Below are positions 1-64,000 of a stretch of DNA of 64,000 nt, one piece after another (the first letter of the stretch is position 1; each line of letters begins with the position of its first letter). The notes under the pieces are model-generated. The model worked only from the letters and a program-made list of their open reading frames with translations. It was not told where the DNA came from and did not search any database. Origin of the DNA: Polyangiaceae bacterium (GTDB lineage: Bacteria; Myxococcota_A; Polyangia; Polyangiales; Polyangiaceae); contig JAICQO010000010.1 in assembly GCA_025937835.1 (NCBI GenBank), positions 54,803 to 118,802 on the forward strand. Reading direction: 5' to 3'. Made by a program: the position numbers and the translations under genes.

Positions 1-1
1 G

Positions 2-601
2 TCTTTAACCAGCGTGGAGAACCACGCGGAAATCGTTGATCGCTCGGCAGTACCGAGTGATGCCGCATTCGAGCAACTGGCCGTGGGTTATCACGCCGCA
101 TGCGTGATCGGCGATGGCACGGCGTATTGTTGCGGATCCAACTTCAACGGCCAGCTAGTACCGGCAGAGGAGACCGGGCTTCCCCTCGTCAGCCTAGGCC
201 TCAATAAATCCGACCCCGGAGGGATACCGCGAATCGTGGACGCTGAAGGTGGCGTGACGTGTTTCGTTTTGACGAATGGGGAAGTCCGTTGCTGGGGCAG
301 CAGCTACGATGGAGTCTTGGGCCAACCGGAAATAACTTCGGCCGACCCCGACGCCGGCTATCTCGGTTGGGCGGACGGAACGCTCGGCTGGCAATTGCCC
401 GCGATAAAGCTCGGTATTGGCGCGAGGGTCAAGTCAGTCGCGACCAGCGGAAGTCACACCTGCGCGTTGCTCGAAGACAACCGCGTGAAGTGCTGGGGTA
501 GGAACGGTTCCGGGCAACTCGGGATCGGCGACGCAAGGTTCGCCGTTGGGGACGACCCGGGTGAGATGGATGACGCCTTGCCCTTCGCCTCGATCGAATA
601 G
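2..601 (+). CDS. RCC1-repeat protein, C-terminal part (5' end outside window)
   Basis: The frame is open to the window edge, so the GTG at 14 is probably internal and this is the tail of a larger protein. Three RCC1-type blades are visible: one around CVIGDGTAYCCGSNFNGQL, one around CFVLTNGEVRCWGSS, and one around GSHTCALLEDNRVKCWGRN followed by GSGQLGIGD. Each has the alternating His/Cys, Gly and CWG pattern of the Cys-containing RCC1 repeats common in secreted myxobacterial proteins. RCC1 repeats form beta-propellers. In these bacteria they are usually cell-surface or exported proteins of unknown ligand, not Ran exchange factors. It ends three bases before the stop codon of the convergent PEBP lipoprotein gene. 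Function beyond a propeller scaffold cannot be read from this fragment. Confidence 0.75.
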   Translation, partial: SLTSVENHAEIVDRSAVPSDAAFEQLAVGYHAACVIGDGTAYCCGSNFNGQLVPAEETGLPLVSLGLNKSDPGGIPRIVDAEGGVTCFVLTNGEVRCWGSSYDGVLGQPEITSADPDAGYLGWADGTLGWQLPAIKLGIGARVKSVATSGSHTCALLEDNRVKCWGRNGSGQLGIGDARFAVGDDPGEMDDALPFASIE

Positions 602-604
602 GTA

Positions 605-1531
605 TTAGAACCCGCCCTTCGGTTGACTCGCGCTCGAAGTGCCTGTCAACTTTGCGCTCGCAAACGAGCTCGCTTTAAACGCGGCCTCGGCGCTCTTCGT
701 TTTGTCCGTAACCATCGACCCGGAAACCATCGTCGTTTCCGATTTTAGGGCATAGACCGTGAATTCGTAGTTATCGGCCTTCCCGCCAGGACACGGCCCG
801 AGGAACGGCCCGGTCTGTTCCGCGCCAACGCTCTTGGCATCCATGAATGCTTCTGGGAGCTGCTTCACGGTCGTCGGGATATTCCAGATCGCCCAGTGGT
901 AGCCCAGTGTATTTCCAGGGGCCAAAGTGACATCAATGAACGTGATCCCGTAGCTCTTGGTCCCCGGGGGGCCGTCGGTCCAATTGAGCTCAGGCATGAT
1001 GCTTCCGTCAAAGCCCTTGAGCGCGCACGTGTAGACGTCCGCGAACTTCGCTCCGTCCATGTGATCCGGGCTCGTGAGCGTGAAGCCCGTCGCGCCGCCG
1101 CTTCCTCCGCCGACGCCGCCACCGCCGAGTGTTCCACCCGCACCGGCGCCGCCGCCGGCTTTGCCGCCTGCGCCCGCCGTCGTGCCGCCCGCGCCGCCGC
1201 CGCCCTTGCCGGCGCTCGGACCTCCGGCGAGACCGGAGCCGCCGGTTCCACCGCCGCCCATCGACAGCGCACCGCCGGTGGAGGCACCGCCGGTGGAGGC
1301 GCCGCCGGTCGAAGCTCCACCGGTCGCCCGCACACCGCCGGTCGTTCCGCCCGTGGGCGCGGTGACACCGCCGGTTGCCTGCGTGCCGCCGGTCGGAGCG
1401 GCCCCGCCGGTAGTCGGTGCGGGATTGCTTCCGCCGTCGTCGTCCGACGAGCACGCGTAGGCGGCCATCGAGATCCCGCAGAGGGCGAGCCAGGGAAGAC
1501 CACGAGACAGGGCAGCGGTGGAGATTCGCAT
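605..1531 (-). CDS. Lipoprotein with PEBP (YbhB/YbcL) domain
   Basis: The start was placed at the internal ATG giving MRISTAALSRGLPWLALCG, a signal peptide ending in a lipobox (AAYACSS); the 34 upstream residues of the longer ORF look non-coding. After the lipidated Cys comes about 120 residues of Gly/Thr/Ala linker with TGG repeats, then a PEBP-like domain from about FTLTSPDHMDGAKFADVYTC to the end. Matching family elements are SPELxW-like PELNWTDGPPGTKSYGITFIDV, HWAIWNIP and YEFTVYAL, as in YbhB/YbcL, the bacterial Raf-kinase-inhibitor-like family. The role of bacterial PEBPs is largely unknown. Here the domain is presumably displayed from a membrane anchor. It is convergent with the RCC1 gene. 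Confidence 0.8.
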   Translation of the reverse strand: MRISTAALSRGLPWLALCGISMAAYACSSDDDGGSNPAPTTGGAAPTGGTQATGGVTAPTGGTTGGVRATGGASTGGASTGGASTGGALSMGGGGTGGSGLAGGPSAGKGGGGAGGTTAGAGGKAGGGAGAGGTLGGGGVGGGSGGATGFTLTSPDHMDGAKFADVYTCALKGFDGSIMPELNWTDGPPGTKSYGITFIDVTLAPGNTLGYHWAIWNIPTTVKQLPEAFMDAKSVGAEQTGPFLGPCPGGKADNYEFTVYALKSETTMVSGSMVTDKTKSAEAAFKASSFASAKLTGTSSASQPKGGF

Positions 1532-1713
1532 GTCGCAATTCTTGCCACAACGGACGAGGTGCGACATCCATTTTTCAGCGTGTTTTGAAGCATTTGGTCC
1601 GCCGAACGCTGGGACGCAATGAGGGGGCCGCACACGCTGGAAGTGCGCAATGGTGACGGAAACCGACCGCGGGCCCGGCGGATCGCGCGGGCGCCGCTAT
1701 AGTCGGCCCCGAC

Positions 1714-2262
1714 ATGAATGGCCAGCGTGGTTCGGACCCCGATCGGGGCTCGTCACAGAGCTTGGTTTCGCGCAGCGACCTACGGCGCGCGAATCGGGAG
1801 CTCGAGGACACGCTCGCCCGACTGTCGAGCGAGCTAGTGGAGCTCCGGCCGCGCTTGCTGGAGAAGCTCGAGCTGCCCGAAGAGGTGCTCGATACGGTGC
1901 TCGATACGCAAGCGATCGCGAGCCACGCGGCGCGGAACCGGCAGCTGCGGTTGGTGCGCGCAGCGTTGCGCGATGCGGACTGGTCGTTGATCCGCGCGCG
2001 GCTCGATACGCTGCTCAAGCATGGCAGCATCCCCGCGTCGCTCGAAGAGGGCTCGGATTCGGGGCGCGCTCGCGCTGCCGAGTGGGTGGCGCGGCTCGTG
2101 GGTGAAGGGACGCCGGCGCTCGATGAGCTGCTTGCGTCGTCGCCGAGCGCAGATCGGGTTCACCTCCGGAATTTGATCCGGCAGGTGTCGAAGCAAGAAG
2201 GCGATCGGCGGAAGCGCGCAGAGGAGAAGCTCGCGGCCGCGGTCGCGGGCCTCTTGCGCTAA
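1714..2262 (+). CDS. darP: DarP/YjgA-like ribosome-associated protein (DUF615)
   Basis: A 182-residue, highly charged helical protein with no signal peptide. It follows the YjgA/DarP pattern along its length: SRSDLRRANRELEDTLARL near the N-terminus (SKSEIKR.AEELKRLG in E. coli), ARNRQLRLVRAALRDAD (GRRRQLQLIGKMLRQ.D), and ADRVHLRNLIRQVSKQ (ADRQQLRTLIRNAKKE) near the C-terminus. DarP binds pre-50S particles and helps late assembly of the large subunit. Length agrees with the family (about 183). The stop codon is 9 bases before the next gene, a membrane TPR protein, so the two may be co-transcribed, although no functional link is evident. The recognition is by remembered family sequence, not by search. 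Confidence 0.8.
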   Translation: MNGQRGSDPDRGSSQSLVSRSDLRRANRELEDTLARLSSELVELRPRLLEKLELPEEVLDTVLDTQAIASHAARNRQLRLVRAALRDADWSLIRARLDTLLKHGSIPASLEEGSDSGRARAAEWVARLVGEGTPALDELLASSPSADRVHLRNLIRQVSKQEGDRRKRAEEKLAAAVAGLLR

Positions 2263-2271
2263 CGTGCCCTC

Positions 2272-3717
2272 GTGAGCTGGTTGCGCTCGGGCCTGTTGCA
2301 CGCAGCGCTGCTGCTCGCGGTCGTATTCGCGCTCTACGGGAGAACGGCGCGGTTCGACTTCAGCTACGTCGATGACGACCGGTTGATCGTCGATAATCAG
2401 GCGTTTTTGACGGGGCCGGGCGCGCTTCGGGAGGCGTTCGAGCAGCCTTACTTCGGGCCGCACGCGAGCGATCACGCCTATTTTCGTCCGCTGGTGACGG
2501 CCTCGTTCGTACTGGATGCGCGCCGCGTGGGAGGCGAAGCCGGCGGGTACCACCTGACGAACGTGGTCATCCACGCGCTCGCCGTGCTCGCGCTGTTGTG
2601 GTTGCTGCGCGCGCTCGATTTCCGGCGTGCCACGGCGTTCTTTGGCGCGCTGGCGTTCGCGGTGCATCCGGCGCTGACGGAGAGCGTGGCGTGGATCCCG
2701 GGGCGCGCCGATCTGCTGGTGGGGTTGTTCTCGATCGCGAGCCTCGGCTGCTGGGTGCGCGCGGAACGCACCGGGAGCCTGGCCTGGCGAGTCGGTTGCC
2801 TCTTGCTCTGGTGCTGCGCGCTGTTGTCCAAAGAGAGTGCGTTGGTGTTGCCGTTCGTGTTCGCGGCAGAGCGGGTGCTGTGGCAGCGACGGGCGCTTGC
2901 GAGCCTCCGGCAATCTCTGCTCTGGCTTTCGATGGTCGGCGTGCTCGCCGCGTACTTGGGGCTGCGGATGCGGGCGCTCAGCGGGCTCGGGGGCGAAGGC
3001 TTCTCGGTCGTAACAGCGCTTTCCAACTTGCCGACGCTGGTGGCGGGGCTCGGGAAGCTGTTTTTGCCGCTCGAGCCTTCGGTGCTGGCCACGGTGGCGA
3101 GCACGCCGCTCTGGCCGGGGCTCGCGGGGCTGCCGCTGATCTATGCCACCTGGCGCATGGGGGCGGAGCGGCGCTCCGAGGTCGCATTCGGGTTGCTCGC
3201 GCTGCTGCTGGTGCTGGCAACGGGGTTACCCGCATCGGGGCTGTTGCTGCTCGAGAGCCGGCTGTACTTCGCGGGGGCGCTGTTCGTGATCGTGGTCTTG
3301 GAAGCGTTCGATCTCGTGGTCAACGAGCGGTCGCGACCGGTGGTGGGGACGATCGTGGCGATCCTGATGGTCGTCAAAGCGTATCCGTATACCAACGACT
3401 TCCGCGATCGACGCTCGTTCGCCGAGGCGGCCGTGAAGATGTCGCCCGAGCTCGCGCTCGCTCATCGAAACCTCGGGATCGCAAAGCACCTGGAAGGCGA
3501 CCTCGAAGGCGCGCTCGCATCCTACGAGCTCTCGCTGGCCCGCGACGAGACCGAGCCGGTCGTGCACAACAACGTGGCCGTGATCTTGATGGGCCGCGGG
3601 GAGCTCGCCGCGGCCGAACGACACCTGCGTCGCGAGCTCGAGCTCAACCCGAGCTACGCGCCAGCCCGCGACAATCTCGCGAAGATTCTCGCGACTACGG
3701 GCCGGCCCCCGGAATAA
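2272..3717 (+). CDS. TMTC-like multi-pass membrane protein with C-terminal TPRs
   Basis: The GTG start gives an immediate membrane segment (LLHAALLLAVVFALYG). A luminal-type segment FDFSYVDDDRLIVDNQAF is followed by YFRPLVTASFVLDAR; this arrangement, with acidic residues after the first helix, is typical of TMTC-like and GT-C-fold glycosyltransferases. About ten hydrophobic helices follow up to residue ~375. From about residue 387 there are roughly three TPR motifs (ALAHRNLGIAKHLEGDLEGA, VVHNNVAVILMGRGELAAA, YAPARDNLAKIL). Eukaryotic TMTC proteins are O-mannosyltransferases. For bacterial homologues the substrate is unknown, so only a possible protein or glycan glycosyltransferase role is inferred. 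It lies 9 bases downstream of darP. Confidence 0.7.
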   Translation: MSWLRSGLLHAALLLAVVFALYGRTARFDFSYVDDDRLIVDNQAFLTGPGALREAFEQPYFGPHASDHAYFRPLVTASFVLDARRVGGEAGGYHLTNVVIHALAVLALLWLLRALDFRRATAFFGALAFAVHPALTESVAWIPGRADLLVGLFSIASLGCWVRAERTGSLAWRVGCLLLWCCALLSKESALVLPFVFAAERVLWQRRALASLRQSLLWLSMVGVLAAYLGLRMRALSGLGGEGFSVVTALSNLPTLVAGLGKLFLPLEPSVLATVASTPLWPGLAGLPLIYATWRMGAERRSEVAFGLLALLLVLATGLPASGLLLLESRLYFAGALFVIVVLEAFDLVVNERSRPVVGTIVAILMVVKAYPYTNDFRDRRSFAEAAVKMSPELALAHRNLGIAKHLEGDLEGALASYELSLARDETEPVVHNNVAVILMGRGELAAAERHLRRELELNPSYAPARDNLAKILATTGRPPE

Positions 3718-3803
3718 ACAGCGCGCTAAACGGCGAGCGACACGCACTTTCGTCAACGTCCGGCGGCAGCCTGACAGTGATCTCGACGCTCGTAGTCATG
3801 CAG

Positions 3804-5399
3804 TCATCCGACCCCGAACCGATCCTGCACGTCCACGTCGATCGTCACCGCGTGCGGGGCCGGGCTCGGGCCGCGCTGTCGGAGGCGCGCGCGCAAGGCC
3901 TGCCCCCGCTCGCTCCACCACTTGCGCGCTTCGGCGTTCGTCCAAGCGCAGGAGGCGACCATGGCGAGCAGGCGCTCGCAGATGGCACGCGCGCTCTCCG
4001 GGCGATCGGACGGCTTCTTGGAAAGGCACTCGAGCACGAGCTCTTCGAGCGCTTCCGGCAATGGCGTGTCGGTGCGCACGCTCGGGCGGATCGGCGTGGC
4101 GTGCAGGTGCGCGAGGCAGACCTCGACGGTGCTCCGGCCGCCGAAGGGCGGGTAGCCGCACAGCAGAAAATAGCCGAGGCATCCGACGGCGTAGATGTCG
4201 TGGCGCGCGTCGATGCCGCTCGGATCGTCGATGCTCTCGGGCGACAAGTACAACGGCGTGCCGATCACGGCGTTGGTGGCGGTGACGGACGGCATCAGGG
4301 AATCGACGGCTTTCACCAGACCGAAATCGACGACCTTGACGACGTCGGAGCGGCCGCCGCGCTCGCACACGAAGACGTTGGCGGGCTTCACGTCGCGGTG
4401 GATCAGCCCCACCTCGTGCGCCTCGGCGAGCGCGTCACAGACCTCGAACAACAGCCGCGCCACGCGACCCGCGGGCTGCGGGCCGTCCTCGGTGACGAGC
4501 TCGTGCAGCGTGAGGCCGTCCAGGTACTCCATCGCGTAGTAGAACGTGCCGTCGGGGGTCCGCCCGTAGTCGTAGACCGAGATCGTGTTGGGGTGAGTGA
4601 GCTGGCTCGTGAGCTGCACTTCCCGTTCGAAGCGCTCGACGAGCTTCGGACCGCCGCGCTCACCGCGCAGCAGCTTGACGGCCGTCGGGCGGCGCAGCAG
4701 CGCGTGGCGCGCCAGGTACACCTCGCCCATGCCGCCTTCACCGATCTTCTCGAGCAGCGTGTACTGGCCGAGTCGCAGCGCCTGATCGACTTCGCGGCGC
4801 AGCCCGTAGATCACCGATGACGTGACCGTCGACAATACCACCGCGCCGAAATGCCAGAGCGCGGTCAGCGCAGTCTGGGGCACGCGCAAAGGTCCGACGT
4901 CGTCGAGCAACCACCAGGCACCGATCGCAGTGGGCATGGCTCCGAGCGCCGTCGTCAGCAGCGTGCGCAGCGGTGTGCTCGGCACGACGATCGCCCGCGC
5001 CAGCGCCGCGAACACGAACGCCAGGGTGGCGAGCGACGCCGGGGGAGTCGAATCGATGTGCGAGGCCGCCCAGTAGAAGAGCGCGTCCACCAGCGGGAGG
5101 AACGCGAGATCGAGCCACACCACGACGCCGATCGGCAGCCGCGCGGGCAAGCGCCACAGCCCGAGCAGCAGCAGCGTCACTCCGAACGGCACCACGTTGT
5201 CGGCGGCAACCAGCGCCTCGAGCAAGCCGCGGTCGCCGCCGATCAAATCGAGCGCCACCCCCACGACGTTGAAAGGGAGCGCGATTCCAACCCCTACCTT
5301 GCCGAGCAGGCTCAGTCGGGTGCGAAGCAGGTCTGCGTCATCCGAGCCGGTGGTCGGAGCGCGGAGGGCAGCACGCAGGCGATCCAAGGAAGCGCGCAA
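3804..5399 (-). CDS. Membrane Ser/Thr protein kinase (N-terminal TM domain)
   Basis: This 531-residue protein has about six hydrophobic helices between residues 35 and 200, followed by a Hanks-type kinase domain at about 213-490. Visible kinase elements are the glycine loop IGEGGMGEVYLA (219-230), AVK with Lys242, HRDVKPAN with Asp336, DFG with Asp358, and GTPLYLSPES. All catalytic residues are present, so the kinase should be active. Most bacterial Ser/Thr kinases put the kinase at the N-terminus and the sensor after a single TM; here the order is reversed, with a polytopic membrane sensor first. It is transcribed divergently from the GH45 lipoprotein gene. Signal and substrates are unknown. 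Confidence 0.9.
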   Translation of the reverse strand: MRASLDRLRAALRAPTTGSDDADLLRTRLSLLGKVGVGIALPFNVVGVALDLIGGDRGLLEALVAADNVVPFGVTLLLLGLWRLPARLPIGVVVWLDLAFLPLVDALFYWAASHIDSTPPASLATLAFVFAALARAIVVPSTPLRTLLTTALGAMPTAIGAWWLLDDVGPLRVPQTALTALWHFGAVVLSTVTSSVIYGLRREVDQALRLGQYTLLEKIGEGGMGEVYLARHALLRRPTAVKLLRGERGGPKLVERFEREVQLTSQLTHPNTISVYDYGRTPDGTFYYAMEYLDGLTLHELVTEDGPQPAGRVARLLFEVCDALAEAHEVGLIHRDVKPANVFVCERGGRSDVVKVVDFGLVKAVDSLMPSVTATNAVIGTPLYLSPESIDDPSGIDARHDIYAVGCLGYFLLCGYPPFGGRSTVEVCLAHLHATPIRPSVRTDTPLPEALEELVLECLSKKPSDRPESARAICERLLAMVASCAWTNAEARKWWSERGQALRARLRQRGPSPAPHAVTIDVDVQDRFGVG

Positions 5400-5692
5400 C
5401 GTCGGACCCTAGCATCGCCCGCGGGGCATACAGCAGGAGTGCATCAATCGGCAGTTAGCGGAAGCGGCGTTTTTCCAGGCAATTTAACTTAGTCTATGAG
5501 GGTGCGAGCGTGTCGCAGTATCGCTAGCCGGCCTGCCCATCGCCAGCTAAGGTGACCCTCCTCCAGCCGAGGCCCGGCGCGCTGGTGACCTCCGTGAGGG
5601 GGCGCCGCACCGCACCGCGAGCCCTCAGCTACGGGTCTCCAGGCCCCCTCGACGTTCGACATTCGATAATCGACTGAAATACGAGCAGCTAC
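5400..5692. promoter_or_regulatory. Divergent intergenic region between kinase and GH45 genes
   Basis: These 293 bases hold no convincing gene. Both flanking genes start outward from here, so promoters for both must lie within. Local AT-rich patches near 5480-5500 and 5655-5690 stand out from the GC-rich background and are the likeliest promoter areas. No consensus operator was recognised. Confidence 0.4.
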
Positions 5693-6805
5693 ATGAAGCT
5701 TCGCGCCATTTCCACCTTCACGTTGCTCTCGGCGGTCGTCGGAACCGTCGGGGCGTGCTCCGAAGAGAGCGGCTCCTCGCCCCCGCTCGGGATGGGCTCG
5801 CTCGGCGACACAGTTGCCGGACGGGCCGGAGCCGGAGCCGGCGGATCGACTGGGGGCACACTGGCCGTCACCGGTGGCGTCGCGACGGGCGGTACCGCGA
5901 CGGGCGGCGTGGCGACCGGCGGAGTCGCCACGGGCGGTAGCACCGGCGGCACCGCCACAGGCGGCGCGTCGACAGGCGGTGCCTCGGCTGGAACCGGTCC
6001 CGGAGGCAACGCCAATGGCGGCAATGGCAACGCTGGCAACACCAGCCAGGGTGGCGGCGGAATGTCCGGCAGCTCCACGGGCGGCATGGCCACCGGCGGC
6101 ATGATGAACGAACCGCACCCGCCGCCGATCACGAACGGCCAGAACGCCTGGGCCTCACGCTACTGGGATTGCTGCAAGCCGGCCTGCGGCTGGAAGGGCA
6201 ACGTGCGCACCGGCACCCCCATGACCTCGTGCGGCAAGGAGAACCAGGAGCTCTCGAGCTACGACGACAAGAACGCCTGCGAAAGTGGCGGCAGTGCGTT
6301 CATGTGCTGGAGCGGCGCGCCCTGGGCCGTGAGCGACAAACTCTCTTACGGCTACGCTGCGGCGTCGGGTGGCAACTACGTTTGCGGCCGCTGCTACCAG
6401 GTCCAGTTCACGGGCTCCGGGCACAACGGTAACAACCCCGGCGCGCAATCGCTGAACGGCAAGACCATGATCGTGCAAGTGATCAACAACGGCGGCGTCG
6501 CTGCCGATCAGTTCGATCTGTTGATCCCCGGCGGCGGCGTGGGCCTGTTGAACGCCTGCTCCAACCAGTGGGGCACCTCCGATCTCGGCGCGCAGTACGG
6601 CGGCTTCCTCGCCGGCTGCAACGGCGACAAGAACTGCGTGAAGAACAAGTGCAACCAGATCTTCAACGGCAAGCCCGAGCTGATGGCCGGCTGCGACTGG
6701 TTCCTGAACTGGTTCAACGCGGCCGACAACCCGAACTTCACGTTCAAGCCAATCGCCTGCCCGAAGGCGATCCTGGATCACTCGGGGTTGAGCGATCCAG
6801 GGTGA
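5693..6805 (+). CDS. Lipoprotein GH45 endoglucanase-like
   Basis: A signal peptide (MKLRAISTFTLLSAVVGTVG) ends in a lipobox around GACSEES. About 110 residues of TGG-rich linker precede a catalytic domain from about residue 145 to 370. The domain closely follows fungal GH45 endoglucanases: SRYWDCCKPACGW (TRYWDCCKPSCGW in Humicola Cel45A), FDLLIPGGGVG (FDLNIPGGGVG), YGGF, and GCDWFLNWFNAADNPNF near the end (GCYWRFDWFKNADNPSF). The two GH45 catalytic aspartates are present as Asp159 and Asp275, 116 residues apart against 111 in Cel45A. The predicted activity is inverting hydrolysis of beta-1,4-glucan at or outside the outer membrane. The gene stands alone, convergent with the giant kinase gene. 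GH45 is mostly a fungal family, so horizontal origin is plausible. Confidence 0.88.
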   Translation: MKLRAISTFTLLSAVVGTVGACSEESGSSPPLGMGSLGDTVAGRAGAGAGGSTGGTLAVTGGVATGGTATGGVATGGVATGGSTGGTATGGASTGGASAGTGPGGNANGGNGNAGNTSQGGGGMSGSSTGGMATGGMMNEPHPPPITNGQNAWASRYWDCCKPACGWKGNVRTGTPMTSCGKENQELSSYDDKNACESGGSAFMCWSGAPWAVSDKLSYGYAAASGGNYVCGRCYQVQFTGSGHNGNNPGAQSLNGKTMIVQVINNGGVAADQFDLLIPGGGVGLLNACSNQWGTSDLGAQYGGFLAGCNGDKNCVKNKCNQIFNGKPELMAGCDWFLNWFNAADNPNFTFKPIACPKAILDHSGLSDPG

Positions 6806-6814
6806 GCGGCCCGC

Positions 6815-9800
6815 TCACTTGTGATCGAGTGACGTGACCCCGTCCCACTCGAGCGGCCGCCGGCGTTCGAGCTCTGCGCAGCGCGCGCGGTAGAGGGCTG
6901 CCACGGGATCGCCGGGAACTTTTTCGGCGTAGCGGGCAAAGGCGGCTTCGGCGTTTGCAAAATCGCCCTCGCAATACAGCTCCCGCGCGCGCTTCCAGTC
7001 GCCGTCTGCGGCGTCCTTGGCGTCGCGCACGGCTTCCGCGTCCGCGTCGTAGAGCTCGTGCAGCACGACGGGGCTGTGGCGTCCGACGACGCGCACGGTG
7101 TCGACGAGACGAACGCGGTAGTCGCTCGGGCGTGCGACGCGCGCGAGGGTTTCGCCGCTCACCACCAGGGAGACGCCGTAGGTGCGCGTGAGCGACTCGA
7201 TGCGGGCCGCGACGTTGACGCTGTCGCCGATCACGCCGCACTTGATGCGGTTCGGGCCTCCGATGGTGCCGAGCGTGAGAGGGCCGGTGTTGATGCCGAT
7301 CCCGATCCGGATCGGCAGCTTTCCGTCGTGGATGCGCTCGCGATTCAGGGGTTCGAGCGCACGCAGCATCGAGAGCGCCGCGGTGAGCGCGGACTCGGCG
7401 CCCCGGTCGAACAGGGCCAGGATCGCGTCCCCGATGTAGCCTTCCACGAAGCCGCCGGAAGAGACGATCATCGGCTCCATCGCGCGCAGGTAGGCGTTGA
7501 TGAAGCCGATGTTCTCTTCGGGGGTCATGCCCTCGACATGGGTGGTAAAGCCGCGAATATCGGAGAACAGGATCGACATTTCCTTCTGTACGCTGTCGCC
7601 GAGCTCGACCTCGCCGATGCCGCGCCGCCCGAGAGATTCGAGGAACTCGTGGGGCACGAAGCGGCGGTGGGCGTTGGTGAGGGCGACCTGCTGCTCGTAC
7701 AGGCGCGCATTCTCGAGAGCGATCGCGGCCTGCGTCGCGAGCAGCGACAGCAGCTCGACACGGGCGGGGGTGAAGGCGGCGCGGGCCAGGTTGTTCTCGA
7801 GGTACAAGACGCCGGTGAGCTTGCCCTGGTGTTTGATGGGCACACACAGGATCGAGCGCACGCCCGCATGGCTCACGTGCGGTGAGGCGCCGAGCGCCGG
7901 CTCGGCCTGCGCGTCTTCGATGACCTCGGCGGCGCCGCTGCGCGCGACGCGGCGGATCACGGCCTGGACCAGCCCGGTGGCTTGCGACAGCGGCGTCGGA
8001 GGTCCGAGCTTCACCTCACCCCGCGCGTTCTGTTCGGCTTCGACGAGCAGCGTCTCGTCCCGGAGCAGCACCAAGACGCCGCGCTCCGCGCCAGCGTTCT
8101 CGACCAAGATCGACATCATGCGCGAGAGCAAGCGCTGAACGACGATCTCCGCAGACAGCGCGGCCGATGCCTTGAGCACGCTGGCCACGTCCACCGCGGG
8201 CGACGAGCTCGGCGTGCCTGTCACGGTGTCGCCGAGCGGAGCCGGGAGCGGCGGCGAGAGGCGATCGGCCTTGGCGTCGGCGCCGAGCGCGCGATACGCC
8301 TGCGCCGCGCGCTCTCGATAGACTTCGGCCACCACCTGGACCGCTGCGCCGGCGAGCGACTCGGCGGCGAGCTCGAGCCCGAGCGCTTCCACGTCGCGAC
8401 GACCGGAGGCGCGGGCGGCCTCGATCGCCTGATCGTAGAGGCTCCGTGCCCGCTCCGGGGTGCCTCGGTTGCGCTCGAGCTCGGCTTCGAGCAAGAGCAG
8501 GCGATCCCGCTTGCCCTGCTCGTCGTGCTCGGTGAAGCGGCGAAAGCGCGTGAGCGCGGCGTCGATCTTCGAATCCCGCTCGCCGCTCTGCCGCTCCCGC
8601 GCGAGCCTCGCCAGGGTCGAGTAGTAGCTGAAGAAGACGATCCACGGCAGACCGGTCACGGCCTCGAGCTTCTGCTCGGCCGCTTCGGCGAACATCACCG
8701 CCTGTTCCGGGTCCCCGAACTGCAAGGCAAGGAGCAGCTTGTAGTAGTGGACGATGAAGACCTGTGTCGCCTCCGCGTCCGTCGCGAGCTGCTCGTCGAG
8801 CGCGGCCTCGTCCACGTAGTCACCGTTCAAACGCGCTGGATCGGCGGCTTTTCCGCGGAAGCACGCGACGACCTGGCGCAGGGTGCGATGCAGGATCGAG
8901 GCGCCGCGGTCACGGCTGGCAAGCTCGGCGATGCGGTCGAGCTCGGCGGCCACTTCGGGCAGCGGCACGCCGAGCGCGTGCATCCACACCGCGCGGTAGC
9001 TCGCGGCCCAGACCGCCGTGAACAGATCGCCCGACTCCATGCCGATCCGGAACGCGTCACGCAGAGGCTCGAGGCTCTTTTCGAGCGGCTCCTTCCAATG
9101 CCGCAGAAAGTTCGCCCACACGAACAGCGCGCCGGGCGTCTGGCGCGGGTCCTGAAAGCGCTCGGCCAGGGTGAGCGCCAGCTTTCCGTAGGCGTGCCCC
9201 GCGTCGTAAGCACCGAGCACGCCCGAGAGGGTGATGGCGTAGCCGCCCCAGGCAAAGGCCGACACGCTCGAGTTGCCGAAGCGCAGCGACAGCTCGACCA
9301 TCCGGAACACCAGCAGCGGGAACACCTTGCTGCCCGCGCGGAACGCGGCCGGCACCGTGCGCTGCAGGATGCGCATGGCGACCCGTGCGCTCTCGTCGCT
9401 CATCTCTGGCAGCGACGCGAGCTGCTCCGGGCGCTTGCCGAGCAGGCGCAACCGCAGCTTCAAGAGGTTGACGATCACCCGATAAAGCTCGGGTTCTCGC
9501 GCAATTTTCACACCCAGCTCGTCGAGCGCCGCGAGCCCGATCTCGATCGCACGCCGCATGTCGTTCTTCTCGATCGCAACCAACAGCCGCGTCTCGATCG
9601 GCGTGAATCGCTGGCTGGGAGAGCGCGCGTGCGACAGCGCAGAGAGCGCCAGGGACTCGGCTTCGTCCAGGTGCCCCTGGTGGTGCTCCGCCTCCGCGCG
9701 AGCAATGGTTGCGGTGAGCGCGAGCTCGGGCGCGGTTTCGAAAGGGTCGTCGCCGAGCAGACCCAGCGCGGACGCGAGCAGGCTCGCCGACTGCGACTGC

Positions 9801-12040
9801 GCCGCGGACGAGAGAGCGCGCACCCCGGCTTCCACGAGCAGCTCCGCGACCTCGCGGCGTTGCTCGGCCTTCACGGCCGCAGCTCCCCGAGCGAGCAAGT
9901 TCGCGATGTCGAACAAGCGGGCGCGCCGCTGCTCTTGGTCCTGCGCAAGCAACAGGCCGAGCTCGAGTAGCAGGCCGGGGCGTTCGTGGGAGGCGATCAA
10001 CTGGTAAGCGGCCTCGCGCACGTGATCGTGGGCAAAGCGCACCGACAGCGAGCGCTCGAGCCGCTCGTCGAGCTGGTCTTCGGTCCAGGCCGCGGGCAGG
10101 CCCAAGGGCACCAAAAGCCCGCTGCGGATCGCGGGGCCGAGGCCGTAGCGGAGCTCGGCGACCGCCTGGTTCGTCGCGGAGGACAGCGTGCGCAGCTCGA
10201 CCTCGCTGCCGAAGGCTGCGGCGACCGCCACCAAGCGCTGGACCTCCGGGGCGAGCCCCGACAGCTCCGCTCCGAGCAGCGCCGCCACGTCGTCGCCGAT
10301 CTCGGTTCCGAGCACCGCCGCCTCGTCGAACCGCCAGCGACCCGCGCCGACGTCCCAGGTCACGACGCCCCGCGCGTGTAGCAGCGACAGCAGGCGCCGC
10401 ACGAAGAAGGCATTGCCTCGGGTACGCGCGAACACCAGATCCGCGAGGCGCGCGATCTCGTCGGAGCTCGGGTTCAGCGCGTCCGAGAGCAGCTCGCGGA
10501 CGTGCGCTTCGGTGAGCGGGCCGATCGACAGCGACTCGATCGGCACCCCTGCCCCTTCGAGGTCCGCGAGGCGTTCGCGCAGCACGACCTCCGCCTCGGC
10601 CTCGGTGGTGCGCACCCCCGCGATCACGAGCAGCCTGCCGGGACTCGGATCGGTCAGGATCGCTTCCAGCAGATCGAGCGACGCGCGGTCCGCCCACTGC
10701 AAATCGTCCAGGAACAGCACGATCGGCCGGGTCTTGGCGATCCCAGTCAGAAACTCGCGCGCCAGGTAGAGCAAGCGTGTCCGGGCCTCGCCGGCGCCGA
10801 GCTCGACCACGGGCCCGACGGGGATCAAGCGCTCGAGCCCGGGGACCAGCGGCGCGAGCGCGCCCGCGGCCTGCCCGAGTTGCTTCGAAAGCCGAGCTTC
10901 CGTTGCGGCGAGCTCCGCGTCCCCCAGCGAGAACAGCTCGCGCAAGAGGCCCCCGAACGCTGCCGAGACGCCCGCGTACGGCACGTCGCGCCGGTGCGCG
11001 TCGAAGCGGCCCTCGGCATAGACACCGCCGCCCGCCGCGATCGCTGCGTGCCCGTGGCGCACGACGGCCGTCTTGCCGACGCCCGGCTTGCCCTCGACCA
11101 GGACCAGCGCCCGGCCCCCGTCCGAGACCGAGTCGAAAGCCGCAGCCAGCGCCTCCAGCACCTCGGCGCGGCCGTACAGGCGTTGAGGGAGCTCGAAGCG
11201 ACCGGCCGCCTCGGCGTTCAAGGTGAACGGCTCGATCGAGCCGGATGCGCTGAGCCCGCGCAGGCAGCGCTCCAGATCCGTCGCGACGCCGAGCGCCGAC
11301 TGGTAGCGATCCTCGGGGCTCTTCGCCAACAGGCGCGCGACGATCTTGCTCACGGGCTCCGGAACCGCCGGGTTTTCGCGGTGGAGCGGCGCCGGTTTCC
11401 GCGCCAGATGCGCATGGACGATCTGCGCCGGATCGCTGACCTCGAACGGCGGGCGCCCAGCGCACAGCTCGTAAAGCGTCGCTCCGAGCGCGTACAGATC
11501 GGCGCGAGCGTCCACGCTCTGACCGGTGCGCCCGGTCTGTTCGGGCGCAAGATACGCGAGCGTGCCCTCGAGCTCGGTGCTCGGAGGCAGCGCGCCGAGC
11601 GACGGGTGCAGGCGGGCCGAGAGCCCGAAGTCGATCAGCACCAGCTCGTGTGTCGACGGCTGGTAGACGACGTTCGACGGTTTGACGTCACGGTGAACGA
11701 TCCGCTGGGCGTGGAGCTCCGAAAGGGCGCGCGCGAGGAGCACGCCGATCTCGAGCATCTCGAGCACCTCGGTCGGGTTCGTGACGACGCGCGCCGAGAG
11801 CGCGTTGCCTTCGACGTATTCGAGGATCGCAGCCGGCCGGCCATCGACCGTGGTGCGGCCGAGCCCGCGCCGCAGGCACGAGCGCACGAAATCGCGCGAG
11901 ATCGACAGGTCGTTGTCGAGCCGCCGTTCGTCCTCGATCGACGCACCGGGCGCGAGCACCTTGAGGACGACCAGGCCTTCCGGGCGCTGCTCGAGATACA
12001 GCGTGGTGCGCAGCCGCGCAGCGAGCAGCGTCCGGCTCAT
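6815..12040 (-). CDS. Ser/Thr kinase - AAA ATPase - GAF - class III cyclase fusion
   Basis: This 1741-residue cytoplasmic signalling protein has four modules. Residues ~10-270 are a Hanks kinase with Lys27, HRDVKPSN (Asp118) and DFG (Asp137), but no recognisable glycine loop. A large STAND/AAA-type ATPase region follows, with Walker A GKPGVGKT at 317-324 and FLDDLQWAD; then a long helical TPR-like region. A GAF domain lies at ~1300-1450 (ILCVPIKHQGKLTGVLYLEN), and a class III nucleotide cyclase domain at ~1485-1660. The cyclase keeps both metal aspartates (FSDIRGF Asp1494; GDAILALF Asp1538) and the transition-state Asn1609 and Arg1613. The usual purine-specifying Lys (DKYIGD) is Gly1534 and the partner Asp/Glu is Lys1600. 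The architecture is typical of large myxobacterial and cyanobacterial sensor kinases. Ligand and output are unknown. Confidence 0.88.
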   Translation of the reverse strand: MSRTLLAARLRTTLYLEQRPEGLVVLKVLAPGASIEDERRLDNDLSISRDFVRSCLRRGLGRTTVDGRPAAILEYVEGNALSARVVTNPTEVLEMLEIGVLLARALSELHAQRIVHRDVKPSNVVYQPSTHELVLIDFGLSARLHPSLGALPPSTELEGTLAYLAPEQTGRTGQSVDARADLYALGATLYELCAGRPPFEVSDPAQIVHAHLARKPAPLHRENPAVPEPVSKIVARLLAKSPEDRYQSALGVATDLERCLRGLSASGSIEPFTLNAEAAGRFELPQRLYGRAEVLEALAAAFDSVSDGGRALVLVEGKPGVGKTAVVRHGHAAIAAGGGVYAEGRFDAHRRDVPYAGVSAAFGGLLRELFSLGDAELAATEARLSKQLGQAAGALAPLVPGLERLIPVGPVVELGAGEARTRLLYLAREFLTGIAKTRPIVLFLDDLQWADRASLDLLEAILTDPSPGRLLVIAGVRTTEAEAEVVLRERLADLEGAGVPIESLSIGPLTEAHVRELLSDALNPSSDEIARLADLVFARTRGNAFFVRRLLSLLHARGVVTWDVGAGRWRFDEAAVLGTEIGDDVAALLGAELSGLAPEVQRLVAVAAAFGSEVELRTLSSATNQAVAELRYGLGPAIRSGLLVPLGLPAAWTEDQLDERLERSLSVRFAHDHVREAAYQLIASHERPGLLLELGLLLAQDQEQRRARLFDIANLLARGAAAVKAEQRREVAELLVEAGVRALSSAAQSQSASLLASALGLLGDDPFETAPELALTATIARAEAEHHQGHLDEAESLALSALSHARSPSQRFTPIETRLLVAIEKNDMRRAIEIGLAALDELGVKIAREPELYRVIVNLLKLRLRLLGKRPEQLASLPEMSDESARVAMRILQRTVPAAFRAGSKVFPLLVFRMVELSLRFGNSSVSAFAWGGYAITLSGVLGAYDAGHAYGKLALTLAERFQDPRQTPGALFVWANFLRHWKEPLEKSLEPLRDAFRIGMESGDLFTAVWAASYRAVWMHALGVPLPEVAAELDRIAELASRDRGASILHRTLRQVVACFRGKAADPARLNGDYVDEAALDEQLATDAEATQVFIVHYYKLLLALQFGDPEQAVMFAEAAEQKLEAVTGLPWIVFFSYYSTLARLARERQSGERDSKIDAALTRFRRFTEHDEQGKRDRLLLLEAELERNRGTPERARSLYDQAIEAARASGRRDVEALGLELAAESLAGAAVQVVAEVYRERAAQAYRALGADAKADRLSPPLPAPLGDTVTGTPSSSPAVDVASVLKASAALSAEIVVQRLLSRMMSILVENAGAERGVLVLLRDETLLVEAEQNARGEVKLGPPTPLSQATGLVQAVIRRVARSGAAEVIEDAQAEPALGASPHVSHAGVRSILCVPIKHQGKLTGVLYLENNLARAAFTPARVELLSLLATQAAIALENARLYEQQVALTNAHRRFVPHEFLESLGRRGIGEVELGDSVQKEMSILFSDIRGFTTHVEGMTPEENIGFINAYLRAMEPMIVSSGGFVEGYIGDAILALFDRGAESALTAALSMLRALEPLNRERIHDGKLPIRIGIGINTGPLTLGTIGGPNRIKCGVIGDSVNVAARIESLTRTYGVSLVVSGETLARVARPSDYRVRLVDTVRVVGRHSPVVLHELYDADAEAVRDAKDAADGDWKRARELYCEGDFANAEAAFARYAEKVPGDPVAALYRARCAELERRRPLEWDGVTSLDHK

Positions 12041-12052
12041 CCTCCAGCCGTT

Positions 12053-14980
12053 TTAGCCCATCGAGAGTGACCTTAGTAAGGCACGCGCTGCCTGAAGGCC
12101 AGAAACCAGGGCTCCCTCGATGTAGCCGACGTTCATGCCGAAATCGATCCAATCGCCTGCCAGAAACAGGTTAGAAAAACCCGACTGGTCGGTCTTCAGC
12201 CGGTGTCTTGCGGTCTTCGGCAGCGACAACGTGTAACGTTGCCACGGATCGACGTTGGCTCGATAGAACTGGAACTCGAGCTTCTGTGCCGGCGTGTCAT
12301 CCGGGGTCTTACCGACGAGCAAGGACGGGTCGAAGCCGTTCGGCGCCTCCGGTCGCGTCGCCTTGGGCCAGAACCAGCCCATGTTGTCCCACAGCCATTG
12401 TTGCGACAGCGCACGCAGCCGCTGATCCTGGATCACCGGAAACCAGTGATCGGAGAACGACGGCGTCTCGACCGGATCCGCCATGGCACCGGTGAAATAC
12501 GCCACCGTCGCAGGTGCCCTCTCCGCCGGCCAGCGCTCGTAAGGCAAGACCTGCGACGAATCCAGCCACGAGTACATCGGGCTCGCGTACACGACGGCGT
12601 TTGGCGCGCAGCTCTCGGGCGCGAGGCCCCAGTCGGCGAGCTTCATGCCGAGCCCCTCGAGGTCGGGGCGAACCCAGAGCTGCATCGACATCGTCGCCGT
12701 GGTCTCGACGCCGGTGAGCATCTCCCCGAACCGCGCATGCTTCTCGCCGATTTCCCGGCAAATGGTGGCCAGCGTGCCGACCGGGATCGCGAGCACGAGC
12801 TGATCGAAGTCCTTGCCGCGCTCCATCACCCGCGTCTTGTAGTTCTGCCAGTTCGCCCACGGGGACTCGAGGTCCACGTGATCCTTCCGGAGCCTCTCGG
12901 CCTGTTCCTTGTCGAGCTGGTGGTAGAGCGGGTGCGCGGGCCAAGCGCGCAGGGTGCCGACGCGGATCGTCGGCACGTAGACGTCGCTGTCGAGCTTGAC
13001 CTGCTCGTCGATGGTGACGCGCTCGATGGCGCCGGTGTCGGACCAGTGGACTTGCTTCACCTCGCGGAACAGCTCGAAGCGCACGCCGCGGGCCATCAGC
13101 ACCTCGTACAGCGGCATGATGAACGTGTCGCCCGTGCCACCGCGGAACTGCCACACGAACGAGCCCTTGTAGCCCGCCGATTCGACCAGGAAGCGCAGCG
13201 CCGTGCCGGCGGCCACCAGCCCGCCCTCCTCCGACGGTCCGCGCAGGTTCGAGAACGTCCCGGTGTACAGGAAGCGCACCACGGCGCTGTCCGCCAAGCG
13301 CGGGCTCGCGCCATGACCCCGGATCCACTCACGGTAGTCGAGGTGGTCGATCTTCGTCCACTCGAAGGTCTTGGTCGCGGGATCCCAGACGTCGGCCACG
13401 ATCCCGGCAAGGTTCACGCACAGCAGCTCGACCAACAGCAGGATCCGCCGCAGCCGGTCGTGCTCCGCGTTCAGCTCGCTCACGCCGCGCTCGAGGTGCG
13501 TGACGCCGCGGCGCAAGCCGTCCACGACCTTGCCCAGGATCGACAGCTCCCTGTCGCTGAGCGGCAGCTCGAACGAGTCGAGCGCGGACGCCAGCGCGCG
13601 GAGAGCGTGGTCTTCGCCGTCCTTCGGGAAGAAGTGGTCGAGGATCCATTTCGAGATCGGGTTGATGCCGCCCTGGTACGGGGAACCGAGCAGCATCTCG
13701 AACGAAAGCCCGACGAGCTTCTTGATCACGGCCCAGGTCGGCAGCGGGCCGCCCTGCCCGGGGACGAACTCGTTGGGCGGCAAGATCAACGGCCAGTTCA
13801 CCCAGCCGCGGCCCTCGATGTACTCAGTGATGAGCGTCGAGTCGTTGCGCTGAAACCCCTGTTGCCAGGTCTGGAACGGAGCGCGCGGATCCAGGCGTTT
13901 TTCTGCGCGTTCGGCGTAGACCGACTCCAGGAGCTTGAACGTCTCGTCGTACCAACCCTGGAGGATGTGGATGCCGTGTTCTTCGATGCGCGCGAAAGGA
14001 CCGCGCCCGGTCGCCGTCTTGCCGCCCACGCGCCAGCCGAGGGTGTAGATCGTGACGTCGTAGCGGTCACGCCAGCCGTCCTGGTTGGTGAGCTCCCAGG
14101 CCGTGGCGAGCGCCGCGCAGCCGGAGCCGAGGATTGCGATCTTCTGCTTCGGCTTGCGAGCGCCGAGCGCGTCTTGCACGGGTCCGAGCTCCGGGTACAC
14201 GGGCTCGCCGTTTCGGATGGCCTTCTCGAGCTCCGGCTGCTCGAGGATGCCCGCCACCAGGTGATAGAGCTTCTCGATGTGGGGGAGGATCAAGAGCTCG
14301 TCGAGGATCTTGGCCAGATCGTCGCCCACCGAGTCGGAGAGGTGGTGGATGTCGATCACGTCGGCCGGGGTCAGTTGGTAGTGCCGCGGGTACACGGCGG
14401 GGATGTGGCAAAGGATGTCGACCGCAGGCAGACGTGGGTCCGACACCCATTCACCGAGCTCCCCCAGCGCCGCTCCCACGACCAGCGCCTCGGCGTAGAG
14501 CAGCCGGTACAGCACCTCGTTCATGAAGTACTGCTCGTTCTCGTTCTCGAGCTTGGCCGCCGCGACGTGCGCGAGGTAGCCGCGGACGATGCTCGAGTTG
14601 TGAGCCTTGTACCAACGCGGGGAATCCGGCGTCTGGATGTAGTCGATCCAAGCGCGCGTCTCCTCCGCGACCAGCTCGTGCGTCAGGCGATTTTCGACCA
14701 CCAGGCCTGCCAGCTCGGCGTGAAAGAGCAGCGTCGAGTTCACGGCGCGCCACCAGCCGCTGCCCGGCTGTGCCGCATCGAGCGCGTTGAGCACGCCGCG
14801 CTCGATCTCCCACTTCATGAAGTCGATTTCGGAGCGACCGTACCCGAGCGGATCCAGCGGAGTGCCGACGCCGTAGCGCCCGTACCAGGCCTCGCGCAGC
14901 GAGAGCCGCGCCTTCGGATCGTTGGAAACGGCCGCAACGCGGCGCCGCGCTTCTGCCTCGAGCTCAGCGAGGGTCGTCAT
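12053..14980 (-). CDS. FAD-dependent amine-oxidase-fold oxidoreductase with N-terminal helical domain
   Basis: The protein has 975 residues. An N-terminal domain of ~275 residues, mostly helical, has no recognised family. It is followed by a dinucleotide-binding Rossmann fold at about residue 280 (KIAILGSGCAALATAWEL) and a second conserved stretch TLGWRVGGKTATGRG. The C-terminal motif LFLAGDWIDFGMNVGYIEGALVSGLQAARALL is the FAD-binding signature of the phytoene desaturase, squalene dehydroxylase and amine oxidase superfamily. Substrate cannot be assigned. Homologues of this long two-domain type are generally annotated only as NAD(P)/FAD-dependent oxidoreductases. It stops 12 bases after the kinase/cyclase start codon, on the same strand, and its start faces the glyoxalase gene divergently. 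Confidence 0.75.
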   Translation of the reverse strand: MTTLAELEAEARRRVAAVSNDPKARLSLREAWYGRYGVGTPLDPLGYGRSEIDFMKWEIERGVLNALDAAQPGSGWWRAVNSTLLFHAELAGLVVENRLTHELVAEETRAWIDYIQTPDSPRWYKAHNSSIVRGYLAHVAAAKLENENEQYFMNEVLYRLLYAEALVVGAALGELGEWVSDPRLPAVDILCHIPAVYPRHYQLTPADVIDIHHLSDSVGDDLAKILDELLILPHIEKLYHLVAGILEQPELEKAIRNGEPVYPELGPVQDALGARKPKQKIAILGSGCAALATAWELTNQDGWRDRYDVTIYTLGWRVGGKTATGRGPFARIEEHGIHILQGWYDETFKLLESVYAERAEKRLDPRAPFQTWQQGFQRNDSTLITEYIEGRGWVNWPLILPPNEFVPGQGGPLPTWAVIKKLVGLSFEMLLGSPYQGGINPISKWILDHFFPKDGEDHALRALASALDSFELPLSDRELSILGKVVDGLRRGVTHLERGVSELNAEHDRLRRILLLVELLCVNLAGIVADVWDPATKTFEWTKIDHLDYREWIRGHGASPRLADSAVVRFLYTGTFSNLRGPSEEGGLVAAGTALRFLVESAGYKGSFVWQFRGGTGDTFIMPLYEVLMARGVRFELFREVKQVHWSDTGAIERVTIDEQVKLDSDVYVPTIRVGTLRAWPAHPLYHQLDKEQAERLRKDHVDLESPWANWQNYKTRVMERGKDFDQLVLAIPVGTLATICREIGEKHARFGEMLTGVETTATMSMQLWVRPDLEGLGMKLADWGLAPESCAPNAVVYASPMYSWLDSSQVLPYERWPAERAPATVAYFTGAMADPVETPSFSDHWFPVIQDQRLRALSQQWLWDNMGWFWPKATRPEAPNGFDPSLLVGKTPDDTPAQKLEFQFYRANVDPWQRYTLSLPKTARHRLKTDQSGFSNLFLAGDWIDFGMNVGYIEGALVSGLQAARALLRSLSMG

Positions 14981-15126
14981 GCATCTCTCCTGCCCCGAGC
15001 ACGTGATGAGGAGTGCTCAATGCAACCGTCACGTCTACCAGGCGGCGAAATGTTCGTCAATTTGTGCCCGCATCACTCCTCTTGGTTGTGCTCGTGGTGC
15101 TTGCGTTTGGCGACTACACTCGCACC

Positions 15127-15552
15127 ATGCGTTACCTCCACACCATGCTCCGAGTCCGAGACCTGGACCGCGCACTTCAGTTCTTCGTCAACCAACTCGG
15201 CCTGCGAGAGACCCGCCGGCGCGTGAGCGAGAAGGGACGCTTCACGCTGGTCTTCCTGAGCAGCGGCGCAGCCGACGACAGCGCGGAGGTCGAGCTCACC
15301 TACAACTGGGACCAGGGCGAGCCGTACTCCACCGGCCGCTTCTTCGGGCACCTGGCCTACGCCGTCGATGACATCTACGCGACGTGCGAACGGCTACGGA
15401 GCGCGGGAGTAGACATCCTGCGCCCGCCGCGGGACGGGCACATGGCCTTCATTAAGTCGCCTGACGGGCATTCGATCGAGCTGCTCCAGCGCGGGGATCC
15501 ACTGCCCCCGGCAGAGCCCTGGGCATCCATGCAAAATCAGGGCAGTTGGTGA
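15127..15552 (+). CDS. gloA: Lactoylglutathione lyase (glyoxalase I)
   Basis: The start was set at ATG 15127, giving MRYLHTMLRVRDLDRALQFF, the canonical GloA N-terminus; the ORF track's longer version adds an unrelated hydrophobic stretch. The 141-residue protein has the four expected metal ligands: His5, Glu56 (AEVELTYNW), His75 (FGHLAYAVDD) and Glu118 (HSIELLQRG). The enzyme isomerises the methylglyoxal-glutathione hemithioacetal to S-lactoylglutathione in the cytoplasm. Length and motifs match the short, Ni-dependent bacterial type. The gene is single, divergent from the FAD oxidoreductase. Confidence 0.93.
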   Translation: MRYLHTMLRVRDLDRALQFFVNQLGLRETRRRVSEKGRFTLVFLSSGAADDSAEVELTYNWDQGEPYSTGRFFGHLAYAVDDIYATCERLRSAGVDILRPPRDGHMAFIKSPDGHSIELLQRGDPLPPAEPWASMQNQGSW

Positions 15553-15666
15553 GGCGGCCTCAAAATATTCCCGAAAGTCGGGGGATTCGGCGGCAATCCG
15601 GCTTGGGTTCCTGAACAACAACTCAGGTGCTCTATCCAGCGTGCCGTGGTATCGCCACGAACCTCG

Positions 15667-16935
15667 ATGAAACGTCAGCAAACCTACACGTATTCGTTGG
15701 TGGTCGGTCTGGGGCTCGCGGCGGCGTCCGCTTCGCTCGCCGGCTGCAAGAAGTCGACGCCCTCGGCGACTCCGGCAGGTTCCGCCTCGTCGGCCGCGCA
15801 GGCGCCCAAGTTCGATCCCACTCCCCCGGCGGGCGCCGATCCGGATCTCTATCAGGCGCTCGGCAAGGTGGTCGAGAACTGCAACGTCAACGTGAACGAC
15901 GCCACGGCTTCCTGCCCGGGCGACGAGGCGCGCAAGCTCGGCGAGGAGCTCTCATCCGGAAAGCGCTCGGCCGCGGCTGCGGTCAAGACCTTCGCTGTGA
16001 TGCTCGAATCGAAGAACGAGAAGCTGCGGGCAGCCACGGCCAGCGTGATGCACTCGGGTCTGCGTAACGGCTTCGGCGAAAAGGCGAAGCTCGGCGACGT
16101 GAAGGCCGAGGACGCCCAGGCGCTGCTCAAGAGCGTGTTCGAGCTGCCGAAGCCGTACATCCGCCGCGCTCTACCGGCGGCCGTGCACGCAGCCGTGCTC
16201 GCGAACCAGCTCGAGCCGCTGTACGCGAAGCTCGATCCTTCCAAAGATCCCGACGCCGCCGGAGTCGGCATCCGCTACCTGATGACCCACGGACGCATGA
16301 CGACCTTCCCGAAGGTGCAGGAGCTCAGCAAGGCCGGCGAAACGCGCGTGGCGCTGTCGGGGATCGAAGCCGTGCAGAACATGGACAAGTGGACGGACGA
16401 GGAGCAAAAGGTGCTGTGTCCGTGGACCACCGAGTTCCTGTCGGACAAGCGCCCCTCCGTCGCGGCGCGCGCAGCGACCGCGCTCAGCAACTGCGGCGGC
16501 GAGTTCCTGGACCAGATCCTGAGCTCTGGCGAGAAGGCGTTGAAGGACGGCGAGTTCTCCTCGGCGCGCTTGTCGGGCTTGCGCATGCTGTGCACGCCGA
16601 ACCGTCGCGCTCAGCAGAACGCCCCGACCGATGCGCAGTGCGATCGCGTTCGCAACTTGCTCGAGAAGGTGATCCAGACTCCGAAGGTCGAGGTCTCGAC
16701 GCGCAGCTCGGCGCTGGTCGCGCTCACCAATCTGTGGAACGACGCGCGCACGGTCGCTTTCGTGAAGAAGCTGCAGGCCGGCAAGGACGAGGGCCTGACC
16801 GACCAGCTGAAGACCGCCCTCCGCCGTCTCGAGCGCAAGAAAGACGCCGCGAAGACCCCGACGAAGGGCAGCGACGCCCCGGTCGCAAAGCCCGCCCCGG
16901 CCGCGCCCGCGGCGAGCGGCAAGTCCCCCGGCTGA
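15667..16935 (+). CDS. Lipoprotein with HEAT-like helical repeats
   Basis: ATG 15667 was chosen over GTG 15646 because it gives a clean signal peptide (MKRQQTYTYSLVVGLGLAAA) ending in the lipobox SLAGCKK. The mature protein is helical, with repeated segments such as LRAATASVMHSGLRNGF, RPSVAARAATALSNCGG and VSTRSSALVALTNLWND that look like HEAT/Armadillo units. It ends in a Lys/Pro/Ala-rich tail. Function is unknown; such lipoproteins are usually protein-binding scaffolds. It is convergent with the RibD-C gene, whose stop codon is 9 bases away. Confidence 0.7.
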   Translation: MKRQQTYTYSLVVGLGLAAASASLAGCKKSTPSATPAGSASSAAQAPKFDPTPPAGADPDLYQALGKVVENCNVNVNDATASCPGDEARKLGEELSSGKRSAAAAVKTFAVMLESKNEKLRAATASVMHSGLRNGFGEKAKLGDVKAEDAQALLKSVFELPKPYIRRALPAAVHAAVLANQLEPLYAKLDPSKDPDAAGVGIRYLMTHGRMTTFPKVQELSKAGETRVALSGIEAVQNMDKWTDEEQKVLCPWTTEFLSDKRPSVAARAATALSNCGGEFLDQILSSGEKALKDGEFSSARLSGLRMLCTPNRRAQQNAPTDAQCDRVRNLLEKVIQTPKVEVSTRSSALVALTNLWNDARTVAFVKKLQAGKDEGLTDQLKTALRRLERKKDAAKTPTKGSDAPVAKPAPAAPAASGKSPG

Positions 16936-16944
16936 GACGGAGAC

Positions 16945-17901
16945 TCACAGCGCGCAGTCGAACAACACGTCCTCGCCCAGCGAGAAGCGCCGCGCGCTCG
17001 GCCGCAACGCCGACGTCAGCTCGCCGATCGCTGGCAGGACGATGCCGGGCCTGCCCTGCCCGAGGAACACCGGGCTCACCGTCAGGTGTAGCCGGTCGAG
17101 GGCGCGGGCGTGCAAGAACCGCGACACCGTCACGCCCCCGCCTTCGATGAACAGCGCGCGCAGCCCGCGCCGGGACAGCGCCTCCACGACCGCGGCCGGA
17201 GAGAGCTCGTGAGTGCTCGAGTCGAGCGCGACGAGCTCTGCCTGGCCGTGCCGATCGCGACCCCGACGCGCCGCCGCGCCGCACACGACCAGCGTCGTCG
17301 CCGCTGCGTCCCGGAACAGCTTGCGCTCCTCGGACAGGCGCAGCGCGGGATCGATCACCACACGCACCGGGTTCTCTCCCGGCACGAGCCGCGTCGTGAG
17401 CTGCGGATCGTCGCTCTCGACCGTGCTCGCGCCGACCACGACCGCGTCGCACAAGGCCCGCAGCCGGTGCAGGTGGCGGATGTTCTCCGGGCCCGTCACG
17501 TACTGCGACTCACCGGTCGAAGTGGCAATCTGGCCGTCGAGGCTCTGGCCGATGTGAGCAAACACGAAGCTCGGCCGCGCCTGTCCGAGGCACACCGGCA
17601 GGTAGAGCTCGAATAGGCGAGCGATCCCGCCGGGCGCGGGGCGCCGCAACTCGAACTCTCCGGTATCGGCATCGACCAAGAGACAGCAGGTCTCGCTCGA
17701 AGTAAGTTGGGCCTCACCGTCGGCGCCGAGCGCGAGAGATAGGCGTGGGGCACGGCGTGGCTCGGCGCGCCGCTGGCGGGCGACCGCGCGCAGCAAGGAC
17801 CAGGCGCGAACCTCGTCCAGAGCTTCGGGTTCGCTCGGCAACGGTTGCCAAGAAGAGTCGGGCTGCACGCGTTCTCGAGTGGACGACGTCAGGGGCTGCA
17901 A
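16945..17901 (-). CDS. RibD C-terminal (pyrimidine/dihydrofolate reductase-fold) protein
   Basis: The protein has 318 residues. The C-terminal ~210 follow the RibD_C/DHFR-like reductase fold: FVFAHIGQSLDGQIAT, YVTGPENIRHLHRLRALCDAVVVGASTV, NPVRVVIDP, LFIEGGGVTVSRFL, and HLTVSPVFLGQGRPGI near the end. Family members reduce the ribosyl side chain of the riboflavin precursor 5-amino-6-ribosylamino-uracil phosphate with NADPH. No cytidine-deaminase domain is present. Instead there are about 100 unassigned N-terminal residues. It could be the separate reductase of riboflavin synthesis or a reductase of different substrate; no other rib gene lies nearby. Confidence 0.8.
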   Translation of the reverse strand: MQPLTSSTRERVQPDSSWQPLPSEPEALDEVRAWSLLRAVARQRRAEPRRAPRLSLALGADGEAQLTSSETCCLLVDADTGEFELRRPAPGGIARLFELYLPVCLGQARPSFVFAHIGQSLDGQIATSTGESQYVTGPENIRHLHRLRALCDAVVVGASTVESDDPQLTTRLVPGENPVRVVIDPALRLSEERKLFRDAAATTLVVCGAAARRGRDRHGQAELVALDSSTHELSPAAVVEALSRRGLRALFIEGGGVTVSRFLHARALDRLHLTVSPVFLGQGRPGIVLPAIGELTSALRPSARRFSLGEDVLFDCAL

Positions 17902-18016
17902 TTTGTCGCATACCTACCGCGGGGCGGAAAGCCGGAATCGAGCGCGCCCGTGCTCGGAGCAGTGCTCGGAACGACGACGGGCGTCAAATTTCGACTACAG
18001 TCGCCAAAATCGCCTC

Positions 18017-18928
18017 ATGCCTACGTTCTCGGACGCGCGATACCTCGAAGCCAAGAAGACCATCGACGACCGCGCGCTGAACCAACGCGTGCTCGCCAGC
18101 CTGCGGAACGAGCTCGCCGCGCGCTCGGAGTCGGCGACGACCGTGCTCGAAGTCGGCGCGGGTATCGGCACCATGGCCACGCGCCTGATCGACTGGCAGG
18201 TGCTGAGCCGGGCTGAATATACGCTGCTCGACCTCGAGCTCGAGCTGCTCGGAGAGGCGCGTCGCCGCCTGCTGAGCTTTGGCCACGAGCGCGGCCTGGT
18301 CGTGGACGAGCCCGGTGACTGTCTGCGGTTGCACGGCGCCAACGTCGACGTGACCGTGCGCTTCGTGGCCGCCGAGCTGGGCGCGTTCCTCGAGTCGAGC
18401 GCCGGCCCGCAGGGCGTGGACTTGCTGATCGCCAACGCGTTCCTCGACATCGTGGACGTCCCTTCCACGCTACCGCGGCTGTTCGCGCGGGGAGCCCGCG
18501 GCGGGCTGTTCTGGTTCTGTATCAACTTCGACGGCGAAACCATGTTCTTGCCCGAGCACGCAGACGACCGCGCGCTGCTCGACGTCTATCACCGCAGCAT
18601 GGACGAGCGCGTGCGGCACGGGCGCCCGGCGGGAGACAGCAAGACGGGGCGCCACTTACTGCTGGAGCTGCCGCGGGCCGGCGCGAGCCTGATCGCCGCG
18701 GGAGCTTCCGATTGGGTCGTGTTCCCGAGCGAGCTCGGCTACACGGCGGACGAAGCTTATTTTCTGCGACACATCGTGAACACGATCCGCGCGGAGCTCG
18801 AGCGTCACACCGAGGTGCCCCGCGCGATGCTCACGGCCTGGTGCGACGAGCGCAACGCGCAGATCGAGCGCAACGCGCTGTGCTACATCGCGCACCAGCT
18901 CGATTTTGCCGGGCGTTTGCCGCGTTAG
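18017..18928 (+). CDS. SAM-dependent methyltransferase-like protein
   Basis: The start at ATG 18017 (MPTFSDARYLEAKKTIDDRALN) is preferred; the upstream 46 codons of the longer ORF overlap the divergent RibD-C gene. The 303-residue protein has the class I SAM-binding motif TTVLEVGAGIGTMATRLIDW followed by an acidic strand end (YTLLDLELELLGEA) and a later VDLLIANAFLDIVD, as in Rossmann methyltransferases. Substrate is not apparent. The gene is monocistronic and convergent with the Cip1-like lipoprotein gene. Confidence 0.8.
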   Translation: MPTFSDARYLEAKKTIDDRALNQRVLASLRNELAARSESATTVLEVGAGIGTMATRLIDWQVLSRAEYTLLDLELELLGEARRRLLSFGHERGLVVDEPGDCLRLHGANVDVTVRFVAAELGAFLESSAGPQGVDLLIANAFLDIVDVPSTLPRLFARGARGGLFWFCINFDGETMFLPEHADDRALLDVYHRSMDERVRHGRPAGDSKTGRHLLLELPRAGASLIAAGASDWVVFPSELGYTADEAYFLRHIVNTIRAELERHTEVPRAMLTAWCDERNAQIERNALCYIAHQLDFAGRLPR

Positions 18929-19028
18929 AGCGACAAACGGTTAGGAACTTGCCGAGATTGGCGGAAAACCGACGAAAAGACCGAGCGCGTGGGGAGGGGC
19001 CCCGACGAACTCACTTCGGCGTTCTAGC

Positions 19029-19043
19029 GCCGCGCGACGCGGC
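19029..19043. terminator. Short GC hairpin between convergent genes
   Basis: GCCGCG-CGA-CGCGGC is a perfect 6-bp stem with a 3-base loop placed directly after the Cip1-like gene's stop codon and between two convergent genes. There is no T-tract, so it is only a possible bidirectional terminator. Confidence 0.35.
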
Positions 19044-20180
19044 TCACTTCGGGCAACCGACGCGCGTCTTCGATACCACCAGATCGTCGATGTACAGCGT
19101 GCGCGCCGCGTCGTTCTGGTACGACTCCCAGCCGATCTCGAGCTCCGAGAACTCGGGCGCGGTCCAGCGGTACGTCTCGGATTGACTGACGCAACCCTGG
19201 CCGGTGCCGTTGACGGTCAGATCCTCGAGCGCCTGGTCGTTCATCCAGAAGCGCATGGCGTCGTTCGGGCCGTCGAACTCCCACTCGACGCACACCCAAG
19301 CGCCCGTCGGCAACACCTTCATGTTCGCGTGCACCCAGCAGTCGGTGCTCGGGCCGTTCCCCGAGTAAGAATCCGGTGTCTCGTAGTTCGCCATCAGCTG
19401 GCTGCCCGTGAAGCTGCCGCCTTCCATGACCGGATGTTGGCCGCCATAGCGATACTGCGAGCGGTAGGTCTGGCTCGGCACGGTGCCCGTGCTCTGCAGC
19501 AGCGTCCAGTGCACGGACGCCGTGGGCGCGCTCTCGAGCCGCACCATCATCCGGCCGAAAAACTGGTTGCCGGCCACGGGGAACACGCTGTCGCTCTTCA
19601 AGCGCAGGAACGCGGTCTTCGTGCCGTCTTTGGCTTCGGTCGTGAACTTGACCGACTTCGAGCCCGAGACCTGCTGCGCGTCGTCGACCGCGACAGTGCC
19701 CGAGTTGACGCGCTCGGCCCAGGGCGCGCCCGGCGACTTGCCCTTGTCGTAATCTTCGAAGTCGTCGCAGAACAACGCTCCCGCGCAGGGATCCGCGCTG
19801 GCAGCACCGCCACTGCCACCCGCCGGAGAGCCCGCGCTGCTGCCCCCTGCGCCGTCGCCGCCGGCACTGGTGCCGCCCGTGCTCGGAGCTTGTCCCCCGC
19901 CGCCGTTGGTGGTGCCTCCGGTGACTGGAGCCGCGCCGCCGGTGGGGCTCGAGCCGGCCGCTGCCAAGCCGCCCGTGCTCGAACCGCCCTTGGCCGAGGG
20001 CGCGCCACCGGTAGTAGCGGAGCCCGCGCCGCCGCCTCCGGTCGCAGCACCGCCCGCGGGCGTGCCGTTGCTGCCGCCGGTGGTCCCCGGGTTTGCGCCG
20101 GAGCCGCCGCCACCCGAATCGCAGCCTGCGAGCAGCGAAAGACCGAAGAAGAGCAGCGACGTGGAACCGGTTCTGGTCAT
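19044..20180 (-). CDS. Cip1-like lipoprotein (polysaccharide-lyase-like fold)
   Basis: The start at 20180 gives MTRTGSTSLLFFGLSLLAGC, a signal peptide with lipobox LAGC; seven upstream residues were dropped. A long Gly/Ser/Thr linker with TGG repeats covers about residues 25-130. The rest matches the core of Trichoderma Cip1 as I remember it: LFCDDFED at its start, RMMVRLES, LPTGAWVCVEWEFDG, and LEIGWESYQNDAARTLYIDD followed by SKTRVGC (fungal VNFGWEAYSGDVNTVWFDD then STRVGC). Cip1 is co-secreted with fungal cellulases and has a fold like glucuronan/alginate lyases. Enzymatic activity here is unproven. It should sit on the outer membrane and act on plant or microbial polysaccharide. Confidence 0.8.
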   Translation of the reverse strand: MTRTGSTSLLFFGLSLLAGCDSGGGGSGANPGTTGGSNGTPAGGAATGGGGAGSATTGGAPSAKGGSSTGGLAAAGSSPTGGAAPVTGGTTNGGGGQAPSTGGTSAGGDGAGGSSAGSPAGGSGGAASADPCAGALFCDDFEDYDKGKSPGAPWAERVNSGTVAVDDAQQVSGSKSVKFTTEAKDGTKTAFLRLKSDSVFPVAGNQFFGRMMVRLESAPTASVHWTLLQSTGTVPSQTYRSQYRYGGQHPVMEGGSFTGSQLMANYETPDSYSGNGPSTDCWVHANMKVLPTGAWVCVEWEFDGPNDAMRFWMNDQALEDLTVNGTGQGCVSQSETYRWTAPEFSELEIGWESYQNDAARTLYIDDLVVSKTRVGCPK

Positions 20181-20261
20181 GCCCGGCCAGTATGTCTCCA
20201 AATAGCGGGTGTGCAGCCATCAACCCGCATCGCTCCCCTTACCGATGATAAAAAACCCGCG

Positions 20262-21218
20262 ATGACACGGAAGTTGCGCCTGGGCCTGATCGGAACCGGC
20301 ATCGCGGCTCGCGAGTTGTACCTGCCCGCGTTCCAGCGCCTGAACCGGCGCATCGAGGTCGTGGCGTGCGCCAACCGCACCCGCTCGAAGGCGGAAGCGT
20401 TTGCGAAGCTCGCGCGGGTGCCGAAGGTCGTGGACACGGCCGAGGAGCTGCTCGCGCTCCCCGAAGTCGACGCCGTCGTCGTCAGCCTGCCGATCGACAA
20501 GCAACCCGAGCTGGTCCTCGCCGCGCTCGGCGCGAAGAAGCCGGTGCTCAGCGAAAAGCCGCTCGCGCCCTCGCTCGCGGCAGGAGAGGCGCTGCTCAAG
20601 GCCACGCGCCGCTTCAAGACGCCGTGGCTCGTGGGAGAAAACTACGCTTTCATGCCCCATGTGCTGAAGCTCCGCGAGTGGCTGGCGGCCAATCGCCTGG
20701 GAGAGGTGCGCTGGGTCGAGGCCGTCCAGGCGACCAACATGAACTCGAAGAACCGCTACTTCAACACCGCGTGGCGGCACCAGGCCGGCTTCGACGGTGG
20801 CTTCGTGGCCGACGGCGGGGTGCACCTCGCCAACGTGGTTCGCAGCTGTTTCGGGCTACCGAAGAGCGTTCAGAGCGTCACCGCGCATTTCAATCGCAAG
20901 CTGCCGGCGCCGGACACCGCGGTGGCCGCGCTGCGGTTCGCTTCGGGCGCGCTCGGCACCTGGACCAGCTGCTTCTGCGTGCGCTACTCGGGGCCGATGC
21001 TGCGCGTCTACGGCAGCCGCGCCAACGCGGAGCTCTACTACGACGAGGCGCGGCTCGAGACGCAGAGCGGCAAGCAGCGCGTGTTCCAGGCGCCGATCGA
21101 CAGCTTCAGCGCAGAGTTTTCGCACTTTGCCGATGTCGTTCAGAAGGGCAAGCCGCTCGCCTTCACTCCCAGAGAAGCGCTCGACGATCTGCGCCTGATC
21201 GATTCGCTCCTGCACTGA
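20262..21218 (+). CDS. Gfo/Idh/MocA family oxidoreductase
   Basis: The ATG at 20262 begins MTRKLRLGLIGTGIAARELY, the N-terminal NAD(P)-binding Rossmann fold; the ORF track's 678-residue version reads far upstream through the antisense of the Cip1 gene. The 318-residue protein has the family signature KKPVLSEKPLAPSLAAGEAL, with the EKP motif, and a C-terminal substrate domain (GGFVADGGVHLANVVR). Members oxidise or reduce sugars, inositols and related polyols. The next gene starts 10 bases downstream and encodes a GT-C-like membrane protein, so a role in cell-surface sugar metabolism is possible but not shown. Confidence 0.87.
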   Translation: MTRKLRLGLIGTGIAARELYLPAFQRLNRRIEVVACANRTRSKAEAFAKLARVPKVVDTAEELLALPEVDAVVVSLPIDKQPELVLAALGAKKPVLSEKPLAPSLAAGEALLKATRRFKTPWLVGENYAFMPHVLKLREWLAANRLGEVRWVEAVQATNMNSKNRYFNTAWRHQAGFDGGFVADGGVHLANVVRSCFGLPKSVQSVTAHFNRKLPAPDTAVAALRFASGALGTWTSCFCVRYSGPMLRVYGSRANAELYYDEARLETQSGKQRVFQAPIDSFSAEFSHFADVVQKGKPLAFTPREALDDLRLIDSLLH

Positions 21219-21228
21219 CGAGCCGGCC

Positions 21229-22737
21229 TTGCGCACGCAGCCGTGGCTCGAATCTCGTCGTTTCAAGGACCACGCGCGGCTCAGCGCGGTGTTCCTGGCG
21301 AGCCGTGCCTTGCTCTACTTCGCCGGGCTCGGGATGCAGCTGGACCTGCGCTGGATGTTCCTCGCCGACCCGGAGAACCTGCGCGAGCGGCTGCTCGAGA
21401 CGGCCTACTATTTTCACGCCTACCCGCCGGGCATGAACCTGCTCACGGGCCTCTTGCTGAAGCTCGCGCCCGGGCAGCTCCAAGGGCTCTCTCAGGCGCT
21501 GTTCCTGAGCGCGGGGCTCTTGCTCGTGAACGCGCTCTTCTACCTGTGTCGCAGCGTGCTCTCGCGCCGTCCCGCGTTCTTGCTGTGCCTCGCCTTCGCG
21601 GCGATCCCACAGTGTCTGTTCTTCGAGAACCTGTACCTTTACACCGAGCTCGAGACGAGCCTCTTGTGCCTGATCTGCGCCGGGTTCCTGCACGCGAGCC
21701 GGCGCGGCGGCTGGGCGAGCTGGGCCCTGCTGTTCCTCGGGTGCGCCGTGCTCGGCTGGCTGCGGAGCAGCTTTCACCTGGTCTGGTTCGCAGCCACGGT
21801 GGCGTTTTCGGCGTGGCAGAACCCGCTGCAAAGACGCCGGATCGCCCTCGCGGCGCTCGGCCCGGGGCTCCTACTCTCTGCTCTCTACCTGAAGAATTGG
21901 GCGGTGTTCGGGGCGTTCGCGTCGAGCTCGTCGCTTGGCGGAAACCTGGCTCAGGTGACGGTGGCGCGGATGCCCGGGAGCGAGCGCGCCGAGTGGCAGC
22001 GGCAGGGCAAGCTCTCGCCGTACGCCGACATCAGCGTTTTCGCCGGCCCCGAGCGTTACGCGGGCTTCTTTCGCGAACAGCGCCTGGAGGGCATGCCCGA
22101 CGTGGTCAACCGCCTCGACCGGCCGTCGCTGCACGTGCCCAATTACAACCACTGGTGGCTCCGCGAAGTGAACCGAGCCCGCCGCGGCGACGCCGCAGCC
22201 TACGTGCGCGAGCATCCGCTCGGTTATCTCGAGAACCTGAAGAACAACCTGGTAGCGCTGTTCTCGCCCTCGACCACCTGGCACCCCGTGAAGGGCAACG
22301 AGAACCCGCACACCGGGCATCGCCGCGTGCTCGGAGGCTACGAGCTCCTTTACAACGGGCTCGTTCACCAGCTGTTCCTGGCGCCCGTCGGTTTCTACGC
22401 TTTCGTCCCGCTCGGGTTCGGGCTCGCGCTCGTTCGAGCCGGCCGTTGGGCGCGCGCTGCCCGGGGGCGGGTGGCTGCGCGCGTGAGCACGCTGCGCTTT
22501 GCGGCGTTTCAGGTGCTCTACGTGGTCGTCCTCAGCTGCCTCGTCACTTACGGCGAAATGTCGCGGTACCGCTACGCCGTGGAGCCGCTGCTCTGGTTCC
22601 TCTGCGCCGCGGGCATTGCCTCGCTCGGCCGCCCGCGAAACTGGGGCAAGCGCTGGCGAACCTTTCGCTCAGCTCGCGGGGCCGAAGCACTCCCAGAAGG
22701 ACTTGAGGAACGACACGCTCTGAAGCGCAACGGCTAG
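21229..22737 (+). CDS. Multi-pass membrane protein, GT-C glycosyltransferase-like
   Basis: The 502-residue protein starts at TTG 21229, ten bases after the oxidoreductase stop. It has about ten hydrophobic helices and a large periplasmic-type segment (~residues 230-360). AYYFHAYPPGMNLLTGLLLK between the first two helices resembles the first loop of polyprenol-phosphate-sugar-dependent transferases (PMT/ArnT-like), but no definite catalytic motif was recognised. The final 69 bases overlap the convergent CDP-alcohol phosphatidyltransferase gene. Confidence 0.65.
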   Translation: MRTQPWLESRRFKDHARLSAVFLASRALLYFAGLGMQLDLRWMFLADPENLRERLLETAYYFHAYPPGMNLLTGLLLKLAPGQLQGLSQALFLSAGLLLVNALFYLCRSVLSRRPAFLLCLAFAAIPQCLFFENLYLYTELETSLLCLICAGFLHASRRGGWASWALLFLGCAVLGWLRSSFHLVWFAATVAFSAWQNPLQRRRIALAALGPGLLLSALYLKNWAVFGAFASSSSLGGNLAQVTVARMPGSERAEWQRQGKLSPYADISVFAGPERYAGFFREQRLEGMPDVVNRLDRPSLHVPNYNHWWLREVNRARRGDAAAYVREHPLGYLENLKNNLVALFSPSTTWHPVKGNENPHTGHRRVLGGYELLYNGLVHQLFLAPVGFYAFVPLGFGLALVRAGRWARAARGRVAARVSTLRFAAFQVLYVVVLSCLVTYGEMSRYRYAVEPLLWFLCAAGIASLGRPRNWGKRWRTFRSARGAEALPEGLEERHALKRNG

Positions 22738-23334
22738 CCCCACGAGCGGCGCCGCCCAGGCAGCGGGTAGAAGGAACGCGGCGCCCATCGTCGAGACCAG
22801 CGCCACGAACACCGTGGCTCCGAGCCGTGAACGCTGGGCCTCGCGCCGCGCCTCGAAGAGCCAGAGCGACAGCACGTAGACGTAGTGCCAGGCGCCCGCG
22901 AGCAGCACCCAGGCCCCGAGCGTGCCGCGCGCGTGGAGGAGCGCGGCGAGCGCCAGCGTGTACAGCGAATCGACGGCGGTGTCGTAGCGCGCGCCGAACT
23001 CACCGGACAGCTGGAAGCGGCGGGCAACCCAGCCGTCGACCCCATCGAGCGTCACGATCGCGAGCGCAAGCAGGAACAGCCACGTGCCCGGCCACTCCTT
23101 GCCGAACAGCAGGCAAAGCGTCAGCCCGAGCCGCAGCGTCGTGATCGCGTTGGCGAGGCCAAAGCCCGAAGGCCGGAAAGCCGGGCGCATGCGATACAGG
23201 AGCACGGCGAACGAACCGGCGCCCAGCACGCCAATCAGCGCGGGCTCTCGGATCAGCAGCGCCGAGATCATGGCCATCGCGTGGATCCGGCTCCAACGCA
23301 GGTACACGAGGGCTTCGCGCTGACTCGGCCTCAC
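22669..23334 (-). CDS. CDP-alcohol phosphatidyltransferase
   Basis: This 221-residue integral membrane protein contains the complete CDP-alcohol phosphotransferase signature D-x2-DG-x2-AR-x8-G-x3-D-x3-D as DGVDGWVARRFQLSGEFGAR followed by YDTAVDS. The fold needs six helices and the hydrophobic pattern agrees. The enzyme would transfer a phosphatidyl group from CDP-diacylglycerol, or a related CDP-alcohol, to an acceptor alcohol; the acceptor (glycerol phosphate, inositol phosphate, serine or other) cannot be read. It starts at GTG and shares GTGA with the stop of the upstream H-NOX gene, implying translational coupling. Its 3' end overlaps the convergent membrane protein gene by 69 bases. Confidence 0.88.
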   Translation of the reverse strand: MRPSQREALVYLRWSRIHAMAMISALLIREPALIGVLGAGSFAVLLYRMRPAFRPSGFGLANAITTLRLGLTLCLLFGKEWPGTWLFLLALAIVTLDGVDGWVARRFQLSGEFGARYDTAVDSLYTLALAALLHARGTLGAWVLLAGAWHYVYVLSLWLFEARREAQRSRLGATVFVALVSTMGAAFLLPAAWAAPLVGLAVALQSVSFLKSFWECFGPAS

Positions 23335-23870
23335 GGGACTTCGAACGAGATGATACAGGCCGGATCACCGCGGTGCATGCACTCGATGTCGTTGATCGTG
23401 AGCGCCTCGCCGAAGCGCGCCGCTAGCCCGCGGGAGATCCCGCGCGCGACGGCGCACAACTTGCGGGGTGAGTCGTAGGTCAAGATCACCATCTTGGGCC
23501 CCACGCGCACGGTGCGCAGGCGCGGCGGTAACGCTCCAGGCTGGCGACGCCGCACCACTCGGTGGATCGTCTGCTCGGTGTGCTCGATCACGTCCAGGGT
23601 GCGCCAGGTCGGCTTGAGCAGCGAGCCATACAGCGCGACATAGGTCGGCACCAGGAACTCCCCGAAGGCTTCGAGCAGCGCGGTCGGGGACTTGCCCGTG
23701 AGCTCGGCCGCCGCCGTGACCATCGCCACGATGTCCGCGTCGGGATAGGACGAAAGCGGCGTGACGATCCGGGTGCTTGGCTGGGCGCGCTCGAGCAGCT
23801 GATCGAGCGCAGCTTCGCCGTACTGGCTCTTCACGAAATTGTGGAGCTCGAGGTGAATGATGCCGTGCAT
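23331..23870 (-). CDS. Stand-alone H-NOX (heme NO-binding) domain protein
   Basis: The start at 23870 gives MHGIIHLELHNFVKSQYGEA, the usual H-NOX N-terminus (MKGII...). At 179 residues it is a single H-NOX domain. The likely proximal heme ligand is His97 (IEHTEQTIH), aligned by eye with the Shewanella protein, and the heme-propionate YxSxR motif is YDSPR at 132-136. The C-terminal ECMHRGDPACIISFE also matches. Such proteins bind NO or O2 through ferrous heme and normally regulate a partner kinase, cyclase or diguanylate cyclase. Here the coupled downstream gene is a CDP-alcohol phosphatidyltransferase, which is unusual. Confidence 0.85.
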   Translation of the reverse strand: MHGIIHLELHNFVKSQYGEAALDQLLERAQPSTRIVTPLSSYPDADIVAMVTAAAELTGKSPTALLEAFGEFLVPTYVALYGSLLKPTWRTLDVIEHTEQTIHRVVRRRQPGALPPRLRTVRVGPKMVILTYDSPRKLCAVARGISRGLAARFGEALTINDIECMHRGDPACIISFEVP

Positions 23871-23973
23871 GGGCAGTGACCTCCGGAAGTCCGACCTGCG
23901 TGGCAGGCTACCCCGACTTTCACCGCGGGTAGGCATGCTATCGTGCGCCGCGGTTTCAGCCGAGGAACGCACC

Positions 23974-24450
23974 ATGCATGGAGTTCAGCTCATCGACTCG
24001 GGGCTCTTGGAGGCGCTGGTGGAGCGCGCCCGGCACAGCCCGCGTTTGCGCTCGAACCACAACTTTCACCGCGACGCGTCCGACAACCCGCATCGCTTCC
24101 TGAACGCCCTGACGCGCGGGACCTACTGTTGCCCGCACCGCCACCTCGACCCACCCAAGGCCGAGTCGTTCGTGGCGCTCCGCGGCGAGGTAGTGGTCTT
24201 TCTGTTCGACGATTCGGGCAAGCTGACGGAGCAGCACGTGCTCGGGCGAAGCGGCCTGTTCGGGATCGACATCGCGCCCGGCCTCTGGCACTCCGTCGCC
24301 GCGCTGAGCGACACGGCAGTCTGCTTCGAGGTAAAGCCCGGCCCTTACCAGGTCGCGAACGACAAGCAGTTCGCGAGCTTCGCTCCCCGAGAAGGCGCTC
24401 CAGAGGCTGCCGCGTACCTGTCGGAGCTGCTGTCGAGCGTGCGAGCCTGA
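23974..24450 (+). CDS. WbuC-family cupin
   Basis: ATG 23974 gives a 158-residue protein. RSNHNFHRDASDNPHRFLNA and GTYCCPHRHLDPPKAESFVA followed by LRGEVVVFLFDD form the WbuC-type cupin core, with a probable metal site at HRHxxxxKxE. WbuC proteins occur in polysaccharide clusters as presumed sugar-modifying cupins, but their reaction is unsettled. Divergent from the H-NOX gene; 103 bases separate the two starts. Confidence 0.82.
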   Translation: MHGVQLIDSGLLEALVERARHSPRLRSNHNFHRDASDNPHRFLNALTRGTYCCPHRHLDPPKAESFVALRGEVVVFLFDDSGKLTEQHVLGRSGLFGIDIAPGLWHSVAALSDTAVCFEVKPGPYQVANDKQFASFAPREGAPEAAAYLSELLSSVRA

Positions 24451-24456
24451 GCTCGG

Positions 24457-24843
24457 CTACTTGTAGGTGGCGACGCCCACGTAACGCATGACCCGCTGGC
24501 AGTCGGCAGCGCCGGAGCGGCCGCCGCAGCTGTGCTCGCCCTCGAACTGAGTGGCACCGGAGCGCAGGGCGCGCAGCACTTCGTTCGTCACGTCGTGACC
24601 GCCTTCTTTGCACCAGGAGTCGAGGCACGGGATCTCGAACAGGGCGGGCGCGTGCGGCACCGAGACGCGCTTGATGTGCGTCGACTCGGGTAGAGCGACT
24701 CCCCCGCGGCTCTCGGAAATGTCGAGCCGCAGCGTTTCGAGCGTCGGCACGACGGCCTGGAGGCGGTCCGCCTCGTCCTCACGCTTGCGGCGCTCGGCCG
24801 CGCGCTGCGCAGCTTCGAAATTACGGGTCCGGAAACGGCTCAC
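24457..24843 (-). CDS. Conserved hypothetical protein, Cys/His-containing
   Basis: This 128-residue soluble protein has a charged N-terminal helix (NFEAAQRAAERRKREDEADRL) and a C-terminal half containing IPCLDSWCKEGGHD and HSCGGRSGAADC. The spaced Cys and His residues could bind a metal or form disulfides. No family was recognised. It is convergent with the WbuC cupin gene, whose stop is 6 bases away. Codon use and strand bias look genuine. Confidence 0.55.
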   Translation of the reverse strand: MSRFRTRNFEAAQRAAERRKREDEADRLQAVVPTLETLRLDISESRGGVALPESTHIKRVSVPHAPALFEIPCLDSWCKEGGHDVTNEVLRALRSGATQFEGEHSCGGRSGAADCQRVMRYVGVATYK

Positions 24844-24979
24844 GATAGGCCCCTCGTCGAACGCGGGATGGCTGGCTTGGCTCGCGTCACATCCGCACTC
24901 TTACCACGGTTCCCCGAAAATGCCGCCTGCGCAGGCGCGGCTCGTCCGGAGGGCCGAATCGCGGGCCGCACAGCGCTAT

Positions 24980-25531
24980 TCACGCGCCGAGCGACAGCAA
25001 TTTGCGCGCGGCGCGCAGCACCGACTCGTCGCTGGTCAATGTAGGCAGCTCCGAAAGCGGCACCCAGCGAGCCCCGGCCACTTCGTCGCTCGCGCGGAGA
25101 GCCGGATCGTCCGCGGCGAAGGCGAAGCGCACGTCGAAGTGCTCGTGCCCGGGCTCGCTCTTCCGCGCCGGGATGGTGTGGATGTCCACGTCGAAGATCC
25201 CCGGATTTCCGAAGAGCGGCGAGAGCGCCGCGATCCCGGTTTCTTCCAGCACCTCGCGGCGTGCGGCGCGCTCGGCCTGATCATCGCCCGGATCGATGTG
25301 GCCGCCCGGCTGCAGCCAGAGCCCGAGCTTTCGGTGCAGGATCAAGAGCAGTGAGTGGGTCTTCGGATCGACCACGAAGGCGCTGGCCGTGAAATGTCCG
25401 GGAACGAAGCTGTTCCTGTCGAATGCCGCCGCGGAGCTCGCGAGGGCCTGCATCCGGGCGAGGAAGGCGCGCTCGCGGGCGTCCGAGGGTTCGTAGGACG
25501 AGAGCAGCGCGGCGAAGGGAGCGAGGAGCAC
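24980..25531 (-). CDS. Nudix hydrolase
   Basis: GTG 25531 was chosen as start (VLLAPFAALLSSYEPSD); the ORF track extends into the upstream exonuclease gene. The protein has about 183 residues. The Nudix box reads GGHIDPGDDQAERAARREVL followed by EETGI. It has one extra residue compared with Gx5Ex7REUxEExGU, a variant common in proteins of the GGHxxPGD type. Nudix enzymes cleave nucleoside diphosphates linked to other groups, in a Mg2+-dependent reaction. Substrate is unknown. It is probably co-transcribed with argC and the 5'-3' exonuclease. Confidence 0.83.
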   Translation of the reverse strand: MLLAPFAALLSSYEPSDARERAFLARMQALASSAAAFDRNSFVPGHFTASAFVVDPKTHSLLLILHRKLGLWLQPGGHIDPGDDQAERAARREVLEETGIAALSPLFGNPGIFDVDIHTIPARKSEPGHEHFDVRFAFAADDPALRASDEVAGARWVPLSELPTLTSDESVLRAARKLLSLGA

Positions 25532-25556
25532 GGCGGGGGAGTATCGGCTATCGCTG

Positions 25557-26438
25557 TCAGCTGTTAAGGCGAAAGCGGGGGATGCGCTCGAGGACGGAGC
25601 TGTCGCCGAGCTCGGCGCAGAGCGCTTCGAGCTCGGATTTGGGGGCGCCTTGCCATTCGAGGTCGTCGACCTGCTCGGTGAGGGGGCAATCGAAGCGCAG
25701 TCGCGCGAGCTCGCGGAAGAGCAAGGCTTCTTCACGTTGCTGGCGGAAGGTTTGCGCGAGGCGATCACGACCGCGCAAGGTGGACGGAAGCGCGGCGGGC
25801 TCGTCGGGGATGCGTTCGAGGCTGCCGAACACCGACAGCACGGCGGCGGCCGATTTGCCGCCCCAACCGGGCAAGCCGGGGTAGCCGTCGGCGCTGTCGC
25901 CGACCAGCGCCAGGTAGTCGGCGATCGACTCCGGCGGCACACCGAACTTCTCGATCACGCCGGCGCGATCGAGGATCTTCTTGCGCTGCCGGTCCAGGCA
26001 GACCACGCGCTCCCCGTCGACGCATTGAGACAGGTCCTTGTCGGGCGTGCAGATCAGCACGCGCTCGACGCGGGGATCTTTGGCGGCGCGCGCGGCGAAC
26101 GTCGCGAGCGCGTCGTCGGCTTCGAACTCGACCATCGGCCAGGTGACCATACCGAGCGCACGCGTGACGCGCTCGGCGAGCTCGAACTGCGCGAGCAGCA
26201 GCGGATCGACGCCCTCCGAGGTCTTGTAATAGGCGTAGAGCTGGTTTCGGAACGACTCGATCACGTGATCGAACGCCACGCCGATGTGCGTGACCTCGCC
26301 GCTCGCGAGCCAGGCGGCAAAGCCCCGGAGCAGCCCGCGCGCGGCACCCACCTCCCTGCCGGCGGGGCTCAGCGCCGAGGGGACCGCGAAAAAGGCGCGA
26401 AAAAGCTCGTAGGTGCCGTCGACGACGTGGACCTGCAT
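25557..26438 (-). CDS. Stand-alone 5'-3' exonuclease (PolA N-terminal type)
   Basis: The 293-residue protein matches the 5'-3' exonuclease/FEN domain of DNA polymerase I: VHVVDGTYELFRAFFA with a metal Asp, VAFDHVIESFRNQLYAYYK, EFEADDALATFA with two acidic ligands, ICTPDKDLSQCV, and a helix-hairpin-helix region ALVGDSADGYPGLPGWGGKS. There is no polymerase domain. Such proteins remove RNA primers or flaps and may back up PolA. It lies between argC (9 bases upstream) and the Nudix gene (25 bases downstream), on the same strand. Confidence 0.88.
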   Translation of the reverse strand: MQVHVVDGTYELFRAFFAVPSALSPAGREVGAARGLLRGFAAWLASGEVTHIGVAFDHVIESFRNQLYAYYKTSEGVDPLLLAQFELAERVTRALGMVTWPMVEFEADDALATFAARAAKDPRVERVLICTPDKDLSQCVDGERVVCLDRQRKKILDRAGVIEKFGVPPESIADYLALVGDSADGYPGLPGWGGKSAAAVLSVFGSLERIPDEPAALPSTLRGRDRLAQTFRQQREEALLFRELARLRFDCPLTEQVDDLEWQGAPKSELEALCAELGDSSVLERIPRFRLNS

Positions 26439-26447
26439 CGAGCTCTC

Positions 26448-27398
26448 TCAACGCGGCAGCCCGGCTGTCTCCGGGAAGCCGAGCATCAGGTTCAGGTTCT
26501 GGATAGCCACGCCGCTCGCGCCCTTGCCGAGGTTGTCGGAGATTGCAACCAGGAGCACGTGACCGGAGGGATGCGGGATGACGCGCAAGACGATGCGGTT
26601 CGTGTGGTTGCAGACGCGCGGATCGAGCGTGGTGTCTTCGATCGCATCATCCAGGGGGCGGAGCTCCACGAACGGTTCCTTCTCGTAGCGCTGGCTGAAG
26701 ATTTCCCAAACCCGCGCAGCGCTCACGCCGCGGAGTAGCTCGGCGTGCAGCGGCACCTGGACACGCATGCCCATCGCGAACGGACCTACCGCGGGCTGGA
26801 AGTACGGTTCGAGCTCGACGCGCCCGTGCGCCATCATTTCCGGGATGTGCTTGTGCACGTGACCGAGCGCGTACGGCGCCTCGTAGGGCAGATTGACCAG
26901 GCCCTGCTCTGGGCTCTCCCATTTCTCGATCTTGGCCTTGCCGCCGCCCGTGTACCCCGACAACGAGTGACAGGCGATGACGGCCTTCTTGTCGAGAATG
27001 CCGGCGTCGATCAGCGGGCGAACCAGCAGGATGAACGACGAGGCGTGACAGCCGGGGTTCGAGACGCGGGCGGCGCTCTGGATCCGCGCGCGGGCCTCGG
27101 GATCGAGCTCGGGCAAGCCGTAGACCCAGCCGGGGGCGACGCGGTGCGCGGTGCTGGCGTCGATCACGCGCGTGTCGGACTCGGCGGCCCAGGCCGCGGC
27201 AGCCTTCGCTGCGTCGTCGGGCAAGCACAACACCACCAGATCGGCGCGTGCGATCGCATCGCGTCGCGCTGCGTCGTTCTTTCGATCCGCTTCGGCGAGG
27301 GTGATGAGCTCGAGCTCCGGGCGCCCGTTCAACCACTCACGAATGCGGAGCCCGGTAGTACCTGCGTGACCGTCTACATAGACCTTCGAGGTTGCCAT
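26448..27398 (-). CDS. argC: N-acetyl-gamma-glutamyl-phosphate reductase, short type
   Basis: The start at 27398 gives MATSKVYVDGHAGTTGLRIR, the type-2 ArgC N-terminus; 19 upstream residues were discarded. At 316 residues it is the short form of the family (about 310). The catalytic cysteine is Cys117 in VSNPGCHAS. The enzyme makes N-acetylglutamate semialdehyde from the acyl phosphate with NADPH, the third step of arginine synthesis. No other arg gene is in the window. It leads an apparent operon with the exonuclease and Nudix genes. Confidence 0.92.
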   Translation of the reverse strand: MATSKVYVDGHAGTTGLRIREWLNGRPELELITLAEADRKNDAARRDAIARADLVVLCLPDDAAKAAAAWAAESDTRVIDASTAHRVAPGWVYGLPELDPEARARIQSAARVSNPGCHASSFILLVRPLIDAGILDKKAVIACHSLSGYTGGGKAKIEKWESPEQGLVNLPYEAPYALGHVHKHIPEMMAHGRVELEPYFQPAVGPFAMGMRVQVPLHAELLRGVSAARVWEIFSQRYEKEPFVELRPLDDAIEDTTLDPRVCNHTNRIVLRVIPHPSGHVLLVAISDNLGKGASGVAIQNLNLMLGFPETAGLPR

Positions 27399-27519
27399 GT
27401 GCGCTTCGCGTCTAACTTTCGTGCCCAACTGTTGCGCGCCCGCGCTGAAAGGCAACCGGAGTCACCGAAACGTCGTTCCGCCCGAGGCGGAGCCGCGCTA
27501 AGCCCGGGGCTCGCCCCCG

Positions 27520-28317
27520 ATGCCCGCCCGGTTCCGTCGCTTCCTGCTCGGCTCTTCTCTGGCTCTCGCCATCGGTTGCGGCTCGGCGGATCCCGGCGTG
27601 CAAGGCGGCGCCGACGCGCCGGTAACGCCCGAACGGCGCGCCAAGAGCCGCCGCAATCCGCGTCCCGAGCTCGACCCGACTCAGATCGTGTTCAGCTTGC
27701 GGCACCGCGAGGAGGAGCTCGAGGCCTGCGCGGGCGAGCCACGCGCGAGCGGCCACGTGCAGCTGCGCTGGCGCGTCACCAAGAGCGGCTCCGTGAGGGA
27801 CGTGAAGGTGCTGAGCTCCACGCTGCCCGAGCAGGCGCTGACGGACTGCGTCGTCGAAAAGGTCCGCGAGCTCAAGTTCACGCGCAGCAGCCGCTCCGCG
27901 ACGGCCCACTGGACGTTCGTGTTCGGTCTCGAGCGTGGGGCGGTTGCGAGCGAAGACCAGCCGAGCAAGGGTCGCCGCAAGAAGCGCCGTGTCGAACCGG
28001 GTCTGTCGATCGACGAGCAGTCACCGGGGTTCCTCGAACCCGATCGGATCTCGAGCGTGGTCGAAGCGGGGTTCCGGCTGTACGGGCATTGTTATCGAGA
28101 CGGCCTGTCGCGCACCCCGGGTCTCGGTGGCGCCGTGCGGCTGAAAATCGTGATCGCTCCCACGGGCGAGGTAGAGAACGTGCTCGACGGCGGGTCGGAT
28201 TTGCCCGATCAGCGCGTCATCAACTGCGTCGCCCAGGGCATTTTTGCGCTGCAATTTCCGAAGCCGCAGCGCGGCAGCGTCCACGTCTTGTACCGCGTGG
28301 TGTTCGACGCCAGTTAG
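27520..28317 (+). CDS. Lipoprotein-like AgmX/PglI-type protein with two TonB-C-like repeats
   Basis: The signal peptide MPARFRRFLLGSSLALAIGCG has a plausible lipobox (AIGC). Two related segments follow: SGHVQLRWRVTKSGSVRDVK with ALTDCVVEKVRELKF, and GGAVRLKIVIAPTGEVENVL with RVINCVAQGIFALQFP. This pattern, a beta hairpin followed by C(V)...L.F, is that of the AgmX/PglI C-terminal (TonB_C-like) domain found in adventurous-motility and related myxobacterial proteins. The two Cys in equivalent positions suggest a disulfide per repeat, each with an upstream Cys. A specific role is unknown. Convergent with the next lipoprotein gene. Confidence 0.7.
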   Translation: MPARFRRFLLGSSLALAIGCGSADPGVQGGADAPVTPERRAKSRRNPRPELDPTQIVFSLRHREEELEACAGEPRASGHVQLRWRVTKSGSVRDVKVLSSTLPEQALTDCVVEKVRELKFTRSSRSATAHWTFVFGLERGAVASEDQPSKGRRKKRRVEPGLSIDEQSPGFLEPDRISSVVEAGFRLYGHCYRDGLSRTPGLGGAVRLKIVIAPTGEVENVLDGGSDLPDQRVINCVAQGIFALQFPKPQRGSVHVLYRVVFDAS

Positions 28318-28320
28318 CTC

Positions 28321-29055
28321 TCAGCCCGGGCAGTCGCCGAGCTGGATACTATTATTCTTCTCGTCCACCACGTAGCTGAGCTCGCCCTGGGTGAGCTTGA
28401 CCTTGCCCGTGGTGCTCTTGAGTTTGGAGGGGTTCACGCCGGTGGCGCGGGTCAGGGCTTCGAGCCAGGGGATATCGGGCGCGGGGACGAGCTCGATGCA
28501 GCGCGGCGCGGAGTCGCCGGGGGGGGCGGCGTAAACGAGCGTGGTGCGCTCGGCGCCGTGTTCGGCTTCCACACGCGACGGAGCCGGCCGCGTCACGCGA
28601 AACCCGAGCTCCTCGAAGTACCTGGCCGCGACGCCGGCGCTCATCTCCGCGAGCTGGGGACCGATGCAGCGGATCTCCTTGGAGCCTTCGGGGCGATACG
28701 CCTGCCCCTTGGGACAGCTCGGATCCCCCTCCTTCTCGAGGCGCTTCAACTCTTCGGCGCTCGGAGCTTTGCGCGCCTTGCGCTTGGCGCGCCGATCGAG
28801 CGCCCCGACCTGAGCCACCAGCTGATTCTTGGCCGAGATCAGCTGATCCACCTCTCCGTGCCGCTGAGCCTGCTTGCACGTGGCAAGTGCCGCTTCGACC
28901 GCCCCGAGGCTCGCTTCGACGCTCGGCTTCGATTTGGCATCGACTGCCGTCACCTTCTCCTGAGCCGCCGCATAGCTCGTGAGACACGCCTTCGTCTCCG
29001 CGCTCTCACACCCGAGCAGCGCACCACCGACCAGCAATACTCCGGCAACCTTCAT
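28321..29055 (-). CDS. Hypothetical lipoprotein
   Basis: MKVAGVLLVGGALLGCES is a short signal peptide with lipobox LLGC. The 244-residue product has a helical N-terminal half (residues ~20-100, coiled-coil-like, Lys/Ala-rich) and a C-terminal half with paired cysteines (DPSCPKGQAY, EIRCIGPQ). I do not recognise a family. It lies downstream of the urt operon on the same strand, but a hairpin separates them, so a link with urea transport is doubtful. Confidence 0.6.
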   Translation of the reverse strand: MKVAGVLLVGGALLGCESAETKACLTSYAAAQEKVTAVDAKSKPSVEASLGAVEAALATCKQAQRHGEVDQLISAKNQLVAQVGALDRRAKRKARKAPSAEELKRLEKEGDPSCPKGQAYRPEGSKEIRCIGPQLAEMSAGVAARYFEELGFRVTRPAPSRVEAEHGAERTTLVYAAPPGDSAPRCIELVPAPDIPWLEALTRATGVNPSKLKSTTGKVKLTQGELSYVVDEKNNSIQLGDCPG

Positions 29056-29082
29056 CGGCCCGCGAGGTTACCCCGCGTCCGT

Positions 29083-29115
29083 CCCGCGCGCCCCCGTTCG
29101 ATCGCCCCGCGCGGG
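29083..29115 (-). terminator. GC-rich hairpin downstream of urtE
   Basis: CCCGCGCG and CGCGCGGG form a perfect 8-bp stem with a 17-base loop, 8 bases past the urtE stop codon. It lacks a T-tract but is well placed to end or limit urt operon transcription. Confidence 0.45.
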
Positions 29116-29123
29116 AAATCTCG

Positions 29124-29819
29124 TCAAACAGTGAGGTACTTGCTCACTACGTCCCCCGTGAGCTCGCCGATCTCCCCGGCAGCCACGCGGCGGCCGCGGT
29201 CCATGATCGCGAAGCGGTCGGCCACCTTGCGCACGAACGGGAGCTTCTGCTCGACGAGCAGGATCGTCAGCTTCTCGCTGCGGTTCAGCTCGAGCAGCAC
29301 CTCGGCGATGTGCGAGACGATGTTCGGTTGAATGCCCTCGGTGGGCTCGTCCAGGATCAAGAGCTTGGGATCGAGCGCCAGCGCGCGCCCCATCGCCAGC
29401 TGCTGCTGCTGGCCGCCGGACAGATCACCGCCGCGCCGGCGCATCATGCTCTTCAAGACCGGGAACAGCTTGAAGATCCGCTCCGGGATCTCTTTCTTGC
29501 CGTCGGGACGCGCGGCAAGTCCCACGCGCAGGTTCTCCTCGACCGTGAGCTGGCTGAAGATGTCGCGCCCCTGCGGCACGTAACCGATGCCGGCGCGGGC
29601 GCGGGACTCCGGCGCGCTCTTGGTGAGCTCACCCTTGCCGAAGCTGATCTTGCCCGACTGGCTCTTGAGGATGCCCATGACGGTCTTCAAGAGCGTGGTC
29701 TTGCCCACGCCGTTTCTGCCCATCAAGCAGGTGCACGAGCCTTCCGGGATCTCGAGGTCCATGTCCCAGAGCGTGTGGCTCTCGCCGTAGAACTGGTTCA
29801 GCTTCGCGACCTCAAGCAT
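29124..29819 (-). CDS. urtE: Urea ABC transporter ATP-binding subunit UrtE
   Basis: The 231-residue ATPase has Walker A GRNGVGKTT, signature DLSGGQQQQLAMGRAL and Walker B LLILDEPTEGIQP. The opening MLEVAKLNQFYGESHTLWDM and length fit UrtE of the branched-chain-amino-acid-type urea importer (LivF-like). The start overlaps the urtD stop by 8 bases. It is the last gene of urtABCDE. Confidence 0.93.
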   Translation of the reverse strand: MLEVAKLNQFYGESHTLWDMDLEIPEGSCTCLMGRNGVGKTTLLKTVMGILKSQSGKISFGKGELTKSAPESRARAGIGYVPQGRDIFSQLTVEENLRVGLAARPDGKKEIPERIFKLFPVLKSMMRRRGGDLSGGQQQQLAMGRALALDPKLLILDEPTEGIQPNIVSHIAEVLLELNRSEKLTILLVEQKLPFVRKVADRFAIMDRGRRVAAGEIGELTGDVVSKYLTV

Positions 29820-30768
29820 CCGCGCCTCCCAAGTACACCTCGATCACCTTCGGATCGGCCTGAACCGCGTCCATCGAGCCTTCGGCGAGCACGCGCCCTT
29901 CGTGGAGCACGGTCACCGTCTTGGCGATGCTGCGCACGAACTCCATGTCGTGCTCGACGACGACCACGGTGTGCTCCCCGGCCAGGCCGTTCAAGAGCTC
30001 GGCCGTCTTCTCCGTCTCTTTGTGGGTCATGCCCGCGACCGGCTCGTCCACCAGCAGCACGCGCGGCTCCTGCGAGAGCAACATGCCGATCTCGAGCCAC
30101 TGCTTCTGCCCGTGCGAGAGCAGGCCGGCCCGCTTCTGCGCTTCGTCCTTCAGGCCGATGATTTCGAGCACGCGCTCGATCTTCTCCCGCTCGGTGCGGG
30201 TGAGCCGCGCGAACAGCGACGAGAACACGCGCTTCTTGCCGGGCAACGTGAGCTCGAGGTTCTCGAACACGCTGTGGCCCTGGAACACGGTCGGGCGCTG
30301 GAACTTCCGGCACACGCCGCGCTGCGCGATCTCGTCCTCGCGGAGCTGGGTGAGGTCCTGGTCGTCGCCGATCAGGAACACCGAGCCGGTGTCGGGCTTG
30401 GTCTTGCCCGTGATCACGTCTTGCAACGTGGTCTTGCCGGCGCCGTTCGGGCCGATGATGCAGCGGAGCTCGCCTTCGTCGAGCACCAGCGTGAGGTTGT
30501 CGAGCGCCTTGAAGCCGTCGAAGCTGACGCTCACGCTGTCCACGCAGAGCAGGGCCTTGCGGCCGTGGGTGAGCTCGTCGACCCGAGACTGGTCGACGGT
30601 TCGCTTCTTCGGCAACCAGCTGATCCTCGGGCTGCGGGCCTTTCGCGGGGATTCAGGCGCGTTGTCGCTGGGCCGTTTGGCTTCGGCCTCGGCGTGGGTC
30701 ACGGGCTTGGCCGGCTCGATCGGCTCTTCTACGACGGCGTTCAGCGGTGCAGATTCGGTTGCGCTCAT
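29812..30768 (-). CDS. urtD: Urea ABC transporter ATP-binding subunit UrtD
   Basis: The start ATG at 30768 shares ATGA with the urtC stop; the 709-residue ORF-track version reads through urtC out of frame. The 318-residue ATPase has Walker A GPNGAGKTT, TKPDTGSVFLIGDDQDLT, signature LLSHGQKQWLEIGMLL and Walker B VLLVDEPVAGMTHKETE, which is characteristic of UrtD (GMTDxET). An N-terminal extension of ~75 residues, Pro/Ala/Lys-rich (EEPIEPAKPVTHAEAEAKRP), is longer than usual. Confidence 0.93.
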   Translation of the reverse strand: MSATESAPLNAVVEEPIEPAKPVTHAEAEAKRPSDNAPESPRKARSPRISWLPKKRTVDQSRVDELTHGRKALLCVDSVSVSFDGFKALDNLTLVLDEGELRCIIGPNGAGKTTLQDVITGKTKPDTGSVFLIGDDQDLTQLREDEIAQRGVCRKFQRPTVFQGHSVFENLELTLPGKKRVFSSLFARLTRTEREKIERVLEIIGLKDEAQKRAGLLSHGQKQWLEIGMLLSQEPRVLLVDEPVAGMTHKETEKTAELLNGLAGEHTVVVVEHDMEFVRSIAKTVTVLHEGRVLAEGSMDAVQADPKVIEVYLGGADA

Positions 30769-31910
30769 TTCTTCACCCGGACGCGCTCGAGGGCGCCGAC
30801 CAAGCCTTGCGGCAAGAACAAAGTCACGGCGATGAACAGCGCGCCGAGCACGTACAGCCAGAACTCCGGCATCGCCACCGTGAACCAGCTCTTCGCGCCG
30901 TTCACGACGAAGGCGCCGATCGGCGCACCGATCAGGCTGCCTCGGCCCCCGACCGCGACCCAGATCGCCATCTCGATCGAGTTCGAGGGCTGGAGCTCGC
31001 TCGGGTTGATGATCCCGACCTGCGGAACGTAAAGGGCGCCGGCAAAGCCGCAGATCACCGCCGACAGCGTGTACACGAACAGCTTGTAGTTCGTGGGGTT
31101 GTAGCCCGCGAACATGGTCCGGCTCTCTTCGTCGCGGATCGCACGCAGCACGCGACCCGCCTTCGAGGTGGTGACGAAGCGAGCGATCAGGAAGGCCACG
31201 AACAGCCCCGCCGCCGACAGCATGTACAGCATCAGCTTCGTGCCCTGCTCGTGCAGGGAGTAGCCGTAAATTTCCTTGAAATTCGTGAGACCATTGTTGC
31301 CGCCGAGCGCCGTCTCGTTGCGGAAGAACAGGAGCATCAGCGCGAAGGTCAGGGCCTGGGTGATGATCGAAAAATACACGCCACGGATCCGCGAGCGGAA
31401 CGCGAAGAACCCGAAGCAATACGCGAGCAGGCCGGGCACGAGCATCGCGGCCAGGCAGGCGACCAGGAAGTTGTCGAACGGCTTCCAGAACCAGGGCAGC
31501 TCCTTCCAATCGAGGAACACCATGAAGTCGGGCAGCTTGCTGCGATATACGCCGGCATCGCCGATCGCGAGCATCAGGTACATGCCCATGGCGTAGCCGC
31601 CGAGCGCGAAGAACACGCCGTGTCCGAGGCTCAGGATCCCGGCGTAGCCCCAGAGCAGGTCCATCGCGACCGCGACCGTCGCAAAGCAGAAGAACTTGCC
31701 GAACAGCGTGACCAGGTAGTCCGGCAGGTGCAACGCCGAGTCCGGCGGCAGGCCGTTCAGGATCGGCACGATCGCCACGCTCAGCGCGAGCAGCACGGCG
31801 AAGCTCAGGTAGCCGCGCTTGGACAGCACGCTCTCGAGGCGAACCGCCGCGGGCGCCGGTGATTTCGGCTGGGCTGCGGGCGCTTTCGCTGCCGGTTTCT
31901 CGTCGCTCAC
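30765..31910 (-). CDS. urtC: Urea ABC transporter permease UrtC
   Basis: GTG 31910 is the start, overlapping the urtB stop as GTGA. The 381-residue multi-pass protein has the LivM/UrtC core: LLWGYAGILSLGHGVFFALG, SRIRGVYFSIITQALTFALM and IWVAVGGRGSLIGAPIGAFV. A cytoplasmic Ala/Pro/Lys-rich N-terminal tail of ~25 residues precedes the first helix. It pairs with UrtB to form the translocation pore. Confidence 0.93.
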   Translation of the reverse strand: MSDEKPAAKAPAAQPKSPAPAAVRLESVLSKRGYLSFAVLLALSVAIVPILNGLPPDSALHLPDYLVTLFGKFFCFATVAVAMDLLWGYAGILSLGHGVFFALGGYAMGMYLMLAIGDAGVYRSKLPDFMVFLDWKELPWFWKPFDNFLVACLAAMLVPGLLAYCFGFFAFRSRIRGVYFSIITQALTFALMLLFFRNETALGGNNGLTNFKEIYGYSLHEQGTKLMLYMLSAAGLFVAFLIARFVTTSKAGRVLRAIRDEESRTMFAGYNPTNYKLFVYTLSAVICGFAGALYVPQVGIINPSELQPSNSIEMAIWVAVGGRGSLIGAPIGAFVVNGAKSWFTVAMPEFWLYVLGALFIAVTLFLPQGLVGALERVRVKK

Positions 31911-33523
31911 GAGACCTCCGCGGCGCGGCCCTTGAGAGCAAAGATGCCCTGTGGCCGCCGCTGGATGAATAGGATGATGAACACCAAGATCGCGATCTTT
32001 CCGAGCACGGCGCCGGCCACCGGCTCGAGCAGCTTGTTGACGATGCCGAGGCCGAAGGCTCCCGCGAGCGTGCCCGCGAGCTTGCCGACTCCGCCCAGCA
32101 CCACGACCATGAACGAATCGACGATGTAGCCCTGACCGAGCTCGGGCCCCACGTTGCCGAGCTGCGACAGCGCCACGCCGCCGAGCCCGGCCACGCCGGA
32201 GCCGATGCCGAAGGTCCACATGTCCACGCGCCGGGTGGAGATGCCCATGCTCGCAGCCATGGCGCGGTTCTGCGTCACCGCTCGCACGTGCAGCCCGAGC
32301 GGCGTGCGCTGCAGCATGAACCAGACGAACGCCACCACCACCGCCGCAAACAGGATCACGGCCACGCGGCTGTAGGTGAGCACGAACCCGGGCAGGAGCT
32401 CGACGCCGCCGGCGATGAAGCTCGGGTTCGCGACCGTCACGTTCTGGGCGCCGAAGATCAGGCGCACGGTCTGGATCAGGATCAGCGAGATGCCCCAGGT
32501 GCAGAGCAGCGTCTCGAGCGGACGGCCGTAGAAGAAGCGGATCACGCTGCGCTCGAGCAGCACGCCGATCGCCGCGGAAACCACGAACGCCACGGGGATC
32601 GAGAACACCAGGTACCAGTCCGAGTGATCCGGCAGGTAGCTCTGAAAGGCCTTCTGTACGACGTAGGTCGAGTACGCGCCGATCATCAACAGCTCGCCGT
32701 GCGCCATGTTGATCACGCGCATCAGGCCGAAGGTGATCGCGAGCCCGAGCGCTGCGAGCAGCAGCACGCTGCCGAGGCTCAGGCCGTAAAACAAATGACC
32801 GATCAACCCGAACCACAGCGCGCGGAGCTCGATCGCCGCCTTGGCGCTGTCGGCCGCCAGCCTCACCTCGGGGTTCTTCTCGACGAACTCTCCGCTCGGG
32901 GTGCGCTCGAGCACGCGCTCGACGTCGGGCTTGAAGTTGGGATCGGCGGACGCTTCGATGGCGTGCAGGGCGCGCAGCTTGAGCGCGACGTCGGTGCCCG
33001 AAAGGTCCAGCGGAGCGAGCGCCAGCTCGAGCTTCGCCTTGACCTCGGAGTCCTTCTCCACCGACAGGGCCTTCCGCACGACCGGCGCGAGCTCGTCGTT
33101 GCGGCGCTTGGCGAGATCTTCGGCGGCCTCGAGACGAACGTCCTTGTCCGGGGACGTGAGCCGCAGCGAGGCAATCGCAGGTTCCAGCGTGCGGCGCAGC
33201 TGGTTGTCCACCAGCGGCGGCTTTCCGTTCTCGGGCTTGGGCGGAGCGCCGGGGCTCAGCACGGTGACGCTACCGTCTTCGGCGACGCGGTAGGCGTTGC
33301 CGGCGGCGTCTACCTGCAGCTGGTCGTCGAGCAGCGCGACCAGGATCGACAGCGCCTGCGCATCGCGCCGCGCCAGGATCGAGTTCACCGCGCTCTCCAC
33401 CTTGCCGCGGTCGCTCGAGTTCAGAGCGCGCAGGTCTTCGGAGAGCTGATCGGCGCGGGCCGGGCTCGAAAATGCCGCGAACAACGCGCACAGCAGCAAA
33501 ATTTTCGCAAATAGCTTGGGCAT
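31907..33523 (-). CDS. urtB: Urea ABC transporter permease UrtB
   Basis: The start at 33523 gives MPKLFAKILLLCALFAAFSS, a signal peptide cleaved near ARADQ; nine ORF-track residues were dropped. As in other UrtB proteins a periplasmic N-terminal region (~200 residues, HEAT-like: VRLEAAEDLAKRRNDELAPV) precedes the LivH-type permease, with ITFGLMRVINMAHGELLMIG and MWTFGIGSGVAGLGGVALS. Length 538 fits the family. Next to urtA, gap 69 bases. Confidence 0.93.
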   Translation of the reverse strand: MPKLFAKILLLCALFAAFSSPARADQLSEDLRALNSSDRGKVESAVNSILARRDAQALSILVALLDDQLQVDAAGNAYRVAEDGSVTVLSPGAPPKPENGKPPLVDNQLRRTLEPAIASLRLTSPDKDVRLEAAEDLAKRRNDELAPVVRKALSVEKDSEVKAKLELALAPLDLSGTDVALKLRALHAIEASADPNFKPDVERVLERTPSGEFVEKNPEVRLAADSAKAAIELRALWFGLIGHLFYGLSLGSVLLLAALGLAITFGLMRVINMAHGELLMIGAYSTYVVQKAFQSYLPDHSDWYLVFSIPVAFVVSAAIGVLLERSVIRFFYGRPLETLLCTWGISLILIQTVRLIFGAQNVTVANPSFIAGGVELLPGFVLTYSRVAVILFAAVVVAFVWFMLQRTPLGLHVRAVTQNRAMAASMGISTRRVDMWTFGIGSGVAGLGGVALSQLGNVGPELGQGYIVDSFMVVVLGGVGKLAGTLAGAFGLGIVNKLLEPVAGAVLGKIAILVFIILFIQRRPQGIFALKGRAAEVS

Positions 33524-33592
33524 CTCAGGCTCGATGCCAGGGCGGCGCAAACGTCGGCGCCACCCTGGCGCTGGGTGAAAAACGAGCGTGGA

Positions 33593-35008
33593 TTACTTGG
33601 CGGCCGGCTCAGCAGCGGCCACCGCGGCCTCGGACTTGAACTTCGCCTCGGTGCAGTTGCCGCACACCCAGGGGAACGTCCAATCCGCCACCTTCTTCGA
33701 GCTCTCGGGGATGAAGGGGCTCCACGCCTGAGCGCGGATCGGACCCTCGGTCTTTTCCACGACCTGGAACTGACCGTCGGCCTTCACCTCGGCGATGAAC
33801 ACCGGCTTGTGGAGGTGGTGGTTCTTCGCGTCCATCGAGATCACGAAACCGGAGGGCGCCTTCACCGTCTGGTAGCCGATCGCCTGGCGAACCGCGTCGA
33901 TGTTGGTCGTCCCGGCCTGCTCGGCAGCCTGGGCCCACATCTTGATGCCGATGTACGTCGCCTCCATCGGATCGTTGGTGACGCGCTTGTCGGCATCGGG
34001 CAGGTTCTTGGCCTTCGCGTAGGCCTTCCAGTCCGCGATGAACTTCTTGTTCTCGGGCGTGTCGATCGACATGAAGTAGTTCCAGGCGGCGAGGTGGCCG
34101 ACCAGGGGCTTGGTGTCGATACCGCGCAGCTCTTCTTCACCGACGGAGAACGCGACGACCGGGATGTCCGAGGCCTTGAGGCCCTGGTTCGCGAGCTCCT
34201 TGTAGAAGGGAACGTTCGAGTCGCCGTTGATGGTCGAGACCACGGCGGTGGGCGTACCGGCCGCGAACTTCTTCACGTCGGCCACGATGGTTTGGTAGTC
34301 CGAGTGACCGAACGGCGTGTACTTCTCCATGATGTTCGCCTCGGGCACGCCCTTGGACGTCAGGAAGTAACGCAGGATCTTGTTGGTGGTGCGGGGGTAG
34401 ACGTAGTCCGTGCCGAGCAGCACCCACTTCTTGGCGCCGCCGCCCTTCGCGCCCATCAAGTACTCGACGGCCGGGATCGCCTGCTGGTTCGGCGCAGCGC
34501 CCGTGTAGAACACGTTGTAGGAGCTCTCTTCGCCTTCGTACTGGACCGGGTAGAAGAGCAGGCCGTTCAGCTCTTCGAACACCGGCAGCACGCTCTTGCG
34601 CGACACCGAGGTCCAACAGCCGAACACGACCGAGACCTTCTCCTTCTGGATCAGCTCGCGCGCCTTCTCGGCGAACAGCGGCCAGTTGGAGGCCGGGTCC
34701 ACGACCACCGGCTCGAGCTTGCGCTTGAGCACGCCGCCCGCCTGGTTGATCTGCTCGATCGTCATCAGCGCCACGTCCTTCAAGGACGTCTCGCTGATCG
34801 CCATGGTGCCGGACAGGGAGTGCAGAATACCCACCTTGATCGGGCCAGTCTCGGACGCCGCCGTTTCGGCAGGGGCCGGGGCCAAAGCCGCATCCGGCGC
34901 CTTGGCGCTTTCAGCCGGAGCCGGGCTCGTACCGGCCGAGGGGCCCTTACAGGCACCCGCTATCAGTCCCAAAACGCCAACTAGGATCGTCGGAATACGG
35001 ATTTTCAT
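33593..35008 (-). CDS. urtA: Urea ABC transporter substrate-binding lipoprotein UrtA
   Basis: The start at 35008 gives MKIRIPTILVGVLGLIAGAC, a signal peptide with lipobox IAGAC; an AGGAGAG ribosome-binding site lies just upstream. After an Ala/Pro linker the binding domain begins IKVGILHSLSGTMAISETSL, typical of UrtA/FmdD. Other family stretches are GCWTSVSRKSVLPVFEELNG and LFYPVQYEGEESSYNVFYTG. It captures urea (or short amides) in the periplasm for UrtBC. It is the first gene of the urt operon; a stable hairpin precedes it. Confidence 0.95.
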   Translation of the reverse strand: MKIRIPTILVGVLGLIAGACKGPSAGTSPAPAESAKAPDAALAPAPAETAASETGPIKVGILHSLSGTMAISETSLKDVALMTIEQINQAGGVLKRKLEPVVVDPASNWPLFAEKARELIQKEKVSVVFGCWTSVSRKSVLPVFEELNGLLFYPVQYEGEESSYNVFYTGAAPNQQAIPAVEYLMGAKGGGAKKWVLLGTDYVYPRTTNKILRYFLTSKGVPEANIMEKYTPFGHSDYQTIVADVKKFAAGTPTAVVSTINGDSNVPFYKELANQGLKASDIPVVAFSVGEEELRGIDTKPLVGHLAAWNYFMSIDTPENKKFIADWKAYAKAKNLPDADKRVTNDPMEATYIGIKMWAQAAEQAGTTNIDAVRQAIGYQTVKAPSGFVISMDAKNHHLHKPVFIAEVKADGQFQVVEKTEGPIRAQAWSPFIPESSKKVADWTFPWVCGNCTEAKFKSEAAVAAAEPAAK

Positions 35009-35024
35009 GCGCTCTCTCCTGCAC

Positions 35025-35075
35025 CAGTGGTCCGAACGCCGAGCCGCTGCGTGCGGCGGGTCGCGGACGCCACTG
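35025..35075 (-). promoter_or_regulatory. Long hairpin in the urtA leader
   Basis: On the urtA strand CAGTG-GC-GTCCG pairs with CGGAC-CACTG (10 bp with a 2-base bulge), enclosing a second CCGC/GCGG stem. It ends just before the AGGAGAG ribosome-binding site. It could be an attenuator, a terminator of the upstream cupin/BMP operon, or an RNA switch. No known riboswitch consensus was recognised. Confidence 0.45.
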
Positions 35076-35127
35076 TCATCCCCGGGGAGGCGTTTCGGTC
35101 CTGTTTCGAAATAGCGACACGGGCATG

Positions 35128-35490
35128 TCAATCCGCCTCGCTCGCGAAATGAATCGGTGCTTGCCAGAGGATCAACACCAGGCAACCACTCGGACTCTCG
35201 ACGGAATGTGACGTTCCCGGCGGGTTCACCACGAACGTGCCCGCCGCGTACTCGCCGCGCTCGTCGCGCTGGCTGCCCTCGAGCACCAGGATGTGTTCGT
35301 AACCGGGGTGCTCGTGGCGCGGCACGCGCGCGCCGGGCGCGTAGCGGAGCAACGCCGCCGAAGCGCCGGACCGTTCGTCCTTGTACAGCTCCGCAATCTC
35401 GACGCCCTCTCGCATCGGTCGGAAGTCGCGACGCTTCAGAGCGTCGGGCAAGAGCTGAAGCACCAGACGCGCGGGCTCGCTCGCACTCAT
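35128..35490 (-). CDS. Small cupin (ChrR-like)
   Basis: ATG 35490 overlaps the ATPase stop by one base (TGATG), implying coupling. The 120-residue single cupin has metal-site residues in RVPRHEHPGYEHILVLEGSQ and the second motif GTFVVNPPGTSHSVESPSGC, closest to ChrR-type anti-sigma cupins. Its place as last gene of the BMP/biuret-hydrolase operon suggests a role in the same pathway, either as a small-molecule sensor or as an enzyme; neither can be decided. Confidence 0.8.
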   Translation of the reverse strand: MSASEPARLVLQLLPDALKRRDFRPMREGVEIAELYKDERSGASAALLRYAPGARVPRHEHPGYEHILVLEGSQRDERGEYAAGTFVVNPPGTSHSVESPSGCLVLILWQAPIHFASEAD

Positions 35491-37070
35491 CAGTGGTGCG
35501 CCCCGCCCATGTGCCGTCCGATGTCCGCCATGTTCGCCTCGCTCGCCTTCGACTCGTAGACGATGCGCCCCTCGCTCATGACCAAGATCCGATCGGAGAG
35601 CGCGAAAATTTCCTCGAGGTCCGAGCTCACGAGCAACACGGCGCTCCCCGAGTTCCGCGCCGCCATGATGCGCGTGCGGATCTCGCTGACCGCCGCGAAA
35701 TCCAGCCCAAAACAAGGGTTGGCCGCGATCAGCACGTTGACCTCTCCGGTGAGCTCACGCGCCAGGACGGCGCGCTGCACGTTGCCGCCCGACAGCCCGG
35801 CGATCGGCGCGTCGGGACCCGGCGCCTTGATGCCGTACTCCTGGATCGCGGCACGCGCGCGGCTGCGCAGCGCGCTTCCTCGCACGAGCCAGCCCAAGCT
35901 CGTGTTGGGCGGCTCGTCGTAGCAGCGGAAGCCGATGTTCTCGGCGACGGACATGTTGCCGACGCAGGCGTTCTTGAGCGGCGCCTCGGGGAGCAGCCGC
36001 ACACGGCGCTGGCGCATCTGCGCGCGGGTCGGCGTGTAGTCCTTCCCGTCCACGCGCACGCTGCCGGAAGATGTCGGCCGTTGGCCGGCGAGCACCTCGA
36101 CCAGCTCGTCCTGGCCGTTGCCGGAGACGCCGGCGATGCCGACGATTTCTCCAGCGGCCACGCTCAGGCTCACCTCTTCCAGCACCTTCAGCCCGAGGTC
36201 GTCGTTGGCAGAGAGCTTGTCGAGCTCGAAGAACTTCGCCGCGCCCTCGAGCTCGCGGCGCTCGAGCGAGGCCCTCGGCACCTCCGCGCCGACCATCATC
36301 TCGGCCATGGCTTCCGGCGTCAGATCGCGCGTCTTTCCCGTGCCGGCCAGCTTGCCGCGGCGGAGCACCGTGACCTCGTCCGAATAGGCCACGACCTCGC
36401 GGAACTTGTGGGTGATCATCGCCACGCTGACGCGCCCCTGATAGGCCATCTCGCGCAACATGCCGAGCACCTCGTCGGCCTCTTGCGGCGTGAGCACGCT
36501 GGTCGGCTCGTCCAGGATCACGATCCGGCTGCCGACGTAGAGCTGCTTCAGGATCTCGAGCTTCTGCTTCTCGCCGGCTGCGAGCTTGCGCACCAGCCGC
36601 TCGGGAGAGATGCGGAAGGGCATCTCGTCCATGAACTCCTCGAGCTCCCGCTTCTCCTTCTTCCAATCGATGATGCGCGGCACGTCGGCGCGCGAGAGCA
36701 CCAGGTTTTCGGCCACGCTCATGTTCTCGACCAGCGTGAAGTGCTGATAGACCATGCCGATACCGTGGCGCTGAGCCTCCTTCGGGCTCTTCACGGTGAT
36801 CGGCTGGCCACCGACGAGGAGCTTGCCCTCGTCGGCCTGGTAGAAGCCCATGATGCACTTGACCAGCGTGCTCTTGCCCGCGCCATTTTCACCCAGCAAG
36901 GCGTGGAACGAGCCCGGGGTCAGCTTGAAGTCGACGGAGTCGAGCGCCGCGAGCCCGCCGAAGCGCTTGCTGACACCGACGGCCTCGAGCGAAAGTGGAG
37001 GCTGCCGCGCCCGCACGTGCGACGTGTCGAGCGTGCTCTCGAGACGAACGACCTCCGCCGCGGCCGTCAC
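35490..37070 (-). CDS. BMP-type ABC transporter ATP-binding protein (double NBD)
   Basis: GTG 37070 starts within the biuret-hydrolase stop (GTGA). The 526-residue protein holds two nucleotide-binding domains in one chain, as in RbsA/YufO-like importers. The first has [20 protein letters not shown] and [17 protein letters not shown]. The second has a degenerate P-loop ([11 protein letters not shown]) and a good signature [14 protein letters not shown]. It would power the two permeases and BMP binding protein encoded upstream. The biuret-hydrolase gene lies between it and the permeases. Confidence 0.92.
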
Positions 37071-37762
37071 GACAGCGCCTCGAGCAGCGCGCGCGAGGTG
37101 CTGTGCGCGCCGAACACGCCGCTCTGCATGGTGATCATCTTGAGCGCCGCGTCGTGGTTGCCGGCGTCGGTCGCTGCGCAGCAATCGCCCACGAGCAGGC
37201 ACTCGTAGCCGCGGTCGTTGGCCTCGCGCATCGTGGTGTGGACGCACACGTCGGTGGTGATGCCGGTGAGCACGATGTTGTGGATCCCGCGCTGCCTCAG
37301 GATCAGATCGAGATCGGTCGCGCAGAACGAGCCCTTGCCCGGCTTGTCGATGATCGGCTCGCCGGGCAGCGGCGCGAGCTCGGGGATGATGTCCCAGCCC
37401 GGCTCGCCCCGGACCAGCACGCGGCCGCACGGCCCCGGATCGCCGATGCCCGTCAGGCCGGAGCTGCCGTCGGGGCGGCGCCGCGAGCGCCAGCGTTTGT
37501 TCGCCGGCAAGTCCGACAAATCCGGACGGTGGCCTTCGCGGGTGTGGATGACGTGGTACCCGCCCTGGCGAAACTTCGCCAAGAGCTTTTGGATCGGCGC
37601 GATGCAAGCCCGGGAGTTTTCGAGATCGTAGCCCTGCAGATCGATGTAGCCGCCCTTGCCGCAGAAGTCGGTCTGCATGTCGATCACGATCAGCGTCGTG
37701 TTCTCGGGGCGCAGATCGCCGTCGTAGGGCCAGGGGTAAGGGTTTGCCGGGACGAAGGTCAT
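37067..37762 (-). CDS. biuH: Biuret hydrolase-like cysteine hydrolase (isochorismatase fold)
   Basis: The 231-residue protein follows Rhizobium biuret hydrolase almost end to end: [86 protein letters not shown] and [20 protein letters not shown]. The Asp-Lys-Cys triad is Asp28, Lys140 and Cys173. A 6-residue insertion lies after NKRWRSRR. Biuret hydrolase converts biuret to allophanate and ammonia; close relatives act on triuret or guanylurea, so the exact ureide is not certain. It sits inside the BMP transporter operon, 21 bases after a permease gene and overlapping the ATPase gene by 4, which suggests the transporter brings in its substrate. Confidence 0.88.
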
Positions 37763-37783
37763 GATTGGCTCCAGATTTCCGGG

Positions 37784-38719
37784 TTAGCGGGATACCGACA
37801 GCTCCGCGGGCATGTCTGCAGAGGCTTCGGTCGCCGAGCTCGACAGCACCATGATCAAGAGCGTGAGCGCGTAAGGCGCCGCATTGAACAGGTAATAGCC
37901 CGACGTCACGCCGACCGACTGCAGCGCCGGTCCGAGCGCGCTCGCGCCGCCGAACAAGAGAGAAGCGTACAGACAGCGCACTGGATCCCAGCGCGCGAAG
38001 ATCACGAGCGCGACGGCCATCAGGCCCTGACCGCTCGACAGCCCCTCGTTCCAGCTGCCCGGGTAGAACAGCGACAGGAACGACCCGCCGATGCCGGCCA
38101 GCGCACCGCCGACGACGGTGGCGAGCAGCCGCACCTGGAGCACGTCGTAGCCCATGGCCCGCGCGGCCTCCGCGCCCTCGCCGACCACGCGCAGCACCAT
38201 GCCCGAGCGCGTGTTGGCCAGGGCCCAGCGCAGCGCCGGCGCGAGCGCGAGACCGACCAGGAACAACACGTTGACCTCGAGCGCCGAGCGCACCTGCGGC
38301 GAGTCGCTGAAGAACCCGAACGGGATCGACGGCAAGCGCGGCGCGCTCGGCTGGATCAGCGGTTTTCCTAGGAAAAATGCCAGCCCGATGCCGAACAGCA
38401 TCAGCGCGATCCCGACCGCGATGTCGTTGACGCGCGGGCGCCCGCACAGAAAGCCGTGGAGCGCGCCGAGCAACGCGCCGATCGCCGAGGCCGCGAGCAC
38501 GCCGAGCCACGCCGAGCCGGTCAGGTACGACACGCCGTAGCCGCTCATCGCGCCCATCACCAGCGTGCCCTCGAGCCCGAGGTTCACGCGGCCCGACTTC
38601 TCGGTGATGCACTCACCGAGGCTCACGAACAGAAATGGCGTGCTGATCCGGATCGCGCCGCCGAGCACCGCCAGCGGCACGCCCCAGATCCCGATCGAGC
38701 TCGCGTCGACGCCTTCCAT
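37784..38719 (-). CDS. BMP-type ABC transporter permease (second)
   Basis: The 311-residue membrane protein has about eight to nine helices and the YufQ/RbsC-type core GLEGTLVMGAMSGYGVSYLT and GQGLMAVALVIFARWDPVRC. STPFLFVSLGECITEKSGRV at the N-terminus is typical of the shorter permease of nucleoside-type BMP importers. It lies 12 bases after the other permease gene and pairs with it. Confidence 0.9.
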   Translation of the reverse strand: MEGVDASSIGIWGVPLAVLGGAIRISTPFLFVSLGECITEKSGRVNLGLEGTLVMGAMSGYGVSYLTGSAWLGVLAASAIGALLGALHGFLCGRPRVNDIAVGIALMLFGIGLAFFLGKPLIQPSAPRLPSIPFGFFSDSPQVRSALEVNVLFLVGLALAPALRWALANTRSGMVLRVVGEGAEAARAMGYDVLQVRLLATVVGGALAGIGGSFLSLFYPGSWNEGLSSGQGLMAVALVIFARWDPVRCLYASLLFGGASALGPALQSVGVTSGYYLFNAAPYALTLLIMVLSSSATEASADMPAELSVSR

Positions 38720-38731
38720 GAATCGACTCCT

Positions 38732-39850
38732 TCAGCTCCCGCCGAGCGCGCGCGGCACGAGCCGGATACGCCCCTGGTAGGTCTCGCTCGCGAGTAACAC
38801 CACGAACAGCGTGCCCTGCAGCACCGCCACGGCCGCGTCCGGCAAGCCGAACGCCCGCTGCAGCAAGCCGCCGCTCGCGCCGATACCTCCGAGCAGCAGC
38901 GACACCGGAATGATCGCCAGCGGATTTTGCCGGGCCAGGAACGCCACCAAAATGCCCGAGTAGCCGTAGCCAGCGACCAGGGAGGCGTTGGCGCGGCCGT
39001 GAACGGCAGCGACCTCGACCATACCCGCGAGCCCCGCGGCCGCGCCGGCCAGGCAACAGGTGATGATCACGAGCTTCTTCACGCCGAGACCGCTGAGGCG
39101 CGCCGCGCGCACGTTGCCTCCGACGATCCGCCCACCGAAGCCGAAGGTCGTGCGGTCCATCAGCACGTAGCAGACGAGGCAGGCCACGATGCCGAACACC
39201 AGACCGAGGTGCACGTCGAACCCCGGCGTGTTGGCGAGCATGTTGTGATCGCCGATGTGCACGGTGGACGGCTTGTTGAGGCTGGTCGGATCCTTCAGCG
39301 GGCCTTCGACCAGATGATTGAGCAACGCGATCGCGATGTACGACAACAGCAAGCTGCTGATGGTCTCGTTCACTCCGCGCAGCACGCGCAACGCTCCTGC
39401 GGCGCCGATCCACAGCGCCCCCGCCGCCATGCCGAAGGTCGCCATGGCCAGCGTCACGACCGGCGGTGGCGCGCCGCCGAGGGCGGGACCTATCGCCGCC
39501 GCTGCCACGCCGCCCATCACCAGGGCGCCTTCGCCGCCGATCACAATCAGCCCGAGCCGCGCCGGCAGCGCGGTGCACAGGCCCGTCAACATCAGCGGCG
39601 CGGCGCGTAGCAGCGTATTTTGGAACGAGAACCAGGTTCCGAACGCGCCGCGGTACATCTCCGCGTACACGTCGAGCGGCGAATTCCCCGTGAACGCGAC
39701 GAAGACGCCGAACAGCGCGAACGACACCAGCAGCGCCGCGAGCGGCACCGCCAGGCTTTCGAAGAACCGGAAGACGCGGGCGAGCGCGAGCTTCGAGACC
39801 GAGTCGGGCTGCTCGGTCTGCGCCGTGCCGAGGCTCGCGGAGGCGCTCAT
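38732..39850 (-). CDS. BMP-type ABC transporter permease (first)
   Basis: The 372-residue membrane protein is of the YufP type: LARVFRFFESLAVPLAALLV as first helix, a periplasmic loop SPLDVYAEMYRGAFGTWFSF, LIVIGGEGALVMGGVAAAAI, and LRGVNETISSLLLSYIAIAL, the conserved EAA-like cytoplasmic segment. Spaced 6 bases from the BMP gene. Confidence 0.9.
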   Translation of the reverse strand: MSASASLGTAQTEQPDSVSKLALARVFRFFESLAVPLAALLVSFALFGVFVAFTGNSPLDVYAEMYRGAFGTWFSFQNTLLRAAPLMLTGLCTALPARLGLIVIGGEGALVMGGVAAAAIGPALGGAPPPVVTLAMATFGMAAGALWIGAAGALRVLRGVNETISSLLLSYIAIALLNHLVEGPLKDPTSLNKPSTVHIGDHNMLANTPGFDVHLGLVFGIVACLVCYVLMDRTTFGFGGRIVGGNVRAARLSGLGVKKLVIITCCLAGAAAGLAGMVEVAAVHGRANASLVAGYGYSGILVAFLARQNPLAIIPVSLLLGGIGASGGLLQRAFGLPDAAVAVLQGTLFVVLLASETYQGRIRLVPRALGGS

Positions 39851-39856
39851 CGCTGC

Positions 39857-41041
39857 CTACTTCACGGAGCCTTTGACGCCCTCGACCAGGTACGCCATTT
39901 TTTCGAGCTCGATGTCGCGCTGACCGCGCTCGGTCCCGGCAGGGATCACCTCTTTGCCGGCGTTGTCCTGGATCGGGCCCTTGAAGATCACGAGCGTGCC
40001 GGCGGTGAGCGCCGCCTTGGCCTCGTCCGCCTTCTTCTTGGCTTCCTCCGACACGGCCGGGCCGTACGCCGACATCTTGATGTAGCCCTCTTTGAAGCCG
40101 CCACGCACCAGGTGCTCGATCGGCTTCTTGTTCTGCACCGTGTCGATGTAGCCCTTGTACACGGCCTCCCAGTTCCACTCGGCGCCCGTCAGGTAACCCT
40201 TCGGCGCGAGCTTGGCCTGGCTTGCGTGATAGCCGGTGGTGAAGGCATTTCGGCGCTCCGCCGTCTCCATCAGCACCTTCGGCGAATCGACGTGGCCGGT
40301 GATCACGTCCGCGCCCTGGTCGATCAGGCTGTTGGCGGCCTCGGCCTCCTTGACCGGCAGCGACCAGTCGCCCGTGAAGATCACGCTCAGCGTGGCCTTG
40401 GGGTTTACCGACTTCGCGCCCAGCGCGTAGGCGTTGATGTTGCGAAGCACTTGCGGGATCGGCTTCGCTGCCACGAACCCGAGCTTGTTCGTCTTGGTGG
40501 TGAGCCCCGCGACGATGCCCGAGACGTACTCTGCCTCGTCGATGTAGCCGAAGTAGCTGCCGACGTTCTTCGGATGCTTGCCTTCGGTGTACAGGCCGCC
40601 GCAGTGGAAGAACGTCACGTTCGGGTACTTCTCCGCCATCTTCAGGATGTGCGGGTCGAAGTAGCCGAAGGACGTGGGGAACAAGAGCTTCGCCCCGTCC
40701 AGGTTGATCATGCTCTCCATCGTGTTCTGAACAGCGACGTCTTCCGGGACCTTCTCCTCCTCGCGGATCTTGAGGTTGGGCAGCGTGGCGACGACCTTCG
40801 CGCCCTCGGCGTGGGCCTGGTTGTAGCCGTAGTCGTCCTTCGGTCCGACATAGATGAAGCCAACGGTCAGCTTGCCGTCGTCGGCCGGCGCGGCAGCCGC
40901 CGTCTCCCCCGAGGCCGTGCTGGCGGCGGCGGGCTCGGTCTTCTTGTTGCAGCCGATGCCGGCCATCAGGGCGATAGCGCCCAGCACTAACCGGAGGGTG
41001 ATTCTGCGGGCGAAGGGGGACTCGTAAGCTCGTTGGGCCAT
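39857..41041 (-). CDS. BMP family substrate-binding lipoprotein
   Basis: MAQRAYESPFARRITLRLVL with IALMAGIGC is a signal peptide with lipobox AGIGC. The 394-residue mature protein begins KLTVGFIYVGPKDDYGYNQA and contains SYFGYIDEAEYVSGIVAGLT, matching BMP/PnrA-like binding proteins (peripheral-binding fold, otherwise known for nucleosides). Because the same operon carries a biuret hydrolase, I infer a ureide, purine-derived or similar nitrogenous ligand. It is the first gene of the operon. Confidence 0.9.
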   Translation of the reverse strand: MAQRAYESPFARRITLRLVLGAIALMAGIGCNKKTEPAAASTASGETAAAAPADDGKLTVGFIYVGPKDDYGYNQAHAEGAKVVATLPNLKIREEEKVPEDVAVQNTMESMINLDGAKLLFPTSFGYFDPHILKMAEKYPNVTFFHCGGLYTEGKHPKNVGSYFGYIDEAEYVSGIVAGLTTKTNKLGFVAAKPIPQVLRNINAYALGAKSVNPKATLSVIFTGDWSLPVKEAEAANSLIDQGADVITGHVDSPKVLMETAERRNAFTTGYHASQAKLAPKGYLTGAEWNWEAVYKGYIDTVQNKKPIEHLVRGGFKEGYIKMSAYGPAVSEEAKKKADEAKAALTAGTLVIFKGPIQDNAGKEVIPAGTERGQRDIELEKMAYLVEGVKGSVK

Positions 41042-41381
41042 CGAGCCTGGGTTATCGGGAGAGCTCCGTTTCGACCGAATGTCAGGATGGATTCAAAAAC
41101 TCGCGCCGTGGCAATCCGCGCAGATACCGTGAAATTCGCGGAAATTTCCGGGGCGGCGCGCTCGTTTACAGAACGAAGTAATCCGGACATATTGCCGCAA
41201 CATCCAACGCGTGATGGTCCGACCGCGGTCAGCTGGTGCACGGCGGGACCGCGAAGCCTCGCGGGCAATGCCCCAACGGCTTCACGACTCGGTCTGTTCC
41301 GGTGCGTCCTTTCCCTCCCCAAGCGCACCGGGCAGAGCGGCTCGGCGAGTGCGCGTGGAAGGTCCAACAAGCGGTGACAGC
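41042..41381. promoter_or_regulatory. Divergent regulatory region of the BMP operon and porin gene
   Basis: These 340 bases contain no credible gene. Both flanking genes read outward, so their promoters lie here. A 12-base perfect palindrome is present (listed separately). An AT-richer stretch around 41080-41200 contrasts with the GC-rich half next to the porin. No clear sigma-54 GG-N10-GC element was found on either strand. Confidence 0.5.
41139..41150. promoter_or_regulatory. 12-base palindrome, candidate operator
   Basis: CGGAAATTTCCG is a perfect palindrome in the AT-richer part of the divergent region, about 100 bases upstream of the BMP gene start. Its position between two transport genes fits an operator. 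The binding protein is unknown; the HTH gene at 42950 is one candidate. Confidence 0.4.
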
Positions 41382-42779
41382 ATGAACAAACTGGATTCCT
41401 TGGTGTGTCGTTTCGTCGTCGGACTCGGTACGACCGCCGTCTCGACAATCGCGCTGGCCCAGCCGGCCCCTGCCCCCGCGCCGGCTCCGGCTCCTGCCCC
41501 GGCTCCTGCCCCTGCCCCGGCTCCCCCCGTCGATGCGGCTCCGGCCGCGCCCGAGCCCGTCGCAGAACCGGCTCCGCCGCCGCCCGCTCCTCCCCCGCCG
41601 GTCGAGGAAGCACCGCCGCCGCCCCCGGTCGACGTGGCTCCCCCACCCGCGCCCGAGCCGGCTCCGGAAGAGACCTTCAAGGTCACGACCGGCGTTGGCT
41701 TCCGCGCCGCGCTGCGCTTTCAAGACACGACGGACCAGGAGAAGATCACGGGCGATCAGTCGTTCGACGAGCTCTACGTCGAGCCGCGTTTCAGCGGCAA
41801 AGTGACCGACGTCGTCGGTTGGACGGCGAACTTCCAGGGCAGCGGCCGCACCACGGACGGTCTGCCTGCTTCGCCGGGCAACCCAGCGAAGTTCGAGCTG
41901 CGCGTCCTCGATCTCGTCGGTCAGCTCGACTTCATGGATGAGTTCCACGTCTGGATGGGCCGCATGCTCACGCCCGCCGACCGCGCGAACTTCAGCGGCC
42001 CCTGGTTCATTCCGGAGTGGACGTATCCGGGCTCGTACCTCGCCTACGGCGGCGGCGTTTACGTCGGTCCCCGTGGCACCGAGGAGTTCGGACGTGAAAC
42101 CGGCGTCGTCGCCTGGGGCGACATCGGCGGCGGCAAGTTCAAGTATTACCTCGGCGCGATGGATCTCGACGGCAACGTCGGCGTGGATGCGGCGGGGGAC
42201 ACCGTGTTCGGCGGCGCCAACTCGGAGAGCCCGCTGTACTCGGCGCGCCTGTCGTACGCGATCCTCGGCTCCGAGCCGGGCTTCTACGGCAGCAGCACCT
42301 ACTACGGCGCGCAGGACATCGTCGCGATCGGCGCCGCGTTCCAGTACCAGAAGGACTTCACGGGTGCCTCGGGTAACACCGGCCTCCAGGACGACGTGCT
42401 CGAGTTCAACGCGGACCTCCTCGCCGAGTACAACACGAAGGGCTCCGGGACCGTGCGCTTCGAAGGCGGCTACTACCACTTCGACACGAACGCGATGCCC
42501 ATGGACGATCACTTCTACGTCTCGGCCGGCTACCTCACGCCGGAGAACATCGGCATCGGCAAGCTGAACCCGATCGTCCGCTTCCAGATGGCGAAGAAGG
42601 GTGAAGACGAGGAGACCGGGCCGGAAGCGACGCTGCAGATGATCGACGCTCAGCTGGCGTACGTGATGAAGGACTACTTCGCGAAGCTCATGCTCGTCTA
42701 CACGAACGGCAAGTTCGAGAGTGGCGACACGACCGTGAAGTCGAACGCCGTCCAGCTCGGCTTCCAGATCCAACAGTAA
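41382..42779 (+). CDS. Outer-membrane porin-like beta-barrel protein
   Basis: The start at 41382 (MNKLDSLVCRFVVGLGTTAV) gives a signal peptide cleaved near ALAQP. A long Ala/Pro repeat (~residues 28-95) looks like a peptidoglycan- or cell-wall-spanning linker. The following ~370 residues alternate hydrophobic and polar residues with aromatic girdles, and end in VQLGFQIQQ, consistent with a barrel of phosphate-selective-porin type. Placement divergent to the BMP/biuret operon suggests it admits urea or ureides, as amide/urea porins do in other operons. That is inference only. Confidence 0.72.
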   Translation: MNKLDSLVCRFVVGLGTTAVSTIALAQPAPAPAPAPAPAPAPAPAPAPPVDAAPAAPEPVAEPAPPPPAPPPPVEEAPPPPPVDVAPPPAPEPAPEETFKVTTGVGFRAALRFQDTTDQEKITGDQSFDELYVEPRFSGKVTDVVGWTANFQGSGRTTDGLPASPGNPAKFELRVLDLVGQLDFMDEFHVWMGRMLTPADRANFSGPWFIPEWTYPGSYLAYGGGVYVGPRGTEEFGRETGVVAWGDIGGGKFKYYLGAMDLDGNVGVDAAGDTVFGGANSESPLYSARLSYAILGSEPGFYGSSTYYGAQDIVAIGAAFQYQKDFTGASGNTGLQDDVLEFNADLLAEYNTKGSGTVRFEGGYYHFDTNAMPMDDHFYVSAGYLTPENIGIGKLNPIVRFQMAKKGEDEETGPEATLQMIDAQLAYVMKDYFAKLMLVYTNGKFESGDTTVKSNAVQLGFQIQQ

Positions 42780-42794
42780 GAAGAGTCGGTTCGA

Positions 42795-42833
42795 CACGGC
42801 ACGGGCAGCGTCCGGAAGCGCTCCCGTGCCGTG
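42795..42833 (+). terminator. Strong hairpin downstream of porin gene
   Basis: CACGGCACGGG and CCCGTGCCGTG pair perfectly over 11 bp, with a further AGCG/CGCT inner stem, 15 bases after the porin stop. There is no T-run. It is a likely transcription terminator. Confidence 0.7.
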
Positions 42834-42949
42834 ACAGCCGCCAAGCCGGGGCGGATTTCGGGGGATTCGCGGACGTCAGGGAGGGTGTTCGGCGCTGCCA
42901 GGATTGACACTGGTCTATTGGCCGAAACCCCAGCAGACTCGCGTGCGGG

Positions 42950-43960
42950 ATGAACACGCAGTTGCTGATCGATGCCGTCGTCCAGCAGACGATGGTGTTC
43001 ATCGCTCAGATCGCGACGGCGGGCGGAGTGCGCGCGCCGCTCGCGCAGGTGGCAAACCAGGTGTTCCTGGAGCTCACGAACGAGCTCGGCAACCAGGGGG
43101 TCACCAAGAAGGTCATCGCCGACATGTTCGGCATGGCGCTCCGGACCTATCACCGGAAGGTGCGCGAGCTGTCCGCGAGTCGAACCGACAGCGGTGGAAC
43201 GCTGTGGGCGTCCGTGCTGACCCACGTGAAGGAGCACGAGCCCGTCACGGCGCGGGACCTCGCCCGCCGCTTCCGTAACGACGACCCCGAAGTGTTGAGC
43301 GGCGTGCTCAACGATCTGGTCGGCTCGGGCCTCGCGTACCGCAGCGGACGCGGCGCGGGCGCGCTGTATCGGGCCGCGGCTGCCTCGGATCTGGCCCTCG
43401 GAAACGCCGAGGACCAGCGCGAAGCTTACGAGTACCTGGCCTGGCTCGTGGTGTACCGCTCGGGCCCGCTCGACGCGGCGGCGATCTCGGAGCTCGGCCG
43501 GCTCGAACCTGTAGCGTGTCGAGAAGCACTCGAGAGTTTGGTCGCGAGCGGGAAGGTGCGCGCCGTCGAAACGGCGGGCGTCACTCGTTACGTCTCGAGC
43601 GAGCTCTCCATCCCTCTCGGCACGAGCCAGGGCTGGGAAGTCGCCGTGCTCGACCATTTCCAGGCCATGGTGGGCGCGATCTCGGCGAAGCTCGGGGCGG
43701 TCGCGCGCTCGGACCCGAGCGACGTCGTGGGAGGCTCCACCTTCAGCCTCGACGTCTGGGACGAACACCCGCTCGAACGCGAAGCCCTCGGGACGCTCTC
43801 GCGCGTACGCGCCGAGCTCGAGTCGCTGCGGAGCCGCATCGACACCCACAACTCCGGGGTAGCCGCGGGCCCAGGGGCAAAGCGGGTCATCTACTACATG
43901 GGTCAATACGTGAGGGAAGAAGGGCCGCGTGAGTCACGCGCGGAGACGGCAGACGAATGA
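42950..43960 (+). CDS. Helix-turn-helix DNA-binding protein
   Basis: This 336-residue soluble protein has an HTH-like segment at ~45-75 (QGVTKKVIADMFGMALRTYH) and at least one winged-helix-like domain (VTARDLARRFRNDDPEVLSG with LVGSGLAYRSG). A second similar block follows at GPLDAAAISELGRLEPVACR. The layout resembles DUF6502-like or other multi-HTH regulators, but I cannot name the family firmly. Its stop overlaps the start of the Hint lipoprotein gene (ATGA), so the two are coupled. Located between the BMP/porin and urease genes, it could regulate nitrogen genes or just its partner. Confidence 0.7.
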   Translation: MNTQLLIDAVVQQTMVFIAQIATAGGVRAPLAQVANQVFLELTNELGNQGVTKKVIADMFGMALRTYHRKVRELSASRTDSGGTLWASVLTHVKEHEPVTARDLARRFRNDDPEVLSGVLNDLVGSGLAYRSGRGAGALYRAAAASDLALGNAEDQREAYEYLAWLVVYRSGPLDAAAISELGRLEPVACREALESLVASGKVRAVETAGVTRYVSSELSIPLGTSQGWEVAVLDHFQAMVGAISAKLGAVARSDPSDVVGGSTFSLDVWDEHPLEREALGTLSRVRAELESLRSRIDTHNSGVAAGPGAKRVIYYMGQYVREEGPRESRAETADE

Positions 43961-44288
43961 ACTCGACACGCTCGCTACTCGGGTCGCTCTGGGCTTTGAC
44001 GCTGCTCGCGGCCTTCGCCTGCGACTCCCAAACCAACGAGCAATCCTCGAGCTCTACCCACTGGGTGACCTGCGACACGGATCAGGACTGCGCGCTGCAT
44101 CCGAGCCATCCAACCTGCGACGCCGGGTATTGCGTGAACGAGTCCGGAGAGCGATTGGAGGACGACCAGACGACCGGCGGTCGAGGCCCTGTTCCGGGAG
44201 CGACGGGCGGCAACGCTCCGAGCTTCGGCGGGGCGCTGAACCCGACGAACGGCGGCTCCTCACCCGTCGCTAGCGGCGGAGCAGCGAT

Positions 44289-44391
44289 CAGCGGCGCGGG
44301 CGGAGAGCCAACCAGCGGCGGAGCAGCGGCCAGCGGCGCGGGCGGAGAGCCAACCAGCGGCGGAGCAGCAGTCAGCGGCGCGGGCGGAGAG
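44289..44391 (+). repeat. 42-base tandem repeat in the Hint lipoprotein gene
   Basis: Two full 42-base units and a partial third encode SGAGGEPTSGGAA(A/V) in the linker. Near-identity at the DNA level points to recent expansion. Confidence 0.85.
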
Positions 44392-45253
44392 CAAGCAGGC
44401 GGCAATGGGGGCGATCCCGGGAGCTCGACCGAAGGTGGCGCCTCTGGCGTCGAGCCCGGCTCCGCCTGCTCCGGCCCCGAACCCTACACCCGGCCCGACC
44501 TCGACAAGACCTGCGAGACCTCGAGCGATTGCTTCGCGGGACGGCACCTGGTCGACTGCTGCGGCACGACCCTCTGGCTCGCCTACAGCGAGGCCGCGCG
44601 CGCCGATTTCGAGCAGGCAGAGTCGGGGTGCACGGCTACTTGTCCGTGCCCCATCCGCCCGACACGCGCCGAAGACGGCGCAGAGCTCGATCCGGCGGAC
44701 GCTGTCGCCGACTGCGTCGACGGCAGGTGCATGGCCCGACATCCGGACAACGCCGGAGAATGCCTGGGCCCCGGGGAGTGCATCGACCTAGACACGGGGC
44801 TGTGCCTCGGCGCGGAAGGACCGCTGATAGACGGCATCTGCCGCGGCGCAGGCGGGGTCTGCATTCTGTGCGAGTGCGCTTCCCCGGATACGCCGGTCGC
44901 AACCCCCAAGGGTGATGTCGCGATCTCCGAGCTCCACGCGGGGGACCTCGTGTACAGCATCGACGGCGCGGCGATCCGCGCTGTGCCGATCACGGCGGTC
45001 CATCGAAACCCGGTCGAGCACCACCGGGTCGTGGAGGTGCGCCTCGAGAGCGGCGCCGTGCTCGCGATCAGCGCTTCCCATCCGATCGCGGACGGCCGCA
45101 CGTTCGCCGAGCTGCGGGCCGGGACGGCGCTCGGTGACTCGCAGATCGCGAGCGTGCGGCTCGTTCCCTACTCACACCCGTTCACGTACGACATCCTGCC
45201 CGACTCGGACACGGGAGTGTACTTCGTTGCCGGGGCGGCGCTCGGCAGCACGC

Positions 45254-45910
<657 letters not shown>

Positions 45911-45936
45911 GTTTTGCTCGGATTTCTCGAGAAAAG

Positions 45937-46641
45937 CTAAGACCGGAAGAGCCGGCTGTACTGGGTTTCGTGGGCCGCCGAGAGCAGCGCCTGGCCGGGC
46001 GCGGTCGCGGCGATGTCTTCGTCTTCCAGCGCGAGCGCGCGGGAGAATTGGGCGTCGAGCCGGGCGATCGCGGCCGAGAGCACGAGCTGTGCGTCGCTCT
46101 GGCCGAGCGGGATCAGCCGCGTCGCCGCGCCGACCTGAGCCTCGCACCAGGCGAACGAGTAAGTGAGCGCCGAGGCTTCGCTCGACAAGCCGAAGCAGCG
46201 CGCCGCGAGCGCGAACGCGGCGGCGAGCGTCGCCCGCGAGCGCTCGAGGTAGCGCTTGGCTCGTGCCTCCCCCTGACGCTCGAGGAAGCGCAACAGCGAG
46301 CGCCCGAGCTGGCGCTCCTCGGCGCGGAGCTCGTGCGTCGGCCGGCTCGCGTACAGAAAGTCGCTCCAGCGATCGGCCTCGTCGAGTTGCTCGCCCGCGA
46401 GCGCCCGCTGGATCCGCGACAACACCGGCAGATCGAGCCCGAGCAGAGAGTGCTCGAGCATGCCCTCGATCCAGCGAGAAGCGCTCGATCGGTCGCTCAC
46501 CGCGCCGGTCGCCACGGCCTGCTCCAGGGCCTGCGAGTAAGCGAAGGCGCCGATCGGCAGCGCGGCGCTCCCGAGCCGGAGCGCCCCGAGAAACGCAGCC
46601 GGCGAGCTGAGGCTGATCTCAGTGCTCGTGCCCGTGTCCAT
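45937..46641 (-). CDS. ureF: Urease accessory protein UreF
   Basis: The start at 46641 gives [20 protein letters not shown]; it overlaps ureE by 23 bases. The 234-residue helical protein has the UreF signatures [20 protein letters not shown] and [10 protein letters not shown] at the C-terminus. UreF controls GTP hydrolysis and nickel release by UreG in the UreDFG activation complex. It ends 26 bases before the ureG start. Confidence 0.93.
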
Positions 46642-47109
46642 CGCCGTGGTCGTGTGCGTGGCCGTCGTGGGCGTGACCATGACCGCCACCGTACCCCCCG
46701 GCTTCGGGCTCGAACGGCAAGCGCTCGGTGTGCACCTCGAGCCCGAGCTCGCGGCACAACCCGTCGAGCACGTGATCGTGCGGGTAGAGCACGCGCCCGG
46801 TCTCGATCTGCAGCGGCACGTGGCGGTTGCCGAGGTGATACGCGGCGCGCGCCAGCAAGTGCAGATCAGAGGTGCGCGCGACCGACAGGCTCTCCAGGTC
46901 GGCGGCGACGCGCGCCACCACGACACCGTCCTCGGAGCGCAGCCGATCGCCGTCGCGGAGCAGAGTGCCCCGCGGCAACGAGATCCCAACCTCCACATTG
47001 CCCGCCAGCATCAACCGCAGCCGCGAGCGGCGGCGCCGGTCGTGATCGAGCGGGATCACCAGCGTGGGTTCGGCTGCGTCGTGCGCGGGGAGGACGGCAG
47101 TGAAGCGGA

Positions 47110-47113
<4 letters not shown>
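46619..47113 (-). CDS. ureE: Urease nickel chaperone UreE
   Basis: TTG 47113 is the best start because it overlaps the ureC stop (TTGA) and opens [20 protein letters not shown]. The 164-residue protein has [19 protein letters not shown], a conserved [13 protein letters not shown] with the dimer-interface His, and a C-terminal His-rich tail ([20 protein letters not shown]) that binds several nickel ions, as in Klebsiella UreE. Confidence 0.92.
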
Positions 47114-48809
<1,696 letters not shown>

Positions 48810-48813
<4 letters not shown>

Positions 48814-49451
48814 GGCGCCCCCTTGGCGGCGTCGAGCTCGCCCATGATCTGGCCGCGGAAGCCGTAAACCCGCCGTTCGCCCGCGTAGGCGACGAGCTCC
48901 ACCGTCCGCGACTGCCCGGGCTCGAAGCGCACCGCCGTGCCCGCCGGAATATCCAGCCGGAAGCCGCGCGCCTTGTCGCGCTCGAACACGAGCGCCGGAT
49001 TCACCTCGAAGAAGTGATAGTGCGAGCCGACCTGGATCGGCCGGTCCCCCGTGTTCGAGACATCGACCGTACAGCGCGCGCGCCCCGCGTTCAGCTCCGT
49101 GTCGGGGCCTGGCTCGACGAGCAGCTCGCCCGGCACGACCGTGCCCTTCGGAGCGATCGGATTGTGGATCGTCACGAGCTTCGTGCCGTCGGGGAACGTC
49201 GCCTCGATCTGCACCTCGGGGATCATCTCGGCGATGCCGTCCATCACGTCGTCCGGGCCCAACAATTGGGCGCCGTAGCTCATCAGCTCCGCGACGGTCT
49301 TGCCATCGCGAGCGCCCTCCAACACGGCGGCGCTGATGTACGCCACCGCCTCGGGGTAATTGAGCTTCAGCCCGCGCGCCTTGCGCCGCTCGGCCACGAG
49401 CGCCGCAGTAAACACGAGCAACTTGTCCTTCTCACGGGGGGAAAGATTCAT
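48810..49451 (-). CDS. ureAB: Fused urease gamma-beta subunit UreAB
   Basis: The start at 49451 gives [20 protein letters not shown], the UreA N-terminus; 18 ORF-track residues were dropped. Residues 1-~100 are UreA-like ([17 protein letters not shown]) and ~107-213 UreB-like ([17 protein letters not shown]). The 213-residue fusion resembles those of some actinobacteria and Helicobacter-type ureases. The genes overlap ureC, so stoichiometric synthesis is likely. Confidence 0.95.
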
Positions 49452-49560
49452 ATGCCGGTGGTGTTTCGATAGACGCGCCGGGCGGTCGGCGTAAAGCGCT
49501 TTCACGCCGCAGCGCGGGAAAGTTGCGCTGGAAACCGGCTGGCAACGTTGGGGGCGCGAT

Positions 49561-50418
49561 TTACGTCGACCAGATGCGCGGGAGCGTCGCGGGGCGGCCG
49601 ATGACGTCGGGACGCAGTGCGGCCCAGGCTCGAATCAGCACGCGGCGCACGGCTTCGGTTGAGTCACCCAGGGCGCGCACGACGAGCAGCTCTTCGAGCG
49701 CGGTGACGGAGCAAGAAACGGCGGGCTCGGCCGGTAGCTCGCGGAGGACTTTGGTGAGCTCGGGGAGGGCGGTGGGCTCGGCGGGCACGGCGTACAACAC
49801 GCCGGCGACAGGGCGCGAGGCGTAGCCCCAGGCTTCGCGGAGCACCTCGGAGCCGCCCACGACGCGGGCGCGCTCGATGAGCAGCGGCTCGGCGCCGCGG
49901 AAGATCTCGAAGCCCAGCGACACTTCCCCGCGGTCGAAGCGGATGCCGCTCGCGGGGCGCCCCCAACAACTGATTTCCCAGGCCACGGCCGCGGCGCCGG
50001 GCGCGAGCTCGAGGCGCGTCGACTGGCGAGCGCGCGCGGCGTCGAAGGCGATGTTTTCGGACGGCAACCACTCGAGCGTCGCGCCCGCAGCAACCGACAG
50101 GGTCGTGGTCAGCCGACTCGTGGGGCCAGCGGAGCGGTACCACTTCTGGGCAGCGGGAGTCGTGAGCAGCGCCGAGGCCCCCTGCCCGATCCGCACCGAC
50201 ACATCGAGCAGGTCGCCACCGACCACGCCACCGGGCGGGTGCAGCACGTAGAGGTGCACGACCTCCGGCCCCTCGGGATAAAATGGGCGCTGCACGTAGA
50301 GCGGGCCGACGTGACTGCGCCGCTCGAGCGCCGAACGGCCCGCGACGCGCCCTATCTCGAGCTCGAGCCGTCCGACCCAGCCGCGGTTGTCCGGAGTCGA
50401 AGCAGGGGCAGCGTTCAT
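49561..50418 (-). CDS. ureD: Urease accessory protein UreD (UreH)
   Basis: The 285-residue protein has [33 protein letters not shown], and [20 protein letters not shown], all conserved in UreD. UreD is the scaffold that joins UreF/UreG to apo-urease. It is the first gene of the operon, 109 bases upstream of ureAB, and is preceded within 20 bases by the stop of the metalloprotease gene on the same strand. Confidence 0.94.
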
Positions 50419-50436
50419 CCGCTGCCCCGCTTACCA

Positions 50437-52701
50437 CTAAAACGCGATGGCCGGCTGGCCCTGAACCTCGAGCGCGAACCAGCCCGGCTCGGGCAGCGGC
50501 ACCTCGATCGAGGCCGCGTCGGAGTCGCTCATGGGCGTGCGGTAAACGGTGATCGAGGCGATCGAATCACCCGTCTCGTCCAGCACCTCGGCCGACTCCG
50601 GCACGCCTGCCGGCAACGACGGCTCGGTGATGGGGTGACCCCAGCGCGGCCCGTCGCCGTCCACGATCAACACGCGGAACTCGGAGAGAGAACCGGGATC
50701 CACGCGGACCTCTTGGATGCTGTTGACGGCGCGAACGCGGGTGAGGAGCGCCTGATACGTGTAGTCGCTGAACCACTTGTTCTGGCAGTAGCCCATGATG
50801 TCCGTGCGCGTCGGCGGGATCAGCGACCGGGTCCGGCTATCGTAGCCGTACACGCCGACCTGACCGCGCTGGTAGGGATAGTTCGGGTCCGGCTGGTCGG
50901 GCCCGCCGCAATCGGTGTGGAGGCGGCCGTGGTTGTGCCCGACCTCGTGGGCCATCGTCTCGGTCGAAGGACCGTCGCTGAACCCGATGCCGAGCGCGGC
51001 GCGCTGCGACGCCTGCTGTGAGGCCGCGCCCTGCGGGACGTAGCCGATGCCCGTAGTACACGACTGCTGGCAATACTCGCGCAGCGTGGCGCGCGGCTTG
51101 ACGAAGCCGTAGTAATACACATCCGACGCAGGCCGATCCGACTGCCGGCGGGCGCGGATCGAGTCGAGCATGTTCGGCCAGTTGAGCTGACTCACCGACA
51201 TCGGCTCGCCCACGTCGAAGATCACGTCGGTGACCGGGTAGGTGGCCATGAACAGGTCCTTGTACGGCTTGAGCGCCGCTTCGGTGGTTTCGGGCGTCAG
51301 CGAGTTGATCGTGATCGGCAAGAGGTGGACCTTCAGCGGGCCTGTCTTCACGGCGCCGAGCGCCGCGCCCTCGCTGGCAGGGTAACGCGCGCCCGTCGTG
51401 GTGCCGCCGGACTGCGCGGCGCCGCACTCCACGACCTCGACCATGAAGCGGCTGTCCTCGGTCAGAGCGTCCTTGGGGAGCTCGATCTGGAACGTCGAGT
51501 CCCCTTCTTCTTCCTCCGAGTTGCCCGAGATCATCGGCTTTTCGGTCGAGAAGTAGGGCTTGGCCTCTCCCGCGTTTTCGATGAACAGGCGCGCCGACAG
51601 GGAGCGAGCCGTGAAGCCGCCCGCCACGGTCACGAACACCCGGACCAACGCGGGGCGGCCCACGACGACGTCGGCGTTGCGCGCGTCTCCGTCGATCGCC
51701 TTGCCGTCCCTCATGATCGGGATCTTGACGGTCTGGTAAACCGAGACCTCCTTCAAGGTCAGGTTTTGAGCCAGGCCCTGACAGCCGTCCGCCTGCATCG
51801 TGCCGCCACCGCCGCTCGTGCACATGCCTGCCACGCAGCTCTGGCCGAGACCGCAAGCCATACCGCAAGCACCGCAGTGCTGCGCGTTGGTCTGCAGGTC
51901 CGCGCAGGTGTCGTTGCACGACGTCTGCCCCATGGCGCAGGCGCAGACGCCGGCCATACAGGTGCTGCCCGCCGCGCAGGGCTTGTCACAGCCCCCGCAG
52001 TTTTCGTTGTCGGTCTGGACGTTGACGCACTTGCCGTCGCACGTCATCTGCCCCGCGGCGCAGGCGCAGCTCCCCGCCTGGCAGGTCTTGCCGTCGGTGC
52101 ACGCGGTGGCGCACGTCCCGCAGTTCATCGAGTCGGTCATCGGATCGACGCAGGCGCCGTTGCACTCGAGGCTCCCGGCCTTGCACGCGCACGCCCCGGC
52201 GCTGCACTCGCGGCCGCCCGCGCAGGCCTTGCCGCACATCCCGCAGTTGGCCGCGTCGCTCTGCAAGTTCACGCAGGTCGAGCCACAGGCGATCATTCCG
52301 CCGCCGCAGCTCTCACCAGGGGTGCGACACATGCCGGCGACGCAGCTCTGGCCGTTCGTGCATTGCGTTCCGCACAAGCCGCAGTTGCTGGAGTCCGTCT
52401 GGGCGTTGACGCAGACGCCTCCGCACACGATCGACGGCGCGGAACAGGCCGCAGCCATGGACCCACCGACGTTCGGAGCGCCTCCACCGCCGGGGCTGTT
52501 GGCGCGGCCACCCGAAGGGCTGGAGCCGCCACTGCTCACCCCGCCTCCAGGGCTCGGGAGTGGGCTGTCATCGCCTTGCCCGACCTCGGCGGAGCAGCCG
52601 ATCAAGGCTGCGCCAAAGACCGCAAGGGCCGAGCAGCAGACCCGGGCACGGGTCCAGGCAATCGAGGAACGCGAGAGGTGTCCTGCCGTTGGTTTCTTCA
52701 T
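50437..52701 (-). CDS. Metzincin-type zinc metalloprotease lipoprotein with Cys-rich repeats
   Basis: The start at 52701 gives MKKPTAGHLSRSSIAWTRAR and a signal ending in LIGCSAE (lipobox). Residues ~85-300 hold seven or so repeats of the form CGxxCVNxQTDxxNCGxCGxxC, as in Stig1-like repeats of myxobacterial surface proteins. The C-terminal half has the metzincin zinc motif HEVGHNHGRLH (starting about residue 585) and a Met-turn DIMGYC about 50 residues later. The M66/StcE-type fold is a possibility. It is likely an outer-surface endopeptidase. Substrate unknown. Confidence 0.83.
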   Translation of the reverse strand: MKKPTAGHLSRSSIAWTRARVCCSALAVFGAALIGCSAEVGQGDDSPLPSPGGGVSSGGSSPSGGRANSPGGGGAPNVGGSMAAACSAPSIVCGGVCVNAQTDSSNCGLCGTQCTNGQSCVAGMCRTPGESCGGGMIACGSTCVNLQSDAANCGMCGKACAGGRECSAGACACKAGSLECNGACVDPMTDSMNCGTCATACTDGKTCQAGSCACAAGQMTCDGKCVNVQTDNENCGGCDKPCAAGSTCMAGVCACAMGQTSCNDTCADLQTNAQHCGACGMACGLGQSCVAGMCTSGGGGTMQADGCQGLAQNLTLKEVSVYQTVKIPIMRDGKAIDGDARNADVVVGRPALVRVFVTVAGGFTARSLSARLFIENAGEAKPYFSTEKPMISGNSEEEEGDSTFQIELPKDALTEDSRFMVEVVECGAAQSGGTTTGARYPASEGAALGAVKTGPLKVHLLPITINSLTPETTEAALKPYKDLFMATYPVTDVIFDVGEPMSVSQLNWPNMLDSIRARRQSDRPASDVYYYGFVKPRATLREYCQQSCTTGIGYVPQGAASQQASQRAALGIGFSDGPSTETMAHEVGHNHGRLHTDCGGPDQPDPNYPYQRGQVGVYGYDSRTRSLIPPTRTDIMGYCQNKWFSDYTYQALLTRVRAVNSIQEVRVDPGSLSEFRVLIVDGDGPRWGHPITEPSLPAGVPESAEVLDETGDSIASITVYRTPMSDSDAASIEVPLPEPGWFALEVQGQPAIAF

Positions 52702-52811
52702 GACGATCACGAGGGGAGACTCAGGCCCAGACGCTCCAGCGAGCCCACGCCAGTCGAACTTCGGAATGGTCAGGCGCTTTCGATACCGGGAATGAGGAAC
52801 AGGCTGCACGG

Positions 52812-53939
52812 GTGAGTGTCTCGAGAGACATCCCAAAGCTCACACCGCCGCACCGTGGCCAATCGGGAGATGGTAGCAGCTCGATGCCGGGGAACGAATG
52901 GCCGCCAGCGTTGTCGATCGCGAGCGGAAATTTGAAGCAACTCGCCCGTTACTCGCCGCAGAGACCAACGCAGGACACACTGGTCTTCGTGGCCCGAACC
53001 ACGAGCCTGGCCTCGCAGCAAAAGGCGCGAATTTGGCCGGCTATTGCGGCATCCGTGCTGCTTCACGTCGCACTCGTCGCGAGCGCGAGCGTGCGGGAGA
53101 CTCGAGGTGAGACACCGACGCAGGTTCCAATCGTCTCTGGGCCTCGCACGAACACGGTAGAGGTCGGCACGCTCGCTGACGCCGTCCGACCGCCGTCGGA
53201 GAGCCGCGCCGCGGAGTCGCCGCCAGAGCCCGCGCGCGCGACGCCGGAGGAGAACGCGGCGCCCGCGGCGGACACCGCAACCCGGCCGAAGCCCGCGCCG
53301 GCACTGCCCGGCGCGCGCGACCCGGAAGCCGCGCCCGCGTCTCGCAAGCCAGCGCCGACGTCCGCGCCGCGAGCGATGAAGCCGGCGCCCAGCGCCGTCG
53401 CTTCGGGAAGCGTGGCGAGCGCAGCTGCGCCGTCAGCGAGTGGCGCCGTGGTGTCGCCGGACGCGGGGAGCTTCGGCGCGCTCGGCTTGCCCCCAGGCAC
53501 GCAGTACTTTGCGCGGGCGTTCGCGCGCGCGCTGCCCGTGGTGCTCGGCGACGTGGGCTGGCTCGCCGAGCCGCTCGGTCCGGGCGGCGAAGCATCGCTC
53601 GACGTCTCGATCGACGAGGGCGGTCGCATCTCCGAGATCCGGCTCGATCCCGCGGTCGCAACTCCGCCGCTCCTGAAGCGCGCCATCGAGCGCGCCTTCA
53701 TCCTGCTCAAGGCCGGAACTTTTTCGCTCGATGGTTCCCGCGTTCAAGTCGGTGTCGAGCGCCTGGCACTGTCCGTGCGCCTCGCCCAGGGCACGCCGAA
53801 CCCCGACGAAAGCGCGGACCCGAAGCTGATGAACGAAAAGGGCCACCGAGCCCCGACCCGCGAACGACCCGGTGACGCGCACCTCACGTTCAACTCGGGC
53901 CGGCGCGTCGAGGTGGTGATCCGGATGCGGAACGATTGA
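52812..53939 (+). CDS. TonB-like protein with one membrane anchor
   Basis: The product has a basic, Ser-rich N-terminus, one membrane helix at about 70-92 (IWPAIAASVLLHVALVASAS), a long Ala/Pro periplasmic linker, and a C-terminal segment EASLDVSIDEGGRISEIRLD with LLKRAIERAFILLKAGTF, which resembles a TonB_C-like or energy-transducing domain. The start is uncertain: GTG 52812, ATG 52884 and GTG 52983/52989 are all possible, and the last would leave a more usual short cytoplasmic tail. It is divergent from the metalloprotease. Ligand or partner unknown. Confidence 0.6.
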   Translation: MSVSRDIPKLTPPHRGQSGDGSSSMPGNEWPPALSIASGNLKQLARYSPQRPTQDTLVFVARTTSLASQQKARIWPAIAASVLLHVALVASASVRETRGETPTQVPIVSGPRTNTVEVGTLADAVRPPSESRAAESPPEPARATPEENAAPAADTATRPKPAPALPGARDPEAAPASRKPAPTSAPRAMKPAPSAVASGSVASAAAPSASGAVVSPDAGSFGALGLPPGTQYFARAFARALPVVLGDVGWLAEPLGPGGEASLDVSIDEGGRISEIRLDPAVATPPLLKRAIERAFILLKAGTFSLDGSRVQVGVERLALSVRLAQGTPNPDESADPKLMNEKGHRAPTRERPGDAHLTFNSGRRVEVVIRMRND

Positions 53940-53953
53940 GGAGCGCGGCGCCT

Positions 53954-56359
53954 TCAGCGCACGATGACGTCGCGGAGCCAGGGCGGATCTTCAGGCGCGT
54001 TCTCCATCACTTCCGAAGCCCACGATGGGTCGGTCAGGCGCTCGAAGTCGGCGGTGATGCGCTCGAAGTACGAAGACGCGAGCCCGACGTAGGCACGCGG
54101 CCCCGAGCAGGTGTTGACCGTGACCACCATCAAGCGCGCCAAACCCGTGCCTACGTGCAGCACGTGGCCGACGGGGTTTCCGCCCGCATCCGCCGGCTGG
54201 GTATGGACATCGGCGATGGTGGGGTCGAACTCGGTGTCGTTGTTGCCGCCGCCGTACACGAGCGCCGGGTACCAGCCGTTGGGATTGAAGAAGCAGTCCT
54301 CGCCGGTGGACACGGCGCGATTGATGAACGCCACCTGCTCGGTGGTGAGCGCCGTACCCGTGCGCTGGTGCTCCGCGATCTCGCCGAGAGCCGTGGCCGT
54401 CTCGCGCAGGGACTCGAAATAGTTGGCGATGCCGCGGCCGGCCTCGCTGTCCGCGAGATCGGGCAAGCCTTCGGTCACCGCTTGCCCGTGCTCGGCAAAG
54501 GCAGCGATCGCCCGGTAAAATTCGGGGTAAGGGTCGACGTAGCCATCCGGAAACTCGCAGGCCGGAACGTCGCTGTACGATTGCTTCGCGTAGAGCAGCG
54601 TGTCGTGGCGAAGCTCCGCCCAAGAAGCGAGCTGGGTATTCAGTAGCCGGCGCCCCCAGGCTTCGGTTCCGGCGATCGCGGGCAAGCCGAGCTCGGCCGG
54701 TTCGCTCAGGTCAGCCACGGGGGAGAGCGCGCGCAGCGACGACAGCCAGAGGTTGTAGAGGTTTGCCGACCAGAACTCCGGCTCGTTCGCTTCGACCAGC
54801 TCGCGCGTCTTCGCGAGCTCGGGCGCGTAGGCGTAGTTCTGGAGCTCCTCCTTCAGCAGGCGCGCTGCCTGATCGTTCTTCAGCGCGGCGAAAGCCACAT
54901 CCAGAGGATCGGGCATCAAGCGCATGCCTCGTCGCTCCGGGACCCGACTGAAGACGACGTTCGAGAACACGTGCGAATCCACGACGTAGCGCTGTCCGAG
55001 CAGCAGGAAGGTGGACGAGAGCGGGATGGTGCCCTTCGTCCCGTTCTCGAGGATGTGACCCGAGATCCTCTGCGTGCCGTAACCGCCGTCCACGATCGCC
55101 TGCGCCAGGGTCGGATCGTCGACCCCAGCCAGACCCTCGGCAGAATCGAGCCCGAGATCTTCCAGTAACTGGTCCAGCTCTGCGAGCTGCATGTTGTCGG
55201 ATTCACCGACGAACGCGCGGATGGTTTCGTCGATGGCGCGATGATTCGCCAGCGCCTCGTCGTCGAAAAGCGCCCGGAGGGCGTACGCGAGCTCCAGCTG
55301 CCGGCGGCGGAAGACGCTGCTGCCGTCGCTCTCGGTCTCGATCAAGCGCAGATCGGCGAGCCCCAACCAGAGCGTCGCGCGGAAGTAACGCTCGAGCGGC
55401 GCGTCGCCACTCGAGCCAGCGCTCGTGTAGTGACCGCGCGGTTTGAACTGGGAGAAGTCGATCAGGCGCTTGCTGCCGAAAAACTCGTACATCTCGACGC
55501 CAGCCGCCGCGAGGACGCTACTGTACAGCTCTGCAATGGCCGCTGCGGAACCGTTCGCCGCAGGCTCGAGGAGCTCGCCCGCGAGCAGACTCGCTGCGAC
55601 CGTGACGTAGAGATCCGCGTCCGCGGTCGCGGTGGCGCCAAATTCCTCCGCCGCTCCGGCGGCGAGCCGGCTGCGAAGGCCGTCGACCAGTCGCCCGAGC
55701 CTCGGCACGAGCGACGCCTCCTCGATGTTCTGCAAGATCTTGTCGTACGAACGGTGAGTAGCGTTCAGGATCGAGTCGGCCGAAATATACAGCGGCAGGT
55801 GCTCGCCGTAGATCGCCGTGTAGCCTTGCGTGAACGACGGGTACGATTTTCGATCCGAGATCACGAAGCCGTACACTCCCAGCGCCCCGAGCTCGGGCGC
55901 TTCGAGCGAAAGAGCCGAGCCTTGCACGGTATCGAGACCCACGGCCGTGGTCGGGTCGTAGCCGAGCTCTTCCACGAACTTGGTCGGATAGCGGGAGAGC
56001 AGCTGCTCGGTGTCGAGCTCGTCCAGCTCCGAGAGCGTCCCCTCGAGCTCGGCGAGGTCCGCTTCCTGGGGAGAGCTCAACGTGACCGCGGTGGCTCCGC
56101 CGACCGGGGTGCTCGAACCTTGTTTGCCACCCGTAACCGTTTGCGTCGGGGCTCGGCCACCGGTGGAACCGCCAGTCGGGATCGGAACCACGCGGCCCCC
56201 CGCACCACCTGAGCCGCTCGGCGCCTCGCCGGTCTCTCCTCCCCTACCTGGAGCCTGCGGCTCGGGGCTCCGATCCCCGCCGTAATCACCGCATCCCACG
56301 ACCGCGCGGAGCGCGATCAATCCCAACGCCAGGGTGCCGAATCCAAGTTGCCTTGCCAT
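53954..56359 (-). CDS. DUF3160 lipoprotein
   Basis: The start at 56359 gives MARQLGFGTLALGLIALRAV with lipobox VVGCGDY. A Gly/Thr linker follows, then an ~650-residue domain with SFTQGYTAIYGEHLPLYISA then DSILNATHRSYDKIL, GTIPLSSTFLLLGQRYVVDS and RGMRLMPDPLDVAFA, the pattern of DUF3160. Its fold appears largely helical and its function is unknown; homologues are secreted or anchored outside the cell. It stops 14 bases from the convergent TonB-like gene. Confidence 0.8.
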   Translation of the reverse strand: MARQLGFGTLALGLIALRAVVGCGDYGGDRSPEPQAPGRGGETGEAPSGSGGAGGRVVPIPTGGSTGGRAPTQTVTGGKQGSSTPVGGATAVTLSSPQEADLAELEGTLSELDELDTEQLLSRYPTKFVEELGYDPTTAVGLDTVQGSALSLEAPELGALGVYGFVISDRKSYPSFTQGYTAIYGEHLPLYISADSILNATHRSYDKILQNIEEASLVPRLGRLVDGLRSRLAAGAAEEFGATATADADLYVTVAASLLAGELLEPAANGSAAAIAELYSSVLAAAGVEMYEFFGSKRLIDFSQFKPRGHYTSAGSSGDAPLERYFRATLWLGLADLRLIETESDGSSVFRRRQLELAYALRALFDDEALANHRAIDETIRAFVGESDNMQLAELDQLLEDLGLDSAEGLAGVDDPTLAQAIVDGGYGTQRISGHILENGTKGTIPLSSTFLLLGQRYVVDSHVFSNVVFSRVPERRGMRLMPDPLDVAFAALKNDQAARLLKEELQNYAYAPELAKTRELVEANEPEFWSANLYNLWLSSLRALSPVADLSEPAELGLPAIAGTEAWGRRLLNTQLASWAELRHDTLLYAKQSYSDVPACEFPDGYVDPYPEFYRAIAAFAEHGQAVTEGLPDLADSEAGRGIANYFESLRETATALGEIAEHQRTGTALTTEQVAFINRAVSTGEDCFFNPNGWYPALVYGGGNNDTEFDPTIADVHTQPADAGGNPVGHVLHVGTGLARLMVVTVNTCSGPRAYVGLASSYFERITADFERLTDPSWASEVMENAPEDPPWLRDVIVR

Positions 56360-56495
56360 TGCTTTGCTCCCGCTCGAGCGATGGCAAAGCGATTGTCGTG
56401 CCAGCGCTCGCAGCTCCCATTTCAACGAGTTACTCCCGCGCCGGCACAGTCTGGCACAATTTCCGGCCCTCTGCGGACGCGGTTGTCCGGCTGCG

Positions 56496-57287
56496 CTACG
56501 CGCTGCCGAACCGCATCACGAAGGCGCGGTGTACGTGCAACTTTGGGTCGTCACCCGACAAGATCTCGCTCGGGCGGTACCCGGAGCGCACCGAGAGCAC
56601 GACGATCCGCTCGCCCTCGCTCGCGAACGGGAAGCGCCATTCGCGGTACGCGAGCACGAAGCCGTCGCCGTCCTTCTTGATGCGGCGGTACGGGTGCGGC
56701 GCTGGCCCCAGGGCGAGCGCGCGTTCGACCGCTTCCCGCAGCTCGAGCCCGTGCTCGGCTTCGAGGAACCGCAGGCGGGCCTCGGCAGGCTCGGCGAACT
56801 CGATCTCGTAACTCGGACCGGGATCGCGCGGGCGCTCGGCGGTCTCGAGCCAGCCGGACGAGGCATCGGGGAATGCGTCCGTGTACGGGATGTATGGTTT
56901 GATATCGAGCACCGGCGTGCCTTCGAGCATGTCGAGCTTCTTGATCGTCAGCACGAGCCCTGCGACGGACACGAGCTCCACGGCGCTCATGCCGATCGGG
57001 TTCGGGCGATACGGCGCGCGCGTCGCGAACACACCGCGCCGCTCCACGCTGCGCGGCGGTCGCACCTTGGGCGTCCAGCCCTGGTTGTGATGAAACCAGA
57101 ACAACACCCAGATCCGGCTGAACCCGGCCAGGTCTTCGAGCGCGTGCTCGATGCCGCTCTCCGGGTAGAGCTCGATCGTCCCTCCCGTGTCGGATTCGAC
57201 CGCCTGGCGCGGAGCGTCCTGACGCTCGAGGAAGGGCGAATGAACGACGCCGATCGGCCGCAACACGAGCTCTTCGGGCGCCGCCAT
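56496..57287 (-). CDS. trmO: tRNA (N6-threonylcarbamoyladenosine-37-N6)-methyltransferase TrmO
   Basis: The 263-residue protein opens LVLRPIGVVHSPFLERQDAP and has GFSRIWVLFWFHHNQ, the signature RGVFATRAPYRPNPIGMSAV, and LDIKPYIPYTDAFPDA, all characteristic of the TrmO/TsaA (YaeB) beta-barrel SAM-binding family. TrmO methylates t6A37 of tRNA-Thr in E. coli. It overlaps nothing but begins one base before the end of the isocitrate-lyase-family gene on the same strand. Confidence 0.9.
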   Translation of the reverse strand: MAAPEELVLRPIGVVHSPFLERQDAPRQAVESDTGGTIELYPESGIEHALEDLAGFSRIWVLFWFHHNQGWTPKVRPPRSVERRGVFATRAPYRPNPIGMSAVELVSVAGLVLTIKKLDMLEGTPVLDIKPYIPYTDAFPDASSGWLETAERPRDPGPSYEIEFAEPAEARLRFLEAEHGLELREAVERALALGPAPHPYRRIKKDGDGFVLAYREWRFPFASEGERIVVLSVRSGYRPSEILSGDDPKLHVHRAFVMRFGSA

Positions 57288-57288
57288 C

Positions 57289-58152
57289 TCAACCCTCCGA
57301 CCGGTAGCGCAACGCTTCGCGATCGTAGGCGTCGAAGCCGAGCAGCGCGCGCAGCTCGGCGAACGGCATCAACCCCGCTGGCGCCTCGCTCTTCACGAGG
57401 GAGGCGAGCGCCCCCTGCATCGCCACGATCGACGCATTCAAGAGCGTGAGCGGATACGCGGCGAGCTTGAACCCGAGCGCGTCGAGCTCCGCGTGCGGCA
57501 AGATCGGAGTCTTGCCGCCCTCGAGCAGGTTCACGAGCAGCGGCCGATCGACGGCTTCTCGCAGGGCGTGCATCTCGTCGCGGGATTCGAGCGCCTCGAC
57601 GAACACCACGTCCGCGCCGAGCTCGGCGAATGCCCGAGCGCGCACCAGCGCCTCTTCGAAGCCGTGCGTGTGCCGGGCGTCCGTGCGCGCCACGATCACC
57701 AGATCCGAGCTCTCGTTGCGCGCGTCCACCACGGCCTTGAGGCGCATCAGGGCTTCCTCGCGCGGCACCACCTGTTTGCCCTCGGTGTGACCGCAGCGCT
57801 TGGGCGCGACCTGGTCCTCGACCATCATGCCCGCGAAGCCGGCCTGCAGGTAGCCGCGCAGCGTGCGCTTGGCGTTGACGGCGTTGCCGTAGCCGGTGTC
57901 CGCGTCGCCGATCACAGGGAGCTTCACGGCTGCGCACAGGTTCCGGCCCTGGTCCAGCATCTCGCCGTAGGAAATCAGCCCCGTGTCGGGGGCCGCGATG
58001 CGCGCCGCCGACACGCCGAAGCCGCTCATGAACGTGAGCTCGAAACCCGCGAGCTCCACGAGCCGCGCCGACAGCGCGTCGAAGCAACACGGCATCGGCA
58101 AGAGGCCGGGCCGCTCGAGCAGCTCCCGCAAGCGCGCGACCGGTCCCGTCAT
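57289..58152 (-). CDS. Isocitrate lyase/PEP mutase family protein
   Basis: ATG 58152 shares ATGA with the recQ stop. The 287-residue protein has the family motifs LLPMPCCFDALSARLVELAG, MVEDQVAPKRCGH (the catalytic loop, KRCGH as in PrpB and ICL), VIGDADTGYGNA (Mg site) and LVIVARTDAR. It may be a methylisocitrate lyase, oxaloacetate decarboxylase or carboxyPEP mutase-like enzyme; the exact substrate cannot be read. It is in an apparent operon recQ-ICL-trmO with no evident metabolic logic. Confidence 0.85.
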   Translation of the reverse strand: MTGPVARLRELLERPGLLPMPCCFDALSARLVELAGFELTFMSGFGVSAARIAAPDTGLISYGEMLDQGRNLCAAVKLPVIGDADTGYGNAVNAKRTLRGYLQAGFAGMMVEDQVAPKRCGHTEGKQVVPREEALMRLKAVVDARNESSDLVIVARTDARHTHGFEEALVRARAFAELGADVVFVEALESRDEMHALREAVDRPLLVNLLEGGKTPILPHAELDALGFKLAAYPLTLLNASIVAMQGALASLVKSEAPAGLMPFAELRALLGFDAYDREALRYRSEG

Positions 58153-59900
58153 CGTCCCTCGCCGAGCACTCGCAAGAACTGCTCGCCGTAGCGCGCGAGC
58201 TTGGTCAGACCGACGCCGCTCACCGTGAGCAGCTCCGCCTCGCTGGTCGGCTTGCGCTCGGCCATCGCCAGCAGCGTCGCGTCCGTGAACACGACGTAAG
58301 CGGGCACGCCCAGATCCTCGGCGAGCTTTCGCCGCAGCTGCTTCAAGCGCTGGAAGAGCTCCTCGTCCGAGCCGGCGAGCACCGGGCGCTCGGGCGCCAC
58401 TGAGCTCCGGTCGCGATCGCGATCGCGGTCGCGCTTGCTGCCTCGCTTCGGACGTCGCTCGACGATCCGGCGCACGGCCGTGTCCGTGCAGCGATCGCAC
58501 GACTCACCGCACGCCGGGATCACCTGCTCGAAGTAGCCGACCAGGTTCTGATGACGGCAGCCCTCGGCCTCGGCCAGACGAAACACCTCGCGGGTCTGCG
58601 CGGATTGCCGCGCGATGAGCTCCGCGTCGTCTCCCTGGGACGTCATCCGCTCGTAGGCCATCACGTCCGACCAGGAATAGAACAGCACGCAGTCGCTCGG
58701 AAGCCCGTCGCGGCCGGCGCGCCCGATTTCCTGGTAATAACCCTCGGTCGAGCGCGGCAGATCGTGGTGCACCACGAAGCGCACGTCCGGCTTGTCGATG
58801 CCCATGCCGAACGCGATCGTCGCCACCACCACATCGACGCTGCCGGCGCGGAAGGCGTCCTGCACCCGCGCGCGCTCCTGGGGCTCGAGCCCCGCGTGGT
58901 AGTGCGCCGCGGAGAGTCCGTGTGCCAAGAGCTCTTCCGACATCGCCTCGGTCGAGCGCCGGGACAGGCAATACACGATGCCCGCCTGGCCGCGCCGCGA
59001 CGCCACGAACTCGCGGATCGCGACCTTGGTCGACACCGGCACGTCCGATTTCGGGATCGCGCTGATCCTCAGATTCTTTCTGAAAAAGGTGCCGCGGAAG
59101 ATGCTCGGCGTGCGCATGCCCAGCTGCTCGACGATGTCGAGCGTGACCTCGGGCGTGGCGGTCGCGGTCAACGCCAAGATCGGCGCGCGCCCGAGCCGCG
59201 TCTTCAGCGCGCGCAGGTTGCGATAGGCGGGCCGAAAATCGTGCCCCCACTGGCTGATGCAGTGGGCCTCGTCTACCGCCACGAGCCCGATGTCGAGATC
59301 GGCGATCACTCGACCGACCGACGCCTCGAGCCCTTCGGGCGCGGCGTAGACGATCTCGTACTCGCCGCGGCGGAGCTTCTGGATCCGCTCGCGCCGTTCG
59401 TCGAGCTCGAGCGACGAGTTCAGGAACGTCGCCGAGAAGCCGAGCTGATTCAGGGCATCGACCTGGTCCTTCATCAGCGCGATCAGCGGCGAGATCACCA
59501 GCGTGAGCCGCCCGAGGACGCGCGCGGGCAGCTGGTAAGTCAGCGACTTGCCAGCGCCGGTGGGCATCACCCCGACGCAGTCGTTGCCGTTCAAGACGGC
59601 CTCGATGATCGGCAGCTGCCCGGTGCGAAAGGCGTCGTAGCCGAAGGTATCTTTCAACACGCGCTCGAGCACGGGGGGCTCGGGCGCGCGGCTCAGCGCG
59701 GCGGACACGTTCTTCAACATGTCGAGCAGGTCGGCCGAGAACTCGCTCGAGTTGCTTCGATACAGCGTGCGCAGCGCGCGGAGCTCGCCGGCCAGGCTCC
59801 GCCGCGTCTCGAGATCCCCCGCGTCCGCGACCCGCAGCCGTTCGGCGAGCTGCTCGACGCGCGCGCGAAGCGGGAGGCCGGAAAACGACAGTGCGGTCAA
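58149..59900 (-). CDS. recQ: RecQ-type DNA helicase without RQC winged helix
   Basis: The 583-residue helicase has an N-terminal extension of ~80 residues, then motif I MPTGAGKSLTYQLPA, motif II AVDEAHCISQWGHDFRPAYR, TATATPEV, motif VI IGRAGRDGLPSDC, and the RecQ zinc site (CRHQNLVGYFEQVIPACGES then CDRC). After the zinc domain a short basic linker (KRDRDRDRDRS, from a repeated CGATCG tract) leads straight to an HRDC domain; the usual RQC winged helix is absent. It unwinds recombination and replication intermediates. Confidence 0.92.
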   Translation of the reverse strand: MTALSFSGLPLRARVEQLAERLRVADAGDLETRRSLAGELRALRTLYRSNSSEFSADLLDMLKNVSAALSRAPEPPVLERVLKDTFGYDAFRTGQLPIIEAVLNGNDCVGVMPTGAGKSLTYQLPARVLGRLTLVISPLIALMKDQVDALNQLGFSATFLNSSLELDERRERIQKLRRGEYEIVYAAPEGLEASVGRVIADLDIGLVAVDEAHCISQWGHDFRPAYRNLRALKTRLGRAPILALTATATPEVTLDIVEQLGMRTPSIFRGTFFRKNLRISAIPKSDVPVSTKVAIREFVASRRGQAGIVYCLSRRSTEAMSEELLAHGLSAAHYHAGLEPQERARVQDAFRAGSVDVVVATIAFGMGIDKPDVRFVVHHDLPRSTEGYYQEIGRAGRDGLPSDCVLFYSWSDVMAYERMTSQGDDAELIARQSAQTREVFRLAEAEGCRHQNLVGYFEQVIPACGESCDRCTDTAVRRIVERRPKRGSKRDRDRDRDRSSVAPERPVLAGSDEELFQRLKQLRRKLAEDLGVPAYVVFTDATLLAMAERKPTSEAELLTVSGVGLTKLARYGEQFLRVLGEGR

Positions 59901-60077
59901 GGAAAGGTCGAAGGCTCGGTGGGGGCGGGCGCATCCTGCCTCGGGAGTCGCCTCCGCGAAAGCTCCCGCGCGCCGGGCCGGCTCGTCCCGGATCGAGTCA
60001 CGCTATTTCGCCGGGTTATGCGGCACCCCCGCCGACCGGCCTTGCGGATCTGCAAACCGATCGCGGATGATGAGGAG

Positions 60078-60635
60078 ATGCGGCGGTCCCTCGGGGCATT
60101 GGTGGTGTTCGCGGGTGCGCTCGGCTTGCCGGCAACGGCGCGGGCACAGACGGCGCCGCTGGTCCCGATCGCGATCTACCCGGAAACTCCGGTTCGACTC
60201 GAGCTGCAGATGCCCGACACTCGTCAGCCCGTGGCGCTGTGCCAGGGCGCCTGCACGGCCTACTTGCCGCCGGGAAAATACCGCCTCGCGGTGCATGCTG
60301 GCAGCGATACGCGCGCCGGCAACCGCGTCGTCAACGTGCCGGGGCCTTCGGCGCTGTTCGTCAAACCGCGCTCGGAAGGCATGCGCACTTCCGGCCTTGC
60401 GCTAGGCATCGCCGGCTCTGCGCTGCTCGTGGGCGGCATGGTGCTGCTCGCAACGACGCTCCAGGACGACTACGACGGCGACGGCTACCGCGACGACAAC
60501 CACCGGGCCACGCTCGTTCCGCTCGGCCTCGGAGCGGTGGTGGTGGGCTTGGTGCTCACGCCAATCGGCTGGGTCCGGTTTGGTAAGAGCCTTCGCCCAG
60601 CCGTCGATGTCGAGCCGCTCGGCGCCGCGCGCTGA
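60078..60635 (+). CDS. Small exported membrane protein, PEGA-like
   Basis: ATG 60078, with GAGGAG just upstream, gives MRRSLGALVVFAGALGLPAT and a signal peptide ending near ARAQT. The 185-residue product has one beta-rich segment (VRLELQMPDTRQPVALCQGA with AYLPPGKYRLAVHAG), which recalls PEGA domains, and two C-terminal hydrophobic helices. The two Cys (LCQGAC) could form a disulfide. No family is certain. Divergent from recQ. Confidence 0.6.
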   Translation: MRRSLGALVVFAGALGLPATARAQTAPLVPIAIYPETPVRLELQMPDTRQPVALCQGACTAYLPPGKYRLAVHAGSDTRAGNRVVNVPGPSALFVKPRSEGMRTSGLALGIAGSALLVGGMVLLATTLQDDYDGDGYRDDNHRATLVPLGLGAVVVGLVLTPIGWVRFGKSLRPAVDVEPLGAAR

Positions 60636-60842
60636 AGCGCGCAGCGGGCCGGATCCGTCGTCATCGAAACCCGAGTGAAACGCGCGTCGCGCTCGCTGCG
60701 CCGCTCTGCGTCGAAACCCTCGAACACATTAAGCTCGGCGCGCTCGCCTTTGTGAGAAGACCGAGTATGCTCCGCGCACTTTTGCGGCCGCCCGCGGGCC
60801 GGATGCGAGGCGCGAGGCCCCGCGAGCACGGAGAGAGTTCTC

Positions 60843-61922
<1,080 letters not shown>

Positions 61923-61925
61923 GAG

Positions 61926-61953
61926 AGCTATCGGCCGTCAGCTATCGGCTGTC
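61926..61953 (+). repeat. Two-copy 14-base direct repeat
   Basis: AGCTATCGGCCGTC is followed directly by AGCTATCGGCTGTC, one mismatch, just after the aldolase stop. A similar string (GGCTATCGCTGTCAGCTGTT) occurs at about 25545. It may be part of a dispersed intergenic repeat. Confidence 0.6.
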
Positions 61954-61956
61954 GGC

Positions 61957-62004
61957 AAACGAAAAGCGGGCGCGGTGCTTGTGGCATCGCGCCCGTTCTC
62001 GTTT
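61957..62004 (+). terminator. Terminator after fbaB
   Basis: AAACGA/TCGTTT and CGGGCGCG/CGCGCCCG form a two-part stem with a 13-base loop, 35 bases downstream of the aldolase stop. The T-containing right arm supports a rho-independent terminator that could work in both directions between the convergent fbaB and Hsp20 genes. Confidence 0.7.
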
Positions 62005-62046
62005 CGGCTCCCCGGCGTCTGGAGGAGGTGATGTCGCCGAAGAACC

Positions 62047-62397
62047 TCAGGACGCCTTGACGGCGATCCGCCGCGGCTTGAGCGCCGCGCTCTTCTTGAC
62101 CTGGATCCGGAGCACGCCGTCCTTGAGCTCGGCTTCGATCGACGTCGGGTCGAGGCCGGAGCCCACCTCGAAGCGCCGCTCGTAGACGCTGTCCATCTCC
62201 GCGTTGCGAGCTGCCACGTGCAACTCCGGAGGGTTATACTCGATGCTGACCCCGTCAGCCTCGACCCCCGGTAGATCCGCGACGATCGAGAAGCCGTCCT
62301 GGTTCTCGAAGATGTCCACGGGCGGGGTGAAGTAGCGCTTGGCGGCGCGGGTCTTCTCGACGGCGCCGTTGTGGTTCTGCTGAATGGCTTCGGTCAT
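62047..62397 (-). CDS. Hsp20/alpha-crystallin small heat-shock protein (second)
   Basis: The 116-residue protein has the alpha-crystallin core: FSIVADLPGVEADGVSIEYN, YERRFEVGSGLDPTSIEAEL, KDGVLRIQVKKS, with a shortened N-terminus. Small HSPs hold unfolding clients for refolding chaperones. It lies 33 bases after the first Hsp20 gene and is presumably co-induced with it. Confidence 0.93.
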   Translation of the reverse strand: MTEAIQQNHNGAVEKTRAAKRYFTPPVDIFENQDGFSIVADLPGVEADGVSIEYNPPELHVAARNAEMDSVYERRFEVGSGLDPTSIEAELKDGVLRIQVKKSAALKPRRIAVKAS

Positions 62398-62430
62398 GGC
62401 TCTCTCTCCTGAATTCCTAGGGCTAGGCGC

Positions 62431-62895
62431 TCAGCTCGCGCGCACGCTGATCTTGCGGGGTTTCGCGGCCTCGGCCTTGGGCAGCGTCACGGTGAGGACG
62501 CCATTCTTGAGTTGTGCTTCGACCTTGTCGGCGTCGACCTTGGTCGGAAGCTGGAAGCTCCGCGAGAACCGGAAGTCCGCGCGTTCCTTCCTGTGAACGG
62601 AGTGCCCTTCCGGCACCGCTTCCTTGCGCTCACCGCGCAGCGAGACCGTGCTCTCCTCGACCTGGAGCTCCAGATCCTTCTCTGCCACCCCGGGGACCTC
62701 CGCGCGCAGCACCAGGCTCTCCCCCGTGTCGTCGAGCGAAACCCGGGGCCAGCCCGCTTCCATCTCCAGCGCGGGACGAGCGCTCTCGAAGTCGAAGAAC
62801 AGCCGGTTCATTTCACGGCGCAGATCATCGAAGGCGTCGTTTCGACGCGCACCGAAGCGCGCCAGCGGATTCATATCGGACCAAAACGTGAGCAT
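62431..62895 (-). CDS. Hsp20/alpha-crystallin small heat-shock protein (first)
   Basis: The start at 62895 (MLTFWSDMNPLARFGARRND) has a good AGGAGG ribosome-binding site; 12 ORF-track residues were dropped. The 154-residue protein has an N-terminal arm with FDDLRREMNRLFFDFE and the crystallin domain LVLRAEVPGVAEKDLELQVE, FSRSFQLPTKVDADKVEAQL, KNGVLTVTLPKAEAAKPRKI. It leads the two-gene Hsp20 operon. Confidence 0.95.
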   Translation of the reverse strand: MLTFWSDMNPLARFGARRNDAFDDLRREMNRLFFDFESARPALEMEAGWPRVSLDDTGESLVLRAEVPGVAEKDLELQVEESTVSLRGERKEAVPEGHSVHRKERADFRFSRSFQLPTKVDADKVEAQLKNGVLTVTLPKAEAAKPRKISVRAS

Positions 62896-63208
62896 GTGAA
62901 CCTCCTCTGACGGCGCAGGCCGAGCCCGCACCCGAAGTGTTGGTGTTTGAACCGTCCCGGCGCTTTACTGAGTCACCGGTCCGACTCGAGCCGCAAACTG
63001 CGCACGCCGTCTCGAGCCCGCAAGGGGGTCCCGCGCAAATCGCAAAATTCCACGGCAAAGAGCGCTTTTGTCGCCAAGGCGCCCGGGGGACGCCAAGAGT
63101 CGCCAGGGATTTTTTGGGGGAACTAGGGGCGACGAGGACGTCGGGGTAATGGCGGTCGGCGAAAATTTCTGGAGCAACCGGCCGGGGATCCGAGCCGAAC
63201 CTTGGGGC
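62896..63208. promoter_or_regulatory. Intergenic region upstream of the Hsp20 operon
   Basis: These 313 bases contain no credible gene. They must hold the Hsp20 promoter on the minus strand. No convincing sigma-32 or CIRCE element was recognised. A dispersed-repeat-like segment lies at about 63055-63120 (listed separately). Confidence 0.5.
63055..63120. repeat. Possible dispersed intergenic repeat (CTTGGCG-rich)
   Basis: On the minus strand CCCTGGCGACTCTTGGCGTC and GGGCGCCTTGGCGACAAAAG repeat the core CTTGGCG. This resembles short dispersed elements of the CTTGGCGTCTTGGCGG type in many bacterial genomes. The other copies cannot be seen here. Confidence 0.4.
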
Positions 63209-63310
63209 ATGGCTCATGGATCTTGGGTGCGGTGGGTTTGGGCGGGGTCGCTCGTCTTCGTCACCACGAGCTGTCTTTTCAGTTCTGAGGGGTCCGGCGG
63301 CAGTCCCGGG
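63209..63310 (+). pseudogene. Truncated lipoprotein N-terminus
   Basis: ATG 63209 begins MAHGSWVRWVWAGSLVFVTT followed by a lipobox-like SCLFSSEG. After about 30 residues the frame turns into low-complexity Pro/Arg/Ser typical of antisense sequence. It looks like a signal peptide with no protein behind it, probably cut by rearrangement. The end coordinate is approximate. Confidence 0.4.
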
Positions 63311-63355
63311 GCCTCGTCGCCACCGCCTTGGACGCGCTCGCCGAGATGGTCGCGC

Positions 63356-63802
63356 TCACCGCTTCGTACGCCGTGTACGCCGCCAGACCGGCCACCAGCG
63401 CCATGCCGATGTAGCCGGGTAGGGTTGCCCCGCGCGCTGCGCGGCGATCGGCGGCGCGGGCACTCGCGCGTCCTCGGCCGCTTCCCGGCGTGAGCCACGC
63501 CTCGGCGCGACGTTGCCTCCGGCCGCGCGGTCTCCCCCAAGGTTGTGCTCGCCCGCGCAGTCGCTCCACGCCGAACACGGCTCGCGCGGGCTCCGCGCAA
63601 CCGGGGGAGACTGGCGAGGGGCGTCACGCTCCTGTGTCGGGGGCGTTGTCGCAATACCTCTCGCGTCGTCGACGAAGCGACGCATTCCATCGCGGTCGGC
63701 CCGCACCAGCCACCCTCGCTCCGCCTCATCGTACGTGTAAAAAAACCCGAGAGCGTTCCATTCAGCGCGAGTCTGCGGGTTCAATCCGTTTGCTTTCTGC
63801 AC
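63356..63802 (-). CDS. Hypothetical small protein, possibly frameshifted
   Basis: GTG 63802, with a GTGAGGA-like site upstream, opens MQKANGLNPQTRAEWNALGF then FYTYDEAERGWLVRADRDGM. This resembles small proteins with a WxxLGFxYxxD.E...W.. pattern that sit beside toxin-like genes, but the family is uncertain. After about residue 60 the frame loses protein character. A different frame (63279-63578) then shows a membrane-like segment LPGYIGMALVAGLAAYTAYE, so a frameshift or fusion is likely. Confidence 0.35.
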   Translation of the reverse strand: MQKANGLNPQTRAEWNALGFFYTYDEAERGWLVRADRDGMRRFVDDARGIATTPPTQERDAPRQSPPVARSPREPCSAWSDCAGEHNLGGDRAAGGNVAPRRGSRREAAEDARVPAPPIAAQRAGQPYPATSAWRWWPVWRRTRRTKR

Positions 63803-63984
63803 TGAATCCTCACTTTAGGTCGGACCTCTCCCACTGCCTCACCAATGCCTTCGCCAGATCCGTACCCTTGCTTTCGGCCTATCCCGAAGCGCTCGCAGAG
63901 CTCTCCAAAACTCTCCTCCCCCTCCAACATCGCCGCCACAAACCTCAACCGCTCGTTCATCGGTGACGTCTCTTTCCAAGGCAT
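63781..63984 (-). mobile_element. Truncated IS481-type transposase, N-terminal fragment
   Basis: ATG 63984 begins MPWKETSPMNERLRFVAAML with SFGELCERFGIGRKQGY, the N-terminal helix-turn-helix of IS481-family transposases. The expected continuation (GYKWLERY) and the DDE domain are missing: after GRKQGY the sequence switches to unrelated DNA. There, in another frame, DLAKALVRQWERSDLK ends at a TGA (63810-63812), apparently the 3' tail of another broken gene. The 5' side of the element runs past the window edge. Confidence 0.75.
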
Positions 63985-64000
63985 GGAGCGCAGGTTCCAC

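What the first reader, a model, noticed from the sequence alone, without database searches (positions are those of the whole stretch)
29124..50418. 21-kb urea/ureide nitrogen region with two ABC importers, a biuret-hydrolase-like enzyme, a porin and urease
urtABCDE, a BMP-type importer operon with a BiuH-like hydrolase and a cupin, a divergent porin, an HTH/Hint pair and a full ureD-AB-C-E-F-G operon lie side by side. Together they could take ureides from the medium through to ammonia. This combination in a myxobacterium, a predator and saprophyte usually thought to live on amino acids, suggests scavenging of urea and ureides.
Basis: partly seen in the sequence, partly recalled or inferred. 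Interest (0 to 1): 0.75.

Follow-up and report, generated by a model that had tools for sequence, protein, structure and literature searches.

The report
Biuret-triuret-urea nitrogen scavenging gene island
This myxobacterium (family Polyangiaceae) carries, side by side, the genes to import and break down biuret and urea, a cluster that its relatives keep together in reshuffled order; this extends a known nitrogen-scavenging pathway to a predatory group and suggests a role for an unexplained small enzyme-like gene in it.

Summary
The window holds a BMP-type ABC importer operon with biuret hydrolase (BiuH, above NCBI's curated cut-off) and a small cupin, then urtABCDE, a divergent 16-strand porin and a complete urease operon. 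The HTH/Hint pair is unrelated.

Of 108 genomes of the same family, 19 carry BiuH and all 19 also carry UrtA. The porin occurs only in UrtA+ genomes and lies beside these genes in 13 of 18. The blocks stay adjacent, but reordered, in at least three genera, so the clustering is not chance.

The 21 kb is not a complete pathway. BiuH makes allophanate, not urea. The triuret hydrolase TrtA and the allophanate hydrolase AtzF lie on other contigs of this genome.

The BMP-BiuH operon is already known from rhizobia and nitrifiers. New here are its occurrence in Polyangiaceae, its union with urt, ure and a porin, and two testable leads. First, BiuH-linked BMP proteins have lost the purine-binding glutamate of AtzT, so the published label 'nucleoside transporter' is probably wrong. 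Second, the cupin sits in the slot after TrtA and never co-occurs with the AtzH-like decarboxylase (0 of 67 loci), so it may replace it.

All functions are inferred; nothing was assayed.

The parts
39857..41041 (-). BmpA: BMP-type periplasmic binding lipoprotein, first gene of the importer operon; inferred ligand biuret/triuret
   Evidence: Pfam Bmp 141.6 bits; nearest solved relative AtzT 6PI5; binding-site Glu165->Gln typical of BiuH-linked members
38732..39850 (-). BMP importer permease 1
   Evidence: BPD_transp_2; same order in BiuH loci of other phyla
37784..38719 (-). BMP importer permease 2
   Evidence: BPD_transp_2; conserved order
37067..37762 (-). BiuH, biuret amidohydrolase (biuret -> allophanate + NH3)
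   Evidence: NF050097 395.6 > 370; aligns with R. leguminosarum BiuH 6AZO, E 1e-113, catalytic Asp/Lys/Cys and Lys145/Gln215 kept
35490..37070 (-). BMP importer ATPase with two ABC domains; GTG start overlaps the biuH stop
   Evidence: two ABC_tran stretches; downstream of BiuH in 71 of 76 loci; start
35128..35490 (-). small Cupin_7 protein, start overlaps the ATPase stop; candidate replacement for the AtzH-like decarboxylase TrtB
   Evidence: PF12973 79 bits; metal ligands H59, H61, E65, H95 invariant in 23 homologues; mutual exclusion with AtzH-like
33593..35008 (-). UrtA urea-binding protein
   Evidence: TIGR03407 570.3 > 492.75
31907..33523 (-). UrtB permease
   Evidence: TIGR03409 423.2 > 250.3; ATG 33523
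30765..31829 (-). UrtC permease (start approximate)
   Evidence: TIGR03408 448.3 > 296.2
29812..30615 (-). UrtD ATPase (start approximate)
   Evidence: ABC_tran plus BCA_ABC_TP_C; urea-specific model not run on this protein
29124..29819 (-). UrtE ATPase
   Evidence: TIGR03410 329.5 > 285.8
41382..42779 (+). cluster-specific porin, Pro-rich N-terminal stretch plus 16-strand barrel, divergent from bmpA
   Evidence: AlphaFold2 barrel; Foldseek to OmpT/OprP/OmpC porins, E 1e-12 to 1e-9; tracks UrtA in the family
49561..50418 (-). UreD
   Evidence: Pfam UreD 178.7 bits
48810..49451 (-). UreAB, fused urease gamma and beta subunits
   Evidence: Pfam Urease_gamma and Urease_beta
47110..48813 (-). UreC, catalytic urease alpha subunit
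   Evidence: Pfam Urease_alpha and Amidohydro_1
46619..47059 (-). UreE (start approximate)
   Evidence: Pfam UreE_N and UreE_C
45937..46641 (-). UreF
   Evidence: Pfam UreF 122.4 bits
45254..45910 (-). UreG
   Evidence: Pfam cobW/HypB/UreG 139.9 bits

Best explanation
The region is a nitrogen-scavenging island of Polyangiaceae that joins two neighbouring pathways. Branch 1: biuret and triuret cross the outer membrane through the cluster porin and are imported by the BMP-type ABC transporter. TrtA (other contig) cuts triuret to 1-carboxybiuret. This loses CO2 to give biuret, perhaps helped by the cupin. BiuH cuts biuret to allophanate and ammonia. AtzF (third contig, apparently in a guanidine/urea carboxylase operon) cuts allophanate to ammonia and CO2. 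Branch 2: urea, taken up by UrtABCDE or formed when allophanate decarboxylates on its own, is cut by urease. Shown here: gene identities, operon layout, conservation, active-site residues. Inferred: substrates of the importer and the porin, the cupin's role, use of urea leaked from allophanate, and co-regulation.
For: BiuH passes its curated family cut-off, is about 72% identical to the characterised R. leguminosarum enzyme, and keeps its catalytic and binding residues. At positions that separate BiuH from TrtA (PMC7948467: Y47, Y53, D173, V218, Ser for A134) it is BiuH-type. A second homologue in this genome (C60:8869-9537) is TrtA-type at F35, N41, E160, Y187, I205 and A134, and matches TrtA 6XIX best. 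AtzF with its C-terminal domain is present on C114. The same operon order BmpA-P-P-BiuH-ATPase is found in BiuH loci of Proteobacteria, Cyanobacteria and Planctomycetota: BmpA upstream in 66 of 72, ATPase downstream in 71 of 76. It is also on pRL10 of Rhizobium 3841, the source of characterised BiuH. BmpA-type proteins in BiuH loci have Gln at the AtzT Glu165 position in 62 of 69, against Glu in 12 of 12 other BMP proteins. In 108 family genomes BiuH, UrtA, BmpA and porin co-occur, and the clusters are contiguous in several reshuffled orders. In G077 (locus L002) all parts lie on one strand: TrtA-porin-BMP/BiuH-cupin-ureDABCEFG-urt.
Against: No assay or expression data. TrtA and AtzF are not linked to the window in this assembly of 227 contigs. 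No sigma-54 site, riboswitch or conserved regulator was found to show nitrogen control. The Glu-to-Gln change could follow clade rather than substrate. Co-occurrence statistics are not corrected for phylogeny. No uricase was found in the genus, so the biuret or triuret would have to come from outside.
Confidence: 0.78

Rival explanations
1. The BMP importer carries nucleosides or purine bases, as a recent paper labels it (bmpA-nupABC), and BiuH acts on minor by-products of purine breakdown.
For: BMP proteins of known structure bind nucleosides or guanine/adenine; AtzT, the nearest solved relative, holds guanine (PMC6834077). PMC12625717 calls the same genes an ABC nucleoside transporter.
Against: The Glu that hydrogen-bonds guanine in AtzT is Gln in 62 of 69 BiuH-linked members and Glu in all 12 other BMP proteins tested. 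The operon is fixed to BiuH across phyla. No uricase in the genus. BmpA with 70% identity or more occurs only in BiuH+ family genomes.
Confidence: 0.15
2. Urease is a functional part of the biuret branch: allophanate mostly decarboxylates to urea and is finished by urease, with AtzF serving guanidine breakdown instead.
For: Allophanate spontaneously gives urea (PMC6219798). AtzF here lies beside a urea/guanidine carboxylase fragment; homologous operons in L157 and L163 carry a Guanidine-II riboswitch. Five BiuH+ genomes of genus g47, two of them single-contig, have urease (four of five) but no AtzF above cut-off.
Against: Two family genomes, G037 and G068, have AtzF beside BiuH. Earlier work on cyanuric acid degraders found allophanate hydrolase, not urease, doing this step (Cheng et al. 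2005, cited in PMC5806882). In g47 urease is far from BiuH.
Confidence: 0.3
3. The neighbourhood is a chance accumulation of unrelated nitrogen genes in one chromosomal region.
For: Order and orientation differ between genomes, and in some (G068, G072, G098, genus g47) the blocks lie on different contigs or far apart.
Against: BiuH+UrtA within 20 kb in 8 genomes of 3 genera, six of them with urease too; co-occurrence 19/19 against 3/89.
Confidence: 0.05

Closest known systems
BiuH/TrtA operon of Rhizobium leguminosarum (johnstonii) 3841, plasmid pRL10
   Same: BMP protein, two permeases, BiuH, ATPase and cupin in the same order
   Different: pRL10 also has a formamidase, AtzD and TrtA inside the operon; no urt, ure or porin genes within the 16.7 kb examined
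Triuret/biuret clusters of ammonia oxidisers (PMC12625717)
   Same: BiuH with bmpA-nupABC, and in AOB a urease cassette nearby on the contig
   Different: There atzF, trtA and trtB are in the cluster; no urt or porin neighbour is described in the passages read. Here a cupin stands instead of trtB.
Herbaspirillum TrtA-BiuH-AtzF triuret pathway (PMC7948467)
   Same: Same enzymes are encoded in this genome
   Different: Spread over three contigs; no AtzH-like TrtB in the genus
atzRSTUVW/AtzT of Pseudomonas sp. ADP (PMC6834077)
   Same: BMP-type binding protein serving s-triazine/N-rich compound uptake
   Different: Binding-site Glu165, Asn218, Asn220 are Gln, His, Asp here

Membership tests
Biuret amidohydrolase BiuH (NF050097) | Score above curated cut-off | tested here: met
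   395.6 against 370 bits
Biuret amidohydrolase BiuH (NF050097) | Catalytic Asp36/Lys142/Cys175 and substrate residues Phe41, Lys145, Gln215 | tested here: met
   all aligned and identical (residues from PMC5806882)
Biuret amidohydrolase BiuH (NF050097) | BiuH-type rather than TrtA-type residues at Y47, Y53, D173, V218 and Ser (TrtA A134) | tested here: met
   positions from PMC7948467
Biuret amidohydrolase BiuH (NF050097) | Activity on biuret | not testable with these tools
   needs purified enzyme
Triuret hydrolase TrtA (G000:C60:8869-9537, outside the window) | TrtA-type F35, N41, E160, Y187, I205, A134 | tested here: met
   alignment to 6XIX
Urea ABC transporter UrtABCDE | Subunits above TIGR equivalog cut-offs | tested here: met
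   UrtA, B, C, E met; UrtD not run against its own model
Urease | UreA, B, C structural and D, E, F, G accessory domains | tested here: met
   gamma and beta are fused
B6-type BMP importer (NF047927-NF047930) | Scores above cut-offs | tested here: not met
   59 against 400, 168 against 400, 141 against 465, 430 against 670 bits
ChrR anti-sigma factor | Full-length ChrR with N-terminal zinc domain, above cut-off | tested here: not met
   52 against 124.5 bits, cupin half only
AtzH-like/TrtB decarboxylase (PF11533) | NTF2-fold AtzH-like domain | tested here: not met
   the gene in that slot is a cupin; PF11533 absent from this genome and all BiuH+ family genomes
AtzH-like/TrtB decarboxylase (PF11533) | Works like it (carboxybiuret decarboxylation) | not testable with these tools
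   only genomic context

The most novel reading that the evidence does not exclude
The small Cupin_7 protein is an unrecognised metal-dependent 1-carboxybiuret decarboxylase (or related carbamate-cleaving enzyme) that replaces the AtzH-like TrtB in a large part of triuret/cyanuric-acid pathways, including the reference operon of R. leguminosarum 3841. The BiuH-linked BMP system is a dedicated biuret/triuret importer rather than a nucleoside transporter.
Probability: 0.35. Interest if true: 0.65.

Novelty: new variant of a known kind. Interest (0 to 1): 0.5.

Why it matters
Papers on triuret/biuret breakdown leave two gaps: which transporter brings these compounds in, and what performs the carboxybiuret decarboxylation where trtB is missing (PMC12625717 says an 'unidentified enzyme' or a spontaneous reaction). 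The comparison started from this window gives a specific candidate for each, plus a porin. It also places the pathway in predatory soil bacteria, for which a search of 5.39 million open papers found no relevant report of biuret use. Triuret crystals are reported in freshwater amoebae (cited in PMC7948467), so prey is one possible source; that link is speculation.

Tried and rejected
HTH/Hint pair as regulators: rejected, no homologue in any other cluster and 7 HTH paralogues in this genome. Sigma-54 control: 420-bp upstream stretches of bmpA, porin, trtA, urtA and ureD in relatives show no site with at most 1 mismatch; 2-mismatch sites are about at background. Uricase as internal source of triuret: none in 8 genus genomes, with the control ringing in 2 known genomes. 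Cyanuric acid hydrolase AtzD: none found, but no control genome rang, so inconclusive. The idea that AtzF is absent and urease is therefore the only route: rejected for this genome, since AtzF is on C114. Cupin as ChrR anti-sigma factor: rejected as membership. Independent-pairs test of the cupin/AtzH exclusion on the BiuH tree: too few supported pairs to decide. Rfam 5' ureB sRNA hit: probably an echo of conserved urease coding sequence.
Full report
What is there. The window lies at bases 54803-118802 of contig 29 of a 6.92-Mb genome in 227 contigs. The BMP operon is tight: the gaps are 6, 12 and 21 bp, and the ATPase and cupin starts overlap the preceding stops. A 119-bp gap without a minus-strand terminator-like site separates the cupin from urtA, so one transcript from bmpA to urtE is possible but not shown.

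BiuH. The 231-aa protein passes NCBI's biuret amidohydrolase cut-off (395.6 > 370) and matches the characterised R. leguminosarum BiuH structures at E 1e-113, about 72% identity. The catalytic Asp, Lys and Cys and the residues Phe41, Lys145 and Gln215 (PMC5806882) are kept. Positions described as separating triuret from biuret hydrolases (PMC7948467) are BiuH-type. Its product is allophanate, not urea (PMC5806882).

The rest of the pathway is elsewhere in the genome. A TrtA-type homologue, closest to the solved triuret hydrolase 6XIX and carrying the TrtA-type residues, is at C60:8869-9537. A canonical allophanate hydrolase with its C-terminal domain is at C114, beside the end of a biotin-dependent carboxylase. 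Homologous operons in two family genomes (L157, L163) carry a Guanidine-II riboswitch upstream, which suggests a guanidine carboxylase route that also ends at allophanate. The window operon alone therefore does not reach ammonia from biuret unless AtzF acts or allophanate falls apart to urea, which urease would consume. Allophanate does give urea and CO2 spontaneously (PMC6219798). Five BiuH+ genomes of genus g47, two of them single-contig, lack AtzF above cut-off, and four of the five have urease; there the urea route may be the only one.

Conservation. In 108 genomes of the family BiuH is in 19 (one a fragment at a contig edge), UrtA in 22, urease in 51, the window's porin in 18, and BmpA of at least 70% identity in 17. 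All 19 BiuH+ genomes have UrtA and all 18 porin+ genomes have UrtA (Fisher about 1e-17 to 1e-18; not corrected for shared ancestry). BiuH and UrtA lie within 20 kb in 8 genomes, with urease too in 6 of them, across genera g1, g24 and g41. The order is reshuffled. In G077/L002 it is TrtA-porin-BmpA-P-P-BiuH-ATPase-cupin-UreD-AB-C-E-F-G-UrtAB on one strand. In G037 and G080 Urt, Ure, BiuH and porin are together, while their BmpA lies on another contig. The porin lies beside one or more of these genes in 13 of 18 genomes. It is a 16-strand barrel with a Pro-rich N-terminal stretch (pLDDT 70.5 overall, 85-92 in most strands) resembling general and OprP-type porins.

Outside the family. The scan of 84,980 species genomes returned 80 best loci. 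BmpA lies upstream of BiuH in 66 of 72 with enough flank and the ATPase downstream in 71 of 76, in Proteobacteria, Cyanobacteria and Planctomycetota. pRL10 of Rhizobium 3841, from which BiuH was characterised, has BmpA-P-P-formamidase-BiuH-AtzD-ATPase-TrtA-cupin. UrtA is nearby in only 3 of 80, two of them Polyangiaceae and one labelled 'Proteobacteria' (L066). The BMP-BiuH part is thus an old, mobile, known module; its union with urt, ure and porin is the Polyangiaceae variant.

What the importer carries. The nearest solved relative of BmpA is AtzT, which binds guanine through Glu165, Asn218, Asn220, Ser97 and stacking Tyr45/Trp194 (PMC6834077). In 69 BiuH-linked BmpA proteins Glu165 is Gln in 62 and never Glu; in 12 other BMP proteins from the same loci it is always Glu. 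Ser97, Trp194 and the His/Asp pair are common to both sets. This argues against the published label 'nucleoside transporter' (PMC12625717) and for a non-purine ligand; biuret/triuret is inferred from linkage alone.

The cupin. It is a ChrR-like Cupin_7 domain, modelled with pLDDT 90.5 and nearest in fold to ChrR and small metal cupin enzymes. His59, His61, Glu65 and His95 are invariant in 23 homologues. In 67 loci of at least 15 kb, 27 have an AtzH-like gene (called TrtB in this pathway), 13 the cupin, 27 neither and none both (p = 9e-4; TrtA+ loci only, 0 of 49 with both, p = 3e-5). Several alphaproteobacterial loci have either gene directly after TrtA, often overlapping it. PF11533 is absent from all BiuH+ Polyangiaceae. 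PMC12625717 notes that comammox clusters lack trtB and suggests an unidentified enzyme. Cautions: the AtzH-like family is the one NCBI names HpxZ in plasmid records; in betaproteobacteria it may accompany AtzE and act on 1,3-dicarboxyurea (PMC6219798); the exclusion follows clades in part, and only few supported switches exist on the BiuH tree; many loci have neither gene, so the step may also run unaided.

Verdict. It is a new variant of a known kind with two leads that a short set of binding and enzyme assays could settle.

Noticed in passing
window 48379-48662 (+): Rfam 5' ureB sRNA (RF02514, 82.5 bits) antisense to ureC; probably reflects conserved urease coding sequence rather than an RNA.
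   Followed up: no
window 42950-45288 (+): HTH protein overlapping a Hint-domain lipoprotein gene; the HTH has 6 further paralogues in this genome and homologues in 6 of its 7 genus mates; function unknown.
   Followed up: partly
G000:C45:41344-42417 (L172): A second, divergent Urt-like operon (UrtA about 40% identical) in the same genome, also in most genus mates.
   Followed up: no
L157:3101-3150, L163:2627-2676: Guanidine-II riboswitches upstream of UAAP/carboxylase/AtzF operons in Polyangiaceae.
   Followed up: partly
L063, L066, L072, L156, L183, L185: An NCS2-like permease lies beside TrtA/BiuH, in several of these loci where the BMP importer is missing; possible transporter swap. In Pantoea plasmids a cytosine permease takes this place.
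   Followed up: partly
L205 (NZ_CP056374.1): A complete AtzF-BMP-BiuH-TrtA-GntR operon between IS elements on a conjugative IncFII Klebsiella plasmid: a recently mobile nitrogen trait.
   Followed up: no
L201:6962-7309, L202:6977-7330: The small cupin is annotated 'allophanate hydrolase' in AP027374.1 and CP030828.1, a likely misannotation.
   Followed up: partly
genomes G099, G100, G101, G103, G104 (genus g47): BiuH, a second homologue and the BMP operon present, but no allophanate hydrolase above cut-off.
   Followed up: partly
window 50437-52836 (-): Protein with four STIG1-like stretches and a weak metallopeptidase match next to ureD.
   Followed up: no
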